From: Acetobacterium sp. KB-1 | GTDB taxonomy: Bacteria; Bacillota; Clostridia; Eubacteriales; Eubacteriaceae | DNA length: 64,000 bases | Direction of reading: 5' to 3' | NCBI RefSeq assembly: GCF_003260995.1 | Contig: NZ_CP030040.1 | Span: 3,596,109 to 3,660,108 of the forward strand | Part shown: positions 1 through 64,000 of the stretch, piece after piece | How positions within the stretch are numbered: the stretch's first letter is position 1 | How the letters are laid out: each line of letters starts with the position of its first letter | Notes under the pieces: model-generated | The model's input: the letters and a program-made list of their open reading frames with translations, nothing else | Told to the model about the DNA's origin: nothing | Database searches by the model: none | Program-made: the position numbers and the translations under genes

Positions 1-359
1 GCCTGTTTGCCAGGGGGCGTTTCATAGCGGATTGATGCTTTGGCTAACACTTTTTCGCGATATGGTTTCATGAATTCCCGAAGAATCGTCATTTTCCCCT
101 GGTACCCGTCGGCTGCAATTTCATCAAAAATCACAGCGGCATTGACACAGCCTTCATTCATTCGTTCCAGGATATAATCTTTAAACGGATCAAGCTTTCC
201 TTGCCGAAACTGACGTTTCCGATATGCTGGCGGTTCGTTGTGCTTAAGCCAGTTGCTGACCGTTTTTCGATCAACACCCATTTCTCTGGAAATCTGCATG
301 ATTGACATTCCCTTGTTCTTTAAACATTTGATCATGTAATACTCCTCAATTGTAATCAT
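1..359 (-). CDS. istA: IS21-family transposase IstA, N-terminal part
   Basis: This is the N-terminal part (about 119 residues) of the IS21 transposase, which catalyses transposition together with the ATPase IstB. It opens with a helix-turn-helix segment containing the motifs SIMQISREMGVDRKTVSNWL and PPAYRKR, typical of IstA. The ATG at 359 is preceded by AAGGAGG at normal spacing. The gene runs off the left end of the window, so the DDE catalytic domain is not visible and its integrity cannot be judged. The family call rests on remembered motif patterns and not on an alignment. Confidence 0.8.
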   Translation of the reverse strand, partial: MITIEEYYMIKCLKNKGMSIMQISREMGVDRKTVSNWLKHNEPPAYRKRQFRQGKLDPFKDYILERMNEGCVNAAVIFDEIAADGYQGKMTILREFMKPYREKVLAKASIRYETPPGKQ

Positions 360-442
360 TCGGTTGTCCTCCTTATCTTTAAGAAGAAACATACCGTGTT
401 TTTGGGGAATTTTCAACCGTTTATTATGGGTATTTTAACACC

Positions 443-474
443 GATTTTGACAATTTATCAGTTTGATTTTTACA
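443..474 (-). repeat. IS21 terminal direct repeats
   Basis: On the minus strand two decamers, TGTAAAAATC (474 to 465) and TGTCAAAATC (452 to 443), lie 22 bases apart at the edge of the istA leader. They resemble the multiple terminal repeats bound by IS21 transposases. The outermost TGT probably marks the element boundary. Confidence 0.55.
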
Positions 475-779
475 GAACAAACATATAATAGCTCCTTCAA
501 TACCATCTGCGGTAGTATTCAGTAAGATAGAAGAAATGAATAATTATAATTAATTGTAGCTTTTTTTTTAATGAATCATGTATACTATAATTAAAGTGTA
601 GTTTACTAACGGAAGTATTACAATGAATTCAAATACCAAGAATAAACAATTCGTGTCTGTTTGCTTGGTGATAAAGTCTTTTATTCATACATAAATGGAT
701 GGTTGGTAATTAACTGGAGCAATAACGTTGAGCTGTATGCTAACGAAATATAAAAAACAAGAGGGAGAAAAAGGATAAT
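475..779. other. Intergenic leader of the surface-protein gene
   Basis: These 305 bases contain no convincing gene. An A+T-rich block at 581-591 holds overlapping TATACT and TATAAT hexamers that could be -10 elements, but no good -35 sits at the right distance. The last bases provide a GGGAG ribosome binding site for the gene starting at 780. Confidence 0.4.
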
Positions 780-3700
780 ATGGAAAAGTTATTTAAAAGA
801 AGAATACCCCAATGTTTGTTTATTGTCATCGGCATGTTAATGATTGTTGGAGTGTTACCGCAAACGGCCCAGGCAACAACGAATACCGTATCTGACGGCC
901 AATCATTTGATATCAGTACCTGTGCAGCAGGCGATACAGTTAATGTAGACGCGGGTGCAACGGCAACGCTGATCGGCAGTCAAAATGTTCAAATTTCTTG
1001 TGGCGAGGGTGTCACATTGACGCTTGATTCGGTAACAAGTGACGTCAGTGCCTGTGCCCTCAGCTTTTCAGGCATCGGTAACATCCTGATTATAAATGGA
1101 ACAAATACTCTTAAAAGCGGTTCTAATAAGCCTGGTATCCAAGTGGAAACAGGCACAGAGCTAGAAATAAAAGGAGATGGCATTCTTAATGTAATTGGCG
1201 GAAAATACGCTGCCGGTATCGGCGGCGGTTATCAAGTAACTGGCGGTACTATTTCAATATTGGAGGGGTCAGTCACTGCAACCGGTGGATATGCCGGTTC
1301 CGGTATTGGTGGCGGTGATTACGGAGCTGGCGGTACGTTTACCATATCGGGAGGGTCAGTCACTGCAACCGGTGGATATGCTGGTTCCGGTATCGGTGGC
1401 GGTTATAATGCGGCTGGTGGGACGATTACCATAACCGACGGGTCGGTCACTGCAACCGGCGGAGATGAAGGTGGTGCCGGAATCGGCAGCGGCGATTGGG
1501 AAGACGACGGCAAGCATGGAGATGGCGGAACGATTACCATATCGGGGGGGACGGTCACTGCAACTGGTGGATCTAAAGGTGCCGGTATCGGCGGTGGAAA
1601 TGGTGCAGCTGGCGGTACGATTACCATATCAAATGGTAAGGTTACTGCTACCGGCGGAGATTCTGGTTCAGGTATCGGCGGCGGTAATGGTGGAGCTGGT
1701 GGTGAAATTACCATCGACGACGGAGAGGTTACTGCAATCGGTAAAAAGTATGGTGCCGGGATCGGTGGCGGTAAAAGTGGAGCTGGTGGTGAAATTACCA
1801 TCAACGACGGGACGGTCAAAGCTACCGGTGGAAGTACACCAAGTCTATGGAACGGCGGTGGCGGTGCCGGTATCGGCGGCGGAGCTGGTGCAGTTGGTGG
1901 TACGATTACCATATCAAATGGTAATGTTACTGCAACCGGCGGGGAAAGTGCTGCCGGTATCGGCGGCGGATCTGGTAAAGTTGGCGGTACGATTACCATA
2001 TCAAATGGTAAGGTTACTGCAACCGGCGGTGAATATGGTGCCGGTATCGGCGGCGGATCTGAAGCACAAGGAGGAAAGATTACCATCAACAGTGGCACGG
2101 TCACTGCAAGGGGTGGAGATCTAGGTGCCGGTATCGGCGGTGGCGGTTTTGCTGGACATGGCGGTACGATTACCATCACCGATGGCACGGTCACTGCTAC
2201 CGGTGGAAATGGTTCCGGTGCCTACGGCGGTGGTGCCGGTATCGGTGGCGGTTCAGAGGGAGATAGCGGGACAATCTTAATAAAAGGCGGTAAGGTATTT
2301 TCCGTAGGTAGCGAAGATATTGGCCATGGTACGGGTGGACATGATAATTCATTTTCTTTAAGTGGTGATGCCCTGGTATTTTTAGCACATGATAGCTGTA
2401 CAACTCCCGATACAGAAACCCATACGCATTTTCCAAAATCAGGGCCGCTCTATGGCTTTAGCCTGCCCGGTTGGTCTGATGCTGGCATATATGCACTGGC
2501 TTATACTTTGACTTATTATGACAATGTTGGGTCGGACTCTAAAATCGAAAATGTTCCTCAGGTTGGAACGGCAACACTCGAAGATTCAAGTGTTTTTGAA
2601 AATCCTGGTTACACTTTTAAAGAGTGGAATACAGAAGCAGATGACAGCGGCACATCTTATGCACCAGGCGACAATATTACAATCTCCGATGATTTAACCC
2701 TGTACGCCATCTGGACGCTTGAAACGGCAGCAATGGTCGACAGCATCAGCCCAGCTAACAGTGATGCACCACTTGACGGCAATGTGGTCATTACTTTTAA
2801 CAACGATAATATGGATACCACCGTAACCGGCACGGTTACGATTAACGGCACACCCCTCAGTGGAGGAGTTTGGTCAAACGGTAGTCGGACCTATACTATT
2901 CCCTATTCCAGCTTAGCCTATTATCAAAGCTATACCATAGACATTTCCGGATTTAAAAACACTGATTATATAACTATGGAAGCTGCCACTGCCTCCTTTA
3001 CCACAGAAGCACCGGCTGATCTTTTAAGTCTTACCGTTAATTCGGGCAGTCTAAGCCCTGCCTTTGATACGAATACAGCCGCCTACAGAGTGGACGCCAC
3101 CGACATTGACATCATCGGCATTACTGCCCAGACCCTTGACCCTGGAGCCAGCCTGACCATTAACGGCGTGGAAGCAACTTCAGGTAGCGAAACAAGTGTA
3201 AGCCTCATTAACGGCGCTAATATGATTCCGGTTGTTATAACTGCCCAGGACGGTAAGTCGAAAGCCTATATTATTTCAGTTTCTAACTCTGTTAACGAAA
3301 TAATCAATGATGCCGATTTGACCAGCCTGTCACTTAACGCTGGCTCATTAAGTCCGGGCTTTGACCCAGGAACCACCACTTACTACGCCAGTGTGGACAG
3401 TGATGTGGATACGATCGAGCTGACCGCATCAGCCTTCGACGAAAATGCCGTCATGCTTTTAAACGGCGCTATTTTAAACCAGGGAGGTTCACAGACAATT
3501 CCACTTTCTCTCGGGGATAATGAAGTTAAGCTTATGGTCGTTGCCCAGGACGCCAGTACAAAAAACTATAGCCTGACCATCTATCGTGATGACAATGAGG
3601 AAATTAGCTGCAGTTATCAGACCCATGTTGAGAATATCGGCTGGCAGGGTTTTGTATCCGAGGGTGAGATCAGCGGAACTGAAGGACAGGGTCTGAGGCT

Positions 3701-4055
3701 TGAAGGGATAAAAATAGAACTTGAAGACCAGGTAAATCTTGGCGTTGAATATTCAACCTATGTGGAAAATATTGGCTGGCAGGATTTTGCAGCCGATGGC
3801 GCGATGAGCGGAACCCAAGGACAAGCACTGCGACTGGAAGCGATCAAAATTAATCTGACCGGCGAAGATGCCGGCCAATATGACATTTACTATCAGGTCC
3901 ATGCTCAAAATTTCGGCTGGCTGGATTGGGCCAAAAATGGAGAAGCAGCCGGAACAGCTGGGTTTGGCTATCGGCTGGAAGGGATCAAAATTATGGTTGT
4001 CCCTAAAGGTGAATCAGCACTAGGCGACACACATGAATCATTTGTAGAGAGTTAA
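780..4055 (+). CDS. Secreted glycine-rich repeat protein with Ig-like, cadherin-like and ChW repeats
   Basis: A probable extracellular, wall-associated protein of 1091 residues. Residues 1-32 form a signal peptide (basic KRR, hydrophobic core, AQA before the cut). Residues of roughly 140-500 are about thirteen tandem copies of a 27-29 residue unit, GGTITI-x-GG-x-VTATGG-x-GAGIGGG. Then come an InlB-type B repeat (about 575-645, ending LTLYAIWT), an SbsA-like Ig domain (650-740), two cadherin-like beta-sandwich domains (745-935) and three C-terminal Clostridial hydrophobic repeats (940-1075) with the signature GW...G...GT.GQ..RLE.I.I. The ATG at 780 follows GGGAGAAAAAGG. Similar ChW units recur in the gene at 8576. 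Function is probably carbohydrate or surface binding; no enzymatic domain is seen. Confidence 0.8.
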   Translation: MEKLFKRRIPQCLFIVIGMLMIVGVLPQTAQATTNTVSDGQSFDISTCAAGDTVNVDAGATATLIGSQNVQISCGEGVTLTLDSVTSDVSACALSFSGIGNILIINGTNTLKSGSNKPGIQVETGTELEIKGDGILNVIGGKYAAGIGGGYQVTGGTISILEGSVTATGGYAGSGIGGGDYGAGGTFTISGGSVTATGGYAGSGIGGGYNAAGGTITITDGSVTATGGDEGGAGIGSGDWEDDGKHGDGGTITISGGTVTATGGSKGAGIGGGNGAAGGTITISNGKVTATGGDSGSGIGGGNGGAGGEITIDDGEVTAIGKKYGAGIGGGKSGAGGEITINDGTVKATGGSTPSLWNGGGGAGIGGGAGAVGGTITISNGNVTATGGESAAGIGGGSGKVGGTITISNGKVTATGGEYGAGIGGGSEAQGGKITINSGTVTARGGDLGAGIGGGGFAGHGGTITITDGTVTATGGNGSGAYGGGAGIGGGSEGDSGTILIKGGKVFSVGSEDIGHGTGGHDNSFSLSGDALVFLAHDSCTTPDTETHTHFPKSGPLYGFSLPGWSDAGIYALAYTLTYYDNVGSDSKIENVPQVGTATLEDSSVFENPGYTFKEWNTEADDSGTSYAPGDNITISDDLTLYAIWTLETAAMVDSISPANSDAPLDGNVVITFNNDNMDTTVTGTVTINGTPLSGGVWSNGSRTYTIPYSSLAYYQSYTIDISGFKNTDYITMEAATASFTTEAPADLLSLTVNSGSLSPAFDTNTAAYRVDATDIDIIGITAQTLDPGASLTINGVEATSGSETSVSLINGANMIPVVITAQDGKSKAYIISVSNSVNEIINDADLTSLSLNAGSLSPGFDPGTTTYYASVDSDVDTIELTASAFDENAVMLLNGAILNQGGSQTIPLSLGDNEVKLMVVAQDASTKNYSLTIYRDDNEEISCSYQTHVENIGWQGFVSEGEISGTEGQGLRLEGIKIELEDQVNLGVEYSTYVENIGWQDFAADGAMSGTQGQALRLEAIKINLTGEDAGQYDIYYQVHAQNFGWLDWAKNGEAAGTAGFGYRLEGIKIMVVPKGESALGDTHESFVES
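1196..2280 (+). repeat. Tandem coding repeats of about 81-90 bp
   Basis: Within the surface-protein gene, near-identical blocks recur with a period of 27-30 codons. For example GGTACGATTACCATATCAAA occurs at about 1613, 1898 and 1985, each followed by GTTACTGC and a GCCGGTATCGGCGG block. Such close DNA identity between units implies recent expansion or conversion and makes copy-number variation between strains likely. Confidence 0.85.
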
Positions 4056-4452
4056 TAAGTCTATAAAAAATTTATTTTTGTTTTGTAATCAGCCATCAGA
4101 TATTTTAGAAACTGGGAAATAAGTTTTTATTTTTTAAAATTATTAGCATTAAGTCTATTTTTGGTAGTCATTACTTAACTTTATTTTGATTGATGCATCA
4201 TTATCAGCTTTCATAGGATAAAGAGAAGGAGTCGTGATTAGATCAAAAAAATATAGAATCGTCAATATAAAAATTTACCACTTAGAAAATAGTTTTATAA
4301 ACAAAGACCTTATGTCTAAAATGATTTATATCAATTGTCACCTTGAACCGTTACGGGTCACCTCCACCAAGCAAAGTGACAAAATTTCAAGGTTTTAATC
4401 AAATTCTCTTACGTTTTTCCGATTACGGTTAATGAATAGAACATTCAGCATA
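4056..4452. other. Intergenic region with repeat A
   Basis: No gene is apparent. Bases of about 4305-4362 form a repeat (GTCTAAAATGATTTATATCA, then ATTGTCACC, ending CACCTCCA) that recurs at 17866-17930, again just upstream of an AbiEi gene. The repeat ends in a CTCCA like the tRNA-derived scars at 6094 and 20700 but is too degenerate to call as one. Confidence 0.5.
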
Positions 4453-4494
4453 TTTACTTTCGTACTAATAATGTTTATAATATTAGTATGAAAG
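4453..4494 (+). promoter_or_regulatory. abiE promoter with overlapping inverted-repeat operator
   Basis: A -35 TTTACT (4453-4458) and -10 TATAAT (4476-4481) are separated by 17 bases. The 14-base arms CTTTCGTACTAATA (4457-4470) and TATTAGTATGAAAG (4481-4494) form an inverted repeat with one mismatch that covers the spacer, the -10 and the start point. AbiEi antitoxins are known to repress their own operon by binding inverted repeats, so this is the likely autoregulatory operator. The same arrangement occurs at 18164-18205. Confidence 0.7.
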
Positions 4495-4505
4495 GAAGTG
4501 GAATC

Positions 4506-5099
4506 GTGGACCGATACGAACAGCTGGATAAATTGATAGCCGATCATGACGGCATTGTTCAAACTTCGCAGGTTGTTGCCGAAGGAATTTCCAAACCTGT
4601 ATTTTATGATTATATTAAAGAGAAAAAACTGGAACAGGTGGCCCATGGCGTCTATGCTTCAGCGGATGCCTGGATCGATACGCTGTATCTGATACATCTT
4701 CGCAGTAAACAAGCTGTCTTTTCGCATGAAACCGCTTTGTTTCTTCATGATTTGACGGACCGGGAACCAGCTCCCTATTCGATAACAGTTAAGACTGGCT
4801 ATAATCCCAACCGGCTGAAAGCCGATGGAGTCCAGGTTTATACGGTTAAGCCCGAGCTTCATGGAGTAGGCTGCACAACTGCTCAGACGTCCTTTGGACA
4901 TACGGTTCCGGTTTATGATATGGAAAGAACCATCTGTGATCTGATCCGCAGTCGCAAAGGGGTTGAAATCCAGACCTTTCAAGACGCAATAAAGCAATAT
5001 GTCCGATGCAAAGATAAGAATTTGCGAACATTAATGCAGTATGCATCCCTGTTTCGGGTTGAAAAAATTTTGCGACAATATCTGGAGGTACTATTATGA
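4506..5099 (+). CDS. abiEi: Type IV toxin-antitoxin antitoxin AbiEi
   Basis: Antitoxin and transcriptional autorepressor of the AbiE abortive-infection system. It neutralises the nucleotidyltransferase toxin encoded next to it. The 197-residue product has an N-terminal winged-helix part (DRYEQLDKLIADHDGIVQTS, then ISKPVFYDYIKEKKLEQVAHGVYA) and the AbiEi central motif MERTICDLIRSRKG near residue 145. I prefer the GTG at 4506 over the ATG at 4488: AAAGGAAG lies just before the GTG, and the ATG falls at the predicted transcription start. The stop overlaps the toxin ATG (ATGA at 5096-5099). From about residue 12 to 150 it is essentially identical to the copy at 18217. Confidence 0.85.
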   Translation: MDRYEQLDKLIADHDGIVQTSQVVAEGISKPVFYDYIKEKKLEQVAHGVYASADAWIDTLYLIHLRSKQAVFSHETALFLHDLTDREPAPYSITVKTGYNPNRLKADGVQVYTVKPELHGVGCTTAQTSFGHTVPVYDMERTICDLIRSRKGVEIQTFQDAIKQYVRCKDKNLRTLMQYASLFRVEKILRQYLEVLL

Positions 5100-5951
5100 T
5101 CAAGACATCAAAACAACTGAAGGATTTGATCCGTAATCTATCAAAAAAAAAAAGCAGCGGATGCCCAGATGCTGATGCGACATTATATGATGGAACGATT
5201 TCTGGAGCGAATTTCTCTTTCTGAATATAAAGATCGATTCATTTTGAAGGGGGGAATTCTAGTAACGGCGATGATCGGGTTAAACGCACGATCGACCATG
5301 GATTTGGATGCCACGGTAAAAGGAATCAATGTGAAGGCTGATGACGTTGAGCAGATAGTTACTTCGATTGCCTCGGTTCCTTTGGACGATGGTGTATCTT
5401 TTTATATCAAGAGCATTGGTGAGATAATGGATGAAGCCGAGTATCCGGGGATCAGGGTTAGTATCGAGACAAAGTTTGATGGCGTGATCACACCATTTAA
5501 GGTGGATATTTCCACAGGTGATATTATTACCCCTAAAGAAATTCGGTATCAACTCAAGCTGATGTTGGAAGAACGTGCAATTGATATCTGGGCTTACAAT
5601 CTGGAGTCGATTCTGGTCGAAAAGTTGGAAACCATTATTTCCCGCAATACCACCAATACCCGCATGAGAGATTTTTATGACATCCACAGCCTGCTTCAAT
5701 TATATGGTGAAAACATGAATCCTACAGTTTTCAATCAGGCGCTGATGGCAACTGCGAACAAGCGTGGTACAGAGCATTATTTAACCGATATGCTATTGAT
5801 CGTTGATGAAGTGGAAAATAGCAGTGTCATGGAAAATCTTTGCCTGGCTTATCAAAAGAAATTTTCTTATGCATCGGAAATTACCTGGAAGACAATCATG
5901 GAATCCGTCCGCAACTGCATGGGGTTGATCAGAATAGAGGTCAGACATTAG
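5096..5951 (+). pseudogene. abiEii: AbiEii nucleotidyltransferase toxin, frameshifted
   Basis: Toxin partner of AbiEi, of the nucleotidyltransferase (DUF1814) family. Translation should start at ATG 5096 (MIKTSKQLKDLIRNLSKK), but a run of eleven A at 5143-5153 shifts the frame, which stops about 13 codons later. Removing one A joins it to the long frame (5154-5951) with FILKGGILV, the nucleotidyltransferase DLDATV motif, SILVEKLETIISR and TRMRDFYDIHSL, all expected of AbiEii. As sequenced only a truncated peptide or an internally started protein (ATG 5169) can be made. Sequencing error, replication slippage, phase variation and transcriptional slippage are all possible at such a tract. Confidence 0.8.
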
Positions 5952-6024
5952 TTATTTAATGGTGCATTCGTTTTCTAAAGTTTAATAAATGAAAGTGGTA
6001 ATTCATGTACAAGTATAAACATTC

Positions 6025-6166
6025 GAAAAAAAGAGTAAAACGTGTCGTAAACATGTCGCATATCACACATAAATGTCTATTTTAAGCCATTTACCTACTG
6101 TTTCGTAATCAGTAGGTCGGGGGTTTGATTTCCCCCGCTAGCTCCAGTAAGAAATAATATTTAGTT
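6025..6166 (+). repeat. tRNA-Thr(CGU) 3'-half scar, copy 1
   Basis: Bases 6094-6146 match the 3' half of a tRNA: anticodon arm with loop TTCGTAA (anticodon CGT), variable loop AGGTC, T arm around TTTGATT, acceptor strand CGCTAGC, discriminator T and CCA. No 5' half precedes it. Instead, 6025-6090 carries a block with GTGTCGTAAACATGTCGCAT that also precedes copies 2 and 4. Such 3' halves are left when elements integrate into tRNA genes. The gap 5952-6371 otherwise holds only the terminator and ISL3 end listed below. Confidence 0.7.
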
Positions 6167-6198
6167 AAAAGAATGGCTTTAATTAGCGATTCTTTTTT
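6167..6198 (+). terminator. Terminator attached to scar copy 1
   Basis: AAAAGAAT (6167-6174) pairs with ATTCTTTT (6189-6196), extended by GC/GC inside, and is followed by a T tract. It corresponds in position to the hairpins after scar copies 2, 3 and 4, so it is probably the original tRNA terminator carried along. Confidence 0.7.
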
Positions 6199-6332
6199 AT
6201 TTTTTTGATTTTACTCTTCACCTAAAAGTATGACCGATTGATAAAAATCTAAAAACTCTGTAAGCGCATAAATACAAGGTGCCACAAAAAATAAAAAAGA
6301 ACCGGAGCTAACTGGATATTACGGGGTGGCGG

Positions 6333-6359
6333 GGTTCTTCCGCAAAAACCCGTCTATTA
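6333..6359 (+). repeat. Solo ISL3-family terminal repeat
   Basis: GGTTCTTCCGCAAAAACCCG followed by TCTATTA matches the left end of the ISL3-type element at 16523 almost base for base. No transposase or right end is found nearby; the group II intron starts 12 bases further on. It is probably a decayed element end. Confidence 0.6.
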
Positions 6360-6926
6360 GTAAGCGATTCAGTGTGTCATGAAGGATTCAGGAAAGTGGA
6401 AAGGAGGGAAAGTAGAAAATCTGAATTCTTGCTTTATAAGAGATGAGAGCAGGCCTCTCGAAATCAACATTCAGGTGTGGGTTTCAAACCACCTTTGGGT
6501 GCTATAACCAAAAGTTATGGTGCTGAGCGCAAACGGAAAAGGCTGAATAATCAGTCAGGTGTGTGCCATGTAGCTGAACGAAAGTGAAGAGACCGAAGAA
6601 GCATCGTTAATACTAAAATGCAGTCAAAACCAACCGTTTTGAGACATAGTTGGGATTAATCTAACGGAAACCTGATTACTGGTCAGATGGCTGCCGGTGT
6701 ATAGCTTCAGGAGCATGGCATAGGCTCTTATAAGGAACAGAATAATCCTGAATGATAATGCTAAGCGAAAAATCCAAGCAGCAAAATGACAAGGATGAAA
6801 GTAGCGATGAATCATTCAGGTGCGGAAGAATTCGTAGTAGTGATGAAATTCCTGTAATGGGAAGGGAGCGAAGGGATTCTGTTATCTATACTTCAAAAAT
6901 AGAACAACCGGAAATGGGAGGATTTT

Positions 6927-8171
6927 AGGCAAGAAGGAAAGTCGTTTCAAATTTCAAAATATCAAATATTACAGGCCTACAAATGTGTAAAAGCAAATAA
7001 AGGGGCAGGTGGGATTGATGGAATCAATTTCGAAAAATATGAAAAAGATCTGAAGAACAATCTTTATAAATTGTGGAACAGAATGTCTTCTGGCAGCTAT
7101 TTTCAAAAGCCAGTAAAAGGTGCGGAAATACCAAAGAGAAATGGGGAAATGCGGCTATTGGGAATTCCGACGAATGAAGACCGCATTGCACAAATGGTTG
7201 TACGGTTGACGTTTGAACCCATCGTAGAACCCATATTCTATGATAACTCGTTTGGTTATCGACCAAACCGTTCTTCAATCAATGCAGTTGCCATAACACG
7301 TGAACGCTGTTGGAAAATGCCATGGCTGATTGAGTTTGATATTGTAGGACTTTTTGATAATATTGATCACACAAAGATGATGAAAGCAGTAAAATGGCAT
7401 ACCGATGAAAAGTGGGTCATTCTTTATATTGAGAGATTTCTTAAGGCACCAATAGTGATGAACGATGGAGAATTAAGAGAAAGGTCATTGGGTACATCGC
7501 AAGGTGGTGTTATTAGCCCGGTTCTTGCAAATCTGTTTATGCACTATGCATTCGACACATGGATTAGTAGAAAATATCCTCAAAATCCATGGGTGTGTTA
7601 TGCTGATGATGGTGTCATACACTGTCAAAGCGAACAGGAAGCATTCAATTTGTTGGAATACCTAAAGAAAAGAATGTTAGAGTGCGGTTTGGAAATCCAT
7701 CCGTATAAAACGAAAATAGTTTACGGCCGAAGTGATCGTTATAATAAACGATATGAAAATGAATCGTTTGATTTTCTGGGTTATACGTTTAGAAGAAGAT
7801 CTGTCAAAAGCAAAAATGGAAATTTCTTCAATGCCTTTTCTCCAGCGGTAAGTAAAAGTTCTGCGCAGAACTTCAGAGATAAAATCCGAAAAATAAGAAA
7901 ATCATGCAAAACAAGTTCACTGGAATCACTGGCTGAAAAGTTAAATTCGATTATTTGAGGATGGATGAATTATTTCACAAAATTCTGTTCCAGAGAAGCA
8001 CGAAAAGAAATTGATTATGTAAATAAGACACTCGTACAGTGGTTAAAGAGAAAATATAAAACAGTCAAGAAAAGCAAAAGAAAAGCCTGGCGAATGTTAG
8101 TGCATTTAGCCAATTCAAAAACTAAACTCTTTTATCATTGGGAGGAGGGTATCAAACCAACGATTGGATAA
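6927..8171 (+). pseudogene. ltrA: Group II intron reverse transcriptase/maturase
   Basis: Reverse transcriptase that splices and mobilises the intron. RT motifs are clear: KANKGAGGIDG, EIPKRNGEMRLLGIPT, FGYRPNRSS, LIEFDIVGLFDNIDH, GTSQGGVISPVLANLFMHYAFD, the catalytic YADD (VCYADDGVIHC) and SFDFLGYTF. An in-frame TGA at 7956-7958 stands where the maturase region normally reads RGW (CGA to TGA). It separates residues up to LNSII from GWMNYFTKFC. The reading frame opens without ATG: GGGAGG is followed five bases later by AGG at 6927, which looks like a mutated ATG. Translation from ATG 7071 would lose the first RT block. The enzyme is therefore very probably inactive. Confidence 0.8.
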
Positions 8172-8174
8172 CAA

Positions 8175-8208
8175 GAGCCGTATGACGCGAGAGTGTCACG
8201 TACGGTTC
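8175..8208 (+). ncRNA. Group II intron domain V
   Basis: A 34-base hairpin, GAGCCGTA paired with TACGGTTC with a GCGAGAGTG apical part, matches the catalytic domain V of group II introns. It lies three bases after the maturase stop, as expected. Confidence 0.85.
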
Positions 8209-8248
8209 TGTGAGAGACTTGGGGTGAAATCCCCCTTGCCTACTCGAC

Positions 8249-8575
8249 AAAGAGGGCGTAGTGTAAAACAGGTCGAATTATTGTAGACTAACCTGAAAGA
8301 ACGAACGTTCAGGAGGTTAAGGATACAATGGACGAAACAAAATAATGCTATGGTGTCATTTCAGAAAATCACTAACAATAAAAGTCGGTAATAACGGTCA
8401 TTAAATGCGGATCAAAAATATTGTCAGTAAAATTGACATATTAAATATTCATATGTTAATCTATAAACATAGGTATCTTTGCGTTCAGGATATGGAATTT
8501 GAGAAGTTAAAATAGGTTGTTTGAATTCGATGATTTCATACAAATGCCAAAATTTAAGTGATTGGAGAAATTCTC
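8249..8575. other. Region between intron and BspA-like gene
   Basis: No real gene is visible. A strong AGGAGG at about 8312 precedes a five-codon frame (ATG GAC GAA ACA AAA TAA), possibly the beheaded start of a lost gene. CCTGAA and TTCAGG at about 8290-8313 form a short inverted repeat. GGAG before 8576 serves the next gene. Confidence 0.35.
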
Positions 8576-11500
8576 ATGAACAACAAACGATTCTATTGGT
8601 GCGTCTTTTTTGCAGTATTTATTTTATCGATGCCGGTAACTGTTTTGGCGGTTGAAAACCCGGTGGCTGTTACCTACCGGGGGCACGTTCAGGATGTTGG
8701 TGATGTCCCGGTTGATGGCAGCTGAGTGGAGGGTCCGGAAATCATCGGAACCGTCGGTCAGTCCAAACGGATTGAGGGCTTTGAAATCAAACTGACCGGG
8801 GAAATACCGTCCGGTCTAGAGCTTCGCTATAATGTTCACGTCCAGAACAAGGGTTGGCTTTATGATGTAAACGATACCACGTCCTGGCCGAAAGATGGGG
8901 AATACGCCGGCACTCGGGGGGAAAGCCTCCGGATTGAAGCCATTAAAATCATCCTGGCCGATGCTGACGGTCAATCGGTTTCCGGTTACAGCGTTTTATA
9001 CCGGGGCCATGTTCAGAATATCGGGGATCTGCCGGAAGATGCAAGCCAGTGGATTAAGGATGGTGAGCAACTCGGTACTGTCGGAAGTTCCCTGCGGCTG
9101 GAAGCCCTGATGGTGAAAGTTGAGAAAAACGTAATCGAACCGGTGGTTTATGACACAGCTGGCACTTATGGGCAGGAAACAGAAACCCAGAGTATCGAGG
9201 GCGATGTGAAAATTTGCGCTGATGGGGTGATCCTCCAGAATCTCTTAATTCAGGGGGATTTGACCATTAGCGAAGCTGTTGGGGATGGTGATGTTACCCT
9301 GAATAACGTAACGGTAGAAGGTGACACCGTGGTTCGCGGCTGTGGTATCAATAGCATTCATATCAATGGGGGCAGTTACAAAAAAATTACCGTGGAGACA
9401 ACCCCCACTGGACAGGTGCGGATTGTCGCCCTTGATCTGAACGGCCTGGAAGTGGTGATCTCCGAAGATGCTGAAGGACAGGTGGTGCTTCTGGAAGGTC
9501 AATTTGACAGTGTGACAGCGAATGCCCCCAATATGAAATTGACCACCCAGGGGAAGGACACGTCCATCGGCAATCTGACGGTGGGAAGTGACGCAGCGGG
9601 ATGCACAGTGACCCTGAATAGCGGAACAACAGTGGATGACCTGGTACTGGATGGAACGGCTGCGGTGAAAGGCGAGGGGAAAGTACATCGAGCAGAAGTC
9701 AATGCCGATGGGGTTATCTTTGAAAAAGCCCCGGATTCCCATACCGTGGACCCGGAAGTGGTTATCCCACCGGTGATTCCGTCAACGGATGGCGGTGGTG
9801 GCGTCGTCGTTCCGGTTGCGGTCACGGGGGTGAGTTTGAACAAAACCGTTGCCACTGTCAATAAAGATGGTGCAGAAACCCTGACGGAGACAGTCGCACC
9901 GGCTAATGCTGCTAATAAGGCAGTCAGCTGGAGCTCAGATAATGAGAGCATTGCTACCGTGGATACGGATGGCAAGGTGACTGGTGTTGCTGAGGGCATG
10001 GCGATCATTACGGTTACCACCGCTGATGGTAATAAAACCGCAACCTGTACTGTCACAGTAAAAGACCTGAATCCGGCAATAACCGGCGTGACCCGGCCTG
10101 TTTATGAGGCAATAGCGGAGGCTGCCATTGATGAAACCGCTCAATATTCGGGAACCATTCAGTGGCGCGTAAAAGATGGGGACTCGCTGGCAGCTGGAGG
10201 TGCCTTTGCAGCATCAACGACCTATGTAGCTACCATCACCCTGACTTTGAAAGCCCCCTATACCACAGCGGATATCTCGGCGGATTTCTTTACAGTGACA
10301 GAGGCAACAGTCAGCAATGCGGCTAATTCGCTGGAAGTAATCGCGGAGTTCCCGGCAACCGGTGACGCTCCTCTGGTTTCAGTCACCGGGGTGAGTCTCA
10401 ACAAAACTAATCTCACACTTAATAAAGCTGGAGAAGAAACACTGACAGCGACGGTCGCACCGGCTAATGCAACGAATCCGGCAGTCAACTGGAGCTCAAA
10501 TAATGAGAGTGTTGCCACGGTGGATACCGCTGGCAAGGTGACCGGTGTTGCCGAAGGCACGGCGATCATTACTGTTATGACTGCTGATGGTGGAAAAACG
10601 GCGACATGTAACGTCACGGTTAAAGATCTGAAAGCGGATATTGCGGGCGTGAACCAGCCTTATTATGGGGCAACAGCAGATTCCATCATTGATGAGACGG
10701 CCCAATATACCGGAACGATTGCATGGCGTGTAAAAGATGGATCGGCTGTTACAGCAGGTACCTCCTTTGCGGCCTCAACGACCTATGTGGCCACCATCAC
10801 CTTGACCTTGAAAGACCCCTATACCACAGCAGACATTACAGCGAATTTCTTTACGGTGGCAGGGGCAACAAGCGTCAGTAATGCCGCCAATTCACCAGTT
10901 ATTACCGCGGAGTTCCCATCAACCGGAGTATTTCAAATTAATGGTGCAGGCATGATCACTGCCTACGCTGGAGCTGGTGGCGATGTGACTATTCCGGAGA
11001 CAGTGGGGGGAATTGAAGTAACTGGTATTGGCGTCAATGTATTCAGGTCAAAAACCGCCCTGACAAAGATTAGCATTCCGGCTAGTGTCACGTCGATTGG
11101 TGACAGTGCGTTTAGAGCATGCAGTGAATTGACTACGGTAACCTTTGCCGAAAATGCGGCGCTGACAACCATTGATGGCGGGGCCTTTTATGAATGTGCG
11201 AAATTGGGATCTATCACGATTCCCGCAAATGTACTGACGGTTGGAAATAGTGCCTTCAGGGCGTGTCCGGCATTGGCCACGGTGACTTTCGCCGGGTCTG
11301 CAGTTCAAACCATTGGTATTCAGGCCTTCGATGGCAGTAAATTATTGACAGCGATTGCCATTCCGGAAGCGGTCACGTCAATTGGCGAAAAGGCATTTTA
11401 TGATTGTGAGCAGTTGGCCACAGTAACCTTTGCCGCAAATTCGTCACTGCAAACGATTGGCAATCAGGGCTTTGCCGAATGCAGTGCGTTGCCCGGGATG

Positions 11501-12775
11501 GCTGTCCCTGCTAGTGTCACGACGATTGGCAATAATGCCTTTCAAAATTGTACAAGTTTGACTACGGTGACTTTTGCTGCGAATTCAGTGCTGGCAACCA
11601 TTAGTCCAGCGACCTTTATTGGCTGTAGTGCGCTGACAGGGATTACCATTCCCGAAACGGTTACAACCATTGGTAAAAATGCCTTTCAAAACTGTACAAA
11701 CCTAGCGACGGTGACCTTTGCTGGTACATCGAGGCTCTCAGCGATTGAAATCGAGACTTTTGACGATTGTACATCATTGACAGGGATTACCATCCCTGCC
11801 AGTGTGACAGCGATTAAGGATAATGCTTTTTATAATTGCACAGGGCTGACTACGGTAAGCTTTGCCGGAACGCCAACACTTACAACCATTGGAAGAGAGT
11901 CTTTTTATAACTGTATAGCGCTGACTGGGATTGAAATCCCTCAAAGCGTGTCTTCGTTTGGGGGTTGGTCCTTCCAAAACTGTACAAATCTGACCACCGT
12001 AAGCTTCGCCGGGACGCCAACAATAACAACTTTTGGTAATGGTGCGTTCCGAGATTGTTCGAAATTGGCCACCATCACAATTCCTGAAACCGTCGCAACA
12101 ATTGGCTTGTATGCGTTCGAGGGGTGTACAGCAGTGGGAACCATCACGATTCCAGAAAAAGTCACGAAAATTGATGACTATGCTTTCCAAAACTGTGCCG
12201 GATTGACCACGGTAAGCTTCACCGGGACCTCAACGCTAAACCTCATTGGTCTAAATGCTTTTGAAAATTGTACATCGCTGAGTGCCATGACAATTCCTGA
12301 AACGGTTACGACAATTAAATCGCATGCCTTTGACGGATGTACCGTTTTAGAGACGGTGACCTTTGCCGGGACTTCACAGATTACAACCATTGCTGAATAC
12401 ACGTTTAATGACTGCCAAGCGCTGACATCAATTACGATTCCAGCAGCAGTAACATCAACGGGGAATTACGCCTTCCAAAATTGCATCAATTTAACTAACG
12501 TGAGCTTTGCCGAGACTGCGACGTTTGCAACTATCGGTGCTGCAACTTTTAAAAACTGTCAAGCGCTCAAAACCATCACCCTGCCAGAATCAGTGACCTT
12601 GATTAATGATAACGCCTTTAACCTTTGTACCGGATTGACTATCACATTTAAAGGCAATGCCCCAGCAGTAGGAACTACGCCCATCCCAGCCGATACCGTC
12701 ATTTACTATTACGACGGTAAGACCGGATTTGATACGGCCTATTGGACAAGTTTTAATCCAATCAGAATTACCTGA
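8576..12775 (+). pseudogene. BspA-like leucine-rich-repeat surface protein with ChW and Big_2 domains, interrupted by TGA
   Basis: The gene starts at ATG 8576 with a signal peptide (NNKRFYWCVFFAVFILSMP, then VTVLA) and a first ChW repeat. An in-frame TGA at 8723-8725 replaces the hallmark tryptophan: compare ASQWIKDGEQLGTVG in the third repeat with GS-stop-VEGPEIIGTVG. The frame then stays open for 1349 codons from GTG 8726. It covers two more ChW units, a beta-strand-rich region (9160-9700), two Big_2 Ig-like domains (about 9820-10065 and 10380-10625), each followed by a repeated ITGV...STTYVATITLTLK module, and about twenty BspA-type leucine-rich repeats (11030-12660; ITIPxxVTxIGxxAFxxC). 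Without readthrough the large part lacks a signal peptide. G+C is higher than in the neighbours. Confidence 0.8.
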
Positions 12776-12781
12776 GATGAT

Positions 12782-13270
12782 ATGTCAATAAAAACGCCCC
12801 ATGAAGGATGTGAAGCATGGGTATTAGACGGTGGCAAACAGCGAAAGGCTACTCTCTACTCAAATAAGGAGCGCCATATCATCGTGTCCTCGGATTTATT
12901 GGAACTTTATCGTCGATATGATAAGCTGGCCGGTACTCGAGAATGGTTCTTTCAGCGAACCGATAGCATCCCTTATGATACCGGGTGGATGACAAAGCAC
13001 TTCCATCTTTGCTGGGACAAAAGTGGTCTCGTAAAACACGTAAATCCCAGACCGTATGACCTTCGTCACGCTTTTGCCAGTCACAACATCATGCGTTGGG
13101 TTGATGAAGGGCGGGATGTCATGTCAATGCTGCCGTATCTCAGCACCTATATGGGGCATTCCAAATTCAGAGACACCCTTTATTATGTGCACATCCTGCC
13201 GGAAAGGCTCCGCAAATCTGCCGGAATAGATTGGAGCCAGTTCGATACCATTTTCAGGTACGATGAATAA
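12782..13270 (+). pseudogene. Truncated tyrosine recombinase (RitB-like C-terminal half)
   Basis: The 162-residue product has the C-terminal catalytic half of a tyrosine recombinase: RPYDLRHAFASHN (H-x-x-R type box) and YMGHSKFRDTLYYVHI with the nucleophilic tyrosine. The N-terminal core-binding domain and first catalytic arginine are missing, since family members have about 300 residues. It begins six bases after the BspA-like gene ends, suggesting an insertion or deletion junction there. It overlaps the next recombinase by 8 bases. Adjacent overlapping recombinase genes are typical of recombinase-in-trio elements. Confidence 0.7.
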
Positions 13271-14324
13271 AATGCGTAAAGTTAAGGATCCTGAATTGTT
13301 CTGTTTAATCAAGAAATTCCTTGGCAGTTACCTGCTCTCTATCCGGCAGAGAAGCGATAACACGGCTGACTCATACCGGTATGCATTAAACCTGTACCTT
13401 GCATATGTCCAGGAAAAGCATAATAAAGCTCTTTCAGAAGTCCTGTGTTGTGACTTTTCATAAGAAAATATCCACGGATTCATGGAATGGCTGAAAAACG
13501 AAAGAAATAACGAATGCACCACTATCAACCAGTGGTTGCCGCATTTACGTACCTTTTGCGAATATCTCCATAAGAATGGAAAAATCGCCTATTCCGACCT
13601 TAGTGATATTGCTCTGATTTCGCGAATTAAGGATCAGCGTAAGCAGGAACTGATCTGCCTTAGTATTGAGCAGACAAAGCTTGTCATCAAACAGCCTGAC
13701 ATTATGAAGAAAACCGGCAGGAGGGACAGGTTCTTTATCGCATTGCTTTATGACAGCGGATGCCGAGACCAGGAACTCCTGAATCTCAAGGTGAAAGACT
13801 TTGCCATCACAAAGAATAATGATGCTGAAATCCGCATTCTGGGAAAGGGTAAGAAATATCGCGTAACTCCTATCAGTAGCGAGGTAGCAAGGCTGTTTAG
13901 GGAATACTGTAAGGATTATCATCCTGATACGGAGGAGTCCCAGGACAGGCTACTTTTCTATACCGTTCGTAATGAACTCACGGCGGAAATGTATGCTGAC
14001 AATGTCCAACGGTTCATGAAAGTGTATGAAAAATCAGCCCAGTGTGTAGAGCGGACATTGCCACATCTACATCCGCATCTTTTCCGACATAGTCGAGCGT
14101 TGCATCTGTACATAGCAGGCGTTCCTTTACCTCTCGTGGCTGAATGGCTTGGTCATTCAAATCAGGAAACGACACTGATTTATTATGCACAGGCCTCTCT
14201 GGAGATGAAGAGAAAAGCGGCGTCAAAACTGGCAGATGATGATAAATCTGTTTTCAGGGAAGATATCACTTTCAAATATGCCGATGACGAGAAAATTCTG
14301 AAAAAGCTCAGCGGCCTGAAATAA
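13263..14324 (+). pseudogene. Tyrosine recombinase (RitC-like) with in-frame TAA
   Basis: A site-specific recombinase of about 353 codons. The N-terminal SAM-like core-binding domain (KDPELFCLIKKFLGSYLLSI) runs to an in-frame TAA at 13461-13463. The same frame continues to 14324 with all catalytic boxes: GCRDQELLNLK (Arg), LHPHLFRHSRA (H-x-x-R), LGHSNQETT (His) and YYAQAS (Tyr). An internal ATG at 13482 would give a 280-residue protein without the first domain. Overlap with the upstream recombinase and a palindrome three bases beyond the stop fit a RIT element. Confidence 0.75.
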
Positions 14325-14326
14325 GT

Positions 14327-14427
14327 TATGCCGACAAATGGATAAGGGGTACTTCCGCATGCTTATGATATGGTATCCCTCATATCCATCCTTAAAAATA
14401 TCGGCATAATTGAAACATCGGCATAAG
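14327..14427. repeat. Imperfect palindrome at the recombinase element end
   Basis: TATGCCGA (14327-14334) pairs with TCGGCATA (14401-14408), with further pairing inside (ATGGATAAGGG against CCCTCATATCCAT). TCGGCATAA is repeated at 14419-14427. Coding sequence of an IS4-type transposase begins at 14432, so this probably marks the right end of the recombinase element. Confidence 0.6.
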
Positions 14428-14431
14428 GGCG

Positions 14432-14789
14432 ATTGAGGTTTTTTTCAAAGTATGCAAATCCTATCTGAAACTGACAAAATCCTTTAGAGGGCTGTCTTTT
14501 GATGCCCAGACAGCCCTATGTTGCCATTGTCTTTACCCGCTACACAATGCTATCACTGGAAAATCGGTTTAACCTTGATGTGCGCAGCATCGGGGAATTG
14601 TTCTACTGGACATGTGATGAACTGGCTGATATCACTTATCAGGAGTCTTATCTTCTATTGATTGAGCTGATGTTGAGTATTTGTCAGGATATTCTTCAAC
14701 TTAGTGAAGAAAAAATGTCTATTCTGCTCGATCAGTTTCTTCAAAATTTACCGGCAATGATAAAAAGTAGTCTCAAACCCTGTGCCTGA
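14432..14789 (+). pseudogene. IS4-type transposase, C-terminal remnant
   Basis: The start reads IEVFFKVCKSYLKLTKSFRG, then LSFDA, in one frame. After a frameshift near 14505-14515 it continues YVAIVFTRYTMLSLENR and FYWTCDELADITYQESYLLLIEL in the next. Together these match the C-terminal third of IS4-type DDE transposases, including the conserved glutamate region IEVFFK. The rest of the gene is missing, and the recombinase element abuts it directly, probably by insertion. Confidence 0.65.
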
Positions 14790-14866
14790 ATGGATCTTTT
14801 TCAGGAAAAGTCCTTTGCATCAACGTTTGAGCGTGTTTTTAATGTGCGAAGTTTGAGTTAGTAATT

Positions 14867-15009
14867 GAAAAAAAGAGTAAAGCGTGTCGTAAACATGTCG
14901 CATATCATATAGAAATGTCTGGAATAAGCCATTTACCTACTGTTTCGTAATCAGTAGGTCGGCGGTTCGATTCCCCCCGCTAGCTCCAGTAAAAAATAAT
15001 ATTTTATTG
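14867..15009 (+). repeat. tRNA-Thr(CGU) 3'-half scar, copy 2
   Basis: This is the same unit as copy 1. It has a GTGTCGTAAACATGTCGCAT block, the linker AAGCCATTTACCTACTG, then the tRNA half at 14936-14988 (anticodon CGT, TTCGATT T loop, CGCTAGC, T, CCA). The T-stem base GGCGG is mismatched against CCCCC. No 5' half is present, so it cannot form a tRNA. Confidence 0.7.
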
Positions 15010-15039
15010 AAGAATGGCTTTAAATAGCTGTTCTTTTTT
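15010..15039 (+). terminator. Terminator attached to scar copy 2
   Basis: AAGAATGGC (15010-15018) pairs, with two G-U wobbles, with GCTGTTCTT (15027-15035), followed by TTTTA. It also faces the 3' end of the AraC-type gene. Confidence 0.7.
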
Positions 15040-15115
15040 ATTTATTGATTTTTATATATCAATTTCAAAGGCAGACTGGAGGTAATGTATTCGAAATATT
15101 TGGTATTTTTGTAAA

Positions 15116-16027
15116 TCATCTAACCTTTTTTTGTCGTTTCCGATGATCAGATGGTGTAAAATGCATAAATCTTTTAAAAATCTTTGAGAAATAACTTGGG
15201 CTGTCAAAGCCAACACGAGTGCATATTTCAGTGATAGGTATATCAGTATCCTCTAGCAAACGTGCTGCCAATGAAATTCGATATTTAAGAAGATATTGTA
15301 TTGGTGTTATTCCAATGTTTTTTTGAAAGCAACGCAAACATTCCCTCTCGCTGATACCCACAACTTCAGCAATTTGCTGAAGATCCAGTGGTTTCTCATA
15401 GTGATGATGCAAAAAATCCAGCATTACCTTAATACGTACTATGTTATGATTTACATTCTGGCTTTGTTGCTTTAAAACTGACACCATGTTTTTAACAATT
15501 AAGTACCACATATGTGATAACTTTTCACGAACAATCAGTTCATAGCCAAATTCCTCTTCTTTATAATACTCATAAGCTTCTTGAATACAGTGTACAGCTT
15601 GACGTTGCCATTCAATTTCACAATAGAATGGAACACAAGGCAATGTATCGCATACTAATAGCGGACGTACATAACGCTGCAAAAAAACACTTTCTGCTGC
15701 ACCTGATATTAAGCTTGGATGGAAAACAAATGTATTTAATATACAACCTTCATCACCTGAAATTTGCATTGAATGTAATACATTAGAATTGATAAAAACA
15801 CCGTCACCTTTCTTTAAGGTAAAATTCATTCCGTTTAGACTCATATTCATAGCACCACTACTTACTACAACAACTTCAACTTCCTCATGCCAATGCCATG
15901 GAATATCTCCAGTTACATAATCGCTTATATCACAAAAATAGCATGCACAAGGGAACATTAGTGTACCTCGTATCTTTAATTCATGTTGTTCTCTAGCAAT
16001 AATCGACTTACAAATTTCTATAGACAT
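15116..16027 (-). CDS. AraC-family transcriptional regulator with cupin sensor domain
   Basis: A cytoplasmic DNA-binding regulator of 303 residues. Residues of about 35-120 form a cupin-like sensing domain (IPWHWHEEVEVVVV, KKGDGVFINSNVLHSM). The last 100 residues are an AraC/XylS double helix-turn-helix with PLDLQQIAEVVGIS and the family signature VGFDSPSYFSKIFKRFMHFTPSDHR. The ligand is unknown, though this architecture is common in sugar-responsive regulators. The ATG at 16027 follows AAGGAG. It is divergent from the small gene at 16153, and the 125-base gap between them could hold its operator. It is intact, unlike most neighbours. Confidence 0.85.
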   Translation of the reverse strand: MSIEICKSIIAREQHELKIRGTLMFPCACYFCDISDYVTGDIPWHWHEEVEVVVVSSGAMNMSLNGMNFTLKKGDGVFINSNVLHSMQISGDEGCILNTFVFHPSLISGAAESVFLQRYVRPLLVCDTLPCVPFYCEIEWQRQAVHCIQEAYEYYKEEEFGYELIVREKLSHMWYLIVKNMVSVLKQQSQNVNHNIVRIKVMLDFLHHHYEKPLDLQQIAEVVGISERECLRCFQKNIGITPIQYLLKYRISLAARLLEDTDIPITEICTRVGFDSPSYFSKIFKRFMHFTPSDHRKRQKKVR

Positions 16028-16084
16028 TTTAATTCACTCCTTAGTAAATAGGCGGCTTTATTATATTATAAGTCTTTAATATTA

Positions 16085-16113
16085 TTGTTTCAAGCTAAAA
16101 GTGGCGATATAAT
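16085..16113 (+). promoter_or_regulatory. Predicted promoter of the gene at 16153
   Basis: TTGTTT (16085-16090) and TATAAT (16108-16113) are separated by 17 bases. The start point would lie about 33 bases before ATG 16153, in the region shared with the divergent AraC-type gene. Confidence 0.5.
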
Positions 16114-16152
16114 TATGGCATAAAAAGAATTTTGCAAAGTGAGGTGGCTTAT

Positions 16153-16425
16153 ATGATAAAGGATGTAACTGATCTTACCTTTTTTAACATTCAGGATTCT
16201 CAATGTTTTTTTGATTTGATAAATAGTTGTGTTGAACCTGTTACGTTACGTCTTCAAACCGGTCAAACTAAGGATTTGAGATTCAATTCTCTATTACAAA
16301 ACTTTTTAACGTGGATGGATATATATGGTGATATTTCTGAGGTGAAATTGCAATGCACTAACGCTCAAGATGTGGAATATCTAATTCAGTTTATGATAGA
16401 AAATCGTGAAGCAAAAACTGATTAA
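16153..16425 (+). CDS. Small hypothetical protein
   Basis: A 90-residue acidic protein of unknown function. The ATG at 16153 is preceded by GAGGTGG, which makes it a better start than the in-frame TTG at 16132. There is no signal peptide, membrane segment or cysteine pair typical of a metal site. The layout (a strand-rich middle VTLRLQTGQTKDLRFNSLLQNFLTWM and a C-terminal helix QDVEYLIQFMIENR) faintly recalls HPr-like folds, but the active-site histidine or serine context is not visible. Divergent pairing with an AraC-type regulator suggests that the regulator controls it. Confidence 0.55.
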   Translation: MIKDVTDLTFFNIQDSQCFFDLINSCVEPVTLRLQTGQTKDLRFNSLLQNFLTWMDIYGDISEVKLQCTNAQDVEYLIQFMIENREAKTD

Positions 16426-16522
16426 TATAAATGAAAGTCATTTACCGCAAAAGAAGAATTAGCTAAAGACCGTAAAAAATCTATAATGTTGGCAAGACTA
16501 TTTGAGTATTCCGACGATTTAG

Positions 16523-16807
16523 GGTTCTTCCGCAAAAACTCGTCTATTAAACTATTTATAAAACCTGAAGTGATATAATAAAAGCACCAAATAAATTGAA
16601 AGGGTGGTAAAAGCTGGAAAAAGATCTCGAAGCAATTGAAAATGTTGTTATCAGTGATTTATCTAATGGATTTGTTGAAGGGGTCAACAACAAACTTAAA
16701 ATGATAAAACGAACCATGTATGGTCGGTGTGGTCAAAAATTATTGACGGCAAAATTGATATATGATCCACATTCGAAACCCGGATAACGGGTCTTTGCGG
16801 AAGAACC
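16523..16807 (+). mobile_element. Internally deleted ISL3-family element (285 bp)
   Basis: Inverted repeats GGTTCTTCCGCAAAAACTCG at the left and its near-complement (ACGGGTCTTTGCGGAAGAACC read forward) at the right bound the element. Inside lies only the last 57 codons of an ISL3 transposase. No clear 8-base target duplication flanks it. The stretch 16426-16522 before it has a coding-like frame (FTAKEELAKDRKKSIM...) that stops at the insertion. In 16808-17014 after it I see no gene. Confidence 0.7.
16614..16787 (+). pseudogene. ISL3 transposase C-terminal fragment
   Basis: The frame reads LEKDLEAIENVVISDLSNGF, then VEGVNNKLKMIKRTMYGRCG, matching the C-terminal SNGFVEG-x-NN-x-K-x-IKR block of ISL3-family transposases, which contains the last catalytic acidic residue. 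There is no start codon and the rest of the gene is deleted. Confidence 0.75.
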
Positions 16808-17014
16808 TTCTCCAGTCGGAATATACACCGTAATCATGATTGTGTGATTTCGGCAATCCAGGGTAGTGTAAATTATTTTGTGTTTTCGTGATTTTTAGAT
16901 TAATGAAAAATACAAAAATGAAAAATTCTATTACAAACTATAAATGCTAATCTAAAAGTGAACTACTTTTAAAACAAACGCTCACTTGAAAATGAGCCAC
17001 TTTGATATTGCAAA

Positions 17015-17683
17015 ATGAATGATTTATCAAAAGAATCTGGTGTTTTTAGAAGTGGTGTTGTTGGTATATTTGCAGGCGATCATCTGGTTCATATGGCTCC
17101 ACTGGCTAATCAGGTTCCACATTTGATGAAAGATCTGTTTATCTGGGCAAAAGAAGCAGAAGTACATCCATTAATTAAAAGTTGTGTTTTCCATTACGAG
17201 TTTGAATTTATTCATCCGTTTGCCGATGGAAATGGACGGATGGGGAGAATGTGGCAAACATTGCTACTTTATAAGTGGAAACCACTATTCGGTTGGCTGC
17301 CAATTGAAACACTCATTAGGGAACGTCAGGATGAATATTACAAAGTGCTTGGAGAATGTGATCATCGGGCAGATTCAGGACAGTTTGTTGAATTCTTATT
17401 AGAAGCAATTTATAATGCGCTGAATGATGTTTCTAACACCGGACAAGTGACCGATCAAGTAACCGAACAAGTTGAAAGATTACTAAATGTGATCGGCGAC
17501 AACGCTTATTCTACAAAAGAATTAATGGAATTATTAAGTCTAAAGCATCGACAAACCTTTAGAGATAATTATTTATTACCTGCACTGGAAAAAGGATTGG
17601 TTAAAATGACAATTCCAGATAAACCAAATAGTAGCAAACAAAAATATAAGAAAACAATCAGACCGAGTGAGATGGATTTCTAG
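17015..17683 (+). pseudogene. Fic-family protein, N-terminally truncated
   Basis: Fic proteins transfer AMP or related groups to target hydroxyls. The catalytic motif HPFADGNGRMGR (near residue 68) is intact, as is the upstream GVFRSGVVGIFAGDHLVHMAP flap region. A winged-helix-like tail (STKELMELLSLKHRQTFRDN) follows two TDQVTEQV repeats. Full-length relatives have about 330-370 residues, so about 120-150 N-terminal residues, including the usual inhibitory helix region, are absent. The apparent ATG at 17015 lacks a good ribosome binding site. If expressed, the protein could be unregulated, but decay is more likely. Confidence 0.7.
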
Positions 17684-18163
17684 TGGAAATCATGGGCTCA
17701 ATTATGTTGATTTTTGATTTTAGGTATCAAATTATTATTTAATTCAGAACTGTTCAATTTTATTTTCAATGATATTATCATACTCACATATCGGGGGGGC
17801 GGACATAAAGTTGGACACTACATGAACCCGTAAAGGTGTTAAAGTGTATGTATTCAAAATATCAAAAGACTTGATGTCTAAAGTGATTTATATCAATTGT
17901 CACCACAAACCGATACAGGTCGCTATCTCCAGTAAAATGATTAGAGTTTTGAAAAAGGAATGCCTCTAAAAAACCATTATTTTTGTATTTAAATTATTTG
18001 CGTCCATTAAATTAGTCACCTTGACATTGGAATGGTAACCCAAGTAAAATAAGGCTCTGAATCGTCGGAATACTCAGGTAGGGGTAGGGTACGCCAAGGG
18101 CACAAAAGTATCGAGCCATTTTCTTCTTTCCGATTACGGTTTATGAATAGAGCATTCAGCATG
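17684..18163. other. Intergenic region with repeat B
   Basis: No gene is seen. Bases 17866-17930 repeat the block at 4305-4362 upstream of the first AbiEi gene. From 17926 the text (ATCTCCAGTAAAATGATTA...) follows that after scar copy 3 at 20749, so this is probably a further, degenerate attachment scar. GGACATAAAGTTGGACAC at 17801-17818 resembles an IS3-type end but stands alone. Confidence 0.45.
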
Positions 18164-18205
18164 TATACTTTCGTACTAATAATGCTTATAATATTAGTAT
18201 GAAAG
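18164..18205 (+). promoter_or_regulatory. Second abiE promoter/operator
   Basis: TATACT (18164-18169), 17 bases, TATAAT (18187-18192). The same 14-base inverted-repeat arms as at 4457-4494 occur at 18168-18181 and 18192-18205. The -35 differs by one base from the first copy. Confidence 0.65.
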
Positions 18206-18216
18206 GAAGTGGAATC

Positions 18217-18689
18217 GTGAAACAATATGAACGGCTGGATAAATTGATGGCCGATCATGACGGCATTGTTCAAACTTCGCAGGTTGTTGCCGAAGGAATT
18301 TCCAAACCTGTATTTTATGATTATATTAAAGAGAAAAAACTGGAACAGGTGGCCCATGGCGTCTATGCTTCAGCGGATGCCTGGATCGATACGCTGTATC
18401 TGATACATCTTCGCAGTAAACAAGCTGTCTTTTCGCATGAAACCGCTTTGTTTCTTCATGATTTGACGGACCGGGAACCAGCTCCCTATTCGATAACAGT
18501 TAAGACTGGCTATAATCCCAACCGGCTGAAAGCCGATGGAGTCCAGGTTTATACGGTTAAGCCCGAGCTTCATGGAGTAGGCTGCACAACTGCTCAGACG
18601 TCCTTTGGACATACGGTTCCGGTTTATGATATGGAAAGAACCATCTGTGATCTGATCCGCAGCCGCAAAGGGATTGAAATCCAAACCTT
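18217..18689 (+). pseudogene. abiEi: AbiEi antitoxin, second copy, 3' end deleted
   Basis: Starts at GTG 18217 (KQYERLDKLMADHDGI). From about 18247 to 18663 it appears identical base for base to the first copy, including MERTICDLIRSRKG. Homology ends at 18689, where a deletion fuses it to the middle of an AbiEii gene in another frame. The reading frame runs on as junk to 18879. It lacks the C-terminal 35-40 residues. DNA binding to its own operator might persist because the N-terminal winged helix is complete. Confidence 0.75.
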
Positions 18690-19226
18690 GGTATCAGGAT
18701 CAAAATGGTGGGCGTTATCGCCAATACTAAAACACCATTCGATATTGACATTGGCGATGTCATTATACCAGATGCGGAAAGTAGAAAAATTGGCGTACAG
18801 ATCAGTGGGTTTGAATCACCAAATATTTTCACTTATTCTCTTGAATCAACAGTTTCAGAGAAATGGGATGCAATCATAAGTCGGATGGAAACTACCAGTA
18901 GAATGAAAGATTATTATGATATCTATTACCTGGCAGACCATTACGATTTTGATGGAAAAATACTGAAGGATGCGCTTTTGAATACATTGAGCAATCGAAA
19001 AACTATTTTTGATGAAACCACGATTGTAAAAGTATCAGATATGTATAATGACGATGATATGCAAAAAAGATGGAAGTCATTTTCCAGGAATTCATTGGAA
19101 ATTGATCTGGAATTTAAAATTGTAGTTGATATGGTTGTTCAATTTATCGGAAAGCCGATGAATGCAATCATTAAGGAAGAAGATTTTTCTGAAGATTGGT
19201 ATTCAAAAGATAGAACTTACAAATGA
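18690..19226 (+). pseudogene. abiEii: AbiEii toxin, C-terminal remnant of a different subtype
   Basis: From GGT 18690 the frame reads GIRIKMVGVIANTKTPFDID, then IGDVIIP, IFTYSLESTVSEKWDAIISR and TTSRMKDYYDIYYL. This matches the C-terminal half of AbiEii nucleotidyltransferases, parallel to SILVEKLETIISR and TRMRDFYDIHSL in the first copy. The sequence is clearly divergent from that copy although the adjoining antitoxin is nearly identical. The N-terminal catalytic half with the DxD motif is deleted, so it cannot be an active toxin. The internal ATG 18705 is not preceded by a ribosome binding site. Confidence 0.75.
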
Positions 19227-19279
19227 GAATAAGACGGTGAATTCTTATCGCCCGAAATGATTGATGCGAGGTGAGATAA

Positions 19280-20524
19280 GTGAAATATGTTGAACTATTG
19301 GAAAAATACGAGGAATTATTGAGTGAAAACAAAAAGTTAAAAGCAACAATAGCGGATCTTAAATCAACGATCGCTGAGGAATCCACAGTTAACGGTATTG
19401 TTAAAGAAGCAGAAAATTTAACAAACGCTGAAGATACAATTGGTCTAACAAAAAAGAGTTCAACGTAGGAAAAACTTGATTTATTTCTATCGGTTTTCAG
19501 AGGCAGAACTGACGTTTGTGCCAAACGGTGGCGAAATAAGCCAGGCTATTCACCATACTGCTTTAATGACTTCAAACCAGGCATCTGTAATAAACCCCGG
19601 ACAAAGTGTACGGAATGTAAGCAAAGTAATTTTGCGTCACTGGACAGAAAACAACTGAAAAAACACTTGTTAGGGACAGAAAGAACCAGCCATATCAAAC
19701 AATTGGTTGAGCTTCAAAGTGGCAAAACCGTAAATGTTATTGAATTATCAGGCAATTTAACGGCGAAGAATAGAAAAAAAGCGGTGGAGAGTATCAGGGC
19801 AATTAAAAGTGGCGAAAAGTACGTGATTATCGCTACCGGAAAGCTAATTGGCGAAGGCTTTGATGAAGCAAGATTAGACACTTTATTTATGGTCATGCCA
19901 ATTGCGTGGAAAGGAACGATTGCTCAATATGCCGGACGACTTCATCGGAATTATGAAGGTAAAAAGGAAGTGCTTATCTATGACTATGTTGATGTCCATA
20001 TACCAGTTTTGGAACGAATGTATCATAAACGGTTAACGGCATACCGATCATTAGGATACAGTATAAAAACCAGTAGCAGTACGTCTGATCTTGAAAATGG
20101 TATTTTCGATGAATCAAATTATTTTGATTATGTATTGAAGGATATTGAAAGGGCAAAAAAAAATGTGTTAATTTCAAGTCCATATCTGCAGAAAAAGAAA
20201 ATTGAAAAAGTGAAAGACGTGCTTTTAAAAACATATTCATCAGGAATACGAGTAACCTTATGCACCAATGAAATTGTGGCTTTTCCAGATAAGCAAATGA
20301 ATTATATCAAAGCGATTATTGAAAAAATAAGCGGAAAAGGAATTGATGTGATTCAGATAAAAAATAACCGATATCGGTTCATGATTATTGATAGTAGAAT
20401 TGTCTGGTATGGCGGTATCGATATTCTGGGGAGATGCTTAAATGAGCAATCTTTAATTCGGATTGATAATGGGGCATTGGCAAATGAATTGACTGGTATT
20501 ATTTATGAACATATCAGTCAATAG
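19280..20524 (+). pseudogene. TOTE-type primase-helicase remnant with nonsense codon and large in-frame deletion
   Basis: The remains of a large helicase of the kind found in TOTE conflict systems (primase plus SF2 helicase, normally about 900-1000 residues). The frame opens at 19280 with a coiled coil (KYVELLEKYEELLSENKKLK). It hits TAG at 19466-19468, then continues with the signature FRGRTDVCAKRW and the cysteines of CNKPRTKCTEC. After HLLGTE it jumps, in frame, to the C-terminal helicase lobe: ATGKLIGEGFDEARLDTLF (motif V region) and QYAGRLHR (motif VI). A phospholipase-D-like tail (ISSPYLQKKK, RYRFMIIDSRIVWYGG) ends the frame. The primase and the Walker A/B lobe are gone. Domain identification is from memory of the family. 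Confidence 0.7.
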
Positions 20525-20754
20525 ATTAAAATACTTACTCCCGGGTGGCATTGCATGATAATCGGTTGGAGATCACCTTGCCAGGGAGGCTGTTGGATGA
20601 GGTTTCCATAAAAAAATAGGCTTAGATAAGAAAGTATATGAAGACAAAAAATGATGGTTGGCATTTTGTCTTTATCGTTCGTATAATGTATGCCCTAGAC
20701 CTACTGATTCGTAATCTCAGTAGGTCGAGGGTTCGATTCCCCCCGCTAGCTCCA
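20525..20754 (+). repeat. tRNA-Thr(CGU) 3'-half scar, copy 3, with leading intergenic DNA
   Basis: Bases 20700-20754 carry the anticodon arm (with a two-base TC insertion before TCAGTAGG), AGGTC, the T arm GAGGG-TTCGATT-CCCCC, CGCTAGC, T and CCA. The GTGTCGTAAA block of copies 1, 2 and 4 is not present upstream. Bases 20525-20699 contain no gene. Confidence 0.65.
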
Positions 20755-20774
20755 GTAAAATGATTATATTTTTG

Positions 20775-20812
20775 CAAAAGGAATGTCTTTAAACAGCCAT
20801 TCCTTTTGTTTT
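20775..20812 (+). terminator. Terminator attached to scar copy 3
   Basis: CAAAAGGAATG (20775-20785) pairs perfectly with CATTCCTTTTG (20798-20808), followed by TTTT. It is the strongest hairpin of the four scars. Bases 20813-20996 after it show no gene. Confidence 0.75.
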
Positions 20813-20996
20813 AAAATTGTTTTTGTACATTAATCACTTACCATTAACATCAATGCTACGCACTCCACGTGCTTTGAGGATTTAAAGAAGATGCTTGATC
20901 AAGTTTATATCCCCTTGGCGGCGGAGTATGTTTATAACTAAAATTTGAGTTTTACATGATAATCTATATTTTACCAATACTTTTGTTCATGTTGTT

Positions 20997-21815
20997 TTAC
21001 CTGCTTTTTTCCGAGCGGGCAAAAAGAAAGGTACCGATCATCAAACAAATCACGGTCAACACGACAATGGCGGTAAAGTTCACCACGGGATTAAATAATA
21101 CAACGCTTGCGTATTCCGGAGTTCCAGCGTAGACCACCGCGCGAACCAGGTCAAGGCAGTATGTCATCGGCATGGCATGGCTTAAGACATACAGAATGCC
21201 ACTGGAGTTATTAATTGGAATGATCGCTCCGGAAAGAAACATCTGCGGCATGGTGATAAGCATCACAGCAGTATTGGCTGTCTTATTGCTTTTGATAACC
21301 CCGATGATGATCATTGCCAGAGCGCCGCCGGAAAGGCACATCAGCGGTGATAGGATGAGAATCATCAGCAGCTGTCCGGGATTCAGGGTAATTCCCATGA
21401 TGATCCCAACAATTAAGGTGCCGGCCATACTGATAATAGCACCAAAGGATGAGCCGAAAATTTTACCGATCACGATCGAATAGCGCGAGACCGGAGAAAC
21501 CAGCATCTCCTGAGTAAAATCCGTGGTATGGTCTTCGACCAATGATGTCATTCCCATGGTTGTGACCATAAAAAGCATATTAACCATCATACCGACCATC
21601 ATAAATTTACTGTAATCGAAACGGAGTCCTCCCGTCATATTCTCAGCGAGGCTGCCGCCCAGCATCCCCATCATGATCAATGGCATGGCAAGACTCGTAA
21701 AAATTGTACCGGGTGACCGGAGTGCCAGAGTTATGTCCCTTAGAGCGATCGTGATAACGGCATTGATTTCTCGTTTGACTCTTGATTTTCTATTTGTCAA
21801 TGAAATTTCAGTCAT
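20997..21815 (-). CDS. ABC-2 type transporter permease
   Basis: Membrane subunit of an ABC exporter of the DrrB/ABC-2 type, 272 residues. About six hydrophobic segments are visible, for example TIFTSLAMPLIMMGMLGG, FMMVGMMVNMLFMVTTMGM and TAIVVLTVICLMIGTFLF, with the conserved EMLVSPVSRYSIVIGK loop after the second. Its start overlaps the upstream ATPase stop by 4 bases (ATGA), so the two are co-translated. The exporter is the probable target of the adjacent two-component system. The substrate is unknown; drugs or peptides are typical for the family. Confidence 0.85.
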   Translation of the reverse strand: MTEISLTNRKSRVKREINAVITIALRDITLALRSPGTIFTSLAMPLIMMGMLGGSLAENMTGGLRFDYSKFMMVGMMVNMLFMVTTMGMTSLVEDHTTDFTQEMLVSPVSRYSIVIGKIFGSSFGAIISMAGTLIVGIIMGITLNPGQLLMILILSPLMCLSGGALAMIIIGVIKSNKTANTAVMLITMPQMFLSGAIIPINNSSGILYVLSHAMPMTYCLDLVRAVVYAGTPEYASVVLFNPVVNFTAIVVLTVICLMIGTFLFARSEKSR

Positions 21816-22753
21816 GCTGCACCTGCCGTTTTGTTAATGTAATCCACATATGCGTCTTCCAGTGATGGCTCTTTAATTTCCAATACCGTCAGTTTGGTTT
21901 TAAGTTTGGAAATAATTTCCTGCGGCGTTCTGTTCTGATAAGGAACGATGATATGCGTATCCTTTTTATGTAACAATCCCAGCTCCGAAAGTTCACTCGT
22001 CAAGCTTATCCGGTCTTCGGCATCCAGAATAATTTCCTTGCGTAGCAGACTTTTTTTCATTTCCTCCGGCGAGCAACAGCTGGCAATCTGTCCTTTATTA
22101 ATAATGCATACCTTATCCACATGCTCAGCCTCGTCGATATAGTGTGTGGTTAAAAAAACCGTTGTCCCGTATTCTTTGCGGACATTATTAATGTATTCCC
22201 ACAGACTTCTACGGCTTACCGCGTCCAGTCCCTGCGTCGGTTCGTCAAGAAACAAAACGGCCGGTGTGTGCATGAGACTGCGGATAATCTCCAGTTTGCG
22301 TTGCATGCCGCCCGACATCTTTTTGACGGGCTTAAAGATGGTATCCCGAATTCCGACAATCTCGGCGAGTTCCATGACACGATTTTTATATTCTGCGGGC
22401 ATAAGCCGAAAGGATGGACGGTAACTGTACATCCCATATAAGCAAGCATGGAAGCGAATATTTTCCTCCGCTGAGAGCTGTAGATCGAGGCTGGGCTTTT
22501 GGAAGATGATCCCTACCTTATCCCGTACCTGCTTTGCTTCTTTTTCAATGTCATAGCCGGCAATCATTACGATGCCAGAAGTTTTGGACAATGTAGTGGT
22601 CAGGATCGAAATAGTGGTGGTTTTTCCGGCTCCGTTGGGACCGAGGAAAGCAAAAAACTCGCCTTCATCCACCGCAAAACTGACCCCCTTGACGGCCGGT
22701 GCTTTTGCTTTGTCATATTGTTTTATCAGATTTTCTACTTGAATCATCGACAT
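21812..22753 (-). CDS. ABC transporter ATP-binding protein (DrrA-like)
   Basis: Cytoplasmic ATPase of the exporter, 313 residues. Walker A is GPNGAGKTT, the Q loop is IIFQKP, the signature is KKMSGGMQRKLEI, Walker B is AVLFLDEPTQGLD and the switch histidine is in FLTTHYIDEAEH. The C-terminal 90 residues form the extra domain typical of drug-export ATPases (EIILDAEDRISLTSEL...IKEPSLEDAYVDY). The ATG at 22753 has AGGAGG upstream. It is the first gene of the transporter pair, 100 bases downstream of the histidine kinase on the same strand. Confidence 0.9.
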   Translation of the reverse strand: MSMIQVENLIKQYDKAKAPAVKGVSFAVDEGEFFAFLGPNGAGKTTTISILTTTLSKTSGIVMIAGYDIEKEAKQVRDKVGIIFQKPSLDLQLSAEENIRFHACLYGMYSYRPSFRLMPAEYKNRVMELAEIVGIRDTIFKPVKKMSGGMQRKLEIIRSLMHTPAVLFLDEPTQGLDAVSRRSLWEYINNVRKEYGTTVFLTTHYIDEAEHVDKVCIINKGQIASCCSPEEMKKSLLRKEIILDAEDRISLTSELSELGLLHKKDTHIIVPYQNRTPQEIISKLKTKLTVLEIKEPSLEDAYVDYINKTAGAA

Positions 22754-22853
22754 AAAAATAACCTCCTGTTTATTTACTTCGAAATTAGTTTAACAAAGTA
22801 ATTTAAACACAATATAAATGGCATTTAAACACAATGTAAATGCGAAAAAAAGT

Positions 22854-23927
22854 TTATCGGTCTTTGATGGAAAGCAACTTCGGCAGGGTGATCGTAAATG
22901 TTGTGCCCTTATTGATTTCGCTTTGCGGAGTAATTTGACCTTCATGCAATTCTACAATTTTTTTAGCGAGAGAGAGTCCGAGTCCGTTACCGCCGAGAGC
23001 CCGGTCGCGGGATTTATCGACCTTATAAAAGCGCTCAAATATATGGATCTGGTCTTCCGACCGGATACCGATACCGGTATCGATAATCTGACAGCACACC
23101 TTTGTTTGATCGGACGTCAATATAACGTGAATCATTCCACCTTCCGGCGTGAATTTTATAGCGTTATGGAGAAGATTCACCCAAACTTGAGACAGCAACC
23201 CCTCGTCGCCCTGGATTGATAATCTTTCCAAATCCACTTCCATCACAATATGCTTGGTGCTCCATTGTGGCTCTAACATCAGGGCAACATCCTCTAACTG
23301 CTTGTCGAGCCTGAATTCGATGAAGGATAAAGGTTCACCTCCAGTTTCCAGCGCTGATAGCTTCAGCAGATTATCACTTAAAGCGGACAACCGTTTGCTT
23401 TCGGTTTCAATGATACCTAAATAGCGATTTTTTTGTGCAGTTGTTAGGGTGTCGCTTTTTAATAATGCGGCAAAACCGCTGATGGAAGTCAGCGGAGACT
23501 GTATCTCGTGAGATACGTTGGAAATAAAATCCTGTCGTAGCTGTTCCATCGTGCCAAGTTCTTTCGCTATTTTATTGATTCCCTCCACCATATCGTTGTG
23601 GTGGTACTCATCCCAAGTCTCGATAAAGACGTCGAAATCCCCTTGGGCAATTCTTGTCATAGCGTTTAGTAATTGATTTTGCATAACATGATGCTGCTGG
23701 ATACCTTTTGAATACTTACTAGCGATTAATCTGGAAACGGATGCCACACATATAAATAAAATCATGCCAACGAGTCCTGAAATAATATGAGTCCAAAATT
23801 CCGAAGGCGTGCCGGTCCAGTGGTAAATCATAACTGTAATGCCATACCCGGCGGCAAAAGAACAGCCAAAAGTAAAAAAAAGTAAAGCTACTGAAATTGC
23901 GGCAGGAGGTCGTTTAGTCTGTTTCAT
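22854..23927 (-). CDS. Sensor histidine kinase
   Basis: Membrane sensor kinase of 357 residues. Two N-terminal membrane segments are present (AISVALLFFTFGCSFAAGYG and HIISGLVGMILFICVASVS), then a HAMP-like stretch and the H box FISNVSHEIQSPLTSISG with the phosphorylated histidine. The N box is VWVNLLHNAIKFT, the G1 box IIDTGIGI, the F box IFERFYKVD and the G2 box GGNGLGLSLAKKIV. Its start overlaps the response-regulator stop by 4 bases. The extracytoplasmic loop is very short, so it probably senses within the membrane, as kinases controlling drug-export ABC genes often do. Confidence 0.9.
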   Translation of the reverse strand: MKQTKRPPAAISVALLFFTFGCSFAAGYGITVMIYHWTGTPSEFWTHIISGLVGMILFICVASVSRLIASKYSKGIQQHHVMQNQLLNAMTRIAQGDFDVFIETWDEYHHNDMVEGINKIAKELGTMEQLRQDFISNVSHEIQSPLTSISGFAALLKSDTLTTAQKNRYLGIIETESKRLSALSDNLLKLSALETGGEPLSFIEFRLDKQLEDVALMLEPQWSTKHIVMEVDLERLSIQGDEGLLSQVWVNLLHNAIKFTPEGGMIHVILTSDQTKVCCQIIDTGIGIRSEDQIHIFERFYKVDKSRDRALGGNGLGLSLAKKIVELHEGQITPQSEINKGTTFTITLPKLLSIKDR

Positions 23928-24601
23928 GAGACCACCTCCAACCGGTATCCAAGACCCCGGATGGTGGTAATTTTAAAACCGGTCTGTTGCTCCGGAAAAC
24001 GATCGCGCAATCGGTTTACATGGACGTCTAACGTCCGTTCGTTTCCCTCAAAATCAACGCCCCAGATATCTTCAATCAATCGGTTGCGGGAAAATGTTTT
24101 ACCGGGAAAGCTTGCCAGCTTGAAGAGCAATTCAAATTCCTTCATCGGAATATCTTCATGTAAGCCATTCATTGTGATGCTGTGGCGGTTTCTATCGATC
24201 GTAACATTGCCGATCTGGATTATCTGGGATGCTTAAATTTTATAACGCCGCAACAGCGCCTGAACGCGTACGACCAATTCATCGCCTTCAAAAGGCTTGG
24301 TCAGATAATCGTCGGCGCCAAGTCCGAAGCCTTTTACCTTGTTTGCGAGCTCACCTTTGGCCGTCAGCATTAAAATCGGCATGTTTTCGTAATAAGAACG
24401 CAAATGACGACAGAGCTCAAAGCCGTCCATGTTCGGCATCATGATGTCGATAATTGCCAGATCAGGGTTATCAATATCGATATTTTGTAGCGCTTCATGT
24501 CCGTCTGCTGCCTCGCATACTTCAAATCCGTTGTTTTGAAGCAAAGCAATCACAAGTTCACGGATGTTTGAATCGTCGTCAACAATCATAATTTTACTCA
24601 T
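23924..24601 (-). pseudogene. OmpR-type response regulator split by an in-frame TAA
   Basis: The receiver domain starts at ATG 24601 after GAGGTG (SKIMIVDDDSNIRELV, phospho-acceptor in LAIIDIMMPNMDGFELC, MLTAKG, KPFEGDELVVRV). It ends with TAA at 24233-24235 in the linker after LRRYKI. The same frame then continues as the linker ASQIIQIGNVTIDRN and a complete winged-helix domain (MKEFELLFKLASFPG, FSRNRLIEDIWG, RTLDVHVNRLRDRF, TTIRGLGYRLE), stopping at 23924. Only the receiver would be made from the proper start; internal ATG 24172 could yield part of the DNA-binding domain. Apart from the stop the gene looks functional, so the loss may be recent or an error. Confidence 0.8.
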
Positions 24602-24865
24602 CTTTCATCACCTCTTCTAAATTGTATCATACCGATTTAAACGGAGATTAAACGAAGCAAAAAAATTGCAACTTTTGATTATTTCCTAATGTGGTGATAT
24701 ATGAGTGTTACAACTTCATTGTACCATTGCACAGCTTTATTATAACCTTGGTGACTACTTTGTGTGTTGAAATTGCTGGAGATGTCTATTATGAAAAAAG
24801 TATACAGCGAATAAGAGTACTTTGAAGCGTCAAAACGGCAGATAAAATTGGTATTACAAGTATTC
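24602..24865. other. Intergenic region upstream of the response regulator
   Basis: This A+T-rich stretch holds the promoter region of the minus-strand two-component operon. I see no gene and no confident -35/-10 pair. It forms part of a 670-base gene-free stretch (24602-25271) with scar copy 4. Confidence 0.35.
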
Positions 24866-24973
24866 TAAAAAAAGATAAAAGTGTCGTAAAGATGTCGTAT
24901 ATAAAGAATTGATGGCTTTAATAAGCCGTTTTATTGCTGATTCGTAATCAATAGGTTGGACCTGCCAGTCCAG
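24866..24973 (+). repeat. tRNA-Thr(CGU) 3'-half scar, copy 4 (degenerate)
   Basis: A GTGTCGTAAAGATGTCGTAT block (24881-24900) precedes an anticodon arm with CTGATTCGTAATCA (24936 onward), but the T arm is mostly lost, leaving AGTCCAGTAAAAATA. The order block, linker, anticodon arm, CCAGTAA, terminator matches copies 1 and 2, so this is a decayed member of the same series. It is also the outer edge of the accessory zone. Confidence 0.55.
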
Positions 24974-24990
24974 TAAAAATAGCACAAGTG

Positions 24991-25013
24991 AGCCGTTTTA
25001 TCGGCTTTTTTTT
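24991..25013 (+). terminator. Terminator attached to scar copy 4
   Basis: AGCCG (24991-24995) pairs with CGGCT (25002-25006) around TTTTAT, followed by eight T. After it, 25014-25271 holds only the leader of the lipoyl gene, with a TATAAT at 25174-25179 lacking a clear -35. Confidence 0.7.
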
Positions 25014-25271
25014 GTGTCGCAAATAAAGGAAAGCGGACAAAAAAACGCTTTATACTTCTAAAAAACCTGTTCAAAAAGTCCGCATGTTGAGCCGTTTTGT
25101 TTTGAAATTTCAAGATTAGAAAGGATGAGAAAAGGATGAAAAGAATTAGAAAAGATCAAAAAAGTCTGATAAATATAATAATTCAATCATCTTTTGGGAG
25201 GATGAATGCAATCGTTTAAAATGCTACGATTATTACGTAATAATGATCAAATAAATTTAGGAGGCGAAATA

Positions 25272-25505
25272 ATGGTAGAAGTCCAAGTTCCTATGATAGG
25301 ACAATCGGGAATGGATGTAAGAATTGAAGTATGGATGATTGAAGAAGGTGAACACATTGAAAAAGGAGAACCTTTGTACGAACTTTCCAATGAAAAACTC
25401 AATCAGGAGATTGAAAGCCCTGCCACTGGTACTTTAGTTAAAATTTTAGTGCCAGAAGGTGAGACTGTTGCTGTTGGCGATATACTTGCCCACATTGAAG
25501 AATAG
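25272..25505 (+). CDS. Stand-alone lipoyl-domain protein (E2 lipoyl part)
   Basis: A 77-residue protein consisting of a single lipoyl domain, the swinging arm of a 2-oxo-acid/acetoin dehydrogenase complex. The lipoylated lysine is probably K42 in LSNEKLNQEI (the usual motif is ETDKA), followed by SPATGTLVKILVPEGETV. The ATG at 25272 is preceded by AGGAGG seven bases upstream. An in-frame ATG at 25206 also has GGGAGG and would add 22 residues outside the domain. The catalytic part of E2 is the next gene, eight bases away. Separation of lipoyl and catalytic domains into two polypeptides, with no peripheral subunit-binding domain, is unusual. Confidence 0.85.
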   Translation: MVEVQVPMIGQSGMDVRIEVWMIEEGEHIEKGEPLYELSNEKLNQEIESPATGTLVKILVPEGETVAVGDILAHIEE

Positions 25506-25513
25506 GAGTTAAT

Positions 25514-26215
25514 ATGGCAGAGCCGAAAAGAATAAAAGAAAGTTATAAAATTTCTGGTGCACGTAAATTCATCGGGAAGAAAATGACAGAGAGCCTGAGA
25601 GATTATCCGCAAGGATCGGGATCGATTTATTTTCCAGTAGACGCAGTGCTTGACCTAAAAGATGAACTCAAGGCTCAAAATCCTAATGTAAGTGTTACCT
25701 CTGTATTTGTCAAGCTGGCAGCGGAGGCTTTAAAAGAACACCCGTTGATAAATTCAGCATTGATCGGTGATGAATTCTTTATTTATGATTCGATAAATAT
25801 TGCAGTGGGTATTGGTTTGCCCGAAGGAATTATGATGGTTGTTGTTAATGAAGCTCAAGATAAAGATGTTTTCCAAATTTCAGATGAGCTTCAAGACATG
25901 ATTGCAAAATTAAAAACAAAAAAACTCGGAATGGAACATATGATGAATTCTACTTATACCATAAGTAATATGGGGATGCTTGAAATAGACCAGGTAACAC
26001 CATTTTTGAATCCACCGGAAACGGGCATCATGGCCATTGGGACAACAAAAAAACAATTGGTTGTGAATGATGATGACACCACCAGCATTAAAAGAATGGC
26101 GTGTTTCAGTGTGACAATTAATCATGCAGCTATTGACGGATTTCATAGTGGCTTATTTCTAAAAACATTTAAGAAATATTTACTGGACCCAAAATCATTT
26201 ATGGGTTTGAAATAA
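25514..26215 (+). CDS. E2 acyltransferase catalytic domain protein
   Basis: A 233-residue protein equal to the catalytic core of dihydrolipoamide acyltransferases, which transfers the acyl group from lipoyl-lysine to CoA and forms the complex core. It begins directly with the domain (ISGARKFIGKKMTESL) and has VTSVFVKLAAEALKEHPLIN, NIAVGIGLPEGIMMVVV and TYTISNMGM. The usual active-site motif DHR-x-x-DG appears as INHAAIDG; the histidine and the DG are kept, the Asp and Arg are not. There is no lipoyl or subunit-binding domain; the lipoyl part is the preceding gene. ATG 25514 follows AGGAG. Confidence 0.85.
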   Translation: MAEPKRIKESYKISGARKFIGKKMTESLRDYPQGSGSIYFPVDAVLDLKDELKAQNPNVSVTSVFVKLAAEALKEHPLINSALIGDEFFIYDSINIAVGIGLPEGIMMVVVNEAQDKDVFQISDELQDMIAKLKTKKLGMEHMMNSTYTISNMGMLEIDQVTPFLNPPETGIMAIGTTKKQLVVNDDDTTSIKRMACFSVTINHAAIDGFHSGLFLKTFKKYLLDPKSFMGLK

Positions 26216-26234
26216 GAATATTGGAGGTAAATTA

Positions 26235-27227
26235 ATGAACTTTTCAAATGAAGAACTTCTGGACATGTATTCGGATATTGTAAAATCAAGAGTCCTCGGT
26301 GAAAAAATCGTTGAATACATTTATAGTGGAAAAATTGCAGGTGCAATCCATCCTTGTTTAGGACAGGAAGCGGTTAGTGCTGGTATTTTGACGGCATTCA
26401 AAAAATCGGACATTATCACCTATGGTACTGAAACACATCGAGCTCAGACCGTGATGGCTCATCGTGTTGGTTGGAAACCATTTATTGCGGAATTGCTTGG
26501 CCGAACCGGTGGCTGTAATGACGGCATATCAGGTGAATATCATATCCATGATCTCAAAAATGGACAACTCCCTGCAGCCGGTGCACTCGGCGGGACCTGG
26601 GCCGAAATTGCTGGATTTGCATGGGCTCTTAAGAATGATGGTAAAAAGCGACAGATTGGTTTTGCTCCATATGGAGACGGTGCGATCAGTCAAGGTGCAA
26701 CCTATGAAGCAATGAACATAGCGGCCCTTTTCAAATTGCCGATTTTGTTCTTCATCGAAAATAATGGGATTGCGATGTCGACACCGGTGGAAAGCCAGTC
26801 GCCATTGGAAAACCTGGCCGATCGAGCAGCAGCATTTAACATGAAAGGCGTTACGGTTGATGGCGATGATCCCGTAGCAGTCGCTGAAGCAGTTCTAAAT
26901 GGGATGGAATTGGCAGCTAATAATGAGCCGAATGTTGTTGAAGTCAAAACAATGCGTTGGGAAGGCCATTATGTTGGTGACGCTCAGAAATATCGCGATT
27001 TGAGTTATAAAAAAGATTTAGATTCTATTTGCCCGGTTGTTCGTTTCGAAAAACGCTTGAAAGAATTAGGAATTCTTGATGATGAAATCATTAAAGCAGT
27101 GAAAGAAGCACAAACAAAAGAAATTGTTGAAGGTTTTGATGAAGGATTAAGTCAAAGCTGCGTAACTAAAGAACAGGTGTTAGATTACAAGAGAGTTTAT
27201 TCAAATAATGCAGGAGGTGAACTATAA
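26235..27227 (+). CDS. TPP-dependent dehydrogenase E1 component, alpha subunit (divergent)
   Basis: Decarboxylating or cleaving thiamine-diphosphate subunit, 330 residues, forming an alpha2beta2 E1 with the next gene. The TPP motif is intact: YGDGAISQGATYEAMN, then FFIENNG. Two otherwise conserved E1-alpha loops differ. Where the second E1 alpha here (51193) reads STHRGHGHLIAKG and GGSMHI, this one reads ETHRAQTVMAHRVG and SGEYHIH. These loops frame the active site in the family, so a non-standard substrate is likely. ATG 26235 follows GGAGGTAA. The stop overlaps the E1 beta start by one base (TAATG). Confidence 0.85.
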   Translation: MNFSNEELLDMYSDIVKSRVLGEKIVEYIYSGKIAGAIHPCLGQEAVSAGILTAFKKSDIITYGTETHRAQTVMAHRVGWKPFIAELLGRTGGCNDGISGEYHIHDLKNGQLPAAGALGGTWAEIAGFAWALKNDGKKRQIGFAPYGDGAISQGATYEAMNIAALFKLPILFFIENNGIAMSTPVESQSPLENLADRAAAFNMKGVTVDGDDPVAVAEAVLNGMELAANNEPNVVEVKTMRWEGHYVGDAQKYRDLSYKKDLDSICPVVRFEKRLKELGILDDEIIKAVKEAQTKEIVEGFDEGLSQSCVTKEQVLDYKRVYSNNAGGEL

Positions 27228-28207
27228 TGTCAGAAATGTCAGTTATGAAAGCGCTGAATCTTGCCATGTTCGAAGAAATGGCGACTGATGAAAAAGTTAT
27301 ATGTATTGGAGAAGATCTGGGCAAACAAGGTGGATGCTGGGGAACCTTTACCGGGTTACAAGAAAAATTTGGAAAAAATCGTGTATTGGAATTTCCGATT
27401 TTAGAAGCTGGTTACACATTATTCTCTGTCGGTGCTGCATTAGGTGGGTATCGGCCAATTGTAGAATTTATGTTTGCCGATTTTGCAACACTCGGATTTG
27501 AAGGGATTGTCGATATTGCAGCAAAAATTCGGTTTAATTCCGGTGGCGTCGATAGTTGCCCGGTAACTTTTGTTTTGCCTCAGGGTGGAGGAGGAAAGAG
27601 TGGAGCCCACCATTCTCAAAGTGTTGAAGCTTGGTTTGCAAATGTACCGGGGCTAAAAATTGTTGCGCCGACAACTCCAGCAGATGTAAGAGCTTATTAT
27701 CGTGCTGCGATTCGTGATGATGATCCGACATTATTCATTTACCAGAGAGCAACAATGGGTTTGTCAGAAGAAGTACCCGATGAGTTGGATGAAGTGCCAT
27801 CTTTACAAAAAGCTGGAAAAGTTGTTAAAACAGGTGCCGACTTAACCGTTGTTGCCTACCATAGAGCATTAGTGAATGTCATGGCAGCGGCAGCACAAGT
27901 TGAAGCAGAAACTGGAAAAACGATTGAGATTATTGATCCGAGAGTATTAATTCCCTTCGATAAAGAGATTGTGTTTGATTCTGTTAAAAAAACCGGCCGC
28001 TTAATGGTTGCACATGAGGCCCCAGAAAGAGGTGGTTTTGGAGCACAGATTGTCTCTTGGGTTGTCGAAAATTGCATGAATGAATTAAAAGCAGCGCCAG
28101 TTCGTGTATCAGGTGTGAACTCAATCATACCATTTGGAGATTTAGAGAAGTATTTATATCCGTCCGTTGAAGATATGAAAGAAGGAATTTTAAAAGCGCT
28201 AAAATAG
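27227..28207 (+). CDS. TPP-dependent dehydrogenase E1 component, beta subunit
   Basis: Partner of the preceding alpha subunit, 326 residues, transketolase-like pyrimidine-binding and C-terminal domains. Visible family features are ICIGEDLGKQGGCWGTFTGL, RVLEFPILEAGYTLFSVGAA (the usual TPISE-x-G-x-x-G is altered), GAHHSQSVEAWFANVPGLKIV and the C-terminal HEAPERGGFGAQIV. The Glu that activates thiamine diphosphate is probably in the PILEAG segment. Translation is coupled to E1 alpha. An mRNA stem-loop follows at 28219. Confidence 0.85.
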   Translation: MSEMSVMKALNLAMFEEMATDEKVICIGEDLGKQGGCWGTFTGLQEKFGKNRVLEFPILEAGYTLFSVGAALGGYRPIVEFMFADFATLGFEGIVDIAAKIRFNSGGVDSCPVTFVLPQGGGGKSGAHHSQSVEAWFANVPGLKIVAPTTPADVRAYYRAAIRDDDPTLFIYQRATMGLSEEVPDELDEVPSLQKAGKVVKTGADLTVVAYHRALVNVMAAAAQVEAETGKTIEIIDPRVLIPFDKEIVFDSVKKTGRLMVAHEAPERGGFGAQIVSWVVENCMNELKAAPVRVSGVNSIIPFGDLEKYLYPSVEDMKEGILKALK

Positions 28208-28218
28208 TCTGATAATTT

Positions 28219-28258
28219 GCAATAGACATAGGCGATGGAAATCATCGCTTTCTATTGC
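28219..28258 (+). other. Intercistronic stem-loop
   Basis: GCAATAG (28219-28225) pairs with CTATTGC (28252-28258) and, inside, GCGATG with CATCGC. There is no T tract, so it is more likely a processing or stabilising hairpin than a terminator. It separates the E1/E2 genes from the SDR gene. Confidence 0.5.
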
Positions 28259-28285
28259 TCAAGATAAATTAAGGAGATAAGTAGT

Positions 28286-29098
28286 ATGGCTATCAAATTC
28301 GAATTTTCCGAAAAAACTGCGGTTATTACTGGGGCAGCCAAAGGTATTGGTGCCGCTATTGCTGAAATGTTTGCTGAGTCAGGAGCAAATGTTATTATAG
28401 TTGACATGGATGTTGAAAATGGCGAAAAAATGGCGTCGAAGCTTGAAGAAAAAGGGGTTAAATCCCTTTTTCGAAAAGTGGATATCAGCGATGAAAATGC
28501 TGTTGATGCATTTTCAAAGGAGATATTAGACAAATTTAAAAAGATTGAAATCCTTGTAAATTGTGCAGGTATCGGACCAAAAGATATAGGACCGCCATTT
28601 TCAAAAATATCTTCAGACGATGTAAAACGTGTTTTTAATGTCAACACAGTAGGCATGCTTAATATGTGCCGATCCTTTTATGGTAATTTCTACGCACAAA
28701 AAAGTGGAAAGATTATTAATATTTCTTCAATTGCGGCGTTTCTGCAAGTGCCAATGATGCCTCAATATGGTGCCTCTAAGGCAGCAACGATTAGCTTTTC
28801 TAATTCTCTTGCAAAAGAAATGGGAAGTTTTAATGTGAATGTCAACTGTGTCAATCCTGGATTTATTAATACCGATATTTATTCAGATGCATTAGATTTT
28901 AAAAAAGCAGTGCCTGGAGCATTCGAAGATTGCAGCACAAGCCAACAAGTTGTTGAAAAAATGGCATCAGGGTCAGCATTAAAGCGTACTCAGTCACCAG
29001 AAGATATTGCTTTTGCAGTATTGTTTTTAGCATCGGATGAAGCAAAAAATATTACCGGACAGTGTTTAAATGTGGATTCTGGAATTGTATATCGTTAA
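28286..29098 (+). CDS. Short-chain dehydrogenase/reductase
   Basis: Cytoplasmic NAD(P)-dependent alcohol/ketone oxidoreductase of 270 residues. The Rossmann motif TGAAKGIG is near residue 16, NCAG near residue 95, the catalytic Ser is in INISSIAAF, the catalytic Tyr and Lys are in QYGASKAA, and the C-terminal end GQCLNVDSGIVY is typical. Asp in IIVDMD at the end of beta 2 suggests NAD over NADP. In this operon it may interconvert a hydroxyketone with a diol or diketone. ATG 28286 follows AAGGAG. Confidence 0.85.
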   Translation: MAIKFEFSEKTAVITGAAKGIGAAIAEMFAESGANVIIVDMDVENGEKMASKLEEKGVKSLFRKVDISDENAVDAFSKEILDKFKKIEILVNCAGIGPKDIGPPFSKISSDDVKRVFNVNTVGMLNMCRSFYGNFYAQKSGKIINISSIAAFLQVPMMPQYGASKAATISFSNSLAKEMGSFNVNVNCVNPGFINTDIYSDALDFKKAVPGAFEDCSTSQQVVEKMASGSALKRTQSPEDIAFAVLFLASDEAKNITGQCLNVDSGIVYR

Positions 29099-29120
29099 AT
29101 AGAAAGATTGGGGAGAAAAA

Positions 29121-30161
29121 ATGAAAGCGGTTCAAAAATTAGAACATGGTGTTGGTTATCTAGGATGTGTAGCGGTTGAGGAACCAAAACCAACTTACGG
29201 TAGCGTTAAAATTAAAATAGAATTTTGTGGCATATGTGGTTCTGATTTGCATATTGTTGGTGGTTTTGAAACACCGACATCTCCACTTCCAATCCCCTTT
29301 ACCATGGGTCATGAATATAGCGGAACTATTGCAGAAATTGGTGAAGGGGTAACGCAATTTAAAGTTGGTGATCGTGTTACAGGTATTGTAACAAAAGGCT
29401 TCTGTGGGAAATGTAGATCTTGTTTAATGGGTGATATTGGAAGATGCCAGGATGCCATCAATATCGGTTATGAATGTGATGGAGCAATGGCAGAATACAT
29501 TTGTATGCCAGAAGGAGCGACGTTTAAGTTGCCTGATAATGTTAGTTTAGAAGAGGGCGCACTGGTTGAACCTGCTGCTGTTGCCGCTCACGCTGTCTTA
29601 GAAAACGTTGACATTAAACCAACTGATACGGTTGTAGTTATGGGGGCAGGTCCGATCGGTTTACTTGTTCTTCAATTTATAAAAGCCTGTGGTGCAAAGA
29701 CAATTTTAGCGGACATTTCTTCCGCAAATGCTCGATTGGAATTAGGTAAAAAACTTGGAGCGGACTACACTTTTGAAAATGACAAATGCAACGTAATCCA
29801 GGAAGTGCGTGCCCTGACCTTTGGAAAAGGTGCTGATTTTGTTTTTGAATGCACGGGTGTAGACATCGTAATTACACAATCAATCATGATGACAAAACGT
29901 GCCGGAACAATTGTTGAATTAGCCCTTACCAGTGCAGAAGGTAGCAATATAAAAGCATATATTGTTGCCGTCATGCAAAATATGAGAATCCAGTTTTCAT
30001 ATGGTCATAATCTGGGCACATGGCAAAAAACGCTTCAAATGATGGCAGATGGAAGGATTAACACTAAAGATTTAGTAACACATAAATTTAAATTTGAAGA
30101 TTTTGATGAGGCATTTGAATGTAACGATGCAAATAAAATAAAAGTATTATTGCATCCATAA
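29121..30161 (+). CDS. Zinc-dependent medium-chain alcohol dehydrogenase
   Basis: A 346-residue MDR enzyme of the sorbitol/threonine/2,3-butanediol dehydrogenase type. Catalytic zinc ligands lie in CGICGSDLHI and GHEYSG. The structural zinc loop is CGKCRSCLMGDIGRC. The NAD-binding motif is VMGAGPIGLLV with an acidic end (LADIS). A role in oxidising a vicinal diol to the hydroxyketone used by the E1/E2 proteins fits the position, but the exact substrate cannot be read from sequence. ATG 29121 follows GGGGAG. Confidence 0.85.
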   Translation: MKAVQKLEHGVGYLGCVAVEEPKPTYGSVKIKIEFCGICGSDLHIVGGFETPTSPLPIPFTMGHEYSGTIAEIGEGVTQFKVGDRVTGIVTKGFCGKCRSCLMGDIGRCQDAINIGYECDGAMAEYICMPEGATFKLPDNVSLEEGALVEPAAVAAHAVLENVDIKPTDTVVVMGAGPIGLLVLQFIKACGAKTILADISSANARLELGKKLGADYTFENDKCNVIQEVRALTFGKGADFVFECTGVDIVITQSIMMTKRAGTIVELALTSAEGSNIKAYIVAVMQNMRIQFSYGHNLGTWQKTLQMMADGRINTKDLVTHKFKFEDFDEAFECNDANKIKVLLHP

Positions 30162-30172
30162 TGTCCTTATCA

Positions 30173-30199
30173 GTGCGGTAATGAAACGGATTGCCGCAC
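30173..30199 (+). terminator. Hairpin between dehydrogenase and CoA-transferase genes
   Basis: GTGCGGTAA (30173-30181) pairs, with one G-U, with TTGCCGCAC (30191-30199), followed by an imperfect T-rich ATTTATTATTT. It could be a weak terminator or an attenuating hairpin inside the operon. Confidence 0.45.
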
Positions 30200-30221
30200 A
30201 TTTATTATTTGAGAGGTGAAA

Positions 30222-31562
30222 ATGAACTATAAAGAATTATTAGATAAGAAAACAATCACAATTGAAGAAGCTGTAGGAAAGATCACCAATGGAGCTACAA
30301 TTTACACCTATGGTATAGCTGAGCCAATGGCTTACATGGATCAATTTCATTTATTAAAAGATCGTGGCGTAAAAGGGGTTACCCATATTAATTTATTAAA
30401 CCTAAAACCTTATGATTTTTATTCAGATGAAACATATGATGGCATCCTTAATCACGTTAGTGGATTTTATGGGAATTTTATGAGAGATCCTGCACAAACA
30501 AAAATGACGACCTTTTATCCAAATCATTTGAGTAAAAGTGGAACTGATCGATTATATTATCATGAGATAACAGGAAAACCAGTTAGTATCTTCACTCTGT
30601 CAGTTAGCCCGATGGATAAGCAAGGTTACTTCAGCACTGGTCCAATCTGTGTTGCCAGTCCGGATTACTTAAAAAGAGCGGATTTAGTCATTTTAGAAAT
30701 TAATGAAAATATTCCACGTACTTTTGGGGATACCCAGGTGCATATATCTGATGTTGACTATGTTTTATATGGTAATAATGAGGTAATGTACCTTCCAAGT
30801 GGTAATGTTGCATTGAGCGATGAAGATATTCTTATTGGAAAACACATTGCTGACATGATTGAAGATGGATCGACTCTTCAGTTGGGCATCGGTGGAATAC
30901 CAAATGCAGTTGCAATGGCATTGAAAGATAAAAAAGATTTAGGCGTTCACACTGAAATGTTGAATGATGGTCTTGTTCAATTGTATAAGGAAGGTATTGT
31001 AACAAATCGATGTAAAACACTCTATGAAAACAAAATGATAACATCATTTACGTTTGGTAGCAAGGAAACATATGACTTCATCGATGACAATGTTGGCGTC
31101 CTGCATATAAATGTCAGAGACAGTAATTCGCCTTTTGAATTAGCAAAAAACTATAAAATGATATCTGTCAATACGACACTTCAAGTTGATTTATTTGGCC
31201 AATGTTCTTCGGAAGCTGTTGGAACGAGGCATATAAGTGGTACCGGTGGTCAGGTTGAGACAGCCCAGGGTGCTAAAATGTCGAAAGACGGGAAATCATT
31301 TATTGCATTGCACTCAACTGCCAATGTAAAAAACGCGAGTGGCGAAAGAGTATTGAAATCAACGATTGTAGATGTTCATCCCGAAGGTACCGTCATAACA
31401 TTGTCAAGGGCTGATGTTGATTATGTTGTTACTGAATATGGTGTTGCAGCATTAAGAGGCACTTCCTTAATTGAACGGGCACAAGCGTTGATAAAGATCG
31501 CACATCCGAACTTCAGGGATGAGCTTGAAGAAAAAGCAAAACAACGCGCCATATTAAGATAG
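30222..31562 (+). CDS. Acetyl-CoA hydrolase/transferase family CoA-transferase
   Basis: Moves CoA between acyl-CoA and a carboxylate such as acetate, 446 residues, of the 4-hydroxybutyrate/succinyl-CoA:acetate transferase family. Recognisable blocks are LQLGIGGIPNAVAMAL, the likely catalytic glutamate in GVHTEMLNDG, VDLFGQCSSE and SGTGGQVE, and VVTEYGVAALRG near the end. ATG 30222 with AGAGG upstream is preferred over the in-frame GTG 30216. In this operon it could conserve the acyl-CoA formed by the E1/E2 complex by passing CoA to acetate, or activate a substrate acid. Confidence 0.85.
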   Translation: MNYKELLDKKTITIEEAVGKITNGATIYTYGIAEPMAYMDQFHLLKDRGVKGVTHINLLNLKPYDFYSDETYDGILNHVSGFYGNFMRDPAQTKMTTFYPNHLSKSGTDRLYYHEITGKPVSIFTLSVSPMDKQGYFSTGPICVASPDYLKRADLVILEINENIPRTFGDTQVHISDVDYVLYGNNEVMYLPSGNVALSDEDILIGKHIADMIEDGSTLQLGIGGIPNAVAMALKDKKDLGVHTEMLNDGLVQLYKEGIVTNRCKTLYENKMITSFTFGSKETYDFIDDNVGVLHINVRDSNSPFELAKNYKMISVNTTLQVDLFGQCSSEAVGTRHISGTGGQVETAQGAKMSKDGKSFIALHSTANVKNASGERVLKSTIVDVHPEGTVITLSRADVDYVVTEYGVAALRGTSLIERAQALIKIAHPNFRDELEEKAKQRAILR

Positions 31563-31667
31563 CGGAATTTAAATGCCTGGTTTTTAAAGGGAGTCTGGAA
31601 ATGTTGGAATACGTCCAAAAAAGAAGTAAGCATATACTGAAAAATAATCAATGAAAAGGGGTTTAAA

Positions 31668-32177
31668 ATGGAAAATAAATCAGTTAATGAAAAAGTTAAA
31701 GAGGGGATTGTCCTGGGCGTTATCCTGACAATGGCAATATTTTTCTTTTCAATCGTCAGTGGAATGTTAGGATTGGTTAATGTATGGGCCGGTTGTATGT
31801 TCTTTTGGTATTGGGCAAATGTTGATCATTTCAAAATGGATCATATTGTAGAAAATATCGTTGGGTCTCTAGTTGGGATAGCATTGTGTTTTGGACTTTA
31901 CTATTTGCTTCACAATTATGGATTGTCTGTTTTTGAAATAGCACTGATTGTTGTATTATTTGTTGTTTTATTCTTTAATATTACGGAGTTTTTACCGTAC
32001 ATTCTTAATAAAGCAACATTTTTGTTTATTACTGTCCTGACAGCACATCAGTTCTTAACAGAAAGTAATTATTTCGATTTGCTTCTTTCATATGCATTTG
32101 GTGTTGTTTGGTTTTCACTCATCCTGACCGTGGCATTTAAAGCATTGGGCGCACTTGCAGTTAAAAATGCAGCCTAA
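31668..32177 (+). CDS. Small integral membrane protein (DUF1097-like)
   Basis: A 169-residue membrane protein with about five hydrophobic segments (for example VLGVILTMAIFFFSIVSGML, VGIALCFGLYYLLHNYGL, FEIALIVVLFVVLFFNI) and a small aromatic cluster WAGCMFFWYWANVDHF. The layout resembles DUF1097 proteins; function is unknown. Its place in a catabolic operon suggests a role in uptake or membrane passage of the substrate, but there is no direct support. ATG 31668 follows AAAAGGGG. It is the last gene before the oppositely oriented regulator. Confidence 0.65.
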   Translation: MENKSVNEKVKEGIVLGVILTMAIFFFSIVSGMLGLVNVWAGCMFFWYWANVDHFKMDHIVENIVGSLVGIALCFGLYYLLHNYGLSVFEIALIVVLFVVLFFNITEFLPYILNKATFLFITVLTAHQFLTESNYFDLLLSYAFGVVWFSLILTVAFKALGALAVKNAA

Positions 32178-32190
32178 AAAATAGTTGCGG

Positions 32191-33321
32191 TCAGGCAGAG
32201 CTACTGTTATCGTTTTCAAGAAGCGCTAATTTTCGAATTTTTCGGATCACTTCTGAACGAGTGGATACATTTAGCTTATTGAAAATATTTCGGACATGTG
32301 ATTTAACTGTCGAAATGCTGATATAAACCGTTTCTGAAATTTGCTGGTTACTGGCACCATCAATTAAGAGAGATAGTATCTCACTTTCTCTCTTAGTTAG
32401 ATTATATTCTTCGACCAGAAGATTTTGGATCTCATCTCCTTGTCGTCTTTCTTCGATTTTTCTTATGGTAAAGCAATAAAACGTTTCAATATATTCATTT
32501 TGACTTATTTGGGGGGGAAAAAACGTTACTATAAAACCGTGGGTGTTAATAATGGCATTCACTTTTAATTCATCAATAGTAATTTTATTTGTGGATTCAA
32601 TCAAGTTAATTAGATCACAAACAATTTCGTCTACATTTAACTTACTCGTAATAAAAGCTGTATAATTAATAAATGTTTCATTAAAGTCGATTACATCTTT
32701 GTTTTTGTTAAAAAAAATGAAACCAACTGAAGTTAGATCGAATAGTCGATTTGTGAGAAAAATCACATCAGCTTGAGAATTATGTTTTCTAAATAGACGC
32801 ATTGACTCGTGAAATACTTTTCCAATTTGAGATAACAATTCCAGCTCTTTTGGAGTGAAGTTTCCTTCATTCTCGGTTTTAAAAATACTGATAACATGCA
32901 TGGGAGGGTGTGCAGCGTCACTCGCACCTAAAATCGCTTGGTAAGCAATACCGTTCTTAGTCAACGATTTACCATATGGCGAGTTTAAAAATTCGTCATA
33001 ACAAATATCGTTAGTCGTATAAACATATTTGAATTTGTTCGAATTACGGAGGGTGTCAATTTTATTATAAAAGGGATCAGACTTGTAAAAATTTTCTTTA
33101 TAGTCCTTTAGAATATTTGGCCGTAAATAAAGCGTTTCCAATTTTAATAAGGAGCGTTGACCGTTTGGATTTACATTAAAAACAGAATATGCAGTAAGCT
33201 TAAAATCAAAAAAATCAAGTAATGCCGTGAGTGTTCGATTAATAAAGTCTGAATAGTCTTTATTAACAAAAAAGCAAAAATTCAAGATTTTTTCGTAATC
33301 AGTAATTGTTAATAGGGACAT
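32191..33321 (-). CDS. LuxR-type transcriptional regulator
   Basis: A 376-residue regulator with a C-terminal LuxR/FixJ helix-turn-helix (LTKRESEILSLLIDGASNQQ, STVKSHVRNIFNKLNVSTRSE). The N-terminal 300 residues show no recognisable receiver domain (no phospho-acceptor Asp with its usual context) and look like a GAF/PAS-type ligand sensor (FDFKLTAYSVFNVN..., VGFIFFNKNKDVIDFNETF). It sits inside cluster A on the opposite strand, end to end with the membrane-protein gene and divergent from the MBL gene, so it is the likely regulator of the cluster. Confidence 0.85.
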   Translation of the reverse strand: MSLLTITDYEKILNFCFFVNKDYSDFINRTLTALLDFFDFKLTAYSVFNVNPNGQRSLLKLETLYLRPNILKDYKENFYKSDPFYNKIDTLRNSNKFKYVYTTNDICYDEFLNSPYGKSLTKNGIAYQAILGASDAAHPPMHVISIFKTENEGNFTPKELELLSQIGKVFHESMRLFRKHNSQADVIFLTNRLFDLTSVGFIFFNKNKDVIDFNETFINYTAFITSKLNVDEIVCDLINLIESTNKITIDELKVNAIINTHGFIVTFFPPQISQNEYIETFYCFTIRKIEERRQGDEIQNLLVEEYNLTKRESEILSLLIDGASNQQISETVYISISTVKSHVRNIFNKLNVSTRSEVIRKIRKLALLENDNSSSA

Positions 33322-33429
33322 CGTACTGCACCGCCTTCACAGTCCAATTTTTAAACATCTTAGATATTAGGATTATTATATAACAAAAAAATACCAGAAA
33401 GCAAGCGAATCTTACGATTAGGAGGGCAA

Positions 33430-34203
33430 ATGAAAAAAGGCGAGATTTTAATAACATATCTATCAAATGCCGGTTTTATGTTGACGGATGGAAAAACAAA
33501 AATTTTAATTGATGGTGTTCATACTGAACAAGCACTCAATTTCAGTCCCATTCCTGAGAAAATAATGAATAAAATAATCAGGGGGGAGGAGAATTTTAGT
33601 GACATTGATTGTTTTATGTTCACCCATGTGCATAAGGATCACTGCGACTTAAAAAAACTATGCGAAATCCGAAATCCGGATATAAAAATAGTATTACCAG
33701 AACTTGATGAAAACAATAAAGTTTATATGAAAGATGCATTGGACCTTTTGCCAAATCCAATTTCCTATTTAAATTCAGAATATGGTGAAGTAACTTTGAT
33801 TGAATCTGGAAATTTTAAAATTAAAGCAGCAAGAACTTATCACGATGGGATCAAATACCGGAGTACAATTAATCATTTTAGCTATTTAATCAGTGTTGCC
33901 AATCAGCAAATTCTTTTTATGGGAGATGCAGAATCAGGTAATTCGAATATTGTCGATTGGCTGGGCAATGAAACGATTGATGCGGTCTGTATAAATTTTA
34001 CGGAAATCAGTCAGGAAAAAGGTCGCGCGTTTATCAACCAAGTGGTTAATCCTCGCTTAGCTATTTTTTGCCATATACCATTACAACAACATGATAAATT
34101 TCACTACCGCGAAAGGGTGTTGGAGAATGTCAGTAAATATCGGAGTTCACTACCAAAGGTTTATGTGTGTTTAGAAGCAATGGAAGCAATTGTAATTGAT
34201 TAA
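33430..34203 (+). CDS. MBL-fold metallo-hydrolase
   Basis: A 257-residue metallo-beta-lactamase-fold protein. The metal motif H-x-H-x-D-H is present as FTHVHKDHCD, with further ligands in ARTYHDG (residue about 140) and MGDAESGN and a final histidine in FCHIPLQQ. The compact form recalls UlaG/YycJ-like hydrolases acting on lactones, phosphodiesters or thioesters. It is the first gene after the divergent LuxR-type regulator and 20 bases upstream of the alpha/beta hydrolase, so the two probably act on the same compound. ATG 33430 follows AGGAGG. Confidence 0.8.
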   Translation: MKKGEILITYLSNAGFMLTDGKTKILIDGVHTEQALNFSPIPEKIMNKIIRGEENFSDIDCFMFTHVHKDHCDLKKLCEIRNPDIKIVLPELDENNKVYMKDALDLLPNPISYLNSEYGEVTLIESGNFKIKAARTYHDGIKYRSTINHFSYLISVANQQILFMGDAESGNSNIVDWLGNETIDAVCINFTEISQEKGRAFINQVVNPRLAIFCHIPLQQHDKFHYRERVLENVSKYRSSLPKVYVCLEAMEAIVID

Positions 34204-34223
34204 TATAAAGAGAGGTTAGAATC

Positions 34224-35105
34224 ATGAATAATGAAGTAAAAAAGACCATTATTTCTGCAAATGAAATGGATTTTACGTGCCGAACCTGTGGACTGGACCA
34301 AAAGGGTGAATTGGTCATCTTTTTACATGGTTTCCCGCAAAGCTCGATTATTTGGGAAAATATTATGAAGAAACTGGCGGACAAAGGCTATCGTTGCCTG
34401 GCCCCTAATCAACGTGGTTACAGTGAAGGTGCACGTCCAATTAGGATGGAAAATTATACCACCAGAAAATTAGCGTCAGATGTGGTCGCTTTGGCTGATG
34501 CTGTTGGAGAAAAGGGGAAATTTCATTTAATTGGTCATGATTGGGGTGGTGGCGTAGGTTGGGCTGTTGTTACCCTGCACTCGGAACGGATACAGTCATG
34601 GACAGCCATGTCAACACCTCATTCGGCAGCATTTGAATGGGCGGTTGCAAATGATCCTGAACAGCAGAAACAAAGTCGTTATATCTTTGAATATCTAACT
34701 CCCGACCTTCCAGAGGAGCTACTTATAAAGGATGACCATGCAAGGCTTAGAGAAATATGGGATGGATTTGAAAGTAAAAATATCGATGATTTTCTTGATA
34801 TATTCTCAGATAAAGAAGCATGCACATCAATACTCAATTGGTATAGAGCGCTAATGCTGGTAAAACCAAGCGAACAAAATCCAGAGATTCTGTTTGGTCC
34901 TATATATACGCCGACCTGTTACATTTGGGGAAATCATGATTTTGCACTGGGAAGAGTAGGGGTTGAAAAAGGCCATGAATACATGAAAGGGTATTACAAA
35001 TTTGTTGAACTTGACGGAGCAGGACATTGGCTGATGGAAAACAATGAGCAAGAATGTATAAAAGAGATTATCGAGCTAATCGAAAACAATCCAGAAACTA
35101 AATAA
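34224..35105 (+). CDS. Alpha/beta hydrolase, epoxide-hydrolase-like
   Basis: A 293-residue alpha/beta hydrolase. The nucleophile elbow is GHDWGGGVGW, with Asp and not Ser as nucleophile, as in epoxide hydrolases and haloalkane/haloacetate dehalogenases. The oxyanion segment is HGFPQSS. The acid is in WGNHDFAL and the catalytic His in LDGAGHWLMENN. An epoxide hydrolase would make a vicinal diol, which the nearby dehydrogenases could oxidise. Dehalogenase or ester-hydrolase activity cannot be excluded. ATG 34224 follows AGAGAGG. Confidence 0.8.
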   Translation: MNNEVKKTIISANEMDFTCRTCGLDQKGELVIFLHGFPQSSIIWENIMKKLADKGYRCLAPNQRGYSEGARPIRMENYTTRKLASDVVALADAVGEKGKFHLIGHDWGGGVGWAVVTLHSERIQSWTAMSTPHSAAFEWAVANDPEQQKQSRYIFEYLTPDLPEELLIKDDHARLREIWDGFESKNIDDFLDIFSDKEACTSILNWYRALMLVKPSEQNPEILFGPIYTPTCYIWGNHDFALGRVGVEKGHEYMKGYYKFVELDGAGHWLMENNEQECIKEIIELIENNPETK

Positions 35106-35153
35106 TTCACACAAATGAAAAACATTAAATAATTATAATTTAGGAGCAATAAG

Positions 35154-36320
35154 ATGAAGACGAACGCATTCATGATGTTAATACCACAGTTTATTGATGT
35201 AGGAATTTCAAGTAAAACAGGTGAAAAACTAAAAGAACTGGGATGCACTAAAGTCCTGGTCATGTATGATAAAGGCGTTGAGGCGGCTGGAATAACCGAA
35301 AAAATAATCGACGCTATTCGACATGAAGGGATAGAAGTAGTCACAAGTAATAGAGTCGAGGCTGATCCGACGGATTTGATTATCACAGAAATTGTAGACT
35401 TTGCTAAAAAAGAGAAAGTTGATGGCGTAGTTGCAATTGGTGGCGGCAGCAGTATTGATGCAGGAAAGGGGGTTAAATTATTGCTGAATAACGATGAATC
35501 GCTTCAGAGCTTTTATGACTTATCATTTCCCCAAAAATCAGGCGTACCGATGATTGCAATTCCAACAACATCTGGAACTGGTAGTGAAGCTTCTAAGGGA
35601 AGTGTAATCACTGATACAGAAAGTGGCTCGAAGCGAGTCGTTATCGGGATGGGAACCATGCCAGATATGGCTCTGATTGATCCAGAACTTGTTCTAGGTG
35701 TGCCGCCTAAGGTCACGGCAGCGTGTGCTTTTGATGTTCTCGCTCATGCAATTGATGCAATAACATCCAATATGACAAATTTGATTACTCAAAGTATATC
35801 ATATGAAGCCATCCGATTAATGAAAAACAGTTATAAAAAAGTCATCGAAAATGGCAAAGATCTGGAAGCTCGTACCGAGATGCATTTAGCGTCAAATTTG
35901 GGTGGTATTGCATTAGCAAATGCAAAATGTTCAATGAGCCATGCATTTGCGCATTCGATGGGAGCCATTTTCCACGTACCTCATGGCGTTAGTTGTGCCA
36001 TCTTTACGCCTGCATGTCTTGAATTTGTGGTTGAAGAATGTCCCAAAGAAATAATTAAAATTGCAGATTTACTGGATGTCAATTATAAAGACACCGATAG
36101 CACGGAGTCAATTGCGAAGAAGACTTCAGAAACTATTCATCAAATGTATCGCTCGGTTGGGATACCGGATATCACCGAATTCGTTCCTGATAAACAAGTC
36201 GCTTATGAAAAAATAATACCATTAGCATTTAAAGACATTATGGTAAATTTCTGTCCAAGAAAACTTGATGACGACGGAGCAAAATGGATTATTGACCGAA
36301 CCTATGAATTAGCAGAATAG
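35154..36320 (+). CDS. Iron-containing alcohol dehydrogenase
   Basis: A 388-residue group III alcohol dehydrogenase, NAD(P)-dependent, reducing aldehydes or oxidising alcohols. The nucleotide loop is GVVAIGGGSSIDAGKG. Iron ligands are the Asp and His in AFDVLAHAIDAITS and the two histidines in HAFAHSMGAIFHVPHG. Length and motifs are full. In cluster A it would reduce the aldehyde released by cleavage, or oxidise the primary alcohol of the substrate. ATG 35154 follows AGGAG. Confidence 0.9.
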   Translation: MKTNAFMMLIPQFIDVGISSKTGEKLKELGCTKVLVMYDKGVEAAGITEKIIDAIRHEGIEVVTSNRVEADPTDLIITEIVDFAKKEKVDGVVAIGGGSSIDAGKGVKLLLNNDESLQSFYDLSFPQKSGVPMIAIPTTSGTGSEASKGSVITDTESGSKRVVIGMGTMPDMALIDPELVLGVPPKVTAACAFDVLAHAIDAITSNMTNLITQSISYEAIRLMKNSYKKVIENGKDLEARTEMHLASNLGGIALANAKCSMSHAFAHSMGAIFHVPHGVSCAIFTPACLEFVVEECPKEIIKIADLLDVNYKDTDSTESIAKKTSETIHQMYRSVGIPDITEFVPDKQVAYEKIIPLAFKDIMVNFCPRKLDDDGAKWIIDRTYELAE

Positions 36321-36347
36321 AAATCTAATACAATATGAGGAGAAAAA

Positions 36348-39176
36348 ATGGCTAAAAGAAAAATGATGTTGTTAATTAATGGCGCAGAACGGATGCTGAT
36401 TTGTGATCAAGAATCAGATACACTCTCTGATGTTTTAAGACGCATTGGTTTAACGGGTACCAAGGTAGGTTGCGGAACCGGCCAATGCGGCGCGTGTTCA
36501 GTTATTCTTAATGGAAAGGTTATTCGTTCCTGTGCAAAAAAAATGAAAAATATTGATGACGGCAGTGCAATTACGACAATTGAAGGAATCGGGTCACCAA
36601 CAAACCTGCATCCTCTTCAGTTGGCCTGGATCGTTTATGGCGGGGTACAGTGTGGATTTTGTACCCCCGGATTTATCGTTTCGGCGAAAGGTCTTCTTGA
36701 TACCAATCATAATCCGACTAGACAGGAAGTAAGAGACTGGTTTCAAAAGCATCGTAATGCGTGTCGGTGTACCGGATATGTACCACTTGTTGATGCCGTA
36801 ATGGCGGCGGCAAAAGTAATCCGTGGTGAAATGACCATGGAAGAGCTAAGTTTTGATATTCCTGAAGATGGGAGAATCTATAACACAAGGTATCCAAGAC
36901 CAGCGGCTTTGGCTAAAGTAACGGGTACCTGTGATTACGGTGATGATATCGGCATGAAGATGCCGGATGCATTACATCTTGCGGTTGTCATAGCACAGGT
37001 TTCTCATGCCAAACTGGTATCGATCGATACGTCGGAGGCAGAAAAGATGCCAGGAGTCGAAAAAGTAATAACCCATAAAGATGTTCAAGGAATTAATCGA
37101 ATCACCTTTCCAATTGCCAATCCATGGGCTAAGGCAAATGGATTTGATCATTCAATTTTAGTGTCAGACAAGATATATAGATACGGCGATATTATTGCTG
37201 TTGTTGCCGCACGAACCAAGAAAGAAGCCCGGGAAGCGGCAAAAAAAGTAACCTTTGCATATGAACAACTACCAGAATATTTAAATATCCTTGAAACCAT
37301 GGCAATTGATGCACCCCAGGTCAATCCTGAATATCCGAATATTTATATCGAAGCACCCATTGTTAAAGGTCAGGATACCAGAGAAGTGATTAAGAATTCG
37401 GCTCATGTTGTTAAAGGCAGTTTCTATTCTCAACGTCAGCCACACCTTGTCATTGAGCCGGATACCAATCAGGCATATTTTGACGAAGAAGGCCGACTTA
37501 CGGTACAATGCAAGAGTTTGGCACTTGGCCTCACAAAAGGAGTTATCGCTGCCGGCATTGGGTTCCCAGTGGAGAATATTAGAATTATTGAAAATCCGAC
37601 AGGGGCAAGTTTTGGATATGCAATTTCACCACTCATGCCGGCCATCGCGGCAGTTGCAGCCATGGCTACTGAAAAACCAGTGACGGTTACGCTCAGCTAT
37701 GAAGAACATCAGCATATTACTGGGAAGCGTGCACCAGCTTTCTCAAATGCAAAACTTGCCTGTGATGAAAAAGGAAAGCTGACAGCAATCGAATATGAAA
37801 TAGCTTATGATAAAGGCGCCTATACCGAGACAGCAGGCATACTGGTTCAAAAAGGTCTTCGCTTCATGGGGGCTCCCTATACCATACCCAATGCCATGGG
37901 TCTCTCCAAAACGGTTATTTCCAACCATACAAATTCCACAGCCTATCGGGGGTTTGGGTCTCCTCAGTGTTATACCTGTTCGGAACAGCTCATGGATATG
38001 CTGGCGGAAAAAATTGGCATGGATCCGTTGGAGTTTCGCTATATCAATGTCTACAGAGAAGGGGATGAAAGCCTGAACGGTAATCAATTCGACGTTTATC
38101 CGATGGTTGAGATTTTGGATAAGCTGAGACCCAGTTACCGGGAAGCATTAGAAAGCGCAAAAAAAGAATCCACTCCTGAACGAAAAAGAGGTGTGGGGAT
38201 TGCCTGCGGAGAATACAATGTCACCAGCGGCCCGAATGATCATGCCGAGGTTGCGTTAGGACTCAATCCTGATGGAACCGTGACGCATTATAACACATGG
38301 GAGGATCAGGGCCAGGGAGCAGATATTGGTACGCTTGCTCATACCCATGAAGCACTAAGACCGCTGGGATTGCGACCGGATCAGATCAGTCTGTGTATGA
38401 ATGATACCGCCCTGGCACCGATCACTGGACCGGCAGCGGGGAGTCGTTCCCACTACATGGCCGGTAATGCAACGATTAATGCGGCTGAGCAACTGATGAA
38501 CGCCATGCGTAAAGAAGATGGAACTTACCGAACCTATGATGAAATGGTCAGTGCCGGAATTCCTACAAAATATTTAGGAATCTCGGATACGACCGGACAT
38601 ACGACGGATCTTGATCCGAATACTGGTCAGGGAAATCCCACCGCTGAGTATACTTTCGGCGTATTTATGGCAGAGGTTGAGGTTGAAGTGGCTACTGGAA
38701 AGACCAAAGTACTGAGCATAAAATGTATTGCCGATGTTGGTGTGGTTGGTAACTTTTTAGCAGTTGAAGGTCAGGCTTTTGGGGGAATGGAACACGGAAT
38801 CGGGATGGCGTTATCAGAGGATTACGAGGATATTCAAAAACATACTAGTCTTATTGGCAGCGGATTTCCATTCATTAATACAATACCAGATAATATGACA
38901 GCTGAATTTATCGAAACGCCGAGACCGTCAGGACCTCATGGTTCGTCTGGCTGTGCAGAAGCTTTTCAGAGTTCGCCTCATGTTGCTGTTATTAATGGCA
39001 TTTACAATGCCTGCGGCGTGAGAATTAAAGAATTGCCAGCCCGACCAGAAAAGGTAAAGGCGTTGTTAGCAGCGAAAGCTGAAGGCCGTGAAATAGAAGA
39101 AAAGAAATATTTCCTTGGTTCTGATTTGCACGAGACAATTGATTACATTAAAGCAAACCCAGTGATTGTAGGGTAA
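36348..39176 (+). CDS. Molybdenum-dependent aldehyde oxidoreductase (MOP/xanthine oxidase family)
   Basis: A one-chain molybdopterin enzyme of 942 residues oxidising aldehydes to acids without FAD, like Desulfovibrio MOP (about 907 residues). The N-terminal plant-type [2Fe-2S] site is CGTGQCGACSVILNGKVIRSC... at about residues 42-64. A second [2Fe-2S] domain has CGFCTPGF and CRCTGYVPL (about 103-148). The aldehyde oxidase hammerhead and molybdopterin domains follow (FGYAISPLMP, TAYRGFGSPQC). The catalytic Glu is in SGCAEAFQSS near the end. Partner electron carriers are encoded next. It probably oxidises the aldehyde product of cluster A. Confidence 0.9.
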   Translation: MAKRKMMLLINGAERMLICDQESDTLSDVLRRIGLTGTKVGCGTGQCGACSVILNGKVIRSCAKKMKNIDDGSAITTIEGIGSPTNLHPLQLAWIVYGGVQCGFCTPGFIVSAKGLLDTNHNPTRQEVRDWFQKHRNACRCTGYVPLVDAVMAAAKVIRGEMTMEELSFDIPEDGRIYNTRYPRPAALAKVTGTCDYGDDIGMKMPDALHLAVVIAQVSHAKLVSIDTSEAEKMPGVEKVITHKDVQGINRITFPIANPWAKANGFDHSILVSDKIYRYGDIIAVVAARTKKEAREAAKKVTFAYEQLPEYLNILETMAIDAPQVNPEYPNIYIEAPIVKGQDTREVIKNSAHVVKGSFYSQRQPHLVIEPDTNQAYFDEEGRLTVQCKSLALGLTKGVIAAGIGFPVENIRIIENPTGASFGYAISPLMPAIAAVAAMATEKPVTVTLSYEEHQHITGKRAPAFSNAKLACDEKGKLTAIEYEIAYDKGAYTETAGILVQKGLRFMGAPYTIPNAMGLSKTVISNHTNSTAYRGFGSPQCYTCSEQLMDMLAEKIGMDPLEFRYINVYREGDESLNGNQFDVYPMVEILDKLRPSYREALESAKKESTPERKRGVGIACGEYNVTSGPNDHAEVALGLNPDGTVTHYNTWEDQGQGADIGTLAHTHEALRPLGLRPDQISLCMNDTALAPITGPAAGSRSHYMAGNATINAAEQLMNAMRKEDGTYRTYDEMVSAGIPTKYLGISDTTGHTTDLDPNTGQGNPTAEYTFGVFMAEVEVEVATGKTKVLSIKCIADVGVVGNFLAVEGQAFGGMEHGIGMALSEDYEDIQKHTSLIGSGFPFINTIPDNMTAEFIETPRPSGPHGSSGCAEAFQSSPHVAVINGIYNACGVRIKELPARPEKVKALLAAKAEGREIEEKKYFLGSDLHETIDYIKANPVIVG

Positions 39177-39282
39177 TCCACTAAAGATGAATTAATATTT
39201 TGACGAGATAACAGTGGCAATACATTAATTTATAATGCTGCTATTATGAATTCCTTGAAATTAAACTGATGAGGACATTGCT

Positions 39283-41580
39283 ATGGATATGACGAAACTC
39301 GAAAATTTAAAAGAAAAATGCACCAGAGATGAGCCGGTATTTTGTACTAACCAGTGCCCCCTCGGTGTTGATGTAAAAAAAATGATAGCTAGGATTACTT
39401 CAGGAGATTTCAAGGGGGCATATAAATATTACAGAAATCAGGTGCTCTTTCCGGAAATCGTTAGTAGACTTTGTGACGAACCCTGTAAAACTGTCTGTTT
39501 AAGAAAAAAAATAGATCAAGCAGTATCGGTAAAAATGCTTGAGAAAGCTTGCTGTGATTACACTGCCACAAAAAAAAGTACAGGATATTATATCTCCCGA
39601 AAGAAAAAATGTATTGCCGTTATCGGTGGGGGACTTGGGGGACTGAGCTGTGCCGTCAAACTGGCTAGAAAAGGTTACGATGTTCATCTTTATGAAGAAA
39701 AACATGGCTTAGGAGGAAACTTAAGGAAATCAAAAGGTCTAATACCGATCTCGATTATTGAAAAAGAATTAGGACAAATCATCAAGGAAGACGGCATCAA
39801 ATTATATTTAGACACAAGAATAAGCACTTTTGATGAAATTGAATTTGATGCTCTTTACATTGCAACGGGACGGGGGGGCAATGCTTTTGGTTTAGATGAA
39901 GGATTTGACCCGGTTTCTCTGGGAACACTGATGAATGGTGTTTTTGGCAGCAAAAGTGCAATGCAGGGAATCGGAAGTCCTGTTTTGATTTCCATACGGG
40001 AAGGGATTCGTGCAGCGCAATCCATTGAATCCTATCTCAAGATTGGAACAATGGGCGGGGCTGCGGGCTGTGATGAGGTAGTTCCATCACGACTGAGTGT
40101 GGATATTAGCGGAGTAGTGATGGAAGAGCGGATAGTGCCTGGAAATCTTGAATCATATACTGAGCAGGAAGCGATTGCAGAAGCAAAGAGATGTCTCCAA
40201 TGCGGGTGCGATATGTGTATGACATCCTGTGAGATGCTGTCGTTTTTTGAAAAAGATCCTAAAAAACTCATCGATGACGTTGAGGCTTCGATGAACATCG
40301 TGAAAGCGTTCACAACAAATGTTGCTTCCCGGGAGATCAACTCATGTAATGGCTGTGGTTTGTGCAAAGAGGTATGTCCGGAAAACCTTGATTTTGAAGA
40401 ACTGTTTATGTCCAGTCGAAGAACTCTTCATAAAGGAGGAAAACTGCCACCGGCTTTTCACGATTTTTGGATGAGGGACATGGAATTTTCCAACTCGGAA
40501 GCAGCCTTTATGACGATAAATGCCAATGGCGGTGATAAAAGCAGCTATCTTTTTTTTCCAGGGTGTCAGCTGGGAGGCTCTGATCCGGATTATGTCATAA
40601 ATGCCTATACCTATCTAAAAAAGCATCTTGAGGACGAACCCGCAATGATGATCGGATGCTGTGGTGCTCCGGCCGAATGGGCAGGTAGAGAAAAAGAACA
40701 TTCGGTAGTGATTGATGGAATCAAAAATATTTGGGAAGATCAGGGCAGACCGGAAGTAATCCTGGCCTGTCCATCCTGCAGAAAAATGTTCGGGAAATAT
40801 CTTCCCGAAATTCAGGTGCAGTCACTTTGGCGTGTGATGGCAGAGAAAGAAAACGGTGCAAACAGAAAAATCGCTGCATGTAAAAAGATGACCGTATTTG
40901 ACCCCTGTGCCAGTCGTTATGATCCTGAAGCCCAGAATAGTATAAGAATTATTCTGAAAAATTCAGGCTACGAGCTGGAGGAAATGCCCTACAGTTCAGA
41001 GTGGGCTCAGTGTTGCGGATACGGTGGACAGATTCAGGCTGTAAACCGGTCCCTTTTTGATAAAATTGTGAATATCCGGGTGAAAGCGACATCGAATGAT
41101 TATGTTACCTACTGTATCAATTGTCGAGATACTTTTGCAGCAGCTGGCAAATCAGCAGTTCACATTCTTGATCTGCTATTCGGCAATGATATCGAGGCCA
41201 GAGCAGCCAGAAAGCCGCCGACACTGACTCAGCGCAGAGAAAACCGAATTAAGCTAAAAAAGGTGCTTCAGATAGAGAAAGAAGCAATAAAGATAAAGCC
41301 CGAAGATAAGCAGATCAAGAAGAATATCAAGGTATTCATTGCTCCAGAAGTTTATGACAAAATGGACAGAAATTTCATTCTGATGGAAGATGTTCAGAGA
41401 ACGATCGAATATTGCGAGTCAACAGGGAAAAAGATCATGGATATGTCAGCAGGCAATTTTGTAGGTCATCACCAGGATGGAAACATCACTTTTTGGGTAA
41501 TGTACAAGCCTGAAAGAGATGGGATCAGGCTGGAAACTGTTTATAGTCACCGCCTCATTATAGAGGAGGACAGCCGATGA
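39283..41580 (+). CDS. Flavin/iron-sulfur oxidoreductase with CCG domains
   Basis: A 765-residue electron-transfer protein. It begins with a GltD-like cysteine region (CTNQCPLGVD, CDEPCKTVC), an FAD motif (GGGLGGLSCAVKLARKGYDV) and a two-[4Fe-4S] region (CLQCGCDMCMTSCEML, CNGCGLCKEVCPENLD). A heterodisulfide-reductase-like part with two CCG-type cysteine clusters follows (FFPGCQLGG, GCCGAPAEW; DPCASRYDP, QCCGYGGQ), then a short C-terminal domain. Proteins of this layout neighbour MOP-type aldehyde oxidoreductases in Desulfovibrio and are likely to accept their electrons. The stop overlaps the next gene by 4 bases. Confidence 0.85.
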   Translation: MDMTKLENLKEKCTRDEPVFCTNQCPLGVDVKKMIARITSGDFKGAYKYYRNQVLFPEIVSRLCDEPCKTVCLRKKIDQAVSVKMLEKACCDYTATKKSTGYYISRKKKCIAVIGGGLGGLSCAVKLARKGYDVHLYEEKHGLGGNLRKSKGLIPISIIEKELGQIIKEDGIKLYLDTRISTFDEIEFDALYIATGRGGNAFGLDEGFDPVSLGTLMNGVFGSKSAMQGIGSPVLISIREGIRAAQSIESYLKIGTMGGAAGCDEVVPSRLSVDISGVVMEERIVPGNLESYTEQEAIAEAKRCLQCGCDMCMTSCEMLSFFEKDPKKLIDDVEASMNIVKAFTTNVASREINSCNGCGLCKEVCPENLDFEELFMSSRRTLHKGGKLPPAFHDFWMRDMEFSNSEAAFMTINANGGDKSSYLFFPGCQLGGSDPDYVINAYTYLKKHLEDEPAMMIGCCGAPAEWAGREKEHSVVIDGIKNIWEDQGRPEVILACPSCRKMFGKYLPEIQVQSLWRVMAEKENGANRKIAACKKMTVFDPCASRYDPEAQNSIRIILKNSGYELEEMPYSSEWAQCCGYGGQIQAVNRSLFDKIVNIRVKATSNDYVTYCINCRDTFAAAGKSAVHILDLLFGNDIEARAARKPPTLTQRRENRIKLKKVLQIEKEAIKIKPEDKQIKKNIKVFIAPEVYDKMDRNFILMEDVQRTIEYCESTGKKIMDMSAGNFVGHHQDGNITFWVMYKPERDGIRLETVYSHRLIIEEDSR

Positions 41581-41780
41581 GTGCAATTGAAAAAATTTCG
41601 ACATTGATTTGTCTGAAATGCAATGTCCCGCTAGAAATGCACACAAATAATTTTTCATATCTGGGCTTTAATTTCAGTACTAAGGTCCCAACCTGTCCCA
41701 TCTGTGGGCAGATGTTTTTATCCGAGGAACTGGTCAGAGGAAAGGTAACGGAAGTAGAAATGGGACTTGAAGATAAGTAA
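41577..41780 (+). CDS. Small cysteine-pair redox/zinc-ribbon protein (DVU_1557-like)
   Basis: A 67-residue protein with two CxxC pairs, CLKCNVP (about residue 12) and CPICGQM (about residue 39), as in a zinc ribbon or rubredoxin-like site. Translation is coupled to the preceding gene (ATGA at 41577-41580). A protein of this size and pattern accompanies the aldehyde oxidoreductase and its flavoprotein in sulfate reducers, so it may be an electron carrier or assembly factor. Confidence 0.7.
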   Translation: MSAIEKISTLICLKCNVPLEMHTNNFSYLGFNFSTKVPTCPICGQMFLSEELVRGKVTEVEMGLEDK

Positions 41781-41854
41781 GTTACTCGAACTATTTGATT
41801 AAAAATAATATGCAAGTATCCTAAAATTGGTGCTTGACTTAAAGAGGAGAAATA

Positions 41855-43228
41855 ATGAAAGTTGTAGTGATTGGAGCTGGCCCCGGAGGTTATGAAGCAG
41901 CAATTTATGCCGCTAAACGTGGATGTGAGGTTATCCTCATTGAAAAGGAAAAATTGGGAGGAACCTGTTTAAACAAAGGTTGTATACCGACAAAAGCACT
42001 ACTAGCTGTGACGGATACTTTAGCAACGGTAAAGAAAGCTTCAGTTTTTGGAATAGAAACACAAGCAGTCAGTAATAATTTCGGATATGCATTTGATCGG
42101 AAAAATGCGGTAGTGAACGGCTTGATCAATGGGATCGATTATTTAATGAAGGCCAATGGTGTCAATATTATTAATGGCATTGGTCAGCTTAAGAATAATA
42201 ACACAGTCATTGTTCATAAAACTGATGGGGCACGAGAAGAAATTTCAACTGATAAAATTATTCTGGCAACGGGTTCAGTACCGAGTAAACCATCATTCTT
42301 AAATTATAACAAAAACAGTGTTGTAACGAGTGATGAAATTCTGGAACTGGATGAACAGCCGAAATCAATTATTATTGTTGGCGGTGGAGTTATCGGTTGT
42401 GAAATTGGTCAATTTTTGAAACGGATGGGAACTGAGGTTACGATTGTCGAATTAATGGAACATTTACTGCCTTTCGAAGACGATGATGTTACTAAACAGC
42501 TGGAACGTCAATTTAAAAAAGAAAAGATCAAAGTCATCACAAAGAAAAAGGTTGAATCAGTAAATGTAACGGAGTCGGGGGTTCAAGTAATACTTCAAGA
42601 TGGCGTAGCAATTGAAGCAGAAAAGCTATTGATTTCAATCGGCAGACAGCCATTTACGGTTGATTTAGGACTTGAAAATACAGATATTTTGGTATCGGAA
42701 CGTGGGTTGATTGAAGTGGATAAAAAGATGCGCACCAGTGTTGAGGGTATCTATGCCATTGGTGATATTGTTAATTCTCCACAATTAGCACATGTCGCGT
42801 CAAAAGAAGCATTAACCGCGGTAGATGATATCTGCGGAGATGGTATCGAGATCAATTATAAAGCGGTTCCTCGTTGCGTATACACTGATCCGGAGATTGC
42901 ATGTGTGGGAATGACAGAAGAGCAGGCTAAAAATCAGAGCATTCTTTATACAATCGGTTCATATAATTTTGCCGGACTTGGTAAGGCGAAAGCTTCAGAC
43001 AAAACGACGGGTTTTGTAAAGGTTATTGTGAATCAAAAAGATGAAATCATCGGTGGAGAGATTGTCGGAGCACATGGAACCGATATGCTTCAAGTATTAA
43101 CATTAGCGATTGATCTTGGATTAACAGCGAAACAGGTTGGCCAGTCAATTTTTCCGCATCCGACATTGTGTGAAGGAATCATGGAAGCATTGCATGATGT
43201 TCATAAAAGAAGTATTCACAAAGTTTGA
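41855..43228 (+). CDS. lpdA: Dihydrolipoyl dehydrogenase (E3), cluster A
   Basis: Reoxidises the dihydrolipoyl arm with NAD, 457 residues. It has the FAD motif VIGAGPGGYEAAIYAA at the N-terminus, the redox disulfide C38-C43 in GGTCLNKGCIPTKAL, the NAD motif IIVGGGVIGCEIGQF, the second FAD motif GIYAIGDIV and the catalytic HPTLCE His-Glu pair at the C-terminus. ATG 41855 follows GAGGAG. The second E3 in the window (54588) is a clear paralogue, so each E1/E2 set has its own E3. Confidence 0.9.
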   Translation: MKVVVIGAGPGGYEAAIYAAKRGCEVILIEKEKLGGTCLNKGCIPTKALLAVTDTLATVKKASVFGIETQAVSNNFGYAFDRKNAVVNGLINGIDYLMKANGVNIINGIGQLKNNNTVIVHKTDGAREEISTDKIILATGSVPSKPSFLNYNKNSVVTSDEILELDEQPKSIIIVGGGVIGCEIGQFLKRMGTEVTIVELMEHLLPFEDDDVTKQLERQFKKEKIKVITKKKVESVNVTESGVQVILQDGVAIEAEKLLISIGRQPFTVDLGLENTDILVSERGLIEVDKKMRTSVEGIYAIGDIVNSPQLAHVASKEALTAVDDICGDGIEINYKAVPRCVYTDPEIACVGMTEEQAKNQSILYTIGSYNFAGLGKAKASDKTTGFVKVIVNQKDEIIGGEIVGAHGTDMLQVLTLAIDLGLTAKQVGQSIFPHPTLCEGIMEALHDVHKRSIHKV

Positions 43229-43338
43229 AACTGTTTAATCCTAGGTTGAGATTTTATGGGCTTTTAAAAAAAGTCTTAATTGAATAAATAAGGAATATAT
43301 AGGGAGAAGTTTAAATTCTCATTATATAAGTGTAAAAA

Positions 43339-44214
43339 ATGAAAGAAAAGTTACCAGTAGTATTAAGACGAAGTTATGATATGGAATCAATTTCAAAAAT
43401 GAATAAAATATTAACCGATTTGTCCCTGAATACCGTATGCAATGAGGCCGCTTGTCCAAATATGGGAGAATGTTACAAGAAAAAGACTGCAACATTTATG
43501 ATTATGGGCAATATTTGTACACGGAACTGCAGATATTGTGCAGTTTTTACTGGAAAGCCTTCACCATTGGATCTAGCTGAACCAGAAAATGTTGCAGCGG
43601 CTGTAAAAGAAATTGGTCTAAAACACATTGTAATAACTTCAGTAACCCGTGATGATCTAGAAGATGGCGGGGCATTGCATTTTGCTAAAACCATTAGTGC
43701 AGTAAAAAGAGTTATGCCTGATTCGACAATTGAAGTATTGATACCAGATCTTCAGGGAAACATGAGAGATATCGAAAAAATAATACTAGCAGAGCCGGAT
43801 GTAATTAATCATAATCTTGAAACAGTTCCATCTCTATATCACTCGGTAAGACCAAGTGCTCAGTATTTTAGATCATTGATTTTACTAAAACATATAAAAG
43901 ATGAGGCGCCAAATATTATAAGTAAAACTGGAATTATGGTTGGGCTGGGAGAAACTGAAAAAGAAGTGTACAAAGTAATGGACCATTTAGTCGAAATAAA
44001 TTGTGATATCTTAACAATCGGACAATATTTAAGACCAAGTAAAAAACACATCGGTGTTAAAGAATACATTACGCAGGAAAAATTTGATGCTTATAGAGAA
44101 ATAGGAGAAAGTAAAGGAATAAAGTTTGTAGCAAGTTCATCTCTAGTCAGGAGTTCTTACAATGCGATAGAAGCTGTCGAAAAAATAAGAAGGGGGATAG
44201 ATTGTATAATTTGA
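43339..44214 (+). CDS. lipA: Lipoyl synthase
   Basis: Radical-SAM enzyme inserting two sulfurs into octanoyl-lysine, 291 residues. The auxiliary cluster cysteines are in CNEAACPNMGEC, the radical-SAM cysteines in GNICTRNCRYCAV, and the family-specific C-terminal RSSY is present as SLVRSSYNA. ATG 43339 has no strong ribosome binding site within ten bases, unlike its neighbours, so expression may be low or a leader may be involved. No octanoyltransferase gene is adjacent. It presumably lipoylates the small lipoyl protein at 25272. Confidence 0.9.
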   Translation: MKEKLPVVLRRSYDMESISKMNKILTDLSLNTVCNEAACPNMGECYKKKTATFMIMGNICTRNCRYCAVFTGKPSPLDLAEPENVAAAVKEIGLKHIVITSVTRDDLEDGGALHFAKTISAVKRVMPDSTIEVLIPDLQGNMRDIEKIILAEPDVINHNLETVPSLYHSVRPSAQYFRSLILLKHIKDEAPNIISKTGIMVGLGETEKEVYKVMDHLVEINCDILTIGQYLRPSKKHIGVKEYITQEKFDAYREIGESKGIKFVASSSLVRSSYNAIEAVEKIRRGIDCII

Positions 44215-44555
44215 TTTATATAAAAAATTATTCATTAGAACGCTTATTTTAATTTTGTGCTTGAATGCTATTTACTCAATTTTCCCGGCTCAAAATTCAG
44301 CTGAGACTTTACAACAACACATTCTGTAGCTTCTGATAAAAAGAAGTTGACGAAAAATTCAGCCAACGTCTGATATAATAAAATGTAATAAGATAATGGG
44401 TTTTTCTGAACTGGATTTTACGTCTGTCTTCCTTCGTATGTTCTAGAATACCTGTTTCAGGGAGAGTTTGATACCTGCTTTATTGGTCGGTGGCATCTTT
44501 GGGAAGCCCATGAGCAGGGCATTGTTAGCGTACTGTTGCTTTTTTCTTAAAAAAC
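44215..44555. other. Intergenic region between lipA and L25 gene
   Basis: No intact gene. On the minus strand about 44400-44530 there is a short coding-like frame (NALLMGFPKMPPTNKAG...) interrupted by a stop, perhaps a gene remnant, which I could not identify. Confidence 0.35.
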
Positions 44556-44584
44556 TTGATATTGATTCATATGTTTGGTATAAT
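44556..44584 (+). promoter_or_regulatory. Promoter of the L25 gene
   Basis: TTGATA (44556-44561) and TATAAT (44579-44584) are separated by 17 bases, close to the vegetative consensus, giving a leader of about 110 bases before ATG 44704. Confidence 0.7.
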
Positions 44585-44703
44585 TAAAAGAACGTAGTAG
44601 AAATACATTAATATGAATAATTTGGCAGGATCTTAATTGATAGTTATCAAATAAGACAATACGAACAATACGATGTGAGAGTTTATTAAAAGGAGAAAAT
44701 AAT

Positions 44704-45306
44704 ATGAACGAAAAAGTAACAATTGCAATAGAAAAAAGAGAAAAAATGAGTGGCAGTGCAGGAAAAAAACTAAGGAAAATTGGTTATATTCCCGGTGCGA
44801 TCAATCGAAAAGGTCTGGAATCCGTTTCAGTAAAAATAAGTAAAGATGAATTAGTAAAAAACATTCATAAATATGGGAAGAATTATTTATTTACGCTTGA
44901 TCTTGAGGGGCAGGAATCATATGCTGCAATGATAAAAGAAATTCAACATGCGCCAATTAAAGGTGAAATTTTAAATGTTGTTTTTCAGGAGGTATCGATT
45001 ACCGAACCCATTAAGTTTGATCTTAATATTAAAATAATCGGCAGGGAAGCAATCGAATTAAGAGAACTAAATTTTGTGCAGCAAATGGACAAAATTCTTG
45101 TGACAGGATTGCCACAGGATATACCGGATTATCTTGAAATCGATGTAACGGATCTTAATTTAAACGACAAAATCTGTGTTGGCGATATTAATTATCCCAA
45201 AGGCATTGAATCAGAAATTGAAGCGGATAAAATTGTATTGCTGATAAATGAAATGCGATTAGAAGATACAGTCACAGAAGATGAGTTAGAAGCTGTGCAG
45301 GAATAA
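44704..45306 (+). CDS. rplY: Ribosomal protein L25 / general stress protein Ctc
   Basis: Binds 5S rRNA in the large ribosomal subunit, 200 residues. It has the long two-domain form (L25 plus TL5 C-terminal domain): RKIGYIPGAINRKG and DLEGQESYAAMIKEIQHAPI in the first domain, DIPDYLEIDVTDLNLNDKIC in the second, and an acidic tail (EDTVTEDELEAVQE). It is monocistronic, with its own promoter and a strong terminator, and separates the two catabolic clusters. ATG 44704 follows AAAGGAG. Confidence 0.9.
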   Translation: MNEKVTIAIEKREKMSGSAGKKLRKIGYIPGAINRKGLESVSVKISKDELVKNIHKYGKNYLFTLDLEGQESYAAMIKEIQHAPIKGEILNVVFQEVSITEPIKFDLNIKIIGREAIELRELNFVQQMDKILVTGLPQDIPDYLEIDVTDLNLNDKICVGDINYPKGIESEIEADKIVLLINEMRLEDTVTEDELEAVQE

Positions 45307-45414
45307 AACCTCCAAAGTTTATTGATCAAGTGTCAAAAAATATTAAATTATATGCCTTTGCATTATCGTGAAAGCACTTTTATATGTCAAGTAAATAGTA
45401 TGTAGCTCAAGTAG

Positions 45415-45464
45415 ATGGCGTATAGCAGGTTTGGTAGATCAAACTTGCTATACGCCATATTTTT
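45415..45464 (+). terminator. Strong terminator after the L25 gene
   Basis: ATGGCGTATAGCA and TGCTATACGCCAT form a 13-base perfect stem, extended by GTTTG/CAAAC around GTAGAT with one G-T mismatch between, followed by TATTTTT. Confidence 0.85.
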
Positions 45465-45511
45465 GTGGTACTTACGGATGAAAAAATCACGTTAGGGTGC
45501 AGCACAACACC

Positions 45512-45892
45512 CTAACCGATTGCATTGCCGATTAATTTAATAATGAGGCTTAAGTTGTAGTTACCTGGAAATTCGAAGGAAATTTTATCAACAAAGTAAT
45601 TATATAATTCTAATTCATTTTCCAAATCATAATTATTTGAGTTTTTTACAGAAAAAGCAATAAACTTTGAGTAGGGTAGAAAAGTGAAAATTGGAAGCTC
45701 AGGATCTTCATAGGTACAAATAATAATCCGTTTAGAGGTAAACAATACCTCAGAAGGGAAAGGGAATCGATCCGCTACATAAAATTCTACCACCTGTTCC
45801 TGATCATTTAGCATAGCTTGGATACTCTTCTGAATCATGAGAGTGCTTTTTTTGTCAGTAATGATGAAGCGTGAAGCTTTAAAGTCGATCAT
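45512..45892 (-). CDS. Bacterial PH-domain protein
   Basis: A 126-residue protein that looks like a single bacterial pleckstrin-homology domain. The typical order is visible: SEVLFTSKRIIIC, then FLPYSKFIAFSVKNSNNYD, ELELYNYFVDKISFEFPG and a final helix LSLIIKLIGNAIG. The YSK-x-x-x-F-S-V block is the most characteristic part. Function is unknown; such proteins are often membrane-peripheral or stress related. ATG 45892 follows AAGGAG. It is downstream of, and separated by a hairpin from, the next minus-strand gene. Confidence 0.65.
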   Translation of the reverse strand: MIDFKASRFIITDKKSTLMIQKSIQAMLNDQEQVVEFYVADRFPFPSEVLFTSKRIIICTYEDPELPIFTFLPYSKFIAFSVKNSNNYDLENELELYNYFVDKISFEFPGNYNLSLIIKLIGNAIG

Positions 45893-45914
45893 TTCAACTC
45901 CTTCTATTTCAAAG

Positions 45915-45950
45915 AAAGTTACCCAATTGTAGTCATAATTGAGTAACTTT
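45915..45950 (-). terminator. Hairpin downstream of the TM1266-like gene
   Basis: AAAGTTAC (45915-45922) pairs with GTAACTTT (45943-45950), with AATT/AATT inside. It begins ten bases after the minus-strand stop at 45960. On that strand the stem is followed by TTTCTTTG. Confidence 0.6.
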
Positions 45951-45959
45951 TTTTGAGTT

Positions 45960-46208
45960 CTAGAAAACCATTTTTTTGACTACAATTGTATTAAGGGCAG
46001 CTAATTCTTTTTCCATAACGGCGATGTCGTCTTCCTTGTCGGGCAAGAACTCCAAAATAATCAGTCCGGTTATACTGCACAATTCTTCAGAAGATTCATG
46101 CAAACCAAGACGTGTTTTAATAATACATCCATTTTTGGTTAACAATTCCTGTACCTTCAATGCTTCGCTTTCGCGATTACCAACCTGAATCCCCATAATT
46201 TGTCTCAT
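45960..46208 (-). CDS. TM1266-like ferredoxin-fold regulator (iron-only hydrogenase system type)
   Basis: An 82-residue protein matching the small ACT/NikR-C-like family of putative iron-only hydrogenase system regulators. It shows the N-terminal strand IMGIQVGNRESEALKVQELL, then CIIKTRLGLHE and LIILEFLPDKEDDIAVMEKEL, ending in TIVVKKMVF. It lacks any catalytic motif and probably acts as a small-ligand-binding or regulatory subunit. No hydrogenase gene is nearby. ATG 46208 follows AGGAGGG. Confidence 0.65.
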   Translation of the reverse strand: MRQIMGIQVGNRESEALKVQELLTKNGCIIKTRLGLHESSEELCSITGLIILEFLPDKEDDIAVMEKELAALNTIVVKKMVF

Positions 46209-46318
46209 AAAAAAACCCTCCTATTAAGTATTTATATCTTAATAAAATACCCAATTAATGGAGAGTTAAACTAGTTTGATTAAAAATAATTCTAAGCTTA
46301 GAGCAGATCGTGAATTAT

Positions 46319-46570
46319 TTATAACTCATCTTTTAAGCTCCAACTCACGTTTTTTCCCAGCTCATTGTTTTCCCCTGGAATCCAGATATCAATTTTTAGT
46401 TGCTCCAGTTTTTCCATTGATTCAAGGTCATTAAGTTCTTGTGCTTTTTCGTAGGCCTTTATAATCCAGTTTTTTGTCAGCTTCTGAAAATCACCGCCCT
46501 CGGTTTGGATATAATCATTTCTAATATTTAGTTTTCCATCGATTACTTTACTCGAGTATCTTAAGCCCAT
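46319..46570 (-). CDS. Small hypothetical protein
   Basis: An 83-residue soluble protein of unknown function with a helical middle (LTKNWIIKAYEKAQELNDLE, SMEKLEQLK). No known motif is recognised. An AGGAGG at proper distance from ATG 46570 supports it as a real gene. Its stop lies 111 bases from the start of the TM1266-like gene on the same strand. Confidence 0.6.
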   Translation of the reverse strand: MGLRYSSKVIDGKLNIRNDYIQTEGGDFQKLTKNWIIKAYEKAQELNDLESMEKLEQLKIDIWIPGENNELGKNVSWSLKDEL

Positions 46571-46809
46571 TTCGTATCCTCCTAAGATTTGTTGATATTT
46601 GTCTTTAATACATTATATCCTGTTCTGTCAAAACTTGACATAGTATTTTTGAATATTTATAAAAATTTGCGTTAAAAGTGTTTGGTGTGATTTGATTTGA
46701 CTTTTCATCTTTGGACAGAATCAACTTGTAAATCAAAATTTCCCGTAAGTACTTTAGATGTAGGAAACAATAACTGAAAAATAAAAGTCAAGCATTTTTG
46801 AAAAATAAA
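46571..46809. other. Intergenic region upstream of the transketolase promoter
   Basis: No gene is seen. With the following promoter and leader it makes a 436-base gene-free stretch between divergent transcripts. Confidence 0.4.
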
Positions 46810-46837
46810 TTGACAAAAGAGCAAACCATGCTATACT
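46810..46837 (+). promoter_or_regulatory. Promoter of the transketolase operon
   Basis: TTGACA (46810-46815) and TATACT (46832-46837) with a 16-base spacer. The start point would be near 46843, leaving a leader of about 160 bases to ATG 47007. Confidence 0.75.
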
Positions 46838-46849
46838 ACATATAAGGAC

Positions 46850-46861
46850 TGGTCATGACCA
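46850..46861. promoter_or_regulatory. Palindromic operator TGGTCATGACCA
   Basis: A perfect 12-base palindrome lies just downstream of the predicted transcription start. Its core recurs at 50198-50208 before the first aldolase gene. GntR-type repressors often bind such sites, but the binding protein is not identifiable here. Confidence 0.6.
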
Positions 46862-47006
46862 CTACTGATGTGACAAGGCTATTCGACCTAATCTTGAAAA
46901 ATTTCGTTTTAAAGAAAAATTGTCTCGATTATTACAGGTATTAGTTAATTGCAAAAATGTTTGTTGTTTTTGTATGAGCTATACATAAATATTTAAGGAG
47001 AGTTCA

Positions 47007-47852
47007 ATGCAAATAGAAACCATCGAAAGAAAAGCATTTGATATTCGGAAACACATTGTTAACACGGTAATTAATAATGGTGATGGTCATGCTGGCCCAT
47101 CATTGTCTTGCACGGATATTCTGGCGACCTTGTATTTTGATATTATGGATGTCAAAGTTGATGAGCCCAAATGGTCCGGTCGTGATCGGTTTGTTCTCAG
47201 CGCGGGTCACAAATGTCTGGCACTTTATGGAACCCTGATTGAAAAGGGATTTGAAAAAGCTGATGTCTTGGAAACATACAATCAGTTAGGATCAAAAGTA
47301 CCCGGTCATCCCGACATGAAGAAATTCAATGGCGTTGATTTTAGCTCTGGTGCATTGGGACACGGTTTGCCAATTGGTGCTGGGATGGCTCTAAATGCAA
47401 AACTTAAAGGTGAAAAAAATCGTGTTTTTGTTCTGATGGGGGATGGCGAACAAGGTGAAGGATCTAATTGGGAAGCGGCAATGTTTGCAAGTCATCACGG
47501 CCTGGACAACCTAGTTGGTATCATTGATCGAAACGGTCTTCAAATTAATGGCAGTACCCGCGATGTTTTAGACACCCGTGATTTGAGGGAAAAGTATTCT
47601 GCATTTGGGTGGTCGGTTAAAGTTATCGATGGCCATAATATTGAGGAGCTTTCAAATACCTTTCAAGCGATCCCTTTTCAAAAAGGGAAGCCAAGTATGG
47701 TGATCACAAACACCATTAAAAGTAAAGGGATGCCTTTTGCTGAGGGAAATGTGAAATATCACCATTGGAATCCTGGTAAAAATGCGCAGGAATCAAAAGA
47801 TGCACTGGACGCGCTTGAACGATATGCAAATGATAAAGGATGGATAAAATGA
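47007..47852 (+). CDS. Transketolase, N-terminal subunit
   Basis: TPP-binding half of a split transketolase, 281 residues. It has GHAGPSLSCTDILATLYFD, SAGHKCLALYG and LGHGLPIGAGMALNAKL, and the TPP motif is MGDGEQGEGSNWEA through IIDRNGLQ. The stop overlaps the C-terminal subunit start by 4 bases (ATGA), ensuring equal synthesis. Split transketolases are common in Firmicutes and archaea and transfer two-carbon ketol units between sugar phosphates. ATG 47007 follows AAGGAG. It is the first gene of cluster B. Confidence 0.9.
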   Translation: MQIETIERKAFDIRKHIVNTVINNGDGHAGPSLSCTDILATLYFDIMDVKVDEPKWSGRDRFVLSAGHKCLALYGTLIEKGFEKADVLETYNQLGSKVPGHPDMKKFNGVDFSSGALGHGLPIGAGMALNAKLKGEKNRVFVLMGDGEQGEGSNWEAAMFASHHGLDNLVGIIDRNGLQINGSTRDVLDTRDLREKYSAFGWSVKVIDGHNIEELSNTFQAIPFQKGKPSMVITNTIKSKGMPFAEGNVKYHHWNPGKNAQESKDALDALERYANDKGWIK

Positions 47853-48796
47853 CAGTTAAACAGCGAAATCCACGGGATGTATTTGGGGAAGTATTGTTAG
47901 AACTGGGTAGAGAGAATGAGAGTATTCTGGCGGTGTCTTGTGATTCAGGAGCAGGATCGGGTATGAACCCCTTCAAGCAGGCGTTGCCACATCAATATTT
48001 AGAGGTCGGGATCAACGAACAGAATGCCATTGGTGTTTGTGCCGGGTTAGCTGAAGGTGGTTCTATTCCGGTTGTCTCAGCGATTGCACCGTTCATCTCA
48101 ATGCGTGCTTTTGAGCAGGTTCGTAACGATTTAGGTTATGCTAATATGAATGTAAAAGTAATCGGTTCCAGCAGCGGCTTGTCACATTCAGCACTGGGAT
48201 CAACCCATCAGGCGATTGAAGATTTGGCACTGATGCGCGTCATACCGAACATGGTGGTCTTAAATCCCGGTGACGGATATGAAGTCGAAATGTCATTACG
48301 GGAAGCAGTTAAACACAGGGGGCCCGTTTATATCAGAATGCCGCGCCACCCGATGGCAGAACCGTTAGAAGTGTCGCAACGCAATTTCAAATTGGGAAAA
48401 GGCGAAGTGTTAATGAATACTGGAGATGAGATTGTGATCGCAGTTTCGGGAACATTGACGGTTGATGGTCTAATGACGGGAAAAATCTTGGATGAAATGG
48501 GATATGGCGTAAAAGTTCTGAATTTTACAACGGTAAAACCATTGGATACTGAGCTCCTATATGACGCATATAAAGACGCAAAATATTTATTTACATTAGA
48601 AGAGCATTCGCAAATCGGCGGTTTTGGCAGTGCTGTAATGGAAGTATTGGGTCCAGTTAAACAGGGTAATTCGATTCATATTGTTGGTATTACCGATGGC
48701 TCCATTAATACCGGCCCCTACCGCGAATTACTGGATGCCTACGGTCTTACCTGGGAAAAGGTCGTAGACCGGATTTTAAATGTGATTCAAAAATAA
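47849..48796 (+). CDS. Transketolase, C-terminal subunit
   Basis: Pyrimidine-binding and C-terminal half of the split transketolase, 315 residues. Visible are VGINEQNAIGVCAGLAEGG (the catalytic Glu in NEQN), SSGLSHSALGSTHQAIEDLA, VYIRMPRHPM and LFTLEEHSQIGGFGSAV. ATG 47849 with AAAGGA upstream and a 4-base overlap is preferred to ATG 47840. Together with the N-terminal subunit it forms the complete enzyme. Confidence 0.9.
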   Translation: MTVKQRNPRDVFGEVLLELGRENESILAVSCDSGAGSGMNPFKQALPHQYLEVGINEQNAIGVCAGLAEGGSIPVVSAIAPFISMRAFEQVRNDLGYANMNVKVIGSSSGLSHSALGSTHQAIEDLALMRVIPNMVVLNPGDGYEVEMSLREAVKHRGPVYIRMPRHPMAEPLEVSQRNFKLGKGEVLMNTGDEIVIAVSGTLTVDGLMTGKILDEMGYGVKVLNFTTVKPLDTELLYDAYKDAKYLFTLEEHSQIGGFGSAVMEVLGPVKQGNSIHIVGITDGSINTGPYRELLDAYGLTWEKVVDRILNVIQK

Positions 48797-48823
48797 TAAC
48801 AATAAATTTAGAGGAGAAAAATA

Positions 48824-50140
48824 ATGAAGACTGTCAGTTGTACCTTGAATACCTTATTGAATGATGATGTTTCACTAATTGATGATCAAAAGAGCGATGT
48901 TAATCGCGTCCTTGATTTTGATTTGCCTTTAGGAGAATATGATTTTTTAAAGAAACATGTAAAAAAAATTGGCGTAACCAAGGAATTCAGTAAAGTTATT
49001 TCGACATTTAGAACGCCGGAAAATGAGACCCCCGAGGGATTTCGGGTAGAATATCGGCTGGAATCTAATGGGATCTTGAGAGCTGATTTGATCCGCGATA
49101 TTTCTTATGATAAAAATGGCAAAAAACGACCAACCAATGTACTTTTTTCAGCTGATTCTGCCAACCCATACGAGGTAAAACCGATCAGTAAAATGATTGC
49201 TAATCTAACGTGTAATCCTGGTATTATCTACGATTTGTTTATCAACAACCCGAAGGCTAATATTGGTAATCAATACAAAACACGGGATGAAGTAATGGAG
49301 GAAATCGGGCGGATCTTGGGACCGGGAGCAGACATCAGTGTTGAACTCAATGATCCGTTTGGTAAGTCGGATACTGAGCTTCTGGAAGAAGCCGAGAAAT
49401 TCAGGGAAATGCTTTCCGAATATCGAGTGGTTATAAAAGTTCCACACACTGGACCGATCACAAATGTAAACGTTTCAGAACTTCTTTCGGGAAATAAAAA
49501 GCTTGGCAAATCATTCACGGATGTGACAACGGAAGGCGCTTTCCGAGGTCATAATCTGGCATTGATGCTCAAAGAACATGGTTTTAGGGTGAACTTTACG
49601 TTGATGTTTGAACCCTATCAGACGGCGCTAGCGTTACAGGCAAAACCATATTTCGTAAACAGCTTCATTCGGCATCGCTTAATGCAATCAGAAAGCATGG
49701 CGCTGAATTTAAAGCAATTTAACGCAACGGGTGATCTGAAATTTATAAAAAATATCCAGAATATGTTTTTAGAAAAAGATTATCTGAATATGGATCAGAC
49801 TCAAATGGACTTGCTGATGGTTAAGAAAATGGCTGAAGACATGTTAAAATATCGTCACTTTGATGATCCTGAAGGCTCAGATGGATTAGATAGTGTGCGA
49901 CATAATTTAAGACTTTTTAAAAACACGAATTTGGATGACACAAGACTCATTATCTGTAGTATGGAAGGTGAATTAAATTATCCGGACATTGACAAATTGT
50001 TGGTTGAAAAAGAATTTGAAGACCTTGTTCACCGCGTTGTTGTTACGGCGGAGCCAAAATACCTGGCAAGGTTTACTTCCTGCAATCAAGTTGTATCGTA
50101 TCAACGTCGATTTATGAATGCCGCTAATGGACAAAAATAA
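48824..50140 (+). CDS. Long transaldolase-like protein
   Basis: A 438-residue protein with a transaldolase-type beta/alpha barrel. FSADSANPYEVKPISKMIAN and LTCNPGIIYDLF correspond to the DSAN and TTNPSL blocks. The probable Schiff-base lysine is in YRVVIKVPHTGP. HGFRVNFTLMFEPYQTALAL matches the GI-x-x-N-x-TL-x-F region, followed by YFVNSFIRHRLMQ. Known transaldolases have about 215 or 320 residues, so the extra N- and C-terminal parts are unusual. Lying between transketolase and aldolase genes, it probably moves a dihydroxyacetone unit in sugar-phosphate rearrangement, but the substrate may differ. ATG 48824 follows GAGGAG. Confidence 0.75.
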   Translation: MKTVSCTLNTLLNDDVSLIDDQKSDVNRVLDFDLPLGEYDFLKKHVKKIGVTKEFSKVISTFRTPENETPEGFRVEYRLESNGILRADLIRDISYDKNGKKRPTNVLFSADSANPYEVKPISKMIANLTCNPGIIYDLFINNPKANIGNQYKTRDEVMEEIGRILGPGADISVELNDPFGKSDTELLEEAEKFREMLSEYRVVIKVPHTGPITNVNVSELLSGNKKLGKSFTDVTTEGAFRGHNLALMLKEHGFRVNFTLMFEPYQTALALQAKPYFVNSFIRHRLMQSESMALNLKQFNATGDLKFIKNIQNMFLEKDYLNMDQTQMDLLMVKKMAEDMLKYRHFDDPEGSDGLDSVRHNLRLFKNTNLDDTRLIICSMEGELNYPDIDKLLVEKEFEDLVHRVVVTAEPKYLARFTSCNQVVSYQRRFMNAANGQK

Positions 50141-50197
50141 TAAAAGTTATTAGAGATGATATATTTTTCAAACGGAGTATGTTATGCTCGTTCTAGG

Positions 50198-50230
50198 TGG
50201 TCATGACCCATTATATTCATGTATGATGTC
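50198..50230. promoter_or_regulatory. Two overlapping operators before aldolase 1
   Basis: TGGTCATGACC (50198-50208) repeats the transketolase operator. It overlaps CCCATTATAT-TCAT-GTATGATGTC (50207-50230), an imperfect version of the perfect palindrome at 62036-62059 before aldolase 2. The shared half is CATGTATGATG. The position 30 to 60 bases before the start codon suits repression. Confidence 0.6.
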
Positions 50231-50261
50231 GTGAAAATTTATTTGAAAAGAGGTGATGATC

Positions 50262-51110
50262 ATGAGTTATGTGAATATGGAAGCAATTCTTGGCGACGCA
50301 AGAAAGAATCATTATGCAGTTGGGGCGTTTAATATCGTTAATTACCTTACTGCGAAGGCGGCAGTTGAAGCGGCTGAGGAACTTGGACAACCGATTATCA
50401 TTCAAACATCGGTAAAAACGGTAAAAGCTTTTGGGATCAAAGAAATGATGAGTTTTTTAAAACCAATCGCTGAGAATGCAACGGTGAACGTGGCGATCCA
50501 TCTGGATCATTCGACAGATGTTGAATTTACAAAAGCCTGCATTGATGGCGGCTGGTCATCGGTGATGTATGACGGTTCGCAGTTGACTTTGGAAGAAAAT
50601 ATTAAAAACACCAAAGAAATTGTAACATATGCAAAAAATAAAAAGGTGACAGTTGAAGGTGAATTGGGTGCTATTGTCGGCGTTGAAGATGATATTGTGG
50701 TAATAGCCGGAAATTCTGCCCATGCGCGGCCGGAAGATTGCCATATTTTTTTAAAAGAAACCGGAATCGATGCTTTCGCGCCAGCCGTGGGAACGGCTCA
50801 CGGCGTCTACACCGGTGAAATCAATATCGATTATGATCTATTTGATGAAATCAATCAATTCTCATCCTGCCCATTGGTGCTTCATGGCGGTACCGGATTA
50901 ACCGATGAAATGTTTCATAAACTGATTGCGTTAGGGGCTTCAAAGGTTAATATTTCAACGGCAATTAAAATTGCATATTGTCAGGGGATGGTAACCTACA
51001 CAAAAATGAATCCTGACCAGAATGATCCGCTTAAACTGGATGCCTTTACCAAAGAAGGATTGAAAAAAGTAGTGAAGCAACACATCCAATTCTTTAGTCT
51101 GAGGGACTAA
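50262..51110 (+). CDS. Class II ketose-bisphosphate aldolase 1
   Basis: Zinc-dependent aldolase of 282 residues cleaving a ketose (bis)phosphate to DHAP and an aldehyde. Zinc and substrate residues are in VAIHLDHSTD, VEGELGAIVG, GTAHGVYTG and LHGGTGLTDEM, and SKVNISTAIK is the phosphate-binding segment. ATG 50262 with AGAGGTGA upstream is preferred over GTG 50253. It is highly similar (roughly 80 percent) to the product at 62085. The specificity could be fructose-1,6-bisphosphate or another sugar phosphate such as tagatose or sedoheptulose bisphosphate. Confidence 0.85.
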   Translation: MSYVNMEAILGDARKNHYAVGAFNIVNYLTAKAAVEAAEELGQPIIIQTSVKTVKAFGIKEMMSFLKPIAENATVNVAIHLDHSTDVEFTKACIDGGWSSVMYDGSQLTLEENIKNTKEIVTYAKNKKVTVEGELGAIVGVEDDIVVIAGNSAHARPEDCHIFLKETGIDAFAPAVGTAHGVYTGEINIDYDLFDEINQFSSCPLVLHGGTGLTDEMFHKLIALGASKVNISTAIKIAYCQGMVTYTKMNPDQNDPLKLDAFTKEGLKKVVKQHIQFFSLRD

Positions 51111-51192
51111 CAGAATTAATAAAATAATGTCTGCTGCCAAGTTATTGATGATTAAACTGGTGAACGATGATTAAAATACGAGGAGAATAATA

Positions 51193-52242
51193 ATGAAAGA
51201 TTCCAAATGTATTGAAGAACTCAAAAAAGAATTTGATGCTTATGCAGAAATGTATAGTCCAGAAGGACTGGATCGCGACGAGCAAATCAGAATGTATAGT
51301 ATCATGTGGCTCATGCGTAAGTTTGAGGAAGCAGTGAAGCCACTTTGGATGGCGAATAAGGTTCACGGATACTATCATCCTTATATTACTGAGGAAGCGA
51401 TAGCTACCGCTATTATTACGCAATTGAAAAAAGAAGACTATGTTGGTTCTACCCATCGTGGCCACGGTCATTTAATTGCTAAAGGTGGCAATATCAATAA
51501 GATGATGGCTGAATTGTTTGGCAAAGAAGAAGGTTATAACAAGGGTCGTGGTGGTTCAATGCACATCAGCGATATGAGCATTGGGATGCTTGGTGCCAGT
51601 GGTATTGTTGGAGCGGCAGTAGCACCAGCAGTTGGCAGCGCGTTAAAAAGTTGGATCAAAGGAACAGATGATGTAACCGTTGTGTTCTTTGGCGATGGCG
51701 GTGCCAATGCCGGTTCCGTTTCGGAATCGATGAACATGGCCGCGGCCTGGAAACTCCCGGTGATTTTTGTCTGCGAAAACAACCAATGGGCAATTGCTAC
51801 CGATTATGCCCGGATAACCGGTGAACCTGATCTTTACAAACGGGGCACAGGCTTTGGCATACCCAGCTATCGCTGTGATGGTTATAATATTTATCAAATC
51901 TGGGAAACCGCAAAAGCCGCCATTGAGCGTGCCCGCGCGGGCGAAGGACCGACCTTTATTGAATGTAAAACGATGCGAATGTTGGGACATCATGCAACTG
52001 ATGATAGCTGGTACCGTGATATGACAGTATGTGATAAATACTGGGAAATTGAACCGATTAAACGAATGGGCGAATTTATGGTAAAAAACAAGCTTGCCAC
52101 ACCGGAAGAACTGGAAGCGATTGAAGCAGAAGCAATGAAAAAGGTCGAGGCGTCCATCGAATACGCAGATACGCAATGCCATGAACCCTCTCCTGATACT
52201 TTCTATGATTACATTTACACTGATGGCGAAGTTATCAAGTAG
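51193..52242 (+). CDS. TPP-dependent (acetoin-type) dehydrogenase E1 alpha, cluster B
   Basis: E1 alpha of a conventional acetoin/2-oxo-acid dehydrogenase complex, 349 residues. It has the canonical STHRGHGHLIAKG loop, KGRGGSMHISD, and the TPP motif FFGDGGANAGSVSESMN to FVCENNQ. It is followed by E1 beta, E2 and E3 in the usual order with good ribosome binding sites. A typical family member would form acetyl-CoA and an aldehyde from acetoin, but related hydroxyketones are possible. ATG 51193 follows GAGGAG. Confidence 0.85.
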   Translation: MKDSKCIEELKKEFDAYAEMYSPEGLDRDEQIRMYSIMWLMRKFEEAVKPLWMANKVHGYYHPYITEEAIATAIITQLKKEDYVGSTHRGHGHLIAKGGNINKMMAELFGKEEGYNKGRGGSMHISDMSIGMLGASGIVGAAVAPAVGSALKSWIKGTDDVTVVFFGDGGANAGSVSESMNMAAAWKLPVIFVCENNQWAIATDYARITGEPDLYKRGTGFGIPSYRCDGYNIYQIWETAKAAIERARAGEGPTFIECKTMRMLGHHATDDSWYRDMTVCDKYWEIEPIKRMGEFMVKNKLATPEELEAIEAEAMKKVEASIEYADTQCHEPSPDTFYDYIYTDGEVIK

Positions 52243-52294
52243 ACACTGTATTAATTAGTGAGCTTATTAAAACGAAGATTAGGAGATAAAGATT

Positions 52295-53269
52295 ATGTCA
52301 ATCATTACACTTAGAGAATCTATTACTCAGGCATTAAGGGAAGAAATGGCCCTGGATGAAAACGTATTTATCATGGGTTGCGATGTAGGACTGCGCGGAA
52401 ATCCATTTGGTATAACAAAAGGTCTAATGAATGAATACGGCGAAAAACGGGTCATCGATACCCCTATTTCAGAAGCCGCATTCACGGGTCTTGGTGTTGG
52501 CGCGGCGATTGCCGGGATGCGTCCGTTAGTTGAAATATTATATGCCGACTGGATCACGCTGCCAATGGATAACATTGTCAACACGGCGGCAAAAACATGT
52601 TATATGTTCGGCGGACAGGCAAACGTGCCGATTGTTATCCGGGCGCCTTTTGGTGTCGGTGGTGGCGTCGCTGCTCAGCATTCACAGAACAACGAAAACT
52701 GGTTTGTCCATGTACCGGGCTTAAAGGTCATAACGCCGTCTACCCCCTACGATATGAAAGGGATGCTTAAATCGGCCATTCGTGATAACGGACCGGTTAT
52801 CTGCTTTGAACATAAACGTAATTATTCAGTAAAAGGTGAAGTTCCAGATGGTGAATATCTGGTTCCAATCGGAAAAGCAGCGATTCGCAAAACGGGAACC
52901 GACTGCACGATTGTGGCATATTCCTATATGACCTATGTGGCAGAAGAAGCAGCTAAAGAATTAGAAAAAGATGGAATCAGTTGTGAAGTCATCGATTTGC
53001 GATCGCTGTTGCCGTTGGATTATGATACCGTGATGGAATCGATCAAGAAGACAAGTCGTGTTGTTGTTGTGACCGAAGCACCACTTCGCGGATCTATTGC
53101 TGGCGAAATTGTCGGTGAAATCATTGACCGTGGTTTTGATTTATTGGATGCACCACCTCAGCGTCTTGGCAGCAAGAACTCTCCAGTAGCATACAATGAA
53201 GGTCTGGAAGCGATGTGCACACCTAAAAAAGAAGATATTATCGCAGCAGTACGGAAAACATTTGAATAA
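52295..53269 (+). CDS. TPP-dependent (acetoin-type) dehydrogenase E1 beta, cluster B
   Basis: E1 beta subunit, 324 residues, partner of the gene before it. It has the canonical RVIDTPISEAAFTGLGVGAA with the catalytic Glu, VPIVIRAPFGVGGGVAAQHS, VPGLKVITPSTPYDMKG and the C-terminal VVVTEAPLRGSIAGEIV. ATG 52295 follows AGGAG. The operon continues with E2 20 bases downstream. Confidence 0.88.
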   Translation: MSIITLRESITQALREEMALDENVFIMGCDVGLRGNPFGITKGLMNEYGEKRVIDTPISEAAFTGLGVGAAIAGMRPLVEILYADWITLPMDNIVNTAAKTCYMFGGQANVPIVIRAPFGVGGGVAAQHSQNNENWFVHVPGLKVITPSTPYDMKGMLKSAIRDNGPVICFEHKRNYSVKGEVPDGEYLVPIGKAAIRKTGTDCTIVAYSYMTYVAEEAAKELEKDGISCEVIDLRSLLPLDYDTVMESIKKTSRVVVVTEAPLRGSIAGEIVGEIIDRGFDLLDAPPQRLGSKNSPVAYNEGLEAMCTPKKEDIIAAVRKTFE

Positions 53270-53289
53270 ATTGTGAAGGAGTGTTTATT

Positions 53290-54528
53290 ATGGCAAAATT
53301 AATGAATATGCCAAAGATCGGCGTTAACATGACTGACGGTACGGTCACGGAATGGTATGTAAACGAGGGTGACGAAGTTAAATTTGGTGAAATGGCTTTG
53401 GCTGCAGAAACAGATAAAGACGTTCAGGACATTCCGGCCGACCAGACGGGCACCGTTTTAAAAATTATTGCCCAAGTGGGCGATAACGTCGAATGCCATA
53501 AACCACTGGCAATTGTCGGTGCTCCCGGTGAAAATATTGATAGTCTACTCGCTGAAATTAGTGGCGGCGGAGCTGTGGCAGCACCAATAGAAACGGTGGA
53601 TATTGCACCAGTTCAATCAGCTGAGGTGACAGAAACAGCCTCAACAGACCGGGTTCCGGTTTCACCATTAGCTAAAAAAATGGCCAAAGATTTGGGGATC
53701 AATCTGGCTAAAGTTAAATATACGGGGATCCGCGTCACAAAGTCTGATATTCTTGCTTACGAAAATGAACCAGAAGTAATTTCAGAGTCGCCAACAATTG
53801 CCATACCAGCCGTAGCGGCAACAACGGTTGTGCCGGCAACTGGAATCAGAAAAATAACTCCTTATGACGGCATGCGCCGAAAAATTGGTAATCGGCTGAC
53901 TGAAAGTGTGGTAACAAAACCATGGGCAGCTCTCACGGTGGCAGTTGATATGAGCAAAGCCATTGAGTGGCGCAAACGGGTGAATGAAATCGCCGATATC
54001 AAGGTCGGTTTCAATGAGATGGTGGCCAAAGCCTGTTCCCGGGCTTTACAGGAATACCCCTTGATGAACACGCAGCTGGCCGCTGATGGCACGGAAATTT
54101 ACGAAATGGAAGATATCAACATTGGCGTTGCGGTTAACACCGATCGAGGCTTGATGGTGCCGGTTCTTAAAAATGTTGCCGCTAAAGGGGTGGTTGAACT
54201 GGCAAAAGAATTTGCCGGCCTGGTTAGCCGTACCAAAGAACAAGCGAATAGTCAAGGGGACTTGTCGGGGGGAACGTTTACGATCAGTAATCTTGGTGCT
54301 CGTGGAATTTCAAGTTTTCGGGCAGTGATTAACCCGCCTGAATGTGGGATTCTGGCGTTAGCAGCAACGATTAAGTCAGCCGTTGTCATTGATGATGAAA
54401 TCGTCATCCGTCCAATGATGAATATTACTTTGAGTTTTGATCACCGTATTGTTGATGGGGATTATGCCGCACAGTTTGTATCCTATATCGGAAAACTGTT
54501 AGAAGACCCGATGAAAATCTTAATGTAG
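53290..54528 (+). CDS. Dihydrolipoamide acyltransferase E2, cluster B
   Basis: Complete E2 of 412 residues. It has a lipoyl domain (1-77) with K43 in AETDKDVQD, a peripheral subunit-binding domain (about 114-150; VPVSPLAKKMAKDLGINLAK) and a catalytic domain (about 185-412) ending in the canonical SFDHRIVDGDYAAQF. Linkers are Ala/Pro/Thr rich. The true start is ATG 53290 with AAGGAG upstream, not GTG 53281. It contrasts with the split, motif-variant E2 of cluster A. Confidence 0.9.
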   Translation: MAKLMNMPKIGVNMTDGTVTEWYVNEGDEVKFGEMALAAETDKDVQDIPADQTGTVLKIIAQVGDNVECHKPLAIVGAPGENIDSLLAEISGGGAVAAPIETVDIAPVQSAEVTETASTDRVPVSPLAKKMAKDLGINLAKVKYTGIRVTKSDILAYENEPEVISESPTIAIPAVAATTVVPATGIRKITPYDGMRRKIGNRLTESVVTKPWAALTVAVDMSKAIEWRKRVNEIADIKVGFNEMVAKACSRALQEYPLMNTQLAADGTEIYEMEDINIGVAVNTDRGLMVPVLKNVAAKGVVELAKEFAGLVSRTKEQANSQGDLSGGTFTISNLGARGISSFRAVINPPECGILALAATIKSAVVIDDEIVIRPMMNITLSFDHRIVDGDYAAQFVSYIGKLLEDPMKILM

Positions 54529-54587
54529 ACAACCGTAAGCGGTTCAGGGCGAGCTAAACTTGACGCATGATTCATAACAGGAGATAA

Positions 54588-55988
54588 ATGATGAATAAAT
54601 TTGATCTAATTGTTATCGGCGGCGGTCCGGGGGGATATGTGGCAGCAATTTATGCTGCCCAGCATGGCCTTCACACCGCACTCGTTGAAAAAGCCGATCT
54701 GGGAGGGGTTTGTTTAAATTGGGGCTGTATACCGACAAAAGCACTGGTTCAAAACGCCGAAATCCTCCGAACGGTAAAAGAAGCCAATAAATATGGAATC
54801 AGTCTGAATACCAATGAAATAAAAGCTGATTATTCAGTGGCTCAGAAACGCAGTCGCGAAGTGAGTGGCAAACTGACCATGGGCATTAAAAGTTTGATGA
54901 AAAAAAATAACGTGACGGTGATACCGGGTGAAGGAAGTTTAATTACTGGAACCAGGGTGAAAGTGATGCCGACTGGTGAAATTTTCGAAACAAAAAATAT
55001 CATTCTTGCTACCGGAGCTCGCGCCTTTAAAATTCCCCAATTTGATTACAGTAATCCTAACATTATGACCTCGCGAGAAGCCCTTGAATTGAGCGAAGTC
55101 AAACCGGGAGAGCGATTTGTGGTCGTCGGAGCGGGGGCGATCGGTATGGAATTTGCCAGTATCTGGGCCAGTTATGGGGCTGCGGTAACCGTTGTTGAAA
55201 TGCTGCCTCGAGCTTTGCCAAACGAAGATGCCGATGTTTCAAAAGAAATTCAAAGAGCATTCAAAAAACGTGACATAAAAGTAAAAGTTGATAGTAAAGT
55301 TGTTTCTGTAGCTGCTGAAGGAAATGGTTTCAACCTTGTTATTGAGAAAAAAGGAAAAACCGAGTCAATCCCATGTGATAAAATTCTTGTTTCGGCTGGG
55401 GTTCGGGCAAATGTTGAGAATATTGGCCTGGAAGCAGCAGGCGTGAAACTGACCGAGCGGGGATTAGTACAGGTAGATGATCATTTACTGACAACCTGTC
55501 CGACCATTTACGCCATTGGCGATATGACTGGAAAACTGGCCCTGGCTCATGTTGCGTCAACTCAGGCATTGGCGGCTGTTCACGCAATTCTGGGGAAACC
55601 AGTTAAGCAATTTAATTATTCAAATATGCCAAGATGTACCTATACTTATCCCGAAGTAGCCAGTGTTGGATTAACCGAAGAACAGGCCAAAGAAGCAGGC
55701 TATGATGTCAAGGTGGGAACATTCCCGTTGGCAGCAAATGGGAAATCCGTAGCAATGAATGAAACAACGGGTTTTGTAAAGATTGTTGCCGACAAAAAAT
55801 ATGGTGAGATACTGGGAACCCATCTTGTCGGAGCCCACGTGACGGAATTAATCAGTGCCGCGACTGCTTATATTGATCTTGAATTTACCGCAGCAGAGAT
55901 TGCCCAGGTTGTCCATCCCCACCCATCGGTATCAGAAGCGATGATGGAAGCAGCGCATGCGGTAGTGGGACAGGCTATTCATATTTAA
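54588..55988 (+). CDS. lpdA: Dihydrolipoyl dehydrogenase (E3), cluster B
   Basis: FAD enzyme of 466 residues completing the cluster B complex. It has IVIGGGPGGYVAAIYAA, the disulfide C42-C47 in GGVCLNWGCIPTKAL, FVVVGAGAIGMEFASIW for NAD, TIYAIGDMTGKL for FAD, and the C-terminal HPHPSVSEAMMEA with the catalytic His. ATG 54588 (or 54591) follows AGGAG. It is paralogous to the E3 at 41855. Confidence 0.9.
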   Translation: MMNKFDLIVIGGGPGGYVAAIYAAQHGLHTALVEKADLGGVCLNWGCIPTKALVQNAEILRTVKEANKYGISLNTNEIKADYSVAQKRSREVSGKLTMGIKSLMKKNNVTVIPGEGSLITGTRVKVMPTGEIFETKNIILATGARAFKIPQFDYSNPNIMTSREALELSEVKPGERFVVVGAGAIGMEFASIWASYGAAVTVVEMLPRALPNEDADVSKEIQRAFKKRDIKVKVDSKVVSVAAEGNGFNLVIEKKGKTESIPCDKILVSAGVRANVENIGLEAAGVKLTERGLVQVDDHLLTTCPTIYAIGDMTGKLALAHVASTQALAAVHAILGKPVKQFNYSNMPRCTYTYPEVASVGLTEEQAKEAGYDVKVGTFPLAANGKSVAMNETTGFVKIVADKKYGEILGTHLVGAHVTELISAATAYIDLEFTAAEIAQVVHPHPSVSEAMMEAAHAVVGQAIHI

Positions 55989-56102
55989 TTAAGGATGACG
56001 ACAATTTAGTAGAAAGTGAGTATTGCAGTGCCTGAAAAGGGCATGCAATATTCATCATTATGATCGGTAACAAAGGTTTGAAACGAATGGGGTGGGCTGA
56101 TT

Positions 56103-57092
56103 ATGCTCTTTTATTATAGTGAATCGACAGATCCATATTTTAACCTGGCATTGGAAGAACATATCTTTTCCAACGTTTTATTGCGAGAGCCGTTTTTCAT
56201 GCTATGGCAAAATGACAACACCATTGTAATTGGACGTAATCAGAACGCCGTCAGAGAAATCAATATCGATTTTATCAGGGAAAAAAATACCAAGGTGGCG
56301 CGGCGTAATACCGGCGGTGGTACGGTTTATCATGATTTGGGAAATTTAAACTATTCGTTTATTCAGAACTGCAAAAATGGTAAAACGGTTGACTTTTCGC
56401 AGTTTGCCCTTCCGATCATTCGTGCCCTTGATCATTTTGGGGTCAAAGCGCAGTGCAATGATCGCAACGACCTGGTCATTGCGGGATGTAAATTTTCAGG
56501 CACGGCTCAGACAGTCAAAAATGGCCGGGCATTACACCATGGAACACTGCTATTTAATTCAGATTTAGATTTTTTACGGCAAGCACTGATGGTCAATGAG
56601 GACAAAATTGAAGCTAAAGGTGTTAAGTCAGTGAGCAGCCACATTACCAATATCGTTGATCATTTACCTCAACCAATCACTATGGAGCAATTTCGTAATT
56701 GTTTGATGACCAGTATTATAAAAAAGAATAACCCATTTCCGTTTCGTTTGACCAAGAAAGATTTTGAAGCGATCAAGCAACTGCAGGAAAAAAAATATTC
56801 GACATGGGATTGGAATTATGGTAAGTCGCCACGCTATGAAGTGCAGAAAACTCGAAATTTCCAATGTGGGTGCCTGACAGTCTCGATGCGGGTTTTACAG
56901 CAGGGAATCATCGATTCGGTTTCCATTACCGGTGAATTCTCAGGAACGCAGAGCATCTGCCAATTGGAAAAATTTTTAAAAGGAAAGATACTAAAAGAAT
57001 CAGAATTATTGGAAGTCCTCAGCTACACTAGAGTAAACGACTTCATTTCAGGTATAACAGCTGGAGAATTAGCGAGAATTTTAGTGTATTAA
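56103..57092 (+). CDS. lplA: Lipoate-protein ligase
   Basis: Activates free lipoate with ATP and attaches it to E2 lipoyl domains, 329 residues. Characteristic motifs are VIGRNQNAVREIN, ARRNTGGGTVYHDLGNLN, CKFSGTAQTVKNGRALHHGT and the binding-loop lysine region IEAKGVKSV. The C-terminal accessory domain is present. It follows E3, so cluster B uses scavenged lipoate, whereas cluster A carries lipA. The ATG lies after GGGGTGGGCTGATT, a somewhat distant ribosome binding site. Confidence 0.88.
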   Translation: MLFYYSESTDPYFNLALEEHIFSNVLLREPFFMLWQNDNTIVIGRNQNAVREINIDFIREKNTKVARRNTGGGTVYHDLGNLNYSFIQNCKNGKTVDFSQFALPIIRALDHFGVKAQCNDRNDLVIAGCKFSGTAQTVKNGRALHHGTLLFNSDLDFLRQALMVNEDKIEAKGVKSVSSHITNIVDHLPQPITMEQFRNCLMTSIIKKNNPFPFRLTKKDFEAIKQLQEKKYSTWDWNYGKSPRYEVQKTRNFQCGCLTVSMRVLQQGIIDSVSITGEFSGTQSICQLEKFLKGKILKESELLEVLSYTRVNDFISGITAGELARILVY

Positions 57093-57168
57093 TATATCAC
57101 TATCGATACAAAGAGTTGAACTAACGTTAAATAAAAAAGAAAACGTTTAACAAAGTGATTATAGTAAA

Positions 57169-57194
57169 AAAAAATGCTAACCAATGCATTTTTT
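57169..57194 (+). terminator. Terminator-like hairpin before glpK
   Basis: AAAAAATGC (57169-57177) pairs with GCATTTTTT (57186-57194) around TAACCAAT. It lies only 26 bases before the glpK start. It could end the lplA transcript or attenuate glpK transcription. Confidence 0.5.
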
Positions 57195-57220
57195 AATAAA
57201 AGAAAAGGCGGTATAAACGG

Positions 57221-58726
57221 ATGAAGGAGTATATTTTAAGTATTGACCAGGGGACTACCAGTATTCGAGCAATTTTCTTTAATCATGATGGGGACATCGT
57301 CAGTGTGTATGCAAAAGAATTCGCACAATTTTATCCAGATTCAGGTTGGGTTGAACAAGACCCTATGGAAATGTGGGCGGTAACGGGTGAAGTCATTGAA
57401 AAAGCAATGGCTAAATCGAACATCAATGAAGATGAGATCGTGGCAATTGGGATCACCAATCAACGCGAAACATCGATTGTCTGGGACAAGAATACGGGCG
57501 AACCTGTATACAACGCAATTGTATGGCAGGACAGAAGAACCGCAGAATACTGTGATCAACTAAAAGCGGAAGATCCGGAAATAGAAGCAAAAGTAAGAAA
57601 TAAAACGGGATTGATGATCGATTCGTATTTTTCTGGCACAAAAGTTAAATGGATACTCGATAACGTCGAAGGGGCAAGAGAAAGAGCCGAAAAAGGTGAT
57701 CTTCTTTTTGGAAACGTTGACACCTGGATCATGTGGAAACTTACCGGCGGAAAAACCCATGCCACTGACTACAGTAATGCATCTCGGACACTGATGTATA
57801 ACATTCATGACCTGAAATGGGATGAAGAGTTGTTAGAGGTCTTTAATGTACCAGCAAGCATGTTGCCAAAAGTTCAAGAAAGCAGCGGACATTTTGGCGT
57901 GACAGCAAAGATATTCAAACGGGCAATCCCAATAACCGGTGATGCTGGCGATCAACAGGCAGCAACATTTGGTCAATGTTGTTTCAAAAAAGGTATGGCA
58001 AAATTCACTTATGGTACGGCTGGAGTTATGACTGTAAATATTGGGGATAAGCCATTCTTGTCAAACAACGGTTTAACAACAACGATTGGTTGGGGAATTA
58101 ATGGCAAGGTCGAGTATTTATTGGAAGCGGTTGCTTTTTCAGCTGGTTCAGCGATTCAATGGTTACGTGATGAAATGGATATGCTTGATGAATCGCCTGA
58201 CTCTGAGTACTTTGCCTTAAAAACGAAAAAAGTCAGCAATTGCGGCGTATACTTTGTTCCCGCATTTACCGGTTTATGTGCACCTTACTGGAACTCTTAC
58301 GCACGTGCTGCCATTGTAGGTATCGAACGCGGGACAACCAAAAACAATATTATCAGAGCCGTGCTAGAGTCATTAGGATATCAGACGCGTGATATGTTCG
58401 ATGCGTTTTCAGAAGATTTGGGCGAAAGATTATCCATTCTCAAGGTTGATGGCGGTGCCTGTAATAACAATTTGCTGATGCAATTCACTTCTGATATCGT
58501 TAATGTGGATATTGAAAGACCGGACAATACTGAAACCACAGCAGCAGGGGTTGCTTATCTGGCAGGGCTAGCAGTGGGATTCTGGAAAGATCAGGATGAA
58601 ATCGTGCGAAAAAGAACGGTTAATCAGGTATTCCATCCACAAATGGATGAAGAGCTGCGAAATGAGTTATACAGAGGCTGGAAACGAGCCATCAATTGTA
58701 ACTTAGAATGGGCAAATGATAGATAA
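57221..58726 (+). CDS. glpK: Glycerol kinase
   Basis: Phosphorylates glycerol to glycerol-3-phosphate with ATP, 501 residues, full family length. FGGY motifs are present: SIDQGTTSIRAIFF, ITNQRETSIVWDK, VWQDRRTAEYCD, GDAGDQQAATFGQ and GGACNNNLLMQFTSDI. Dihydroxyacetone or glyceraldehyde may also be accepted. A GGCGG lies 11 bases before the ATG. It is the first gene of the glycerol module that continues with glpA. Confidence 0.9.
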   Translation: MKEYILSIDQGTTSIRAIFFNHDGDIVSVYAKEFAQFYPDSGWVEQDPMEMWAVTGEVIEKAMAKSNINEDEIVAIGITNQRETSIVWDKNTGEPVYNAIVWQDRRTAEYCDQLKAEDPEIEAKVRNKTGLMIDSYFSGTKVKWILDNVEGARERAEKGDLLFGNVDTWIMWKLTGGKTHATDYSNASRTLMYNIHDLKWDEELLEVFNVPASMLPKVQESSGHFGVTAKIFKRAIPITGDAGDQQAATFGQCCFKKGMAKFTYGTAGVMTVNIGDKPFLSNNGLTTTIGWGINGKVEYLLEAVAFSAGSAIQWLRDEMDMLDESPDSEYFALKTKKVSNCGVYFVPAFTGLCAPYWNSYARAAIVGIERGTTKNNIIRAVLESLGYQTRDMFDAFSEDLGERLSILKVDGGACNNNLLMQFTSDIVNVDIERPDNTETTAAGVAYLAGLAVGFWKDQDEIVRKRTVNQVFHPQMDEELRNELYRGWKRAINCNLEWANDR

Positions 58727-58828
58727 ACAGTATCACTAATACAATTTAAATAACGGGGGGCGTATATATGTGGCCGATGTATGCGCCGCCCAAATCAAAA
58801 ATACGAAAATGAATATGGAGGTGACACC

Positions 58829-60328
58829 ATGAAAACAGATGTTTTAATCATTGGTGGCGGTGTAATTGGTGCTTCCGTTGCTCATCAGCTTGCTAGGTAT
58901 AATCTGGATATTATTCTGGTTGAAAAAGCGAGTGATGTCTGTATGGGGACGAGTAAAGCAAACTCGGCAATGATTCATAGCGGTTTTAATATTGATGGTG
59001 ACACATTAAAAGGCCAGTTAGTATTAGCAGCAAACAAAGTAATTAAGCAATTATGTCAGGATTTAAAAGTAGATTTGGTTAAACCACTGGGTTCAATAAC
59101 TGTTGGATTTGAAGAAGCAGACCTGGAAAAAATGAAAAAAACCATGGCAAATGGAATCAAGAATGGCATTCAGGGGATGAAACTACTTAACCAGATAGAA
59201 CTACATGAGATGGAACCCCACTTAAATCCAGATGCAAAATATGGTCTATTCGAACCGGAGACCGGAATAATAAATCCCTTTGAATACACCGTGGCGCTGG
59301 CAGAAAATGCTGTGATTAATGGCGCAAAAGTTCTTTTGGACACAGAAGTTCTGGATATTATAATTGAAAACAAAACTGTAACAGGTGTTAAAACAAATAA
59401 AGGCGATATCGCCACAAAAATTATCATTAATGCCGCCGGACTATACGCAGATAAAATAGCTGCGATGGTCGAAGACATTGATTTTGAAATCAAACCAAGA
59501 AAAGGACAGTATTTTTTGTATGACAAAAAATGGCGTGATATTTTAACCTATACGATTTATTCAGCACCGACGAAGGTATCGAAAGGGATGATCGTCGTAC
59601 CGACCATTGATGGCAATATATTAGCAGGATCAAATGCGGAGGCAGTTGAAGATAAAACCGATTTAAGAACCACCGCACAAGCTTTGGATCAGATCTACAC
59701 AAGTGCCATCTCACATTTATTTCCTGAGCTTCCCAGAATGGGTGATGTGATCACGACCTTCACGGGGCTGAGAGCATCAAGCACCAATGAAGACTTTATC
59801 ATCGAATCCGCAAAAACGGTCACAGGTTTTATTAACGCTGCTGGTATCCAGTCGCCAGGTTTAACTTCGGCACCAGCTATCGCAGCAATGATTGAAGGCC
59901 TGGTAAGAGCGGAGAATCGCGATTTGGATTTTTCACCAAAAGCGAACTATGAAAAAGGCAGACAGGCACCAGTGCAGCTTTCGGATTTGTCATATGAAGA
60001 AAGAACCGCCTTAATTGAAGAGAACCCCGATTATGGCGAAATTATCTGTCGCTGCGAGTCGATCAGCAAGGGTGAAATTATGGATGCAATACACCGACCC
60101 ATTCCGGCAACAAATATGGATGCCATTAAACGTCGGGTCAGAGCAGGTATGGGACGATGCCAGGGTGGCTTTTGTGGACCGAAGGTGCTTGGCATATTAA
60201 GTAAAGAACTGGGAATTTCTCCGCTTGAAGTGACACAAAAAGGAAGTGCATCCTTTGTTCTGACTTCTAAGAATAAAGAACTATCTTTAGAAGAAGGAGA
60301 TAGAAATTATGAAAAAATTAGAGTATGA
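58829..60328 (+). CDS. glpA: FAD-dependent glycerol-3-phosphate dehydrogenase with BFD-like iron-sulfur domain
   Basis: A 499-residue GlpA-type dehydrogenase oxidising glycerol-3-phosphate to DHAP. It has the FAD motif VLIIGGGVIGASVAHQLARY, the DAO fold to about residue 385 (TGLRASSTNEDF, INAAGIQSPGLTSAPAIA), and then a bacterioferritin-associated-ferredoxin-like domain with four cysteines (IICRCES, GMGRCQGGFCGPK). The true start is ATG 58829 with GGAGGTG, not 58781. It overlaps the next gene by 20 bases. In clostridia this trio transfers electrons without a membrane anchor. Confidence 0.88.
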   Translation: MKTDVLIIGGGVIGASVAHQLARYNLDIILVEKASDVCMGTSKANSAMIHSGFNIDGDTLKGQLVLAANKVIKQLCQDLKVDLVKPLGSITVGFEEADLEKMKKTMANGIKNGIQGMKLLNQIELHEMEPHLNPDAKYGLFEPETGIINPFEYTVALAENAVINGAKVLLDTEVLDIIIENKTVTGVKTNKGDIATKIIINAAGLYADKIAAMVEDIDFEIKPRKGQYFLYDKKWRDILTYTIYSAPTKVSKGMIVVPTIDGNILAGSNAEAVEDKTDLRTTAQALDQIYTSAISHLFPELPRMGDVITTFTGLRASSTNEDFIIESAKTVTGFINAAGIQSPGLTSAPAIAAMIEGLVRAENRDLDFSPKANYEKGRQAPVQLSDLSYEERTALIEENPDYGEIICRCESISKGEIMDAIHRPIPATNMDAIKRRVRAGMGRCQGGFCGPKVLGILSKELGISPLEVTQKGSASFVLTSKNKELSLEEGDRNYEKIRV

Positions 60329-61586
60329 TTTAGTCATTATTGGCGGCGGACCGGCAGGGCTTGCCGCAGCATTGGAAGCGAAACGAAACGGTGTCCCGAA
60401 AATCCTGATTTGCGAAAGAGCACCATATCTGGGCGGCATTTTAAATCAATGTATACATAACGGATTTGGCCTGCAATATTTTAAAGAAGAATTGACGGGG
60501 CCTGAATATGCCAGTCGCTTTATTGAAGAATTGGAAAATTCTGACATTGATGTAAAACTGGGCACCATGGTAATGGAAATAATGGTAGATAAAAAAGTGA
60601 TTGCTGTTAATCGTGAGGATGGGATGTTTCAGATCGATACGAAAGCATTGATTCTGGCAATGGGATGCCGAGAAAGAACACGTGGCGCGATTACCATACC
60701 TGGCAGCCGTCCGGCCGGGATTATGACAGCAGGAACAGCCCAGAGTTATGTTAATCTGGAAGGCTATCTTCCGGGTAAAGAGGTAGTCATCCTGGGCTCA
60801 GGAGATATTGGTCTCATTATGGCGAGAAGATTAACGCTTGAAGGTGTCAATGTGAAAGGGGTCATCGAATTAATGCCCTATTCAACAGGACTCATAAGAA
60901 ACAAAGTGCAATGTCTTGATGATTTTGATATTCCCCTGTTATTGAGCCATTCGATTACTGAAGTGCATGGAAATGAAAGACTGGAAGGTGTTACAATTGC
61001 CGAAGTTGACAAAAGCTTCAAACCGATTGAAGGCACTGAACAATATGTGAGCTGCGATACCTTGCTGTTATCGGTTGGCTTGATTCCAGAAAATGAATTA
61101 TCCAATAATCTGGGATGTGAAATGGATAAGGTGACACGGGGACCGGTGGTGAATGAAAAACGGATTACCAATATCCCATGGGTATTTGCTTGTGGAAATG
61201 TTCTGCACGTTCACGATTTAGTTGACAATGTTACGGAAGAAGCTGAAATTGCCGGAAAAGCCGCCGCCGCTTTTATTAACAATAAAAAGAATGAAGTAGA
61301 AAAGGAAGTCATCATCACCCATGATAATAATATTGGGTATGTTGTTCCTCAACACATTGATGCATTAAACAACCAGGAGCAGACGATTAAGTTTTTTCTT
61401 AGAGTGAGGAATTCAGATGAGGATGTTCGATTAATTGTCAAAGATAATTTTAATAAAACGTTACTTAATCTTAAAAAGACAATCGTTGAGCCTGGTACCA
61501 TGGTAACATTTAATTTACCAAGAGAGTTTGTGACTAAGGATACTTCATCAATTGATATTTCAATTTCCAAGGAACAAGCGCAATAA
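60309..61586 (+). CDS. NAD(P)/FAD-dependent oxidoreductase, GlpB-like partner
   Basis: A 425-residue pyridine-nucleotide-disulfide-type flavoprotein lacking a CxxxxC disulfide, always found next to glpA in this type of operon. It has DLVIIGGGPAGLAAALEAKR, CGRE-like AMGCRERTRGA, VVILGSGDIGLIMARRL for NAD(P) and VFACGNVLHVHDLVDNV for FAD. It probably passes electrons between GlpA and NAD or another carrier. AGAAGGAG before ATG 60309 supports the start despite the overlap. Confidence 0.85.
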   Translation: MKKLEYDLVIIGGGPAGLAAALEAKRNGVPKILICERAPYLGGILNQCIHNGFGLQYFKEELTGPEYASRFIEELENSDIDVKLGTMVMEIMVDKKVIAVNREDGMFQIDTKALILAMGCRERTRGAITIPGSRPAGIMTAGTAQSYVNLEGYLPGKEVVILGSGDIGLIMARRLTLEGVNVKGVIELMPYSTGLIRNKVQCLDDFDIPLLLSHSITEVHGNERLEGVTIAEVDKSFKPIEGTEQYVSCDTLLLSVGLIPENELSNNLGCEMDKVTRGPVVNEKRITNIPWVFACGNVLHVHDLVDNVTEEAEIAGKAAAAFINNKKNEVEKEVIITHDNNIGYVVPQHIDALNNQEQTIKFFLRVRNSDEDVRLIVKDNFNKTLLNLKKTIVEPGTMVTFNLPREFVTKDTSSIDISISKEQAQ

Positions 61587-61603
61587 GATGGAGGTGTAAA
61601 ATC

Positions 61604-61978
61604 ATGGCCGTAAAGAAATTTATATGCATTGGATGTCCGAAAGGGTGTAGTCTGAAAGTTGAGCATACCGAAAAAACCATACATGAAATCAGTGATTACA
61701 GTTGTAAAATAGGATTGAAATATGCGCAAACGGAGTTCACTGAACCCAAGAGAACGATAACAACCACCGTAAAATTGAAATCAGGTGATTTGCCTTTTGT
61801 GCCGGTTAAAACAAAAAAACCGGTTAATAAGGAAAAAATATTTGAAGTGATGAATGTGATTAGTGGATTGGAAATTGAATCACCCGTCAGAGTCGGAGAT
61901 GTTGTCGTATCAAACATTGCCGGAACCGGGGTCGATCTGGTTTGTACTCGTAACATAAAAAATGTAGCTGTTCGATAG
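61604..61978 (+). CDS. DUF1667 iron-sulfur protein of the glycerol module
   Basis: A 124-residue protein with the N-terminal cysteine motif FICIGCPKGCSLKV and a third cysteine in DYSCKIGLKYA, typical of DUF1667. The C-terminal half (RITTTVKLKSGDLPFVPVKT, PVRVGDVVVSNIAGTGVDLV) resembles the molybdopterin-guanine-dinucleotide-binding beta fold. It regularly follows glpA and the flavoprotein and is thought to be a third subunit. ATG 61604 is preceded by GGAGGTG. Confidence 0.85.
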   Translation: MAVKKFICIGCPKGCSLKVEHTEKTIHEISDYSCKIGLKYAQTEFTEPKRTITTTVKLKSGDLPFVPVKTKKPVNKEKIFEVMNVISGLEIESPVRVGDVVVSNIAGTGVDLVCTRNIKNVAVR

Positions 61979-62007
61979 ATTTTTGTAATTAAAATGATGC
62001 GAAATCA

Positions 62008-62016
62008 TGGTATAAT
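62008..62016 (+). promoter_or_regulatory. Extended -10 promoter before aldolase 2
   Basis: TGGTATAAT at 62008-62016 is an extended -10 element; no good -35 is visible, which is common for this class. The start point would fall about 15 bases before the palindrome at 62036. Confidence 0.55.
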
Positions 62017-62035
62017 AAAGAAACAGTAATCATAA

Positions 62036-62059
62036 CCCATCATACGCATGTATGATGGG
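62036..62059. promoter_or_regulatory. Perfect palindrome before aldolase 2
   Basis: Arms CCCATCATAC and GTATGATGGG are separated by GCAT, itself part of a symmetric ATGCAT-like centre. The site lies in the leader, 26 bases from the start codon, and is mirrored imperfectly at 50207-50230 before aldolase 1. It may be an operator or an RNA hairpin acting on translation. Confidence 0.65.
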
Positions 62060-62084
62060 ATGAAATAGAAATGAGGTGATAACC

Positions 62085-62933
62085 ATGAGTTATGTCAACA
62101 TGGAAGCGATTCTTGAGCATGCTCGAAAAAACCATTATGCAGTTGGTGCCTTTAACATCGTGAATTATCTGACTGCAAAGGCGGCAATTGAAGCGGCCGA
62201 GGAACTAAATCAAAATATTATCATTCAGACCTCGGTTAAAACAGTAAAGGCTTTTGGTATTGTTGAAATGATGGGTTTTTTAAAACCGATCGCTGAAAAT
62301 GCTCAGGTAAAGGTTGCGATTCATCTTGATCATTCCACCGATGTAGAGTTTACAAAAGCCTGTATTGACGGCGGCTGGTCTTCCGTGATGTACGATGGTT
62401 CGCAATTGCCACTGGTAGACAATATCAAAAATACCAAAGAAATTGTGGCCTATGCCAAGCCAAAAAATGTGACGGTTGAAGGCGAATTAGGTGCCATTGT
62501 CGGCGTTGAAGATGACATTGTCGTAAAAGAAGGTGATCATGCTCATGCTAAACCAGCAGATTGTCGCATCTATTTGAAAGAAACGGGAGTTGATGCGTTT
62601 GCGCCGGCAATCGGAACAGCACACGGAGTTTATAAAGGTGAAATTAAAATCGATTATGATCTTTTTGAAGATATCAATGAATTTTCACTGTGTCCGTTGG
62701 TTCTCCATGGTGGAACCGGGCTGAGTGACGAAATGTTTCATCGGCTGATCAGCCTGGGTGCATCAAAGGTGAATATTTCAACAGCGATAAAAATTGCCTA
62801 TTGTCAGGGAATGGCTGCTTTCAGTAAAGAAAATCCAGCCCAAAATGATCCGCTGAAATTGGATGCCTTCACCAAACAAGAAGTTAAAAAAGTTGTGACC
62901 GAGCATATCCGCTTTTTTAGTCGGATCGATTAG
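62085..62933 (+). CDS. Class II ketose-bisphosphate aldolase 2
   Basis: A 282-residue paralogue of the product at 50262 with the same zinc and phosphate motifs (VAIHLDHSTD, GTAHGVYKG, LHGGTGLSDEM, SKVNISTAIK). Differences are scattered, for example VVKEGDHAHAKPADC against VVIAGNSAHARPEDC, so both are probably active and the duplication is not very recent. The start is ATG 62085 with GAGGTGA upstream, not GTG 62076. It may serve the glycerol side of the cluster by condensing or cleaving DHAP-derived sugars. Confidence 0.85.
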   Translation: MSYVNMEAILEHARKNHYAVGAFNIVNYLTAKAAIEAAEELNQNIIIQTSVKTVKAFGIVEMMGFLKPIAENAQVKVAIHLDHSTDVEFTKACIDGGWSSVMYDGSQLPLVDNIKNTKEIVAYAKPKNVTVEGELGAIVGVEDDIVVKEGDHAHAKPADCRIYLKETGVDAFAPAIGTAHGVYKGEIKIDYDLFEDINEFSLCPLVLHGGTGLSDEMFHRLISLGASKVNISTAIKIAYCQGMAAFSKENPAQNDPLKLDAFTKQEVKKVVTEHIRFFSRID

Positions 62934-62942
62934 AGAGGTAAC

Positions 62943-63884
62943 ATGATGACAACACAACCAAATTACATTGTTGATTTACATAGTCATACCACCCGGTCTG
63001 ATGGGGGGGACACACCGCAGGAATTTATTTCCAATGCGGCCGCTTTAGGAATGAAAGTGATTGTATTTACTGATCATGATGTTCTGCCGCCTGATCAAAT
63101 CGAAGTAAATGGGGTGATGGTGGATCCTGTTCTTTATGCCAGGAAAAAAGGGATGAAACTGATACCGGGAATTGAATTTTCCTGTGAAACACAGGTAGAA
63201 GATGTCCACATTGTTGTGCTAGGGTGCGATTATTCCAATCCTAAAATAATCGAAATGTATCAGAAAATTGTAAAAAGTAAGATATTTTCCTATCAAAAGT
63301 TATTAGGCAAACTGGCTGACAATGGCTATGATATAACCTGGGATGAAGTGTTGAATTATGATGATATTCCGAGAAAACCCGAGGACGTGCAGAAAAAAAT
63401 AATTTTCAACCTGATGGCAGAAAAAGGTTATACAAAAACCTGGAGTGAGGCAAAATTATTGATCAGAAATAACCCGGACTTCAGTGTCAAACGAGAAAAA
63501 CCAGACCCCGCTGACATCATTAACATTGCCCATGAAAGTAGTGGAATTGCCATTTTGGCACATCCTTATCTGATTGATGAAACCGTTACGACCAATGAGG
63601 GTACAATGACCAGAGCGGAGTATATTGATAAATTGATTGATCTGGATCTCGACGGAATTGAGGCAAGCTATACCTATGATAAGACCACTTATAATGGACC
63701 GTATACGAAGGAGGAAATCATTGCCAAGGTCAAATCAGATTACCAGGATCGAGTGAGAATTATTTCTGGCGGTTCTGATTATCATGCGGACTATAAAAAG
63801 ACCGATAAAAATATCAGAAACATTGGCGAGTGTGGCGTAACCCTGGAGTATTTTAACAGCAATGAGCTTTTAAAAAATCTTTAA
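62943..63884 (+). CDS. PHP-domain phosphoesterase
   Basis: A 313-residue metal-dependent phosphoesterase. PHP motifs are present: VDLHSHTTRSDGG (H-x-H), VFTDHDVLPP, GIEFSCE, AILAHPYLID and GGSDYHADYK. Family members act on nucleotides, sugar phosphates or histidinol phosphate; the form resembles the TrpH/RNase AM group, with an insert. It lies nine bases after aldolase 2 and before a HAD phosphatase, so a sugar- or polyol-phosphate substrate is plausible. ATG 62943 or 62946; GAGAGG upstream. Confidence 0.8.
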   Translation: MMTTQPNYIVDLHSHTTRSDGGDTPQEFISNAAALGMKVIVFTDHDVLPPDQIEVNGVMVDPVLYARKKGMKLIPGIEFSCETQVEDVHIVVLGCDYSNPKIIEMYQKIVKSKIFSYQKLLGKLADNGYDITWDEVLNYDDIPRKPEDVQKKIIFNLMAEKGYTKTWSEAKLLIRNNPDFSVKREKPDPADIINIAHESSGIAILAHPYLIDETVTTNEGTMTRAEYIDKLIDLDLDGIEASYTYDKTTYNGPYTKEEIIAKVKSDYQDRVRIISGGSDYHADYKKTDKNIRNIGECGVTLEYFNSNELLKNL

Positions 63885-63925
63885 TTGATTTCTTAAAACG
63901 CTATAAATGTTTAATGGAGGTTGCT

Positions 63926-64000
63926 ATGATAATAAAAAACAAGGAACCCTATGCGTATTCGTATCTTATTTTTGATTTGGATGGAACTCTGGTAGATTCG
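63926..64000 (+). CDS. HAD-superfamily phosphatase, 5' end
   Basis: The first 25 codons contain motif I of the HAD superfamily, FDLDGTLVDS, with the nucleophilic Asp. ATG 63926 is preceded by GGAGG. The gene runs off the right edge, so subclass and substrate (phosphoglycolate, beta-phosphoglucomutase or similar) cannot be told. It continues the cluster B operon, 42 bases after the PHP gene. Confidence 0.75.
   Translation, partial: MIIKNKEPYAYSYLIFDLDGTLVDS

Follow-up and report, generated by a model that had tools for sequence, protein, structure and literature searches.

Organization of the tRNA-Thr(CGU) scar array

The analysed window is a 64-kb stretch of DNA from an Acetobacterium genome of 3.99 Mb (G000); positions within it carry the prefix w, and other G numbers denote relatives. 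It contains four copies of the 3' half of a tRNA-Thr(CGU) gene, termed scars below, all of them on the + strand. Copy 1 consists of ACCTACTG and the 3' half up to CCA (w6093-6146, core listed at w6102), and its anticodon and T arms still fold. Copy 2 (w14935-14988, core listed at w14944) has 180 nt in common with copy 1 at 82% identity, and copy 3 (w20699-20754, core listed at w20708) has two extra bases inserted into its anticodon arm. The degraded copy 4 (w24935-24972) was recovered by a profile search (nhmmer) with E=0.0098 and 15.6 bits, compared to a best match of E=3.7 in the control, one shuffled version of the same stretches. In addition, a partial scar (CGCTATCTCCAG) followed by a left-end block like that of copy 3 is located at w17921-18010 on the + strand. 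It is 82% identical over 90 nt to the right flank of copy 3 (w20744-20833), and the left end at this place resembles, by eye, the left end after a scar of a relative (G009:3450226). No complete tRNA was predicted in the window by ARAGORN.

An intact tRNA-Thr(CGT) gene with the identical 3' half is located at the head of the array, at G000 3586425-3586500, 9.6 kb upstream of the window and on the same strand as the scars. Seven scars lie downstream of it, two of them before the window (G000:C1:3589662 and 3593726), four within it and the partial one at w17921. Since the array starts 9.6 kb before the window, the four copies reported in the earlier note are real but represent only part of the array, with two more upstream and the partial scar inside. 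We searched G000 for the 3' end of the tRNA as a 25-base pattern, allowing up to 3 mismatches. It matched at 6 places, including the intact gene, all of them in the array and on a single strand, whereas the control gave 0 hits.

Each of the four scars in the window is followed on its 3' side by a hairpin. For copy 1, the hairpin is part of the left-end block of the next segment (w6147-6262, +), which was recognized by alignment, contains t2-type sequence and is truncated before the left arm repeats; its fold z-score, computed on w6145-6206, is -3.43. The terminator-like hairpins after copies 2, 3 and 4 are located on the + strand at w15009-15036, w20774-20809 and w24990-25007, with z-scores of -3.73, -4.03 and -2.95, respectively. 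A terminator had been proposed after every copy; the fold z-scores agree with a hairpin in all four cases, but a stricter terminator scan flagged only two (copies 2 and 4), and its regional total of 18 was not in excess of the 15.9 +/- 4.2 found in shuffles. In relatives, similar hairpins are found 3' of the intact tRNA, as left ends of elements.

AbiE genes next to the right ends

The segment terminated by copy 1 carries, immediately within its right end, an AbiEi antitoxin gene (w4488-5099, +; PF13338, E=1.1e-6) and an AbiEii toxin gene (w5169-5951, +; PF08843, E=8.7e-37), the latter about 150 bases (154) before the copy-1 core. A truncated, chimaeric AbiEi/AbiEii pair matching both families (w18199-19226, +) contains a 95% identical repeat of w4409-4708, so that AbiEi sequence is repeated over 300 nt within the array, and the AbiEii of segment 2 in G000 is split over two frames. 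Across the 19 genomes of the genus, PF08843 had 56 matches, roughly one per 1.2 Mb. For 9 of 49 scars, AbiEii is found upstream at a distance of no more than 400 bases, compared to about 0.01 expected by simple arithmetic, the scars being non-independent. A toxin-antitoxin system is thus tied to the position adjoining the attachment site, and we infer that the AbiE genes at the right end probably stabilise the segments.

Arm-type repeats at the element ends

The GTGTCGTAAA block, a pair of direct repeats at the right end of the element, precedes copies 1, 2 and 4 and keeps a constant spacing to the core. For copy 1, the repeats (TGTCGTA / TGTCGCA; w6043-6060, +) have TGTC at -59/-48 of the core; those of copies 2 and 4 are found at w14885-14902 and w24882-24899, both on the + strand. 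They resemble the arm-type sites of integrases. With an offset of -60/-49 or -61/-50 from the core, the motif is present in both copies at 22 of 44 scars and in one copy at 7 more, compared to none of 16 intact tRNAs. All four elements carrying an integrase of 360-374 aa have this motif three times at the left end, and integrase-less segments share a conserved left-end block with integrase-bearing ones. The suggestion that the GTGTCGTAAA block could be the tail of an integrase gene did not hold: the block does not code for an integrase, it begins in copy 1 about 90 bases past the AbiEii stop codon (w5951), and the integrases lie at the opposite, left end of the elements.

A strict arm code, in which the arm letters are matched within a segment, fits the integrative and conjugative element (ICE) of G017 described below and some others. 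It was abandoned because it fails in neighbouring integrase-less segments of G017, where left arms with TGTCG are combined with right arms with TGTCC, whereas the letters of the ICE itself agree. In G000, arm repeats at both ends were found in one segment only (3593726 to w6102), the others having them at one end or at neither; as to present-day activity, most G000 segments are therefore probably dead.

Integrases and recombinases

None of the six scored segments of G000 contains an integrase. PF00589 has four matches in this genome, two of them within the array in a broken tyrosine recombinase set (w12782-14324, +) with ORFs of 162, 280 and 66 aa (E=1.2e-4 and 8.8e-28), whose position is not a left end. 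The 280-aa protein (w13482-14324) was rejected in the role of array integrase, since it is placed at the far end of its segment with its N-terminal-like ORF separate, adjoins a fragment of another recombinase and clusters apart from the left-end integrases. A search of the whole genome with one query integrase per length class did not recover an intact cognate integrase, in agreement with the earlier note, which had found none left intact. The search returned a 343-aa frame at G000 577939 (PF00589), weakly similar to the integrases of the site (best E 5.5e-7), and, as the fourth PF00589 match, at about 1611900 and about 2 Mb from the array, a C-terminal remnant of 173 aa that is 84% identical to the 461-aa class.

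In several relatives, tyrosine integrases lie directly 3' of the tRNA or a scar, on the opposite strand and facing the tRNA or scar. They fall into three length classes. Over all 32 segments, a full-length integrase is present in 7, a remnant in 3 and none in 22. At left ends, c23 was considered as a serine recombinase and dismissed, as it resembles the C-terminal half of polymerases of the DinB type, a reading based on the 417-aa relative judged by eye.

The site in related genomes

Acetobacterium is a genus of acetogens, which are used in gas fermentation. The comparison set comprised 19 genomes of the genus and 21 other genomes of the family, with one genome per species, such that cassette variation is read across species and not among strains. 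The tRNA site pattern matched in all 19 genus genomes, 14 of which contain at least two such places, compared to 2 of the 21 other family genomes, each once. The site is thus an integration hotspot in every genus genome examined, with a readable record of insertions. The right flanks of the scar copies fall into several types, integrase-less segments measure 3-35 kb, and the T-stem of 20 of the 36 scars with known host tRNA differs from that tRNA; five of these 20 are mispaired and one is a single G-T change. Two right ends in G017 have 3.1 kb in common at 98.9% identity.

In G017 (probably A. woodii), the 71-kb segment G017:C1:1272442-1343469 carries an integrase, a relaxase, a coupling protein and VirB11- and VirB4-type ATPases between attachment repeats, and is by its gene content ICE-like. 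A phage nature of this element was rejected, as PHROGs recognized no structural genes in 10 of its proteins and Pfam, run on 10 proteins plus the integrase, found conjugation genes. The core had no exact match in the viral contigs of IMG/VR.

As the earlier note had predicted of related strains, the cargo at the scars varies, here across species. Some integrase-less cassettes are shared between genomes with unrelated left flanks, and the identity starts in or directly at the scar. Between G000 and G009, it starts inside the scar and amounts to 97.2% over 3.5 kb, compared to 80.0% for the core flank; between G001 and G002, it amounts to 98.6%, compared to 72.3%. The t3 cassette is present in four genomes, where its left edge is the same and its copies are 97.6-98.6% identical, and has a left-end integrase in none of them; in two of the four, the contig ends inside the cassette, and the three comparable core flanks are 72-74% identical. 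Among the genomes with shared cassettes, G005 and G008 are metagenome bins and G011 is only 85% complete. A scar-exact right edge was not confirmed: the stretch shared by G000 and G009 ends inside AbiEii, the t3 stretch common to G005 and G001/G002 ends about 440 bases short of the G005 scar, and the t3 and t4 stretches shared between species end short of a scar or elsewhere. Spread outside the genus was discarded as well, as the HGW-Firmicutes-3 matches include a contig that is 100% identical over 7.3 kb to an HGW-Firmicutes-4 bin from the same study; the matches were therefore not counted as independent, and a binning error is possible there.

According to these data, the integrase-less cassettes moved as units between species, most likely as cis-mobilizable elements (CIMEs). 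They provide a clear case of integrase-less islands common to species with a scar-exact left edge, which makes mobilisation in trans directly testable.

Origin of the array

We consider it very likely that the array is the record of serial, tandem site-specific insertion at one Acetobacterium tRNA-Thr(CGU) gene. The repeated island insertion proposed earlier is borne out by the tRNA with the same 3' half at the head of the array and by the scars with different cargo in relatives. According to the recombination steps that we infer, a tyrosine integrase would carry out recombination between the anticodon arm of the tRNA gene and the attachment core of the element (ACCTACTGNTTCGTAATCAGTAGGT), an inverted repeat spanning the anticodon loop. 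The incoming element would bring a new 3' half, so that the tRNA stays intact, and the displaced 3' half would end up further downstream as a scar, separated from the tRNA by the element. Repeats of this event would yield the array. Most segments have lost the integrase, some retaining the two right-end arm-type repeats and some a left-arm block, and integrase-less segments could still be moved by other integrases or by neighbouring ICEs.

With regard to classification, the array has the layout of serial genomic islands at a tRNA gene, with the intact tRNA at one end and its 3' part repeated directly, on the same strand, at the island borders. Since no intact integrase lies by the tRNA end in G000, we did not file its segments as ICEs or as integrative and mobilizable elements (IMEs). 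Integration genes are lacking in all six scored G000 segments (22 of 32 overall), no transfer genes were found among the 20 array proteins selected for the Pfam scan, and the left-end block and arms match those of integrase-bearing elements. The G000 segments are best described as putative CIMEs.

The similarities within arrays, namely the stretches common to copies 1 and 2, the 95% repeat of AbiEi and the two related right ends of G017, would also be expected if the copies had mainly arisen by segmental duplication and homologous recombination, with a block of AbiE plus scar being copied. Several end types within one array argue against duplication as the main cause, as do T-stem versions that differ and are mostly fully paired, integrases at left ends in relatives and cassettes common to different species with unrelated left flanks, and we regard this origin as quite improbable. 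It is very hard to believe that the scars are retained for a function of their own, as tRNA-like RNAs or terminators. The hairpin after each of the four scars and the folding arms of copy 1 would fit such a role, but the window lacks a complete tRNA by ARAGORN, there is damage in both copy 3 and copy 4, several T stems contain mispairs, and the hairpins resemble those after the intact tRNA in relatives, where they are left ends of elements.

It is rather unlikely that the segments are dead fossils, each of which came with its own integrase, later lost it and has not moved since. The G000 array is indeed worn, with degraded and partial scars, a split AbiEii in segment 2 and a broken recombinase set, and the only trace of a cognate integrase found in this genome is the C-terminal remnant of the 461-aa class. 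The t3 cassette, however, lacks a left-end integrase in four genomes with the same left edge and is far more similar between them than the comparable core flanks are. That the same loss occurred independently after each transfer is less likely than that a unit already devoid of the integrase was transferred. The G000 copies may be dead now, which is compatible with the t3 evidence. A further reading, which we hold to be unlikely, is that the locus serves several species as a common platform for cassettes. Integrase-less cassettes, each with the same standard attachment end composed of two arm repeats, core and terminator, would be swapped between species by whatever ICE integrase is present. 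The AbiE pair next to the attachment site would be both a lock and an addiction module, and AbiEi would control excision through binding close to this site.

Relation to known systems

Islands at tRNA genes are a known kind of hotspot, and what is added here are integrase-less islands common to species; among the literature matches listed, no title concerned this locus. As far as the cited account describes them, the nearest precedent to serial insertion at the tRNA-Thr(CGU) gene is the ssrA islands of Dehalococcoides, which lie in tandem downstream of one small-RNA gene and have repeats of its 3' end at their borders; the recombinase is the serine recombinase DsiB, in some islands integration genes adjoin attL, and 15 islands without an integration module were suggested by the authors to be possible cis-mobilizable elements (PMC3146451). 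On this description, both systems are tandem arrays at one small-RNA gene with some left-end integrases and some integrase-less islands, whereas Acetobacterium has tyrosine integrases of three length classes, tRNA-Thr(CGU) as the site and frequent AbiE at right ends.

CIMEs are described, in the text consulted, as elements that have lost integration and transfer genes, kept attL and attR and are stacked in tandem with ICEs (PMC5704250). Compared to this description, the kinship of Acetobacterium segments with ICEs is seen only in the left-end block and arm repeats, and the array extends beyond a plain pair of one ICE and one CIME. The CALIN of integrons, according to the cited passage a cassette array without integrase that depends on an integrase elsewhere (PMC11389934), is alike in outline. 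By sequence, however, the Acetobacterium site is a tRNA 3' half and not attC, and the integrase-less segments measure 3-35 kb; we did not file the array as CALIN. Finally, in a Streptococcus suis ICE, an AbiE pair is reported in the cited excerpt to stabilise the element, with AbiEi binding oriT and affecting excision and copy number (PMC11062541). As far as this source goes, AbiE is carried by an integrative element in both cases, and in Acetobacterium it adjoins the attachment site of integrase-less segments.

A tRNA-Thr(CGU) scar array in Acetobacterium sp. KB-1

The intact tRNA-Thr(CGT) gene lies at 3586425-3586500 of the single-contig, 3.99-Mb KB-1 genome (G000), 9.6 kb ahead of the window (C1:3596109-3660108) and on the same strand as the scars, i.e. 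the tRNA 3' halves left by island insertion. With scar positions given as TTCG core or HMM match, all four copies described in the earlier note are present, at window positions w6102, w14944, w20708 and w24935, all on the plus strand, the last by profile search (E=0.0098 versus a best of 3.7 in one shuffled set). The serial island insertion at one tRNA proposed there holds in substance; its extent had been understated, as further scars were found between the intact tRNA and the window at 3589662 and 3593726, and a partial one at w17921. A 25-base pattern of the tRNA 3' end, allowing up to three mismatches, matched six places in this genome, all within the array and on the plus strand, and its reversed control matched none. 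From the tRNA outward, the segments between neighbouring scars measure 3.2, 4.1, 8.5, 8.8, 3.0, 2.8 and 4.2 kb. The hairpin that had been claimed after each scar was supported by folding in all four cases (z -2.95 to -4.03 against shuffles), but a stricter terminator consensus scan detected it after only two of the four; the hairpin 3' of the intact tRNA folds no better than shuffles (z -0.46).

The earlier reading that no intact integrase is left was supported: none is encoded in the six counted KB-1 segments, and querying the genome with one integrase of each length class found at this site (see below) revealed no intact cognate elsewhere. The tyrosine recombinase catalytic domain (PF00589) has four matches in KB-1, two of them in the array (w12782-14324). 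Another, at 577939, belongs to a 343-aa frame that is weakly similar to these query integrases, and the fourth is at 1611972. A C-terminal integrase remnant at about 1611881-1612463 shares 84% identity with the 461-aa class over 167 residues and is thus the trace of an element of that class, at 2 Mb distance from the array.

The insertion site and its integrases across the genus

The site pattern occurred in all 19 Acetobacterium genomes, at two or more places in 14 of them and at 58 places in total, with no match of the control pattern; in the same family outside the genus, two of 21 genomes had it, at one place each. The stretches retrieved comprised 60 tRNAs or scars, including 16 intact tRNAs; profile searches or manual inspection contributed another five places. 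Among the matches listed, many relatives carry a tyrosine integrase that follows the tRNA or scar directly and is encoded on the opposite strand. Three length classes can be distinguished among these integrases (about 360-374, 395-399 and 461 aa), and the one representative per class scanned with Pfam had the catalytic and a SAM-like N-terminal domain in each case. Counting segments between neighbouring scars on the same contig, with the partial scar at w17921 left out as a border and one segment (G002 4194-67350) only partly retrieved, a full-length integrase was present in 7 of 32, a remnant in 3 (one of just 33 residues) and none in 22.

Right ends carry two direct repeats, TGTC[GCT][TC][AG], spaced by 11 bases. 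Relative to the core ACCTACTGNTTCGTAATCAGTAGGT, which lies 3' of the pair, the repeats sit at -60/-49 (or -61/-50). The pair is complete in 22 of 44 scars, seven further scars have a single repeat, and none of the 16 intact tRNAs has repeats at these offsets. All four elements with a 360-374-aa integrase have three copies of this motif, located some 130-170 bases inward from the left, tRNA-proximal end, and many integrase-less segments retain the same left-end block. From their position and repetition, the TGTC repeats at both ends are candidate integrase arm sites. The sole KB-1 segment with repeats at both ends is that from 3593726 to w6102. Where both ends are visible, segments with 461-aa and 395-399-aa integrases are bounded by other right-end types lacking the TGTC pattern. 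Just inside several integrase-less left ends, in A. bakii (G001:C77), A. fimetarium (G002:80187), G003 (C19), A. paludosum (G004:391675) and A. tundrae (G014:5244), we observed one and the same truncated gene, which resembles the terminal part of a DinB-type polymerase gene.

In G017, probably A. woodii, a 71-kb element (1272442-1343469) with TGTCGCA repeats at both ends encodes a 360-aa integrase and, among ten further ORFs scanned, a MobA/VirD2-type relaxase, a TraG-type coupling protein, VirB11-type and TraG/VirB4-type ATPases and ParB. By these gene features it is a predicted ICE. A full-length relative of the DinB-like left-end gene lies near its right end.

Among readable scars with a host tRNA, the T stem differs from the host's present tRNA in 20 of 36 and is the same in 16; 10 scars without host tRNA and 3 unreadable ones are outside this count. 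Watson-Crick pairing is complete in 14 of the differing stems; another 5 are mispaired, and the remaining one (w6102) has a single G-T change. In A. bakii, the tRNA has GGGGG/CCCCC, and all eight parsed scars have GGCGG, seven of them with the partner CCGCC. These differences are consistent with incoming elements replacing 3' halves.

Sharing of integrase-less cassettes between species

We compared 3 kb on each side of every scar among the retrieved genomes. Cassette t4, which begins at 3589662 in KB-1, is also present in G005 and G008 (both metagenome bins) and in G009. The alignment of its copies in KB-1 and G009, both single-contig genomes, starts within the scar and shows 97.2% identity over 3,536 bases; for the core flank to the left of the tRNA, identity is 80.0% over 7.5 kb. 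Cassette t3 is present in A. bakii, A. fimetarium (G002), G005 and G011. Identity is 98.6% over 3.2 kb between A. bakii and A. fimetarium (core flank 72.3%) and 97.6% between A. fimetarium and G011 (core flank 74.4%). No integrase was found at the left end of t3 or t4. The shared cassettes have their left edge exactly at the scar. To the left of it the flanks show no relationship, apart from cases in which both belong to the tRNA locus itself or to right ends of the same type. On the right, the shared stretches do not end at scars: that of t4 ends within the AbiEii gene in G009, and the t3 stretch that G005 has in common with A. bakii and A. fimetarium ends about 440 bases short of its terminating scar in G005. 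That scar falls in a stretch absent from A. fimetarium relative to the HGW bin, and the AbiE stretch beyond the gap is again 95.9% identical.

The array itself is a good fresh example of an already known kind of island accretion, and its pattern fits tandem accretion of cis-mobilizable elements (CIMEs) as PMC5704250 defines it. The part beyond the ordinary is the left-scar-exact sharing of cassettes without integrase across species, which makes mobilisation in trans testable. Of the published cases consulted, the closest is the ssrA islands of Dehalococcoides, 15 of which have no integration module (PMC3146451); the Acetobacterium array has a different recombinase family and target gene, and its AbiE association sets it apart as well. 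Among the matches listed in a literature search, no title concerned this tRNA-Thr(CGU) locus.

Two further identities were noticed. Right of the scar, G001:C77 and G002:C33 (near 80187) are 100% identical over 3 kb with a core flank of about 72%, owing to very recent transfer or to contamination. L106 (HGW-Firmicutes-3) and G005 C205 (HGW-Firmicutes-4), from two bins of one study, share 7,270 bases at 100% identity, probably a binning mix-up.

AbiE and other cargo

Of 49 scars examined by tblastn with two AbiEii toxins of the window, 9 have AbiEii in the 400 bases upstream and 11 have it within 1.5 kb; 32 scars have none, and 6 are on contigs too short to judge. The AbiEii family (PF08843) has 56 matches in the 19 genomes, fragments counted. 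This proximity is an association and not a set of independent events, because the copies share ancestry. In Streptococcus suis, AbiE affects ICE stability and the antitoxin AbiEi binds the ICE oriT (PMC11062541); by analogy, we propose that AbiE at the scars may have a similar stabilising or oriT-related role. An AbiE plus DUF4143 ATPase module is seen at two right ends in G017 (C1:1351630-1352949 and 1393114-1394349), which are 98.9% identical for 3.1 kb ahead of the scar, through recent duplication or double insertion.

Cargo was identified by Pfam scans of 20 selected ORFs, from the tRNA outward. Segment 1 encodes an AAA_14/DUF4143 ATPase and an rve-type transposase. In segment 2, AbiEii of the AbiE pair is split over two ORFs (the second part by tblastn), and putative hydrolase- and phosphoribosyltransferase-like ORFs were assigned from reading alone. 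Segment 3 carries an AbiE pair together with IS21-type genes and a ChW/beta-helix surface protein; in segment 4, broken tyrosine recombinases accompany a reverse transcriptase and a BspA-type LRR protein. Beyond it lie an AraC regulator with Fic and a chimaeric AbiE pair, followed by a helicase-C ORF that has a PLD-like match under the Pfam cut-off; the putative ABC and two-component genes ahead of scar copy 4 were identified from reading alone. In the chimaera (w18199-19226, mid-array), the AbiEi start is 95% identical to the w4488 copy (a repeat of w4409-4708), after which the sequence enters a different, truncated AbiEii.

Large ChW/BspA-like surface proteins recur as array cargo in several species (one cluster, c12, of 10 ORFs), with loci at w780-4055 and w8726-12775, in G009 after 3414462 and in G017 at 1343469-1353451. 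The motif GGGTTCTTCCGCAAAAAC and inverted copies of it are repeated at w6332-6359, w16522-16549 and w16787-16823, and in G017 after the scar at 1343469; they resemble the termini of a small insertion sequence, which may have entered several left ends.
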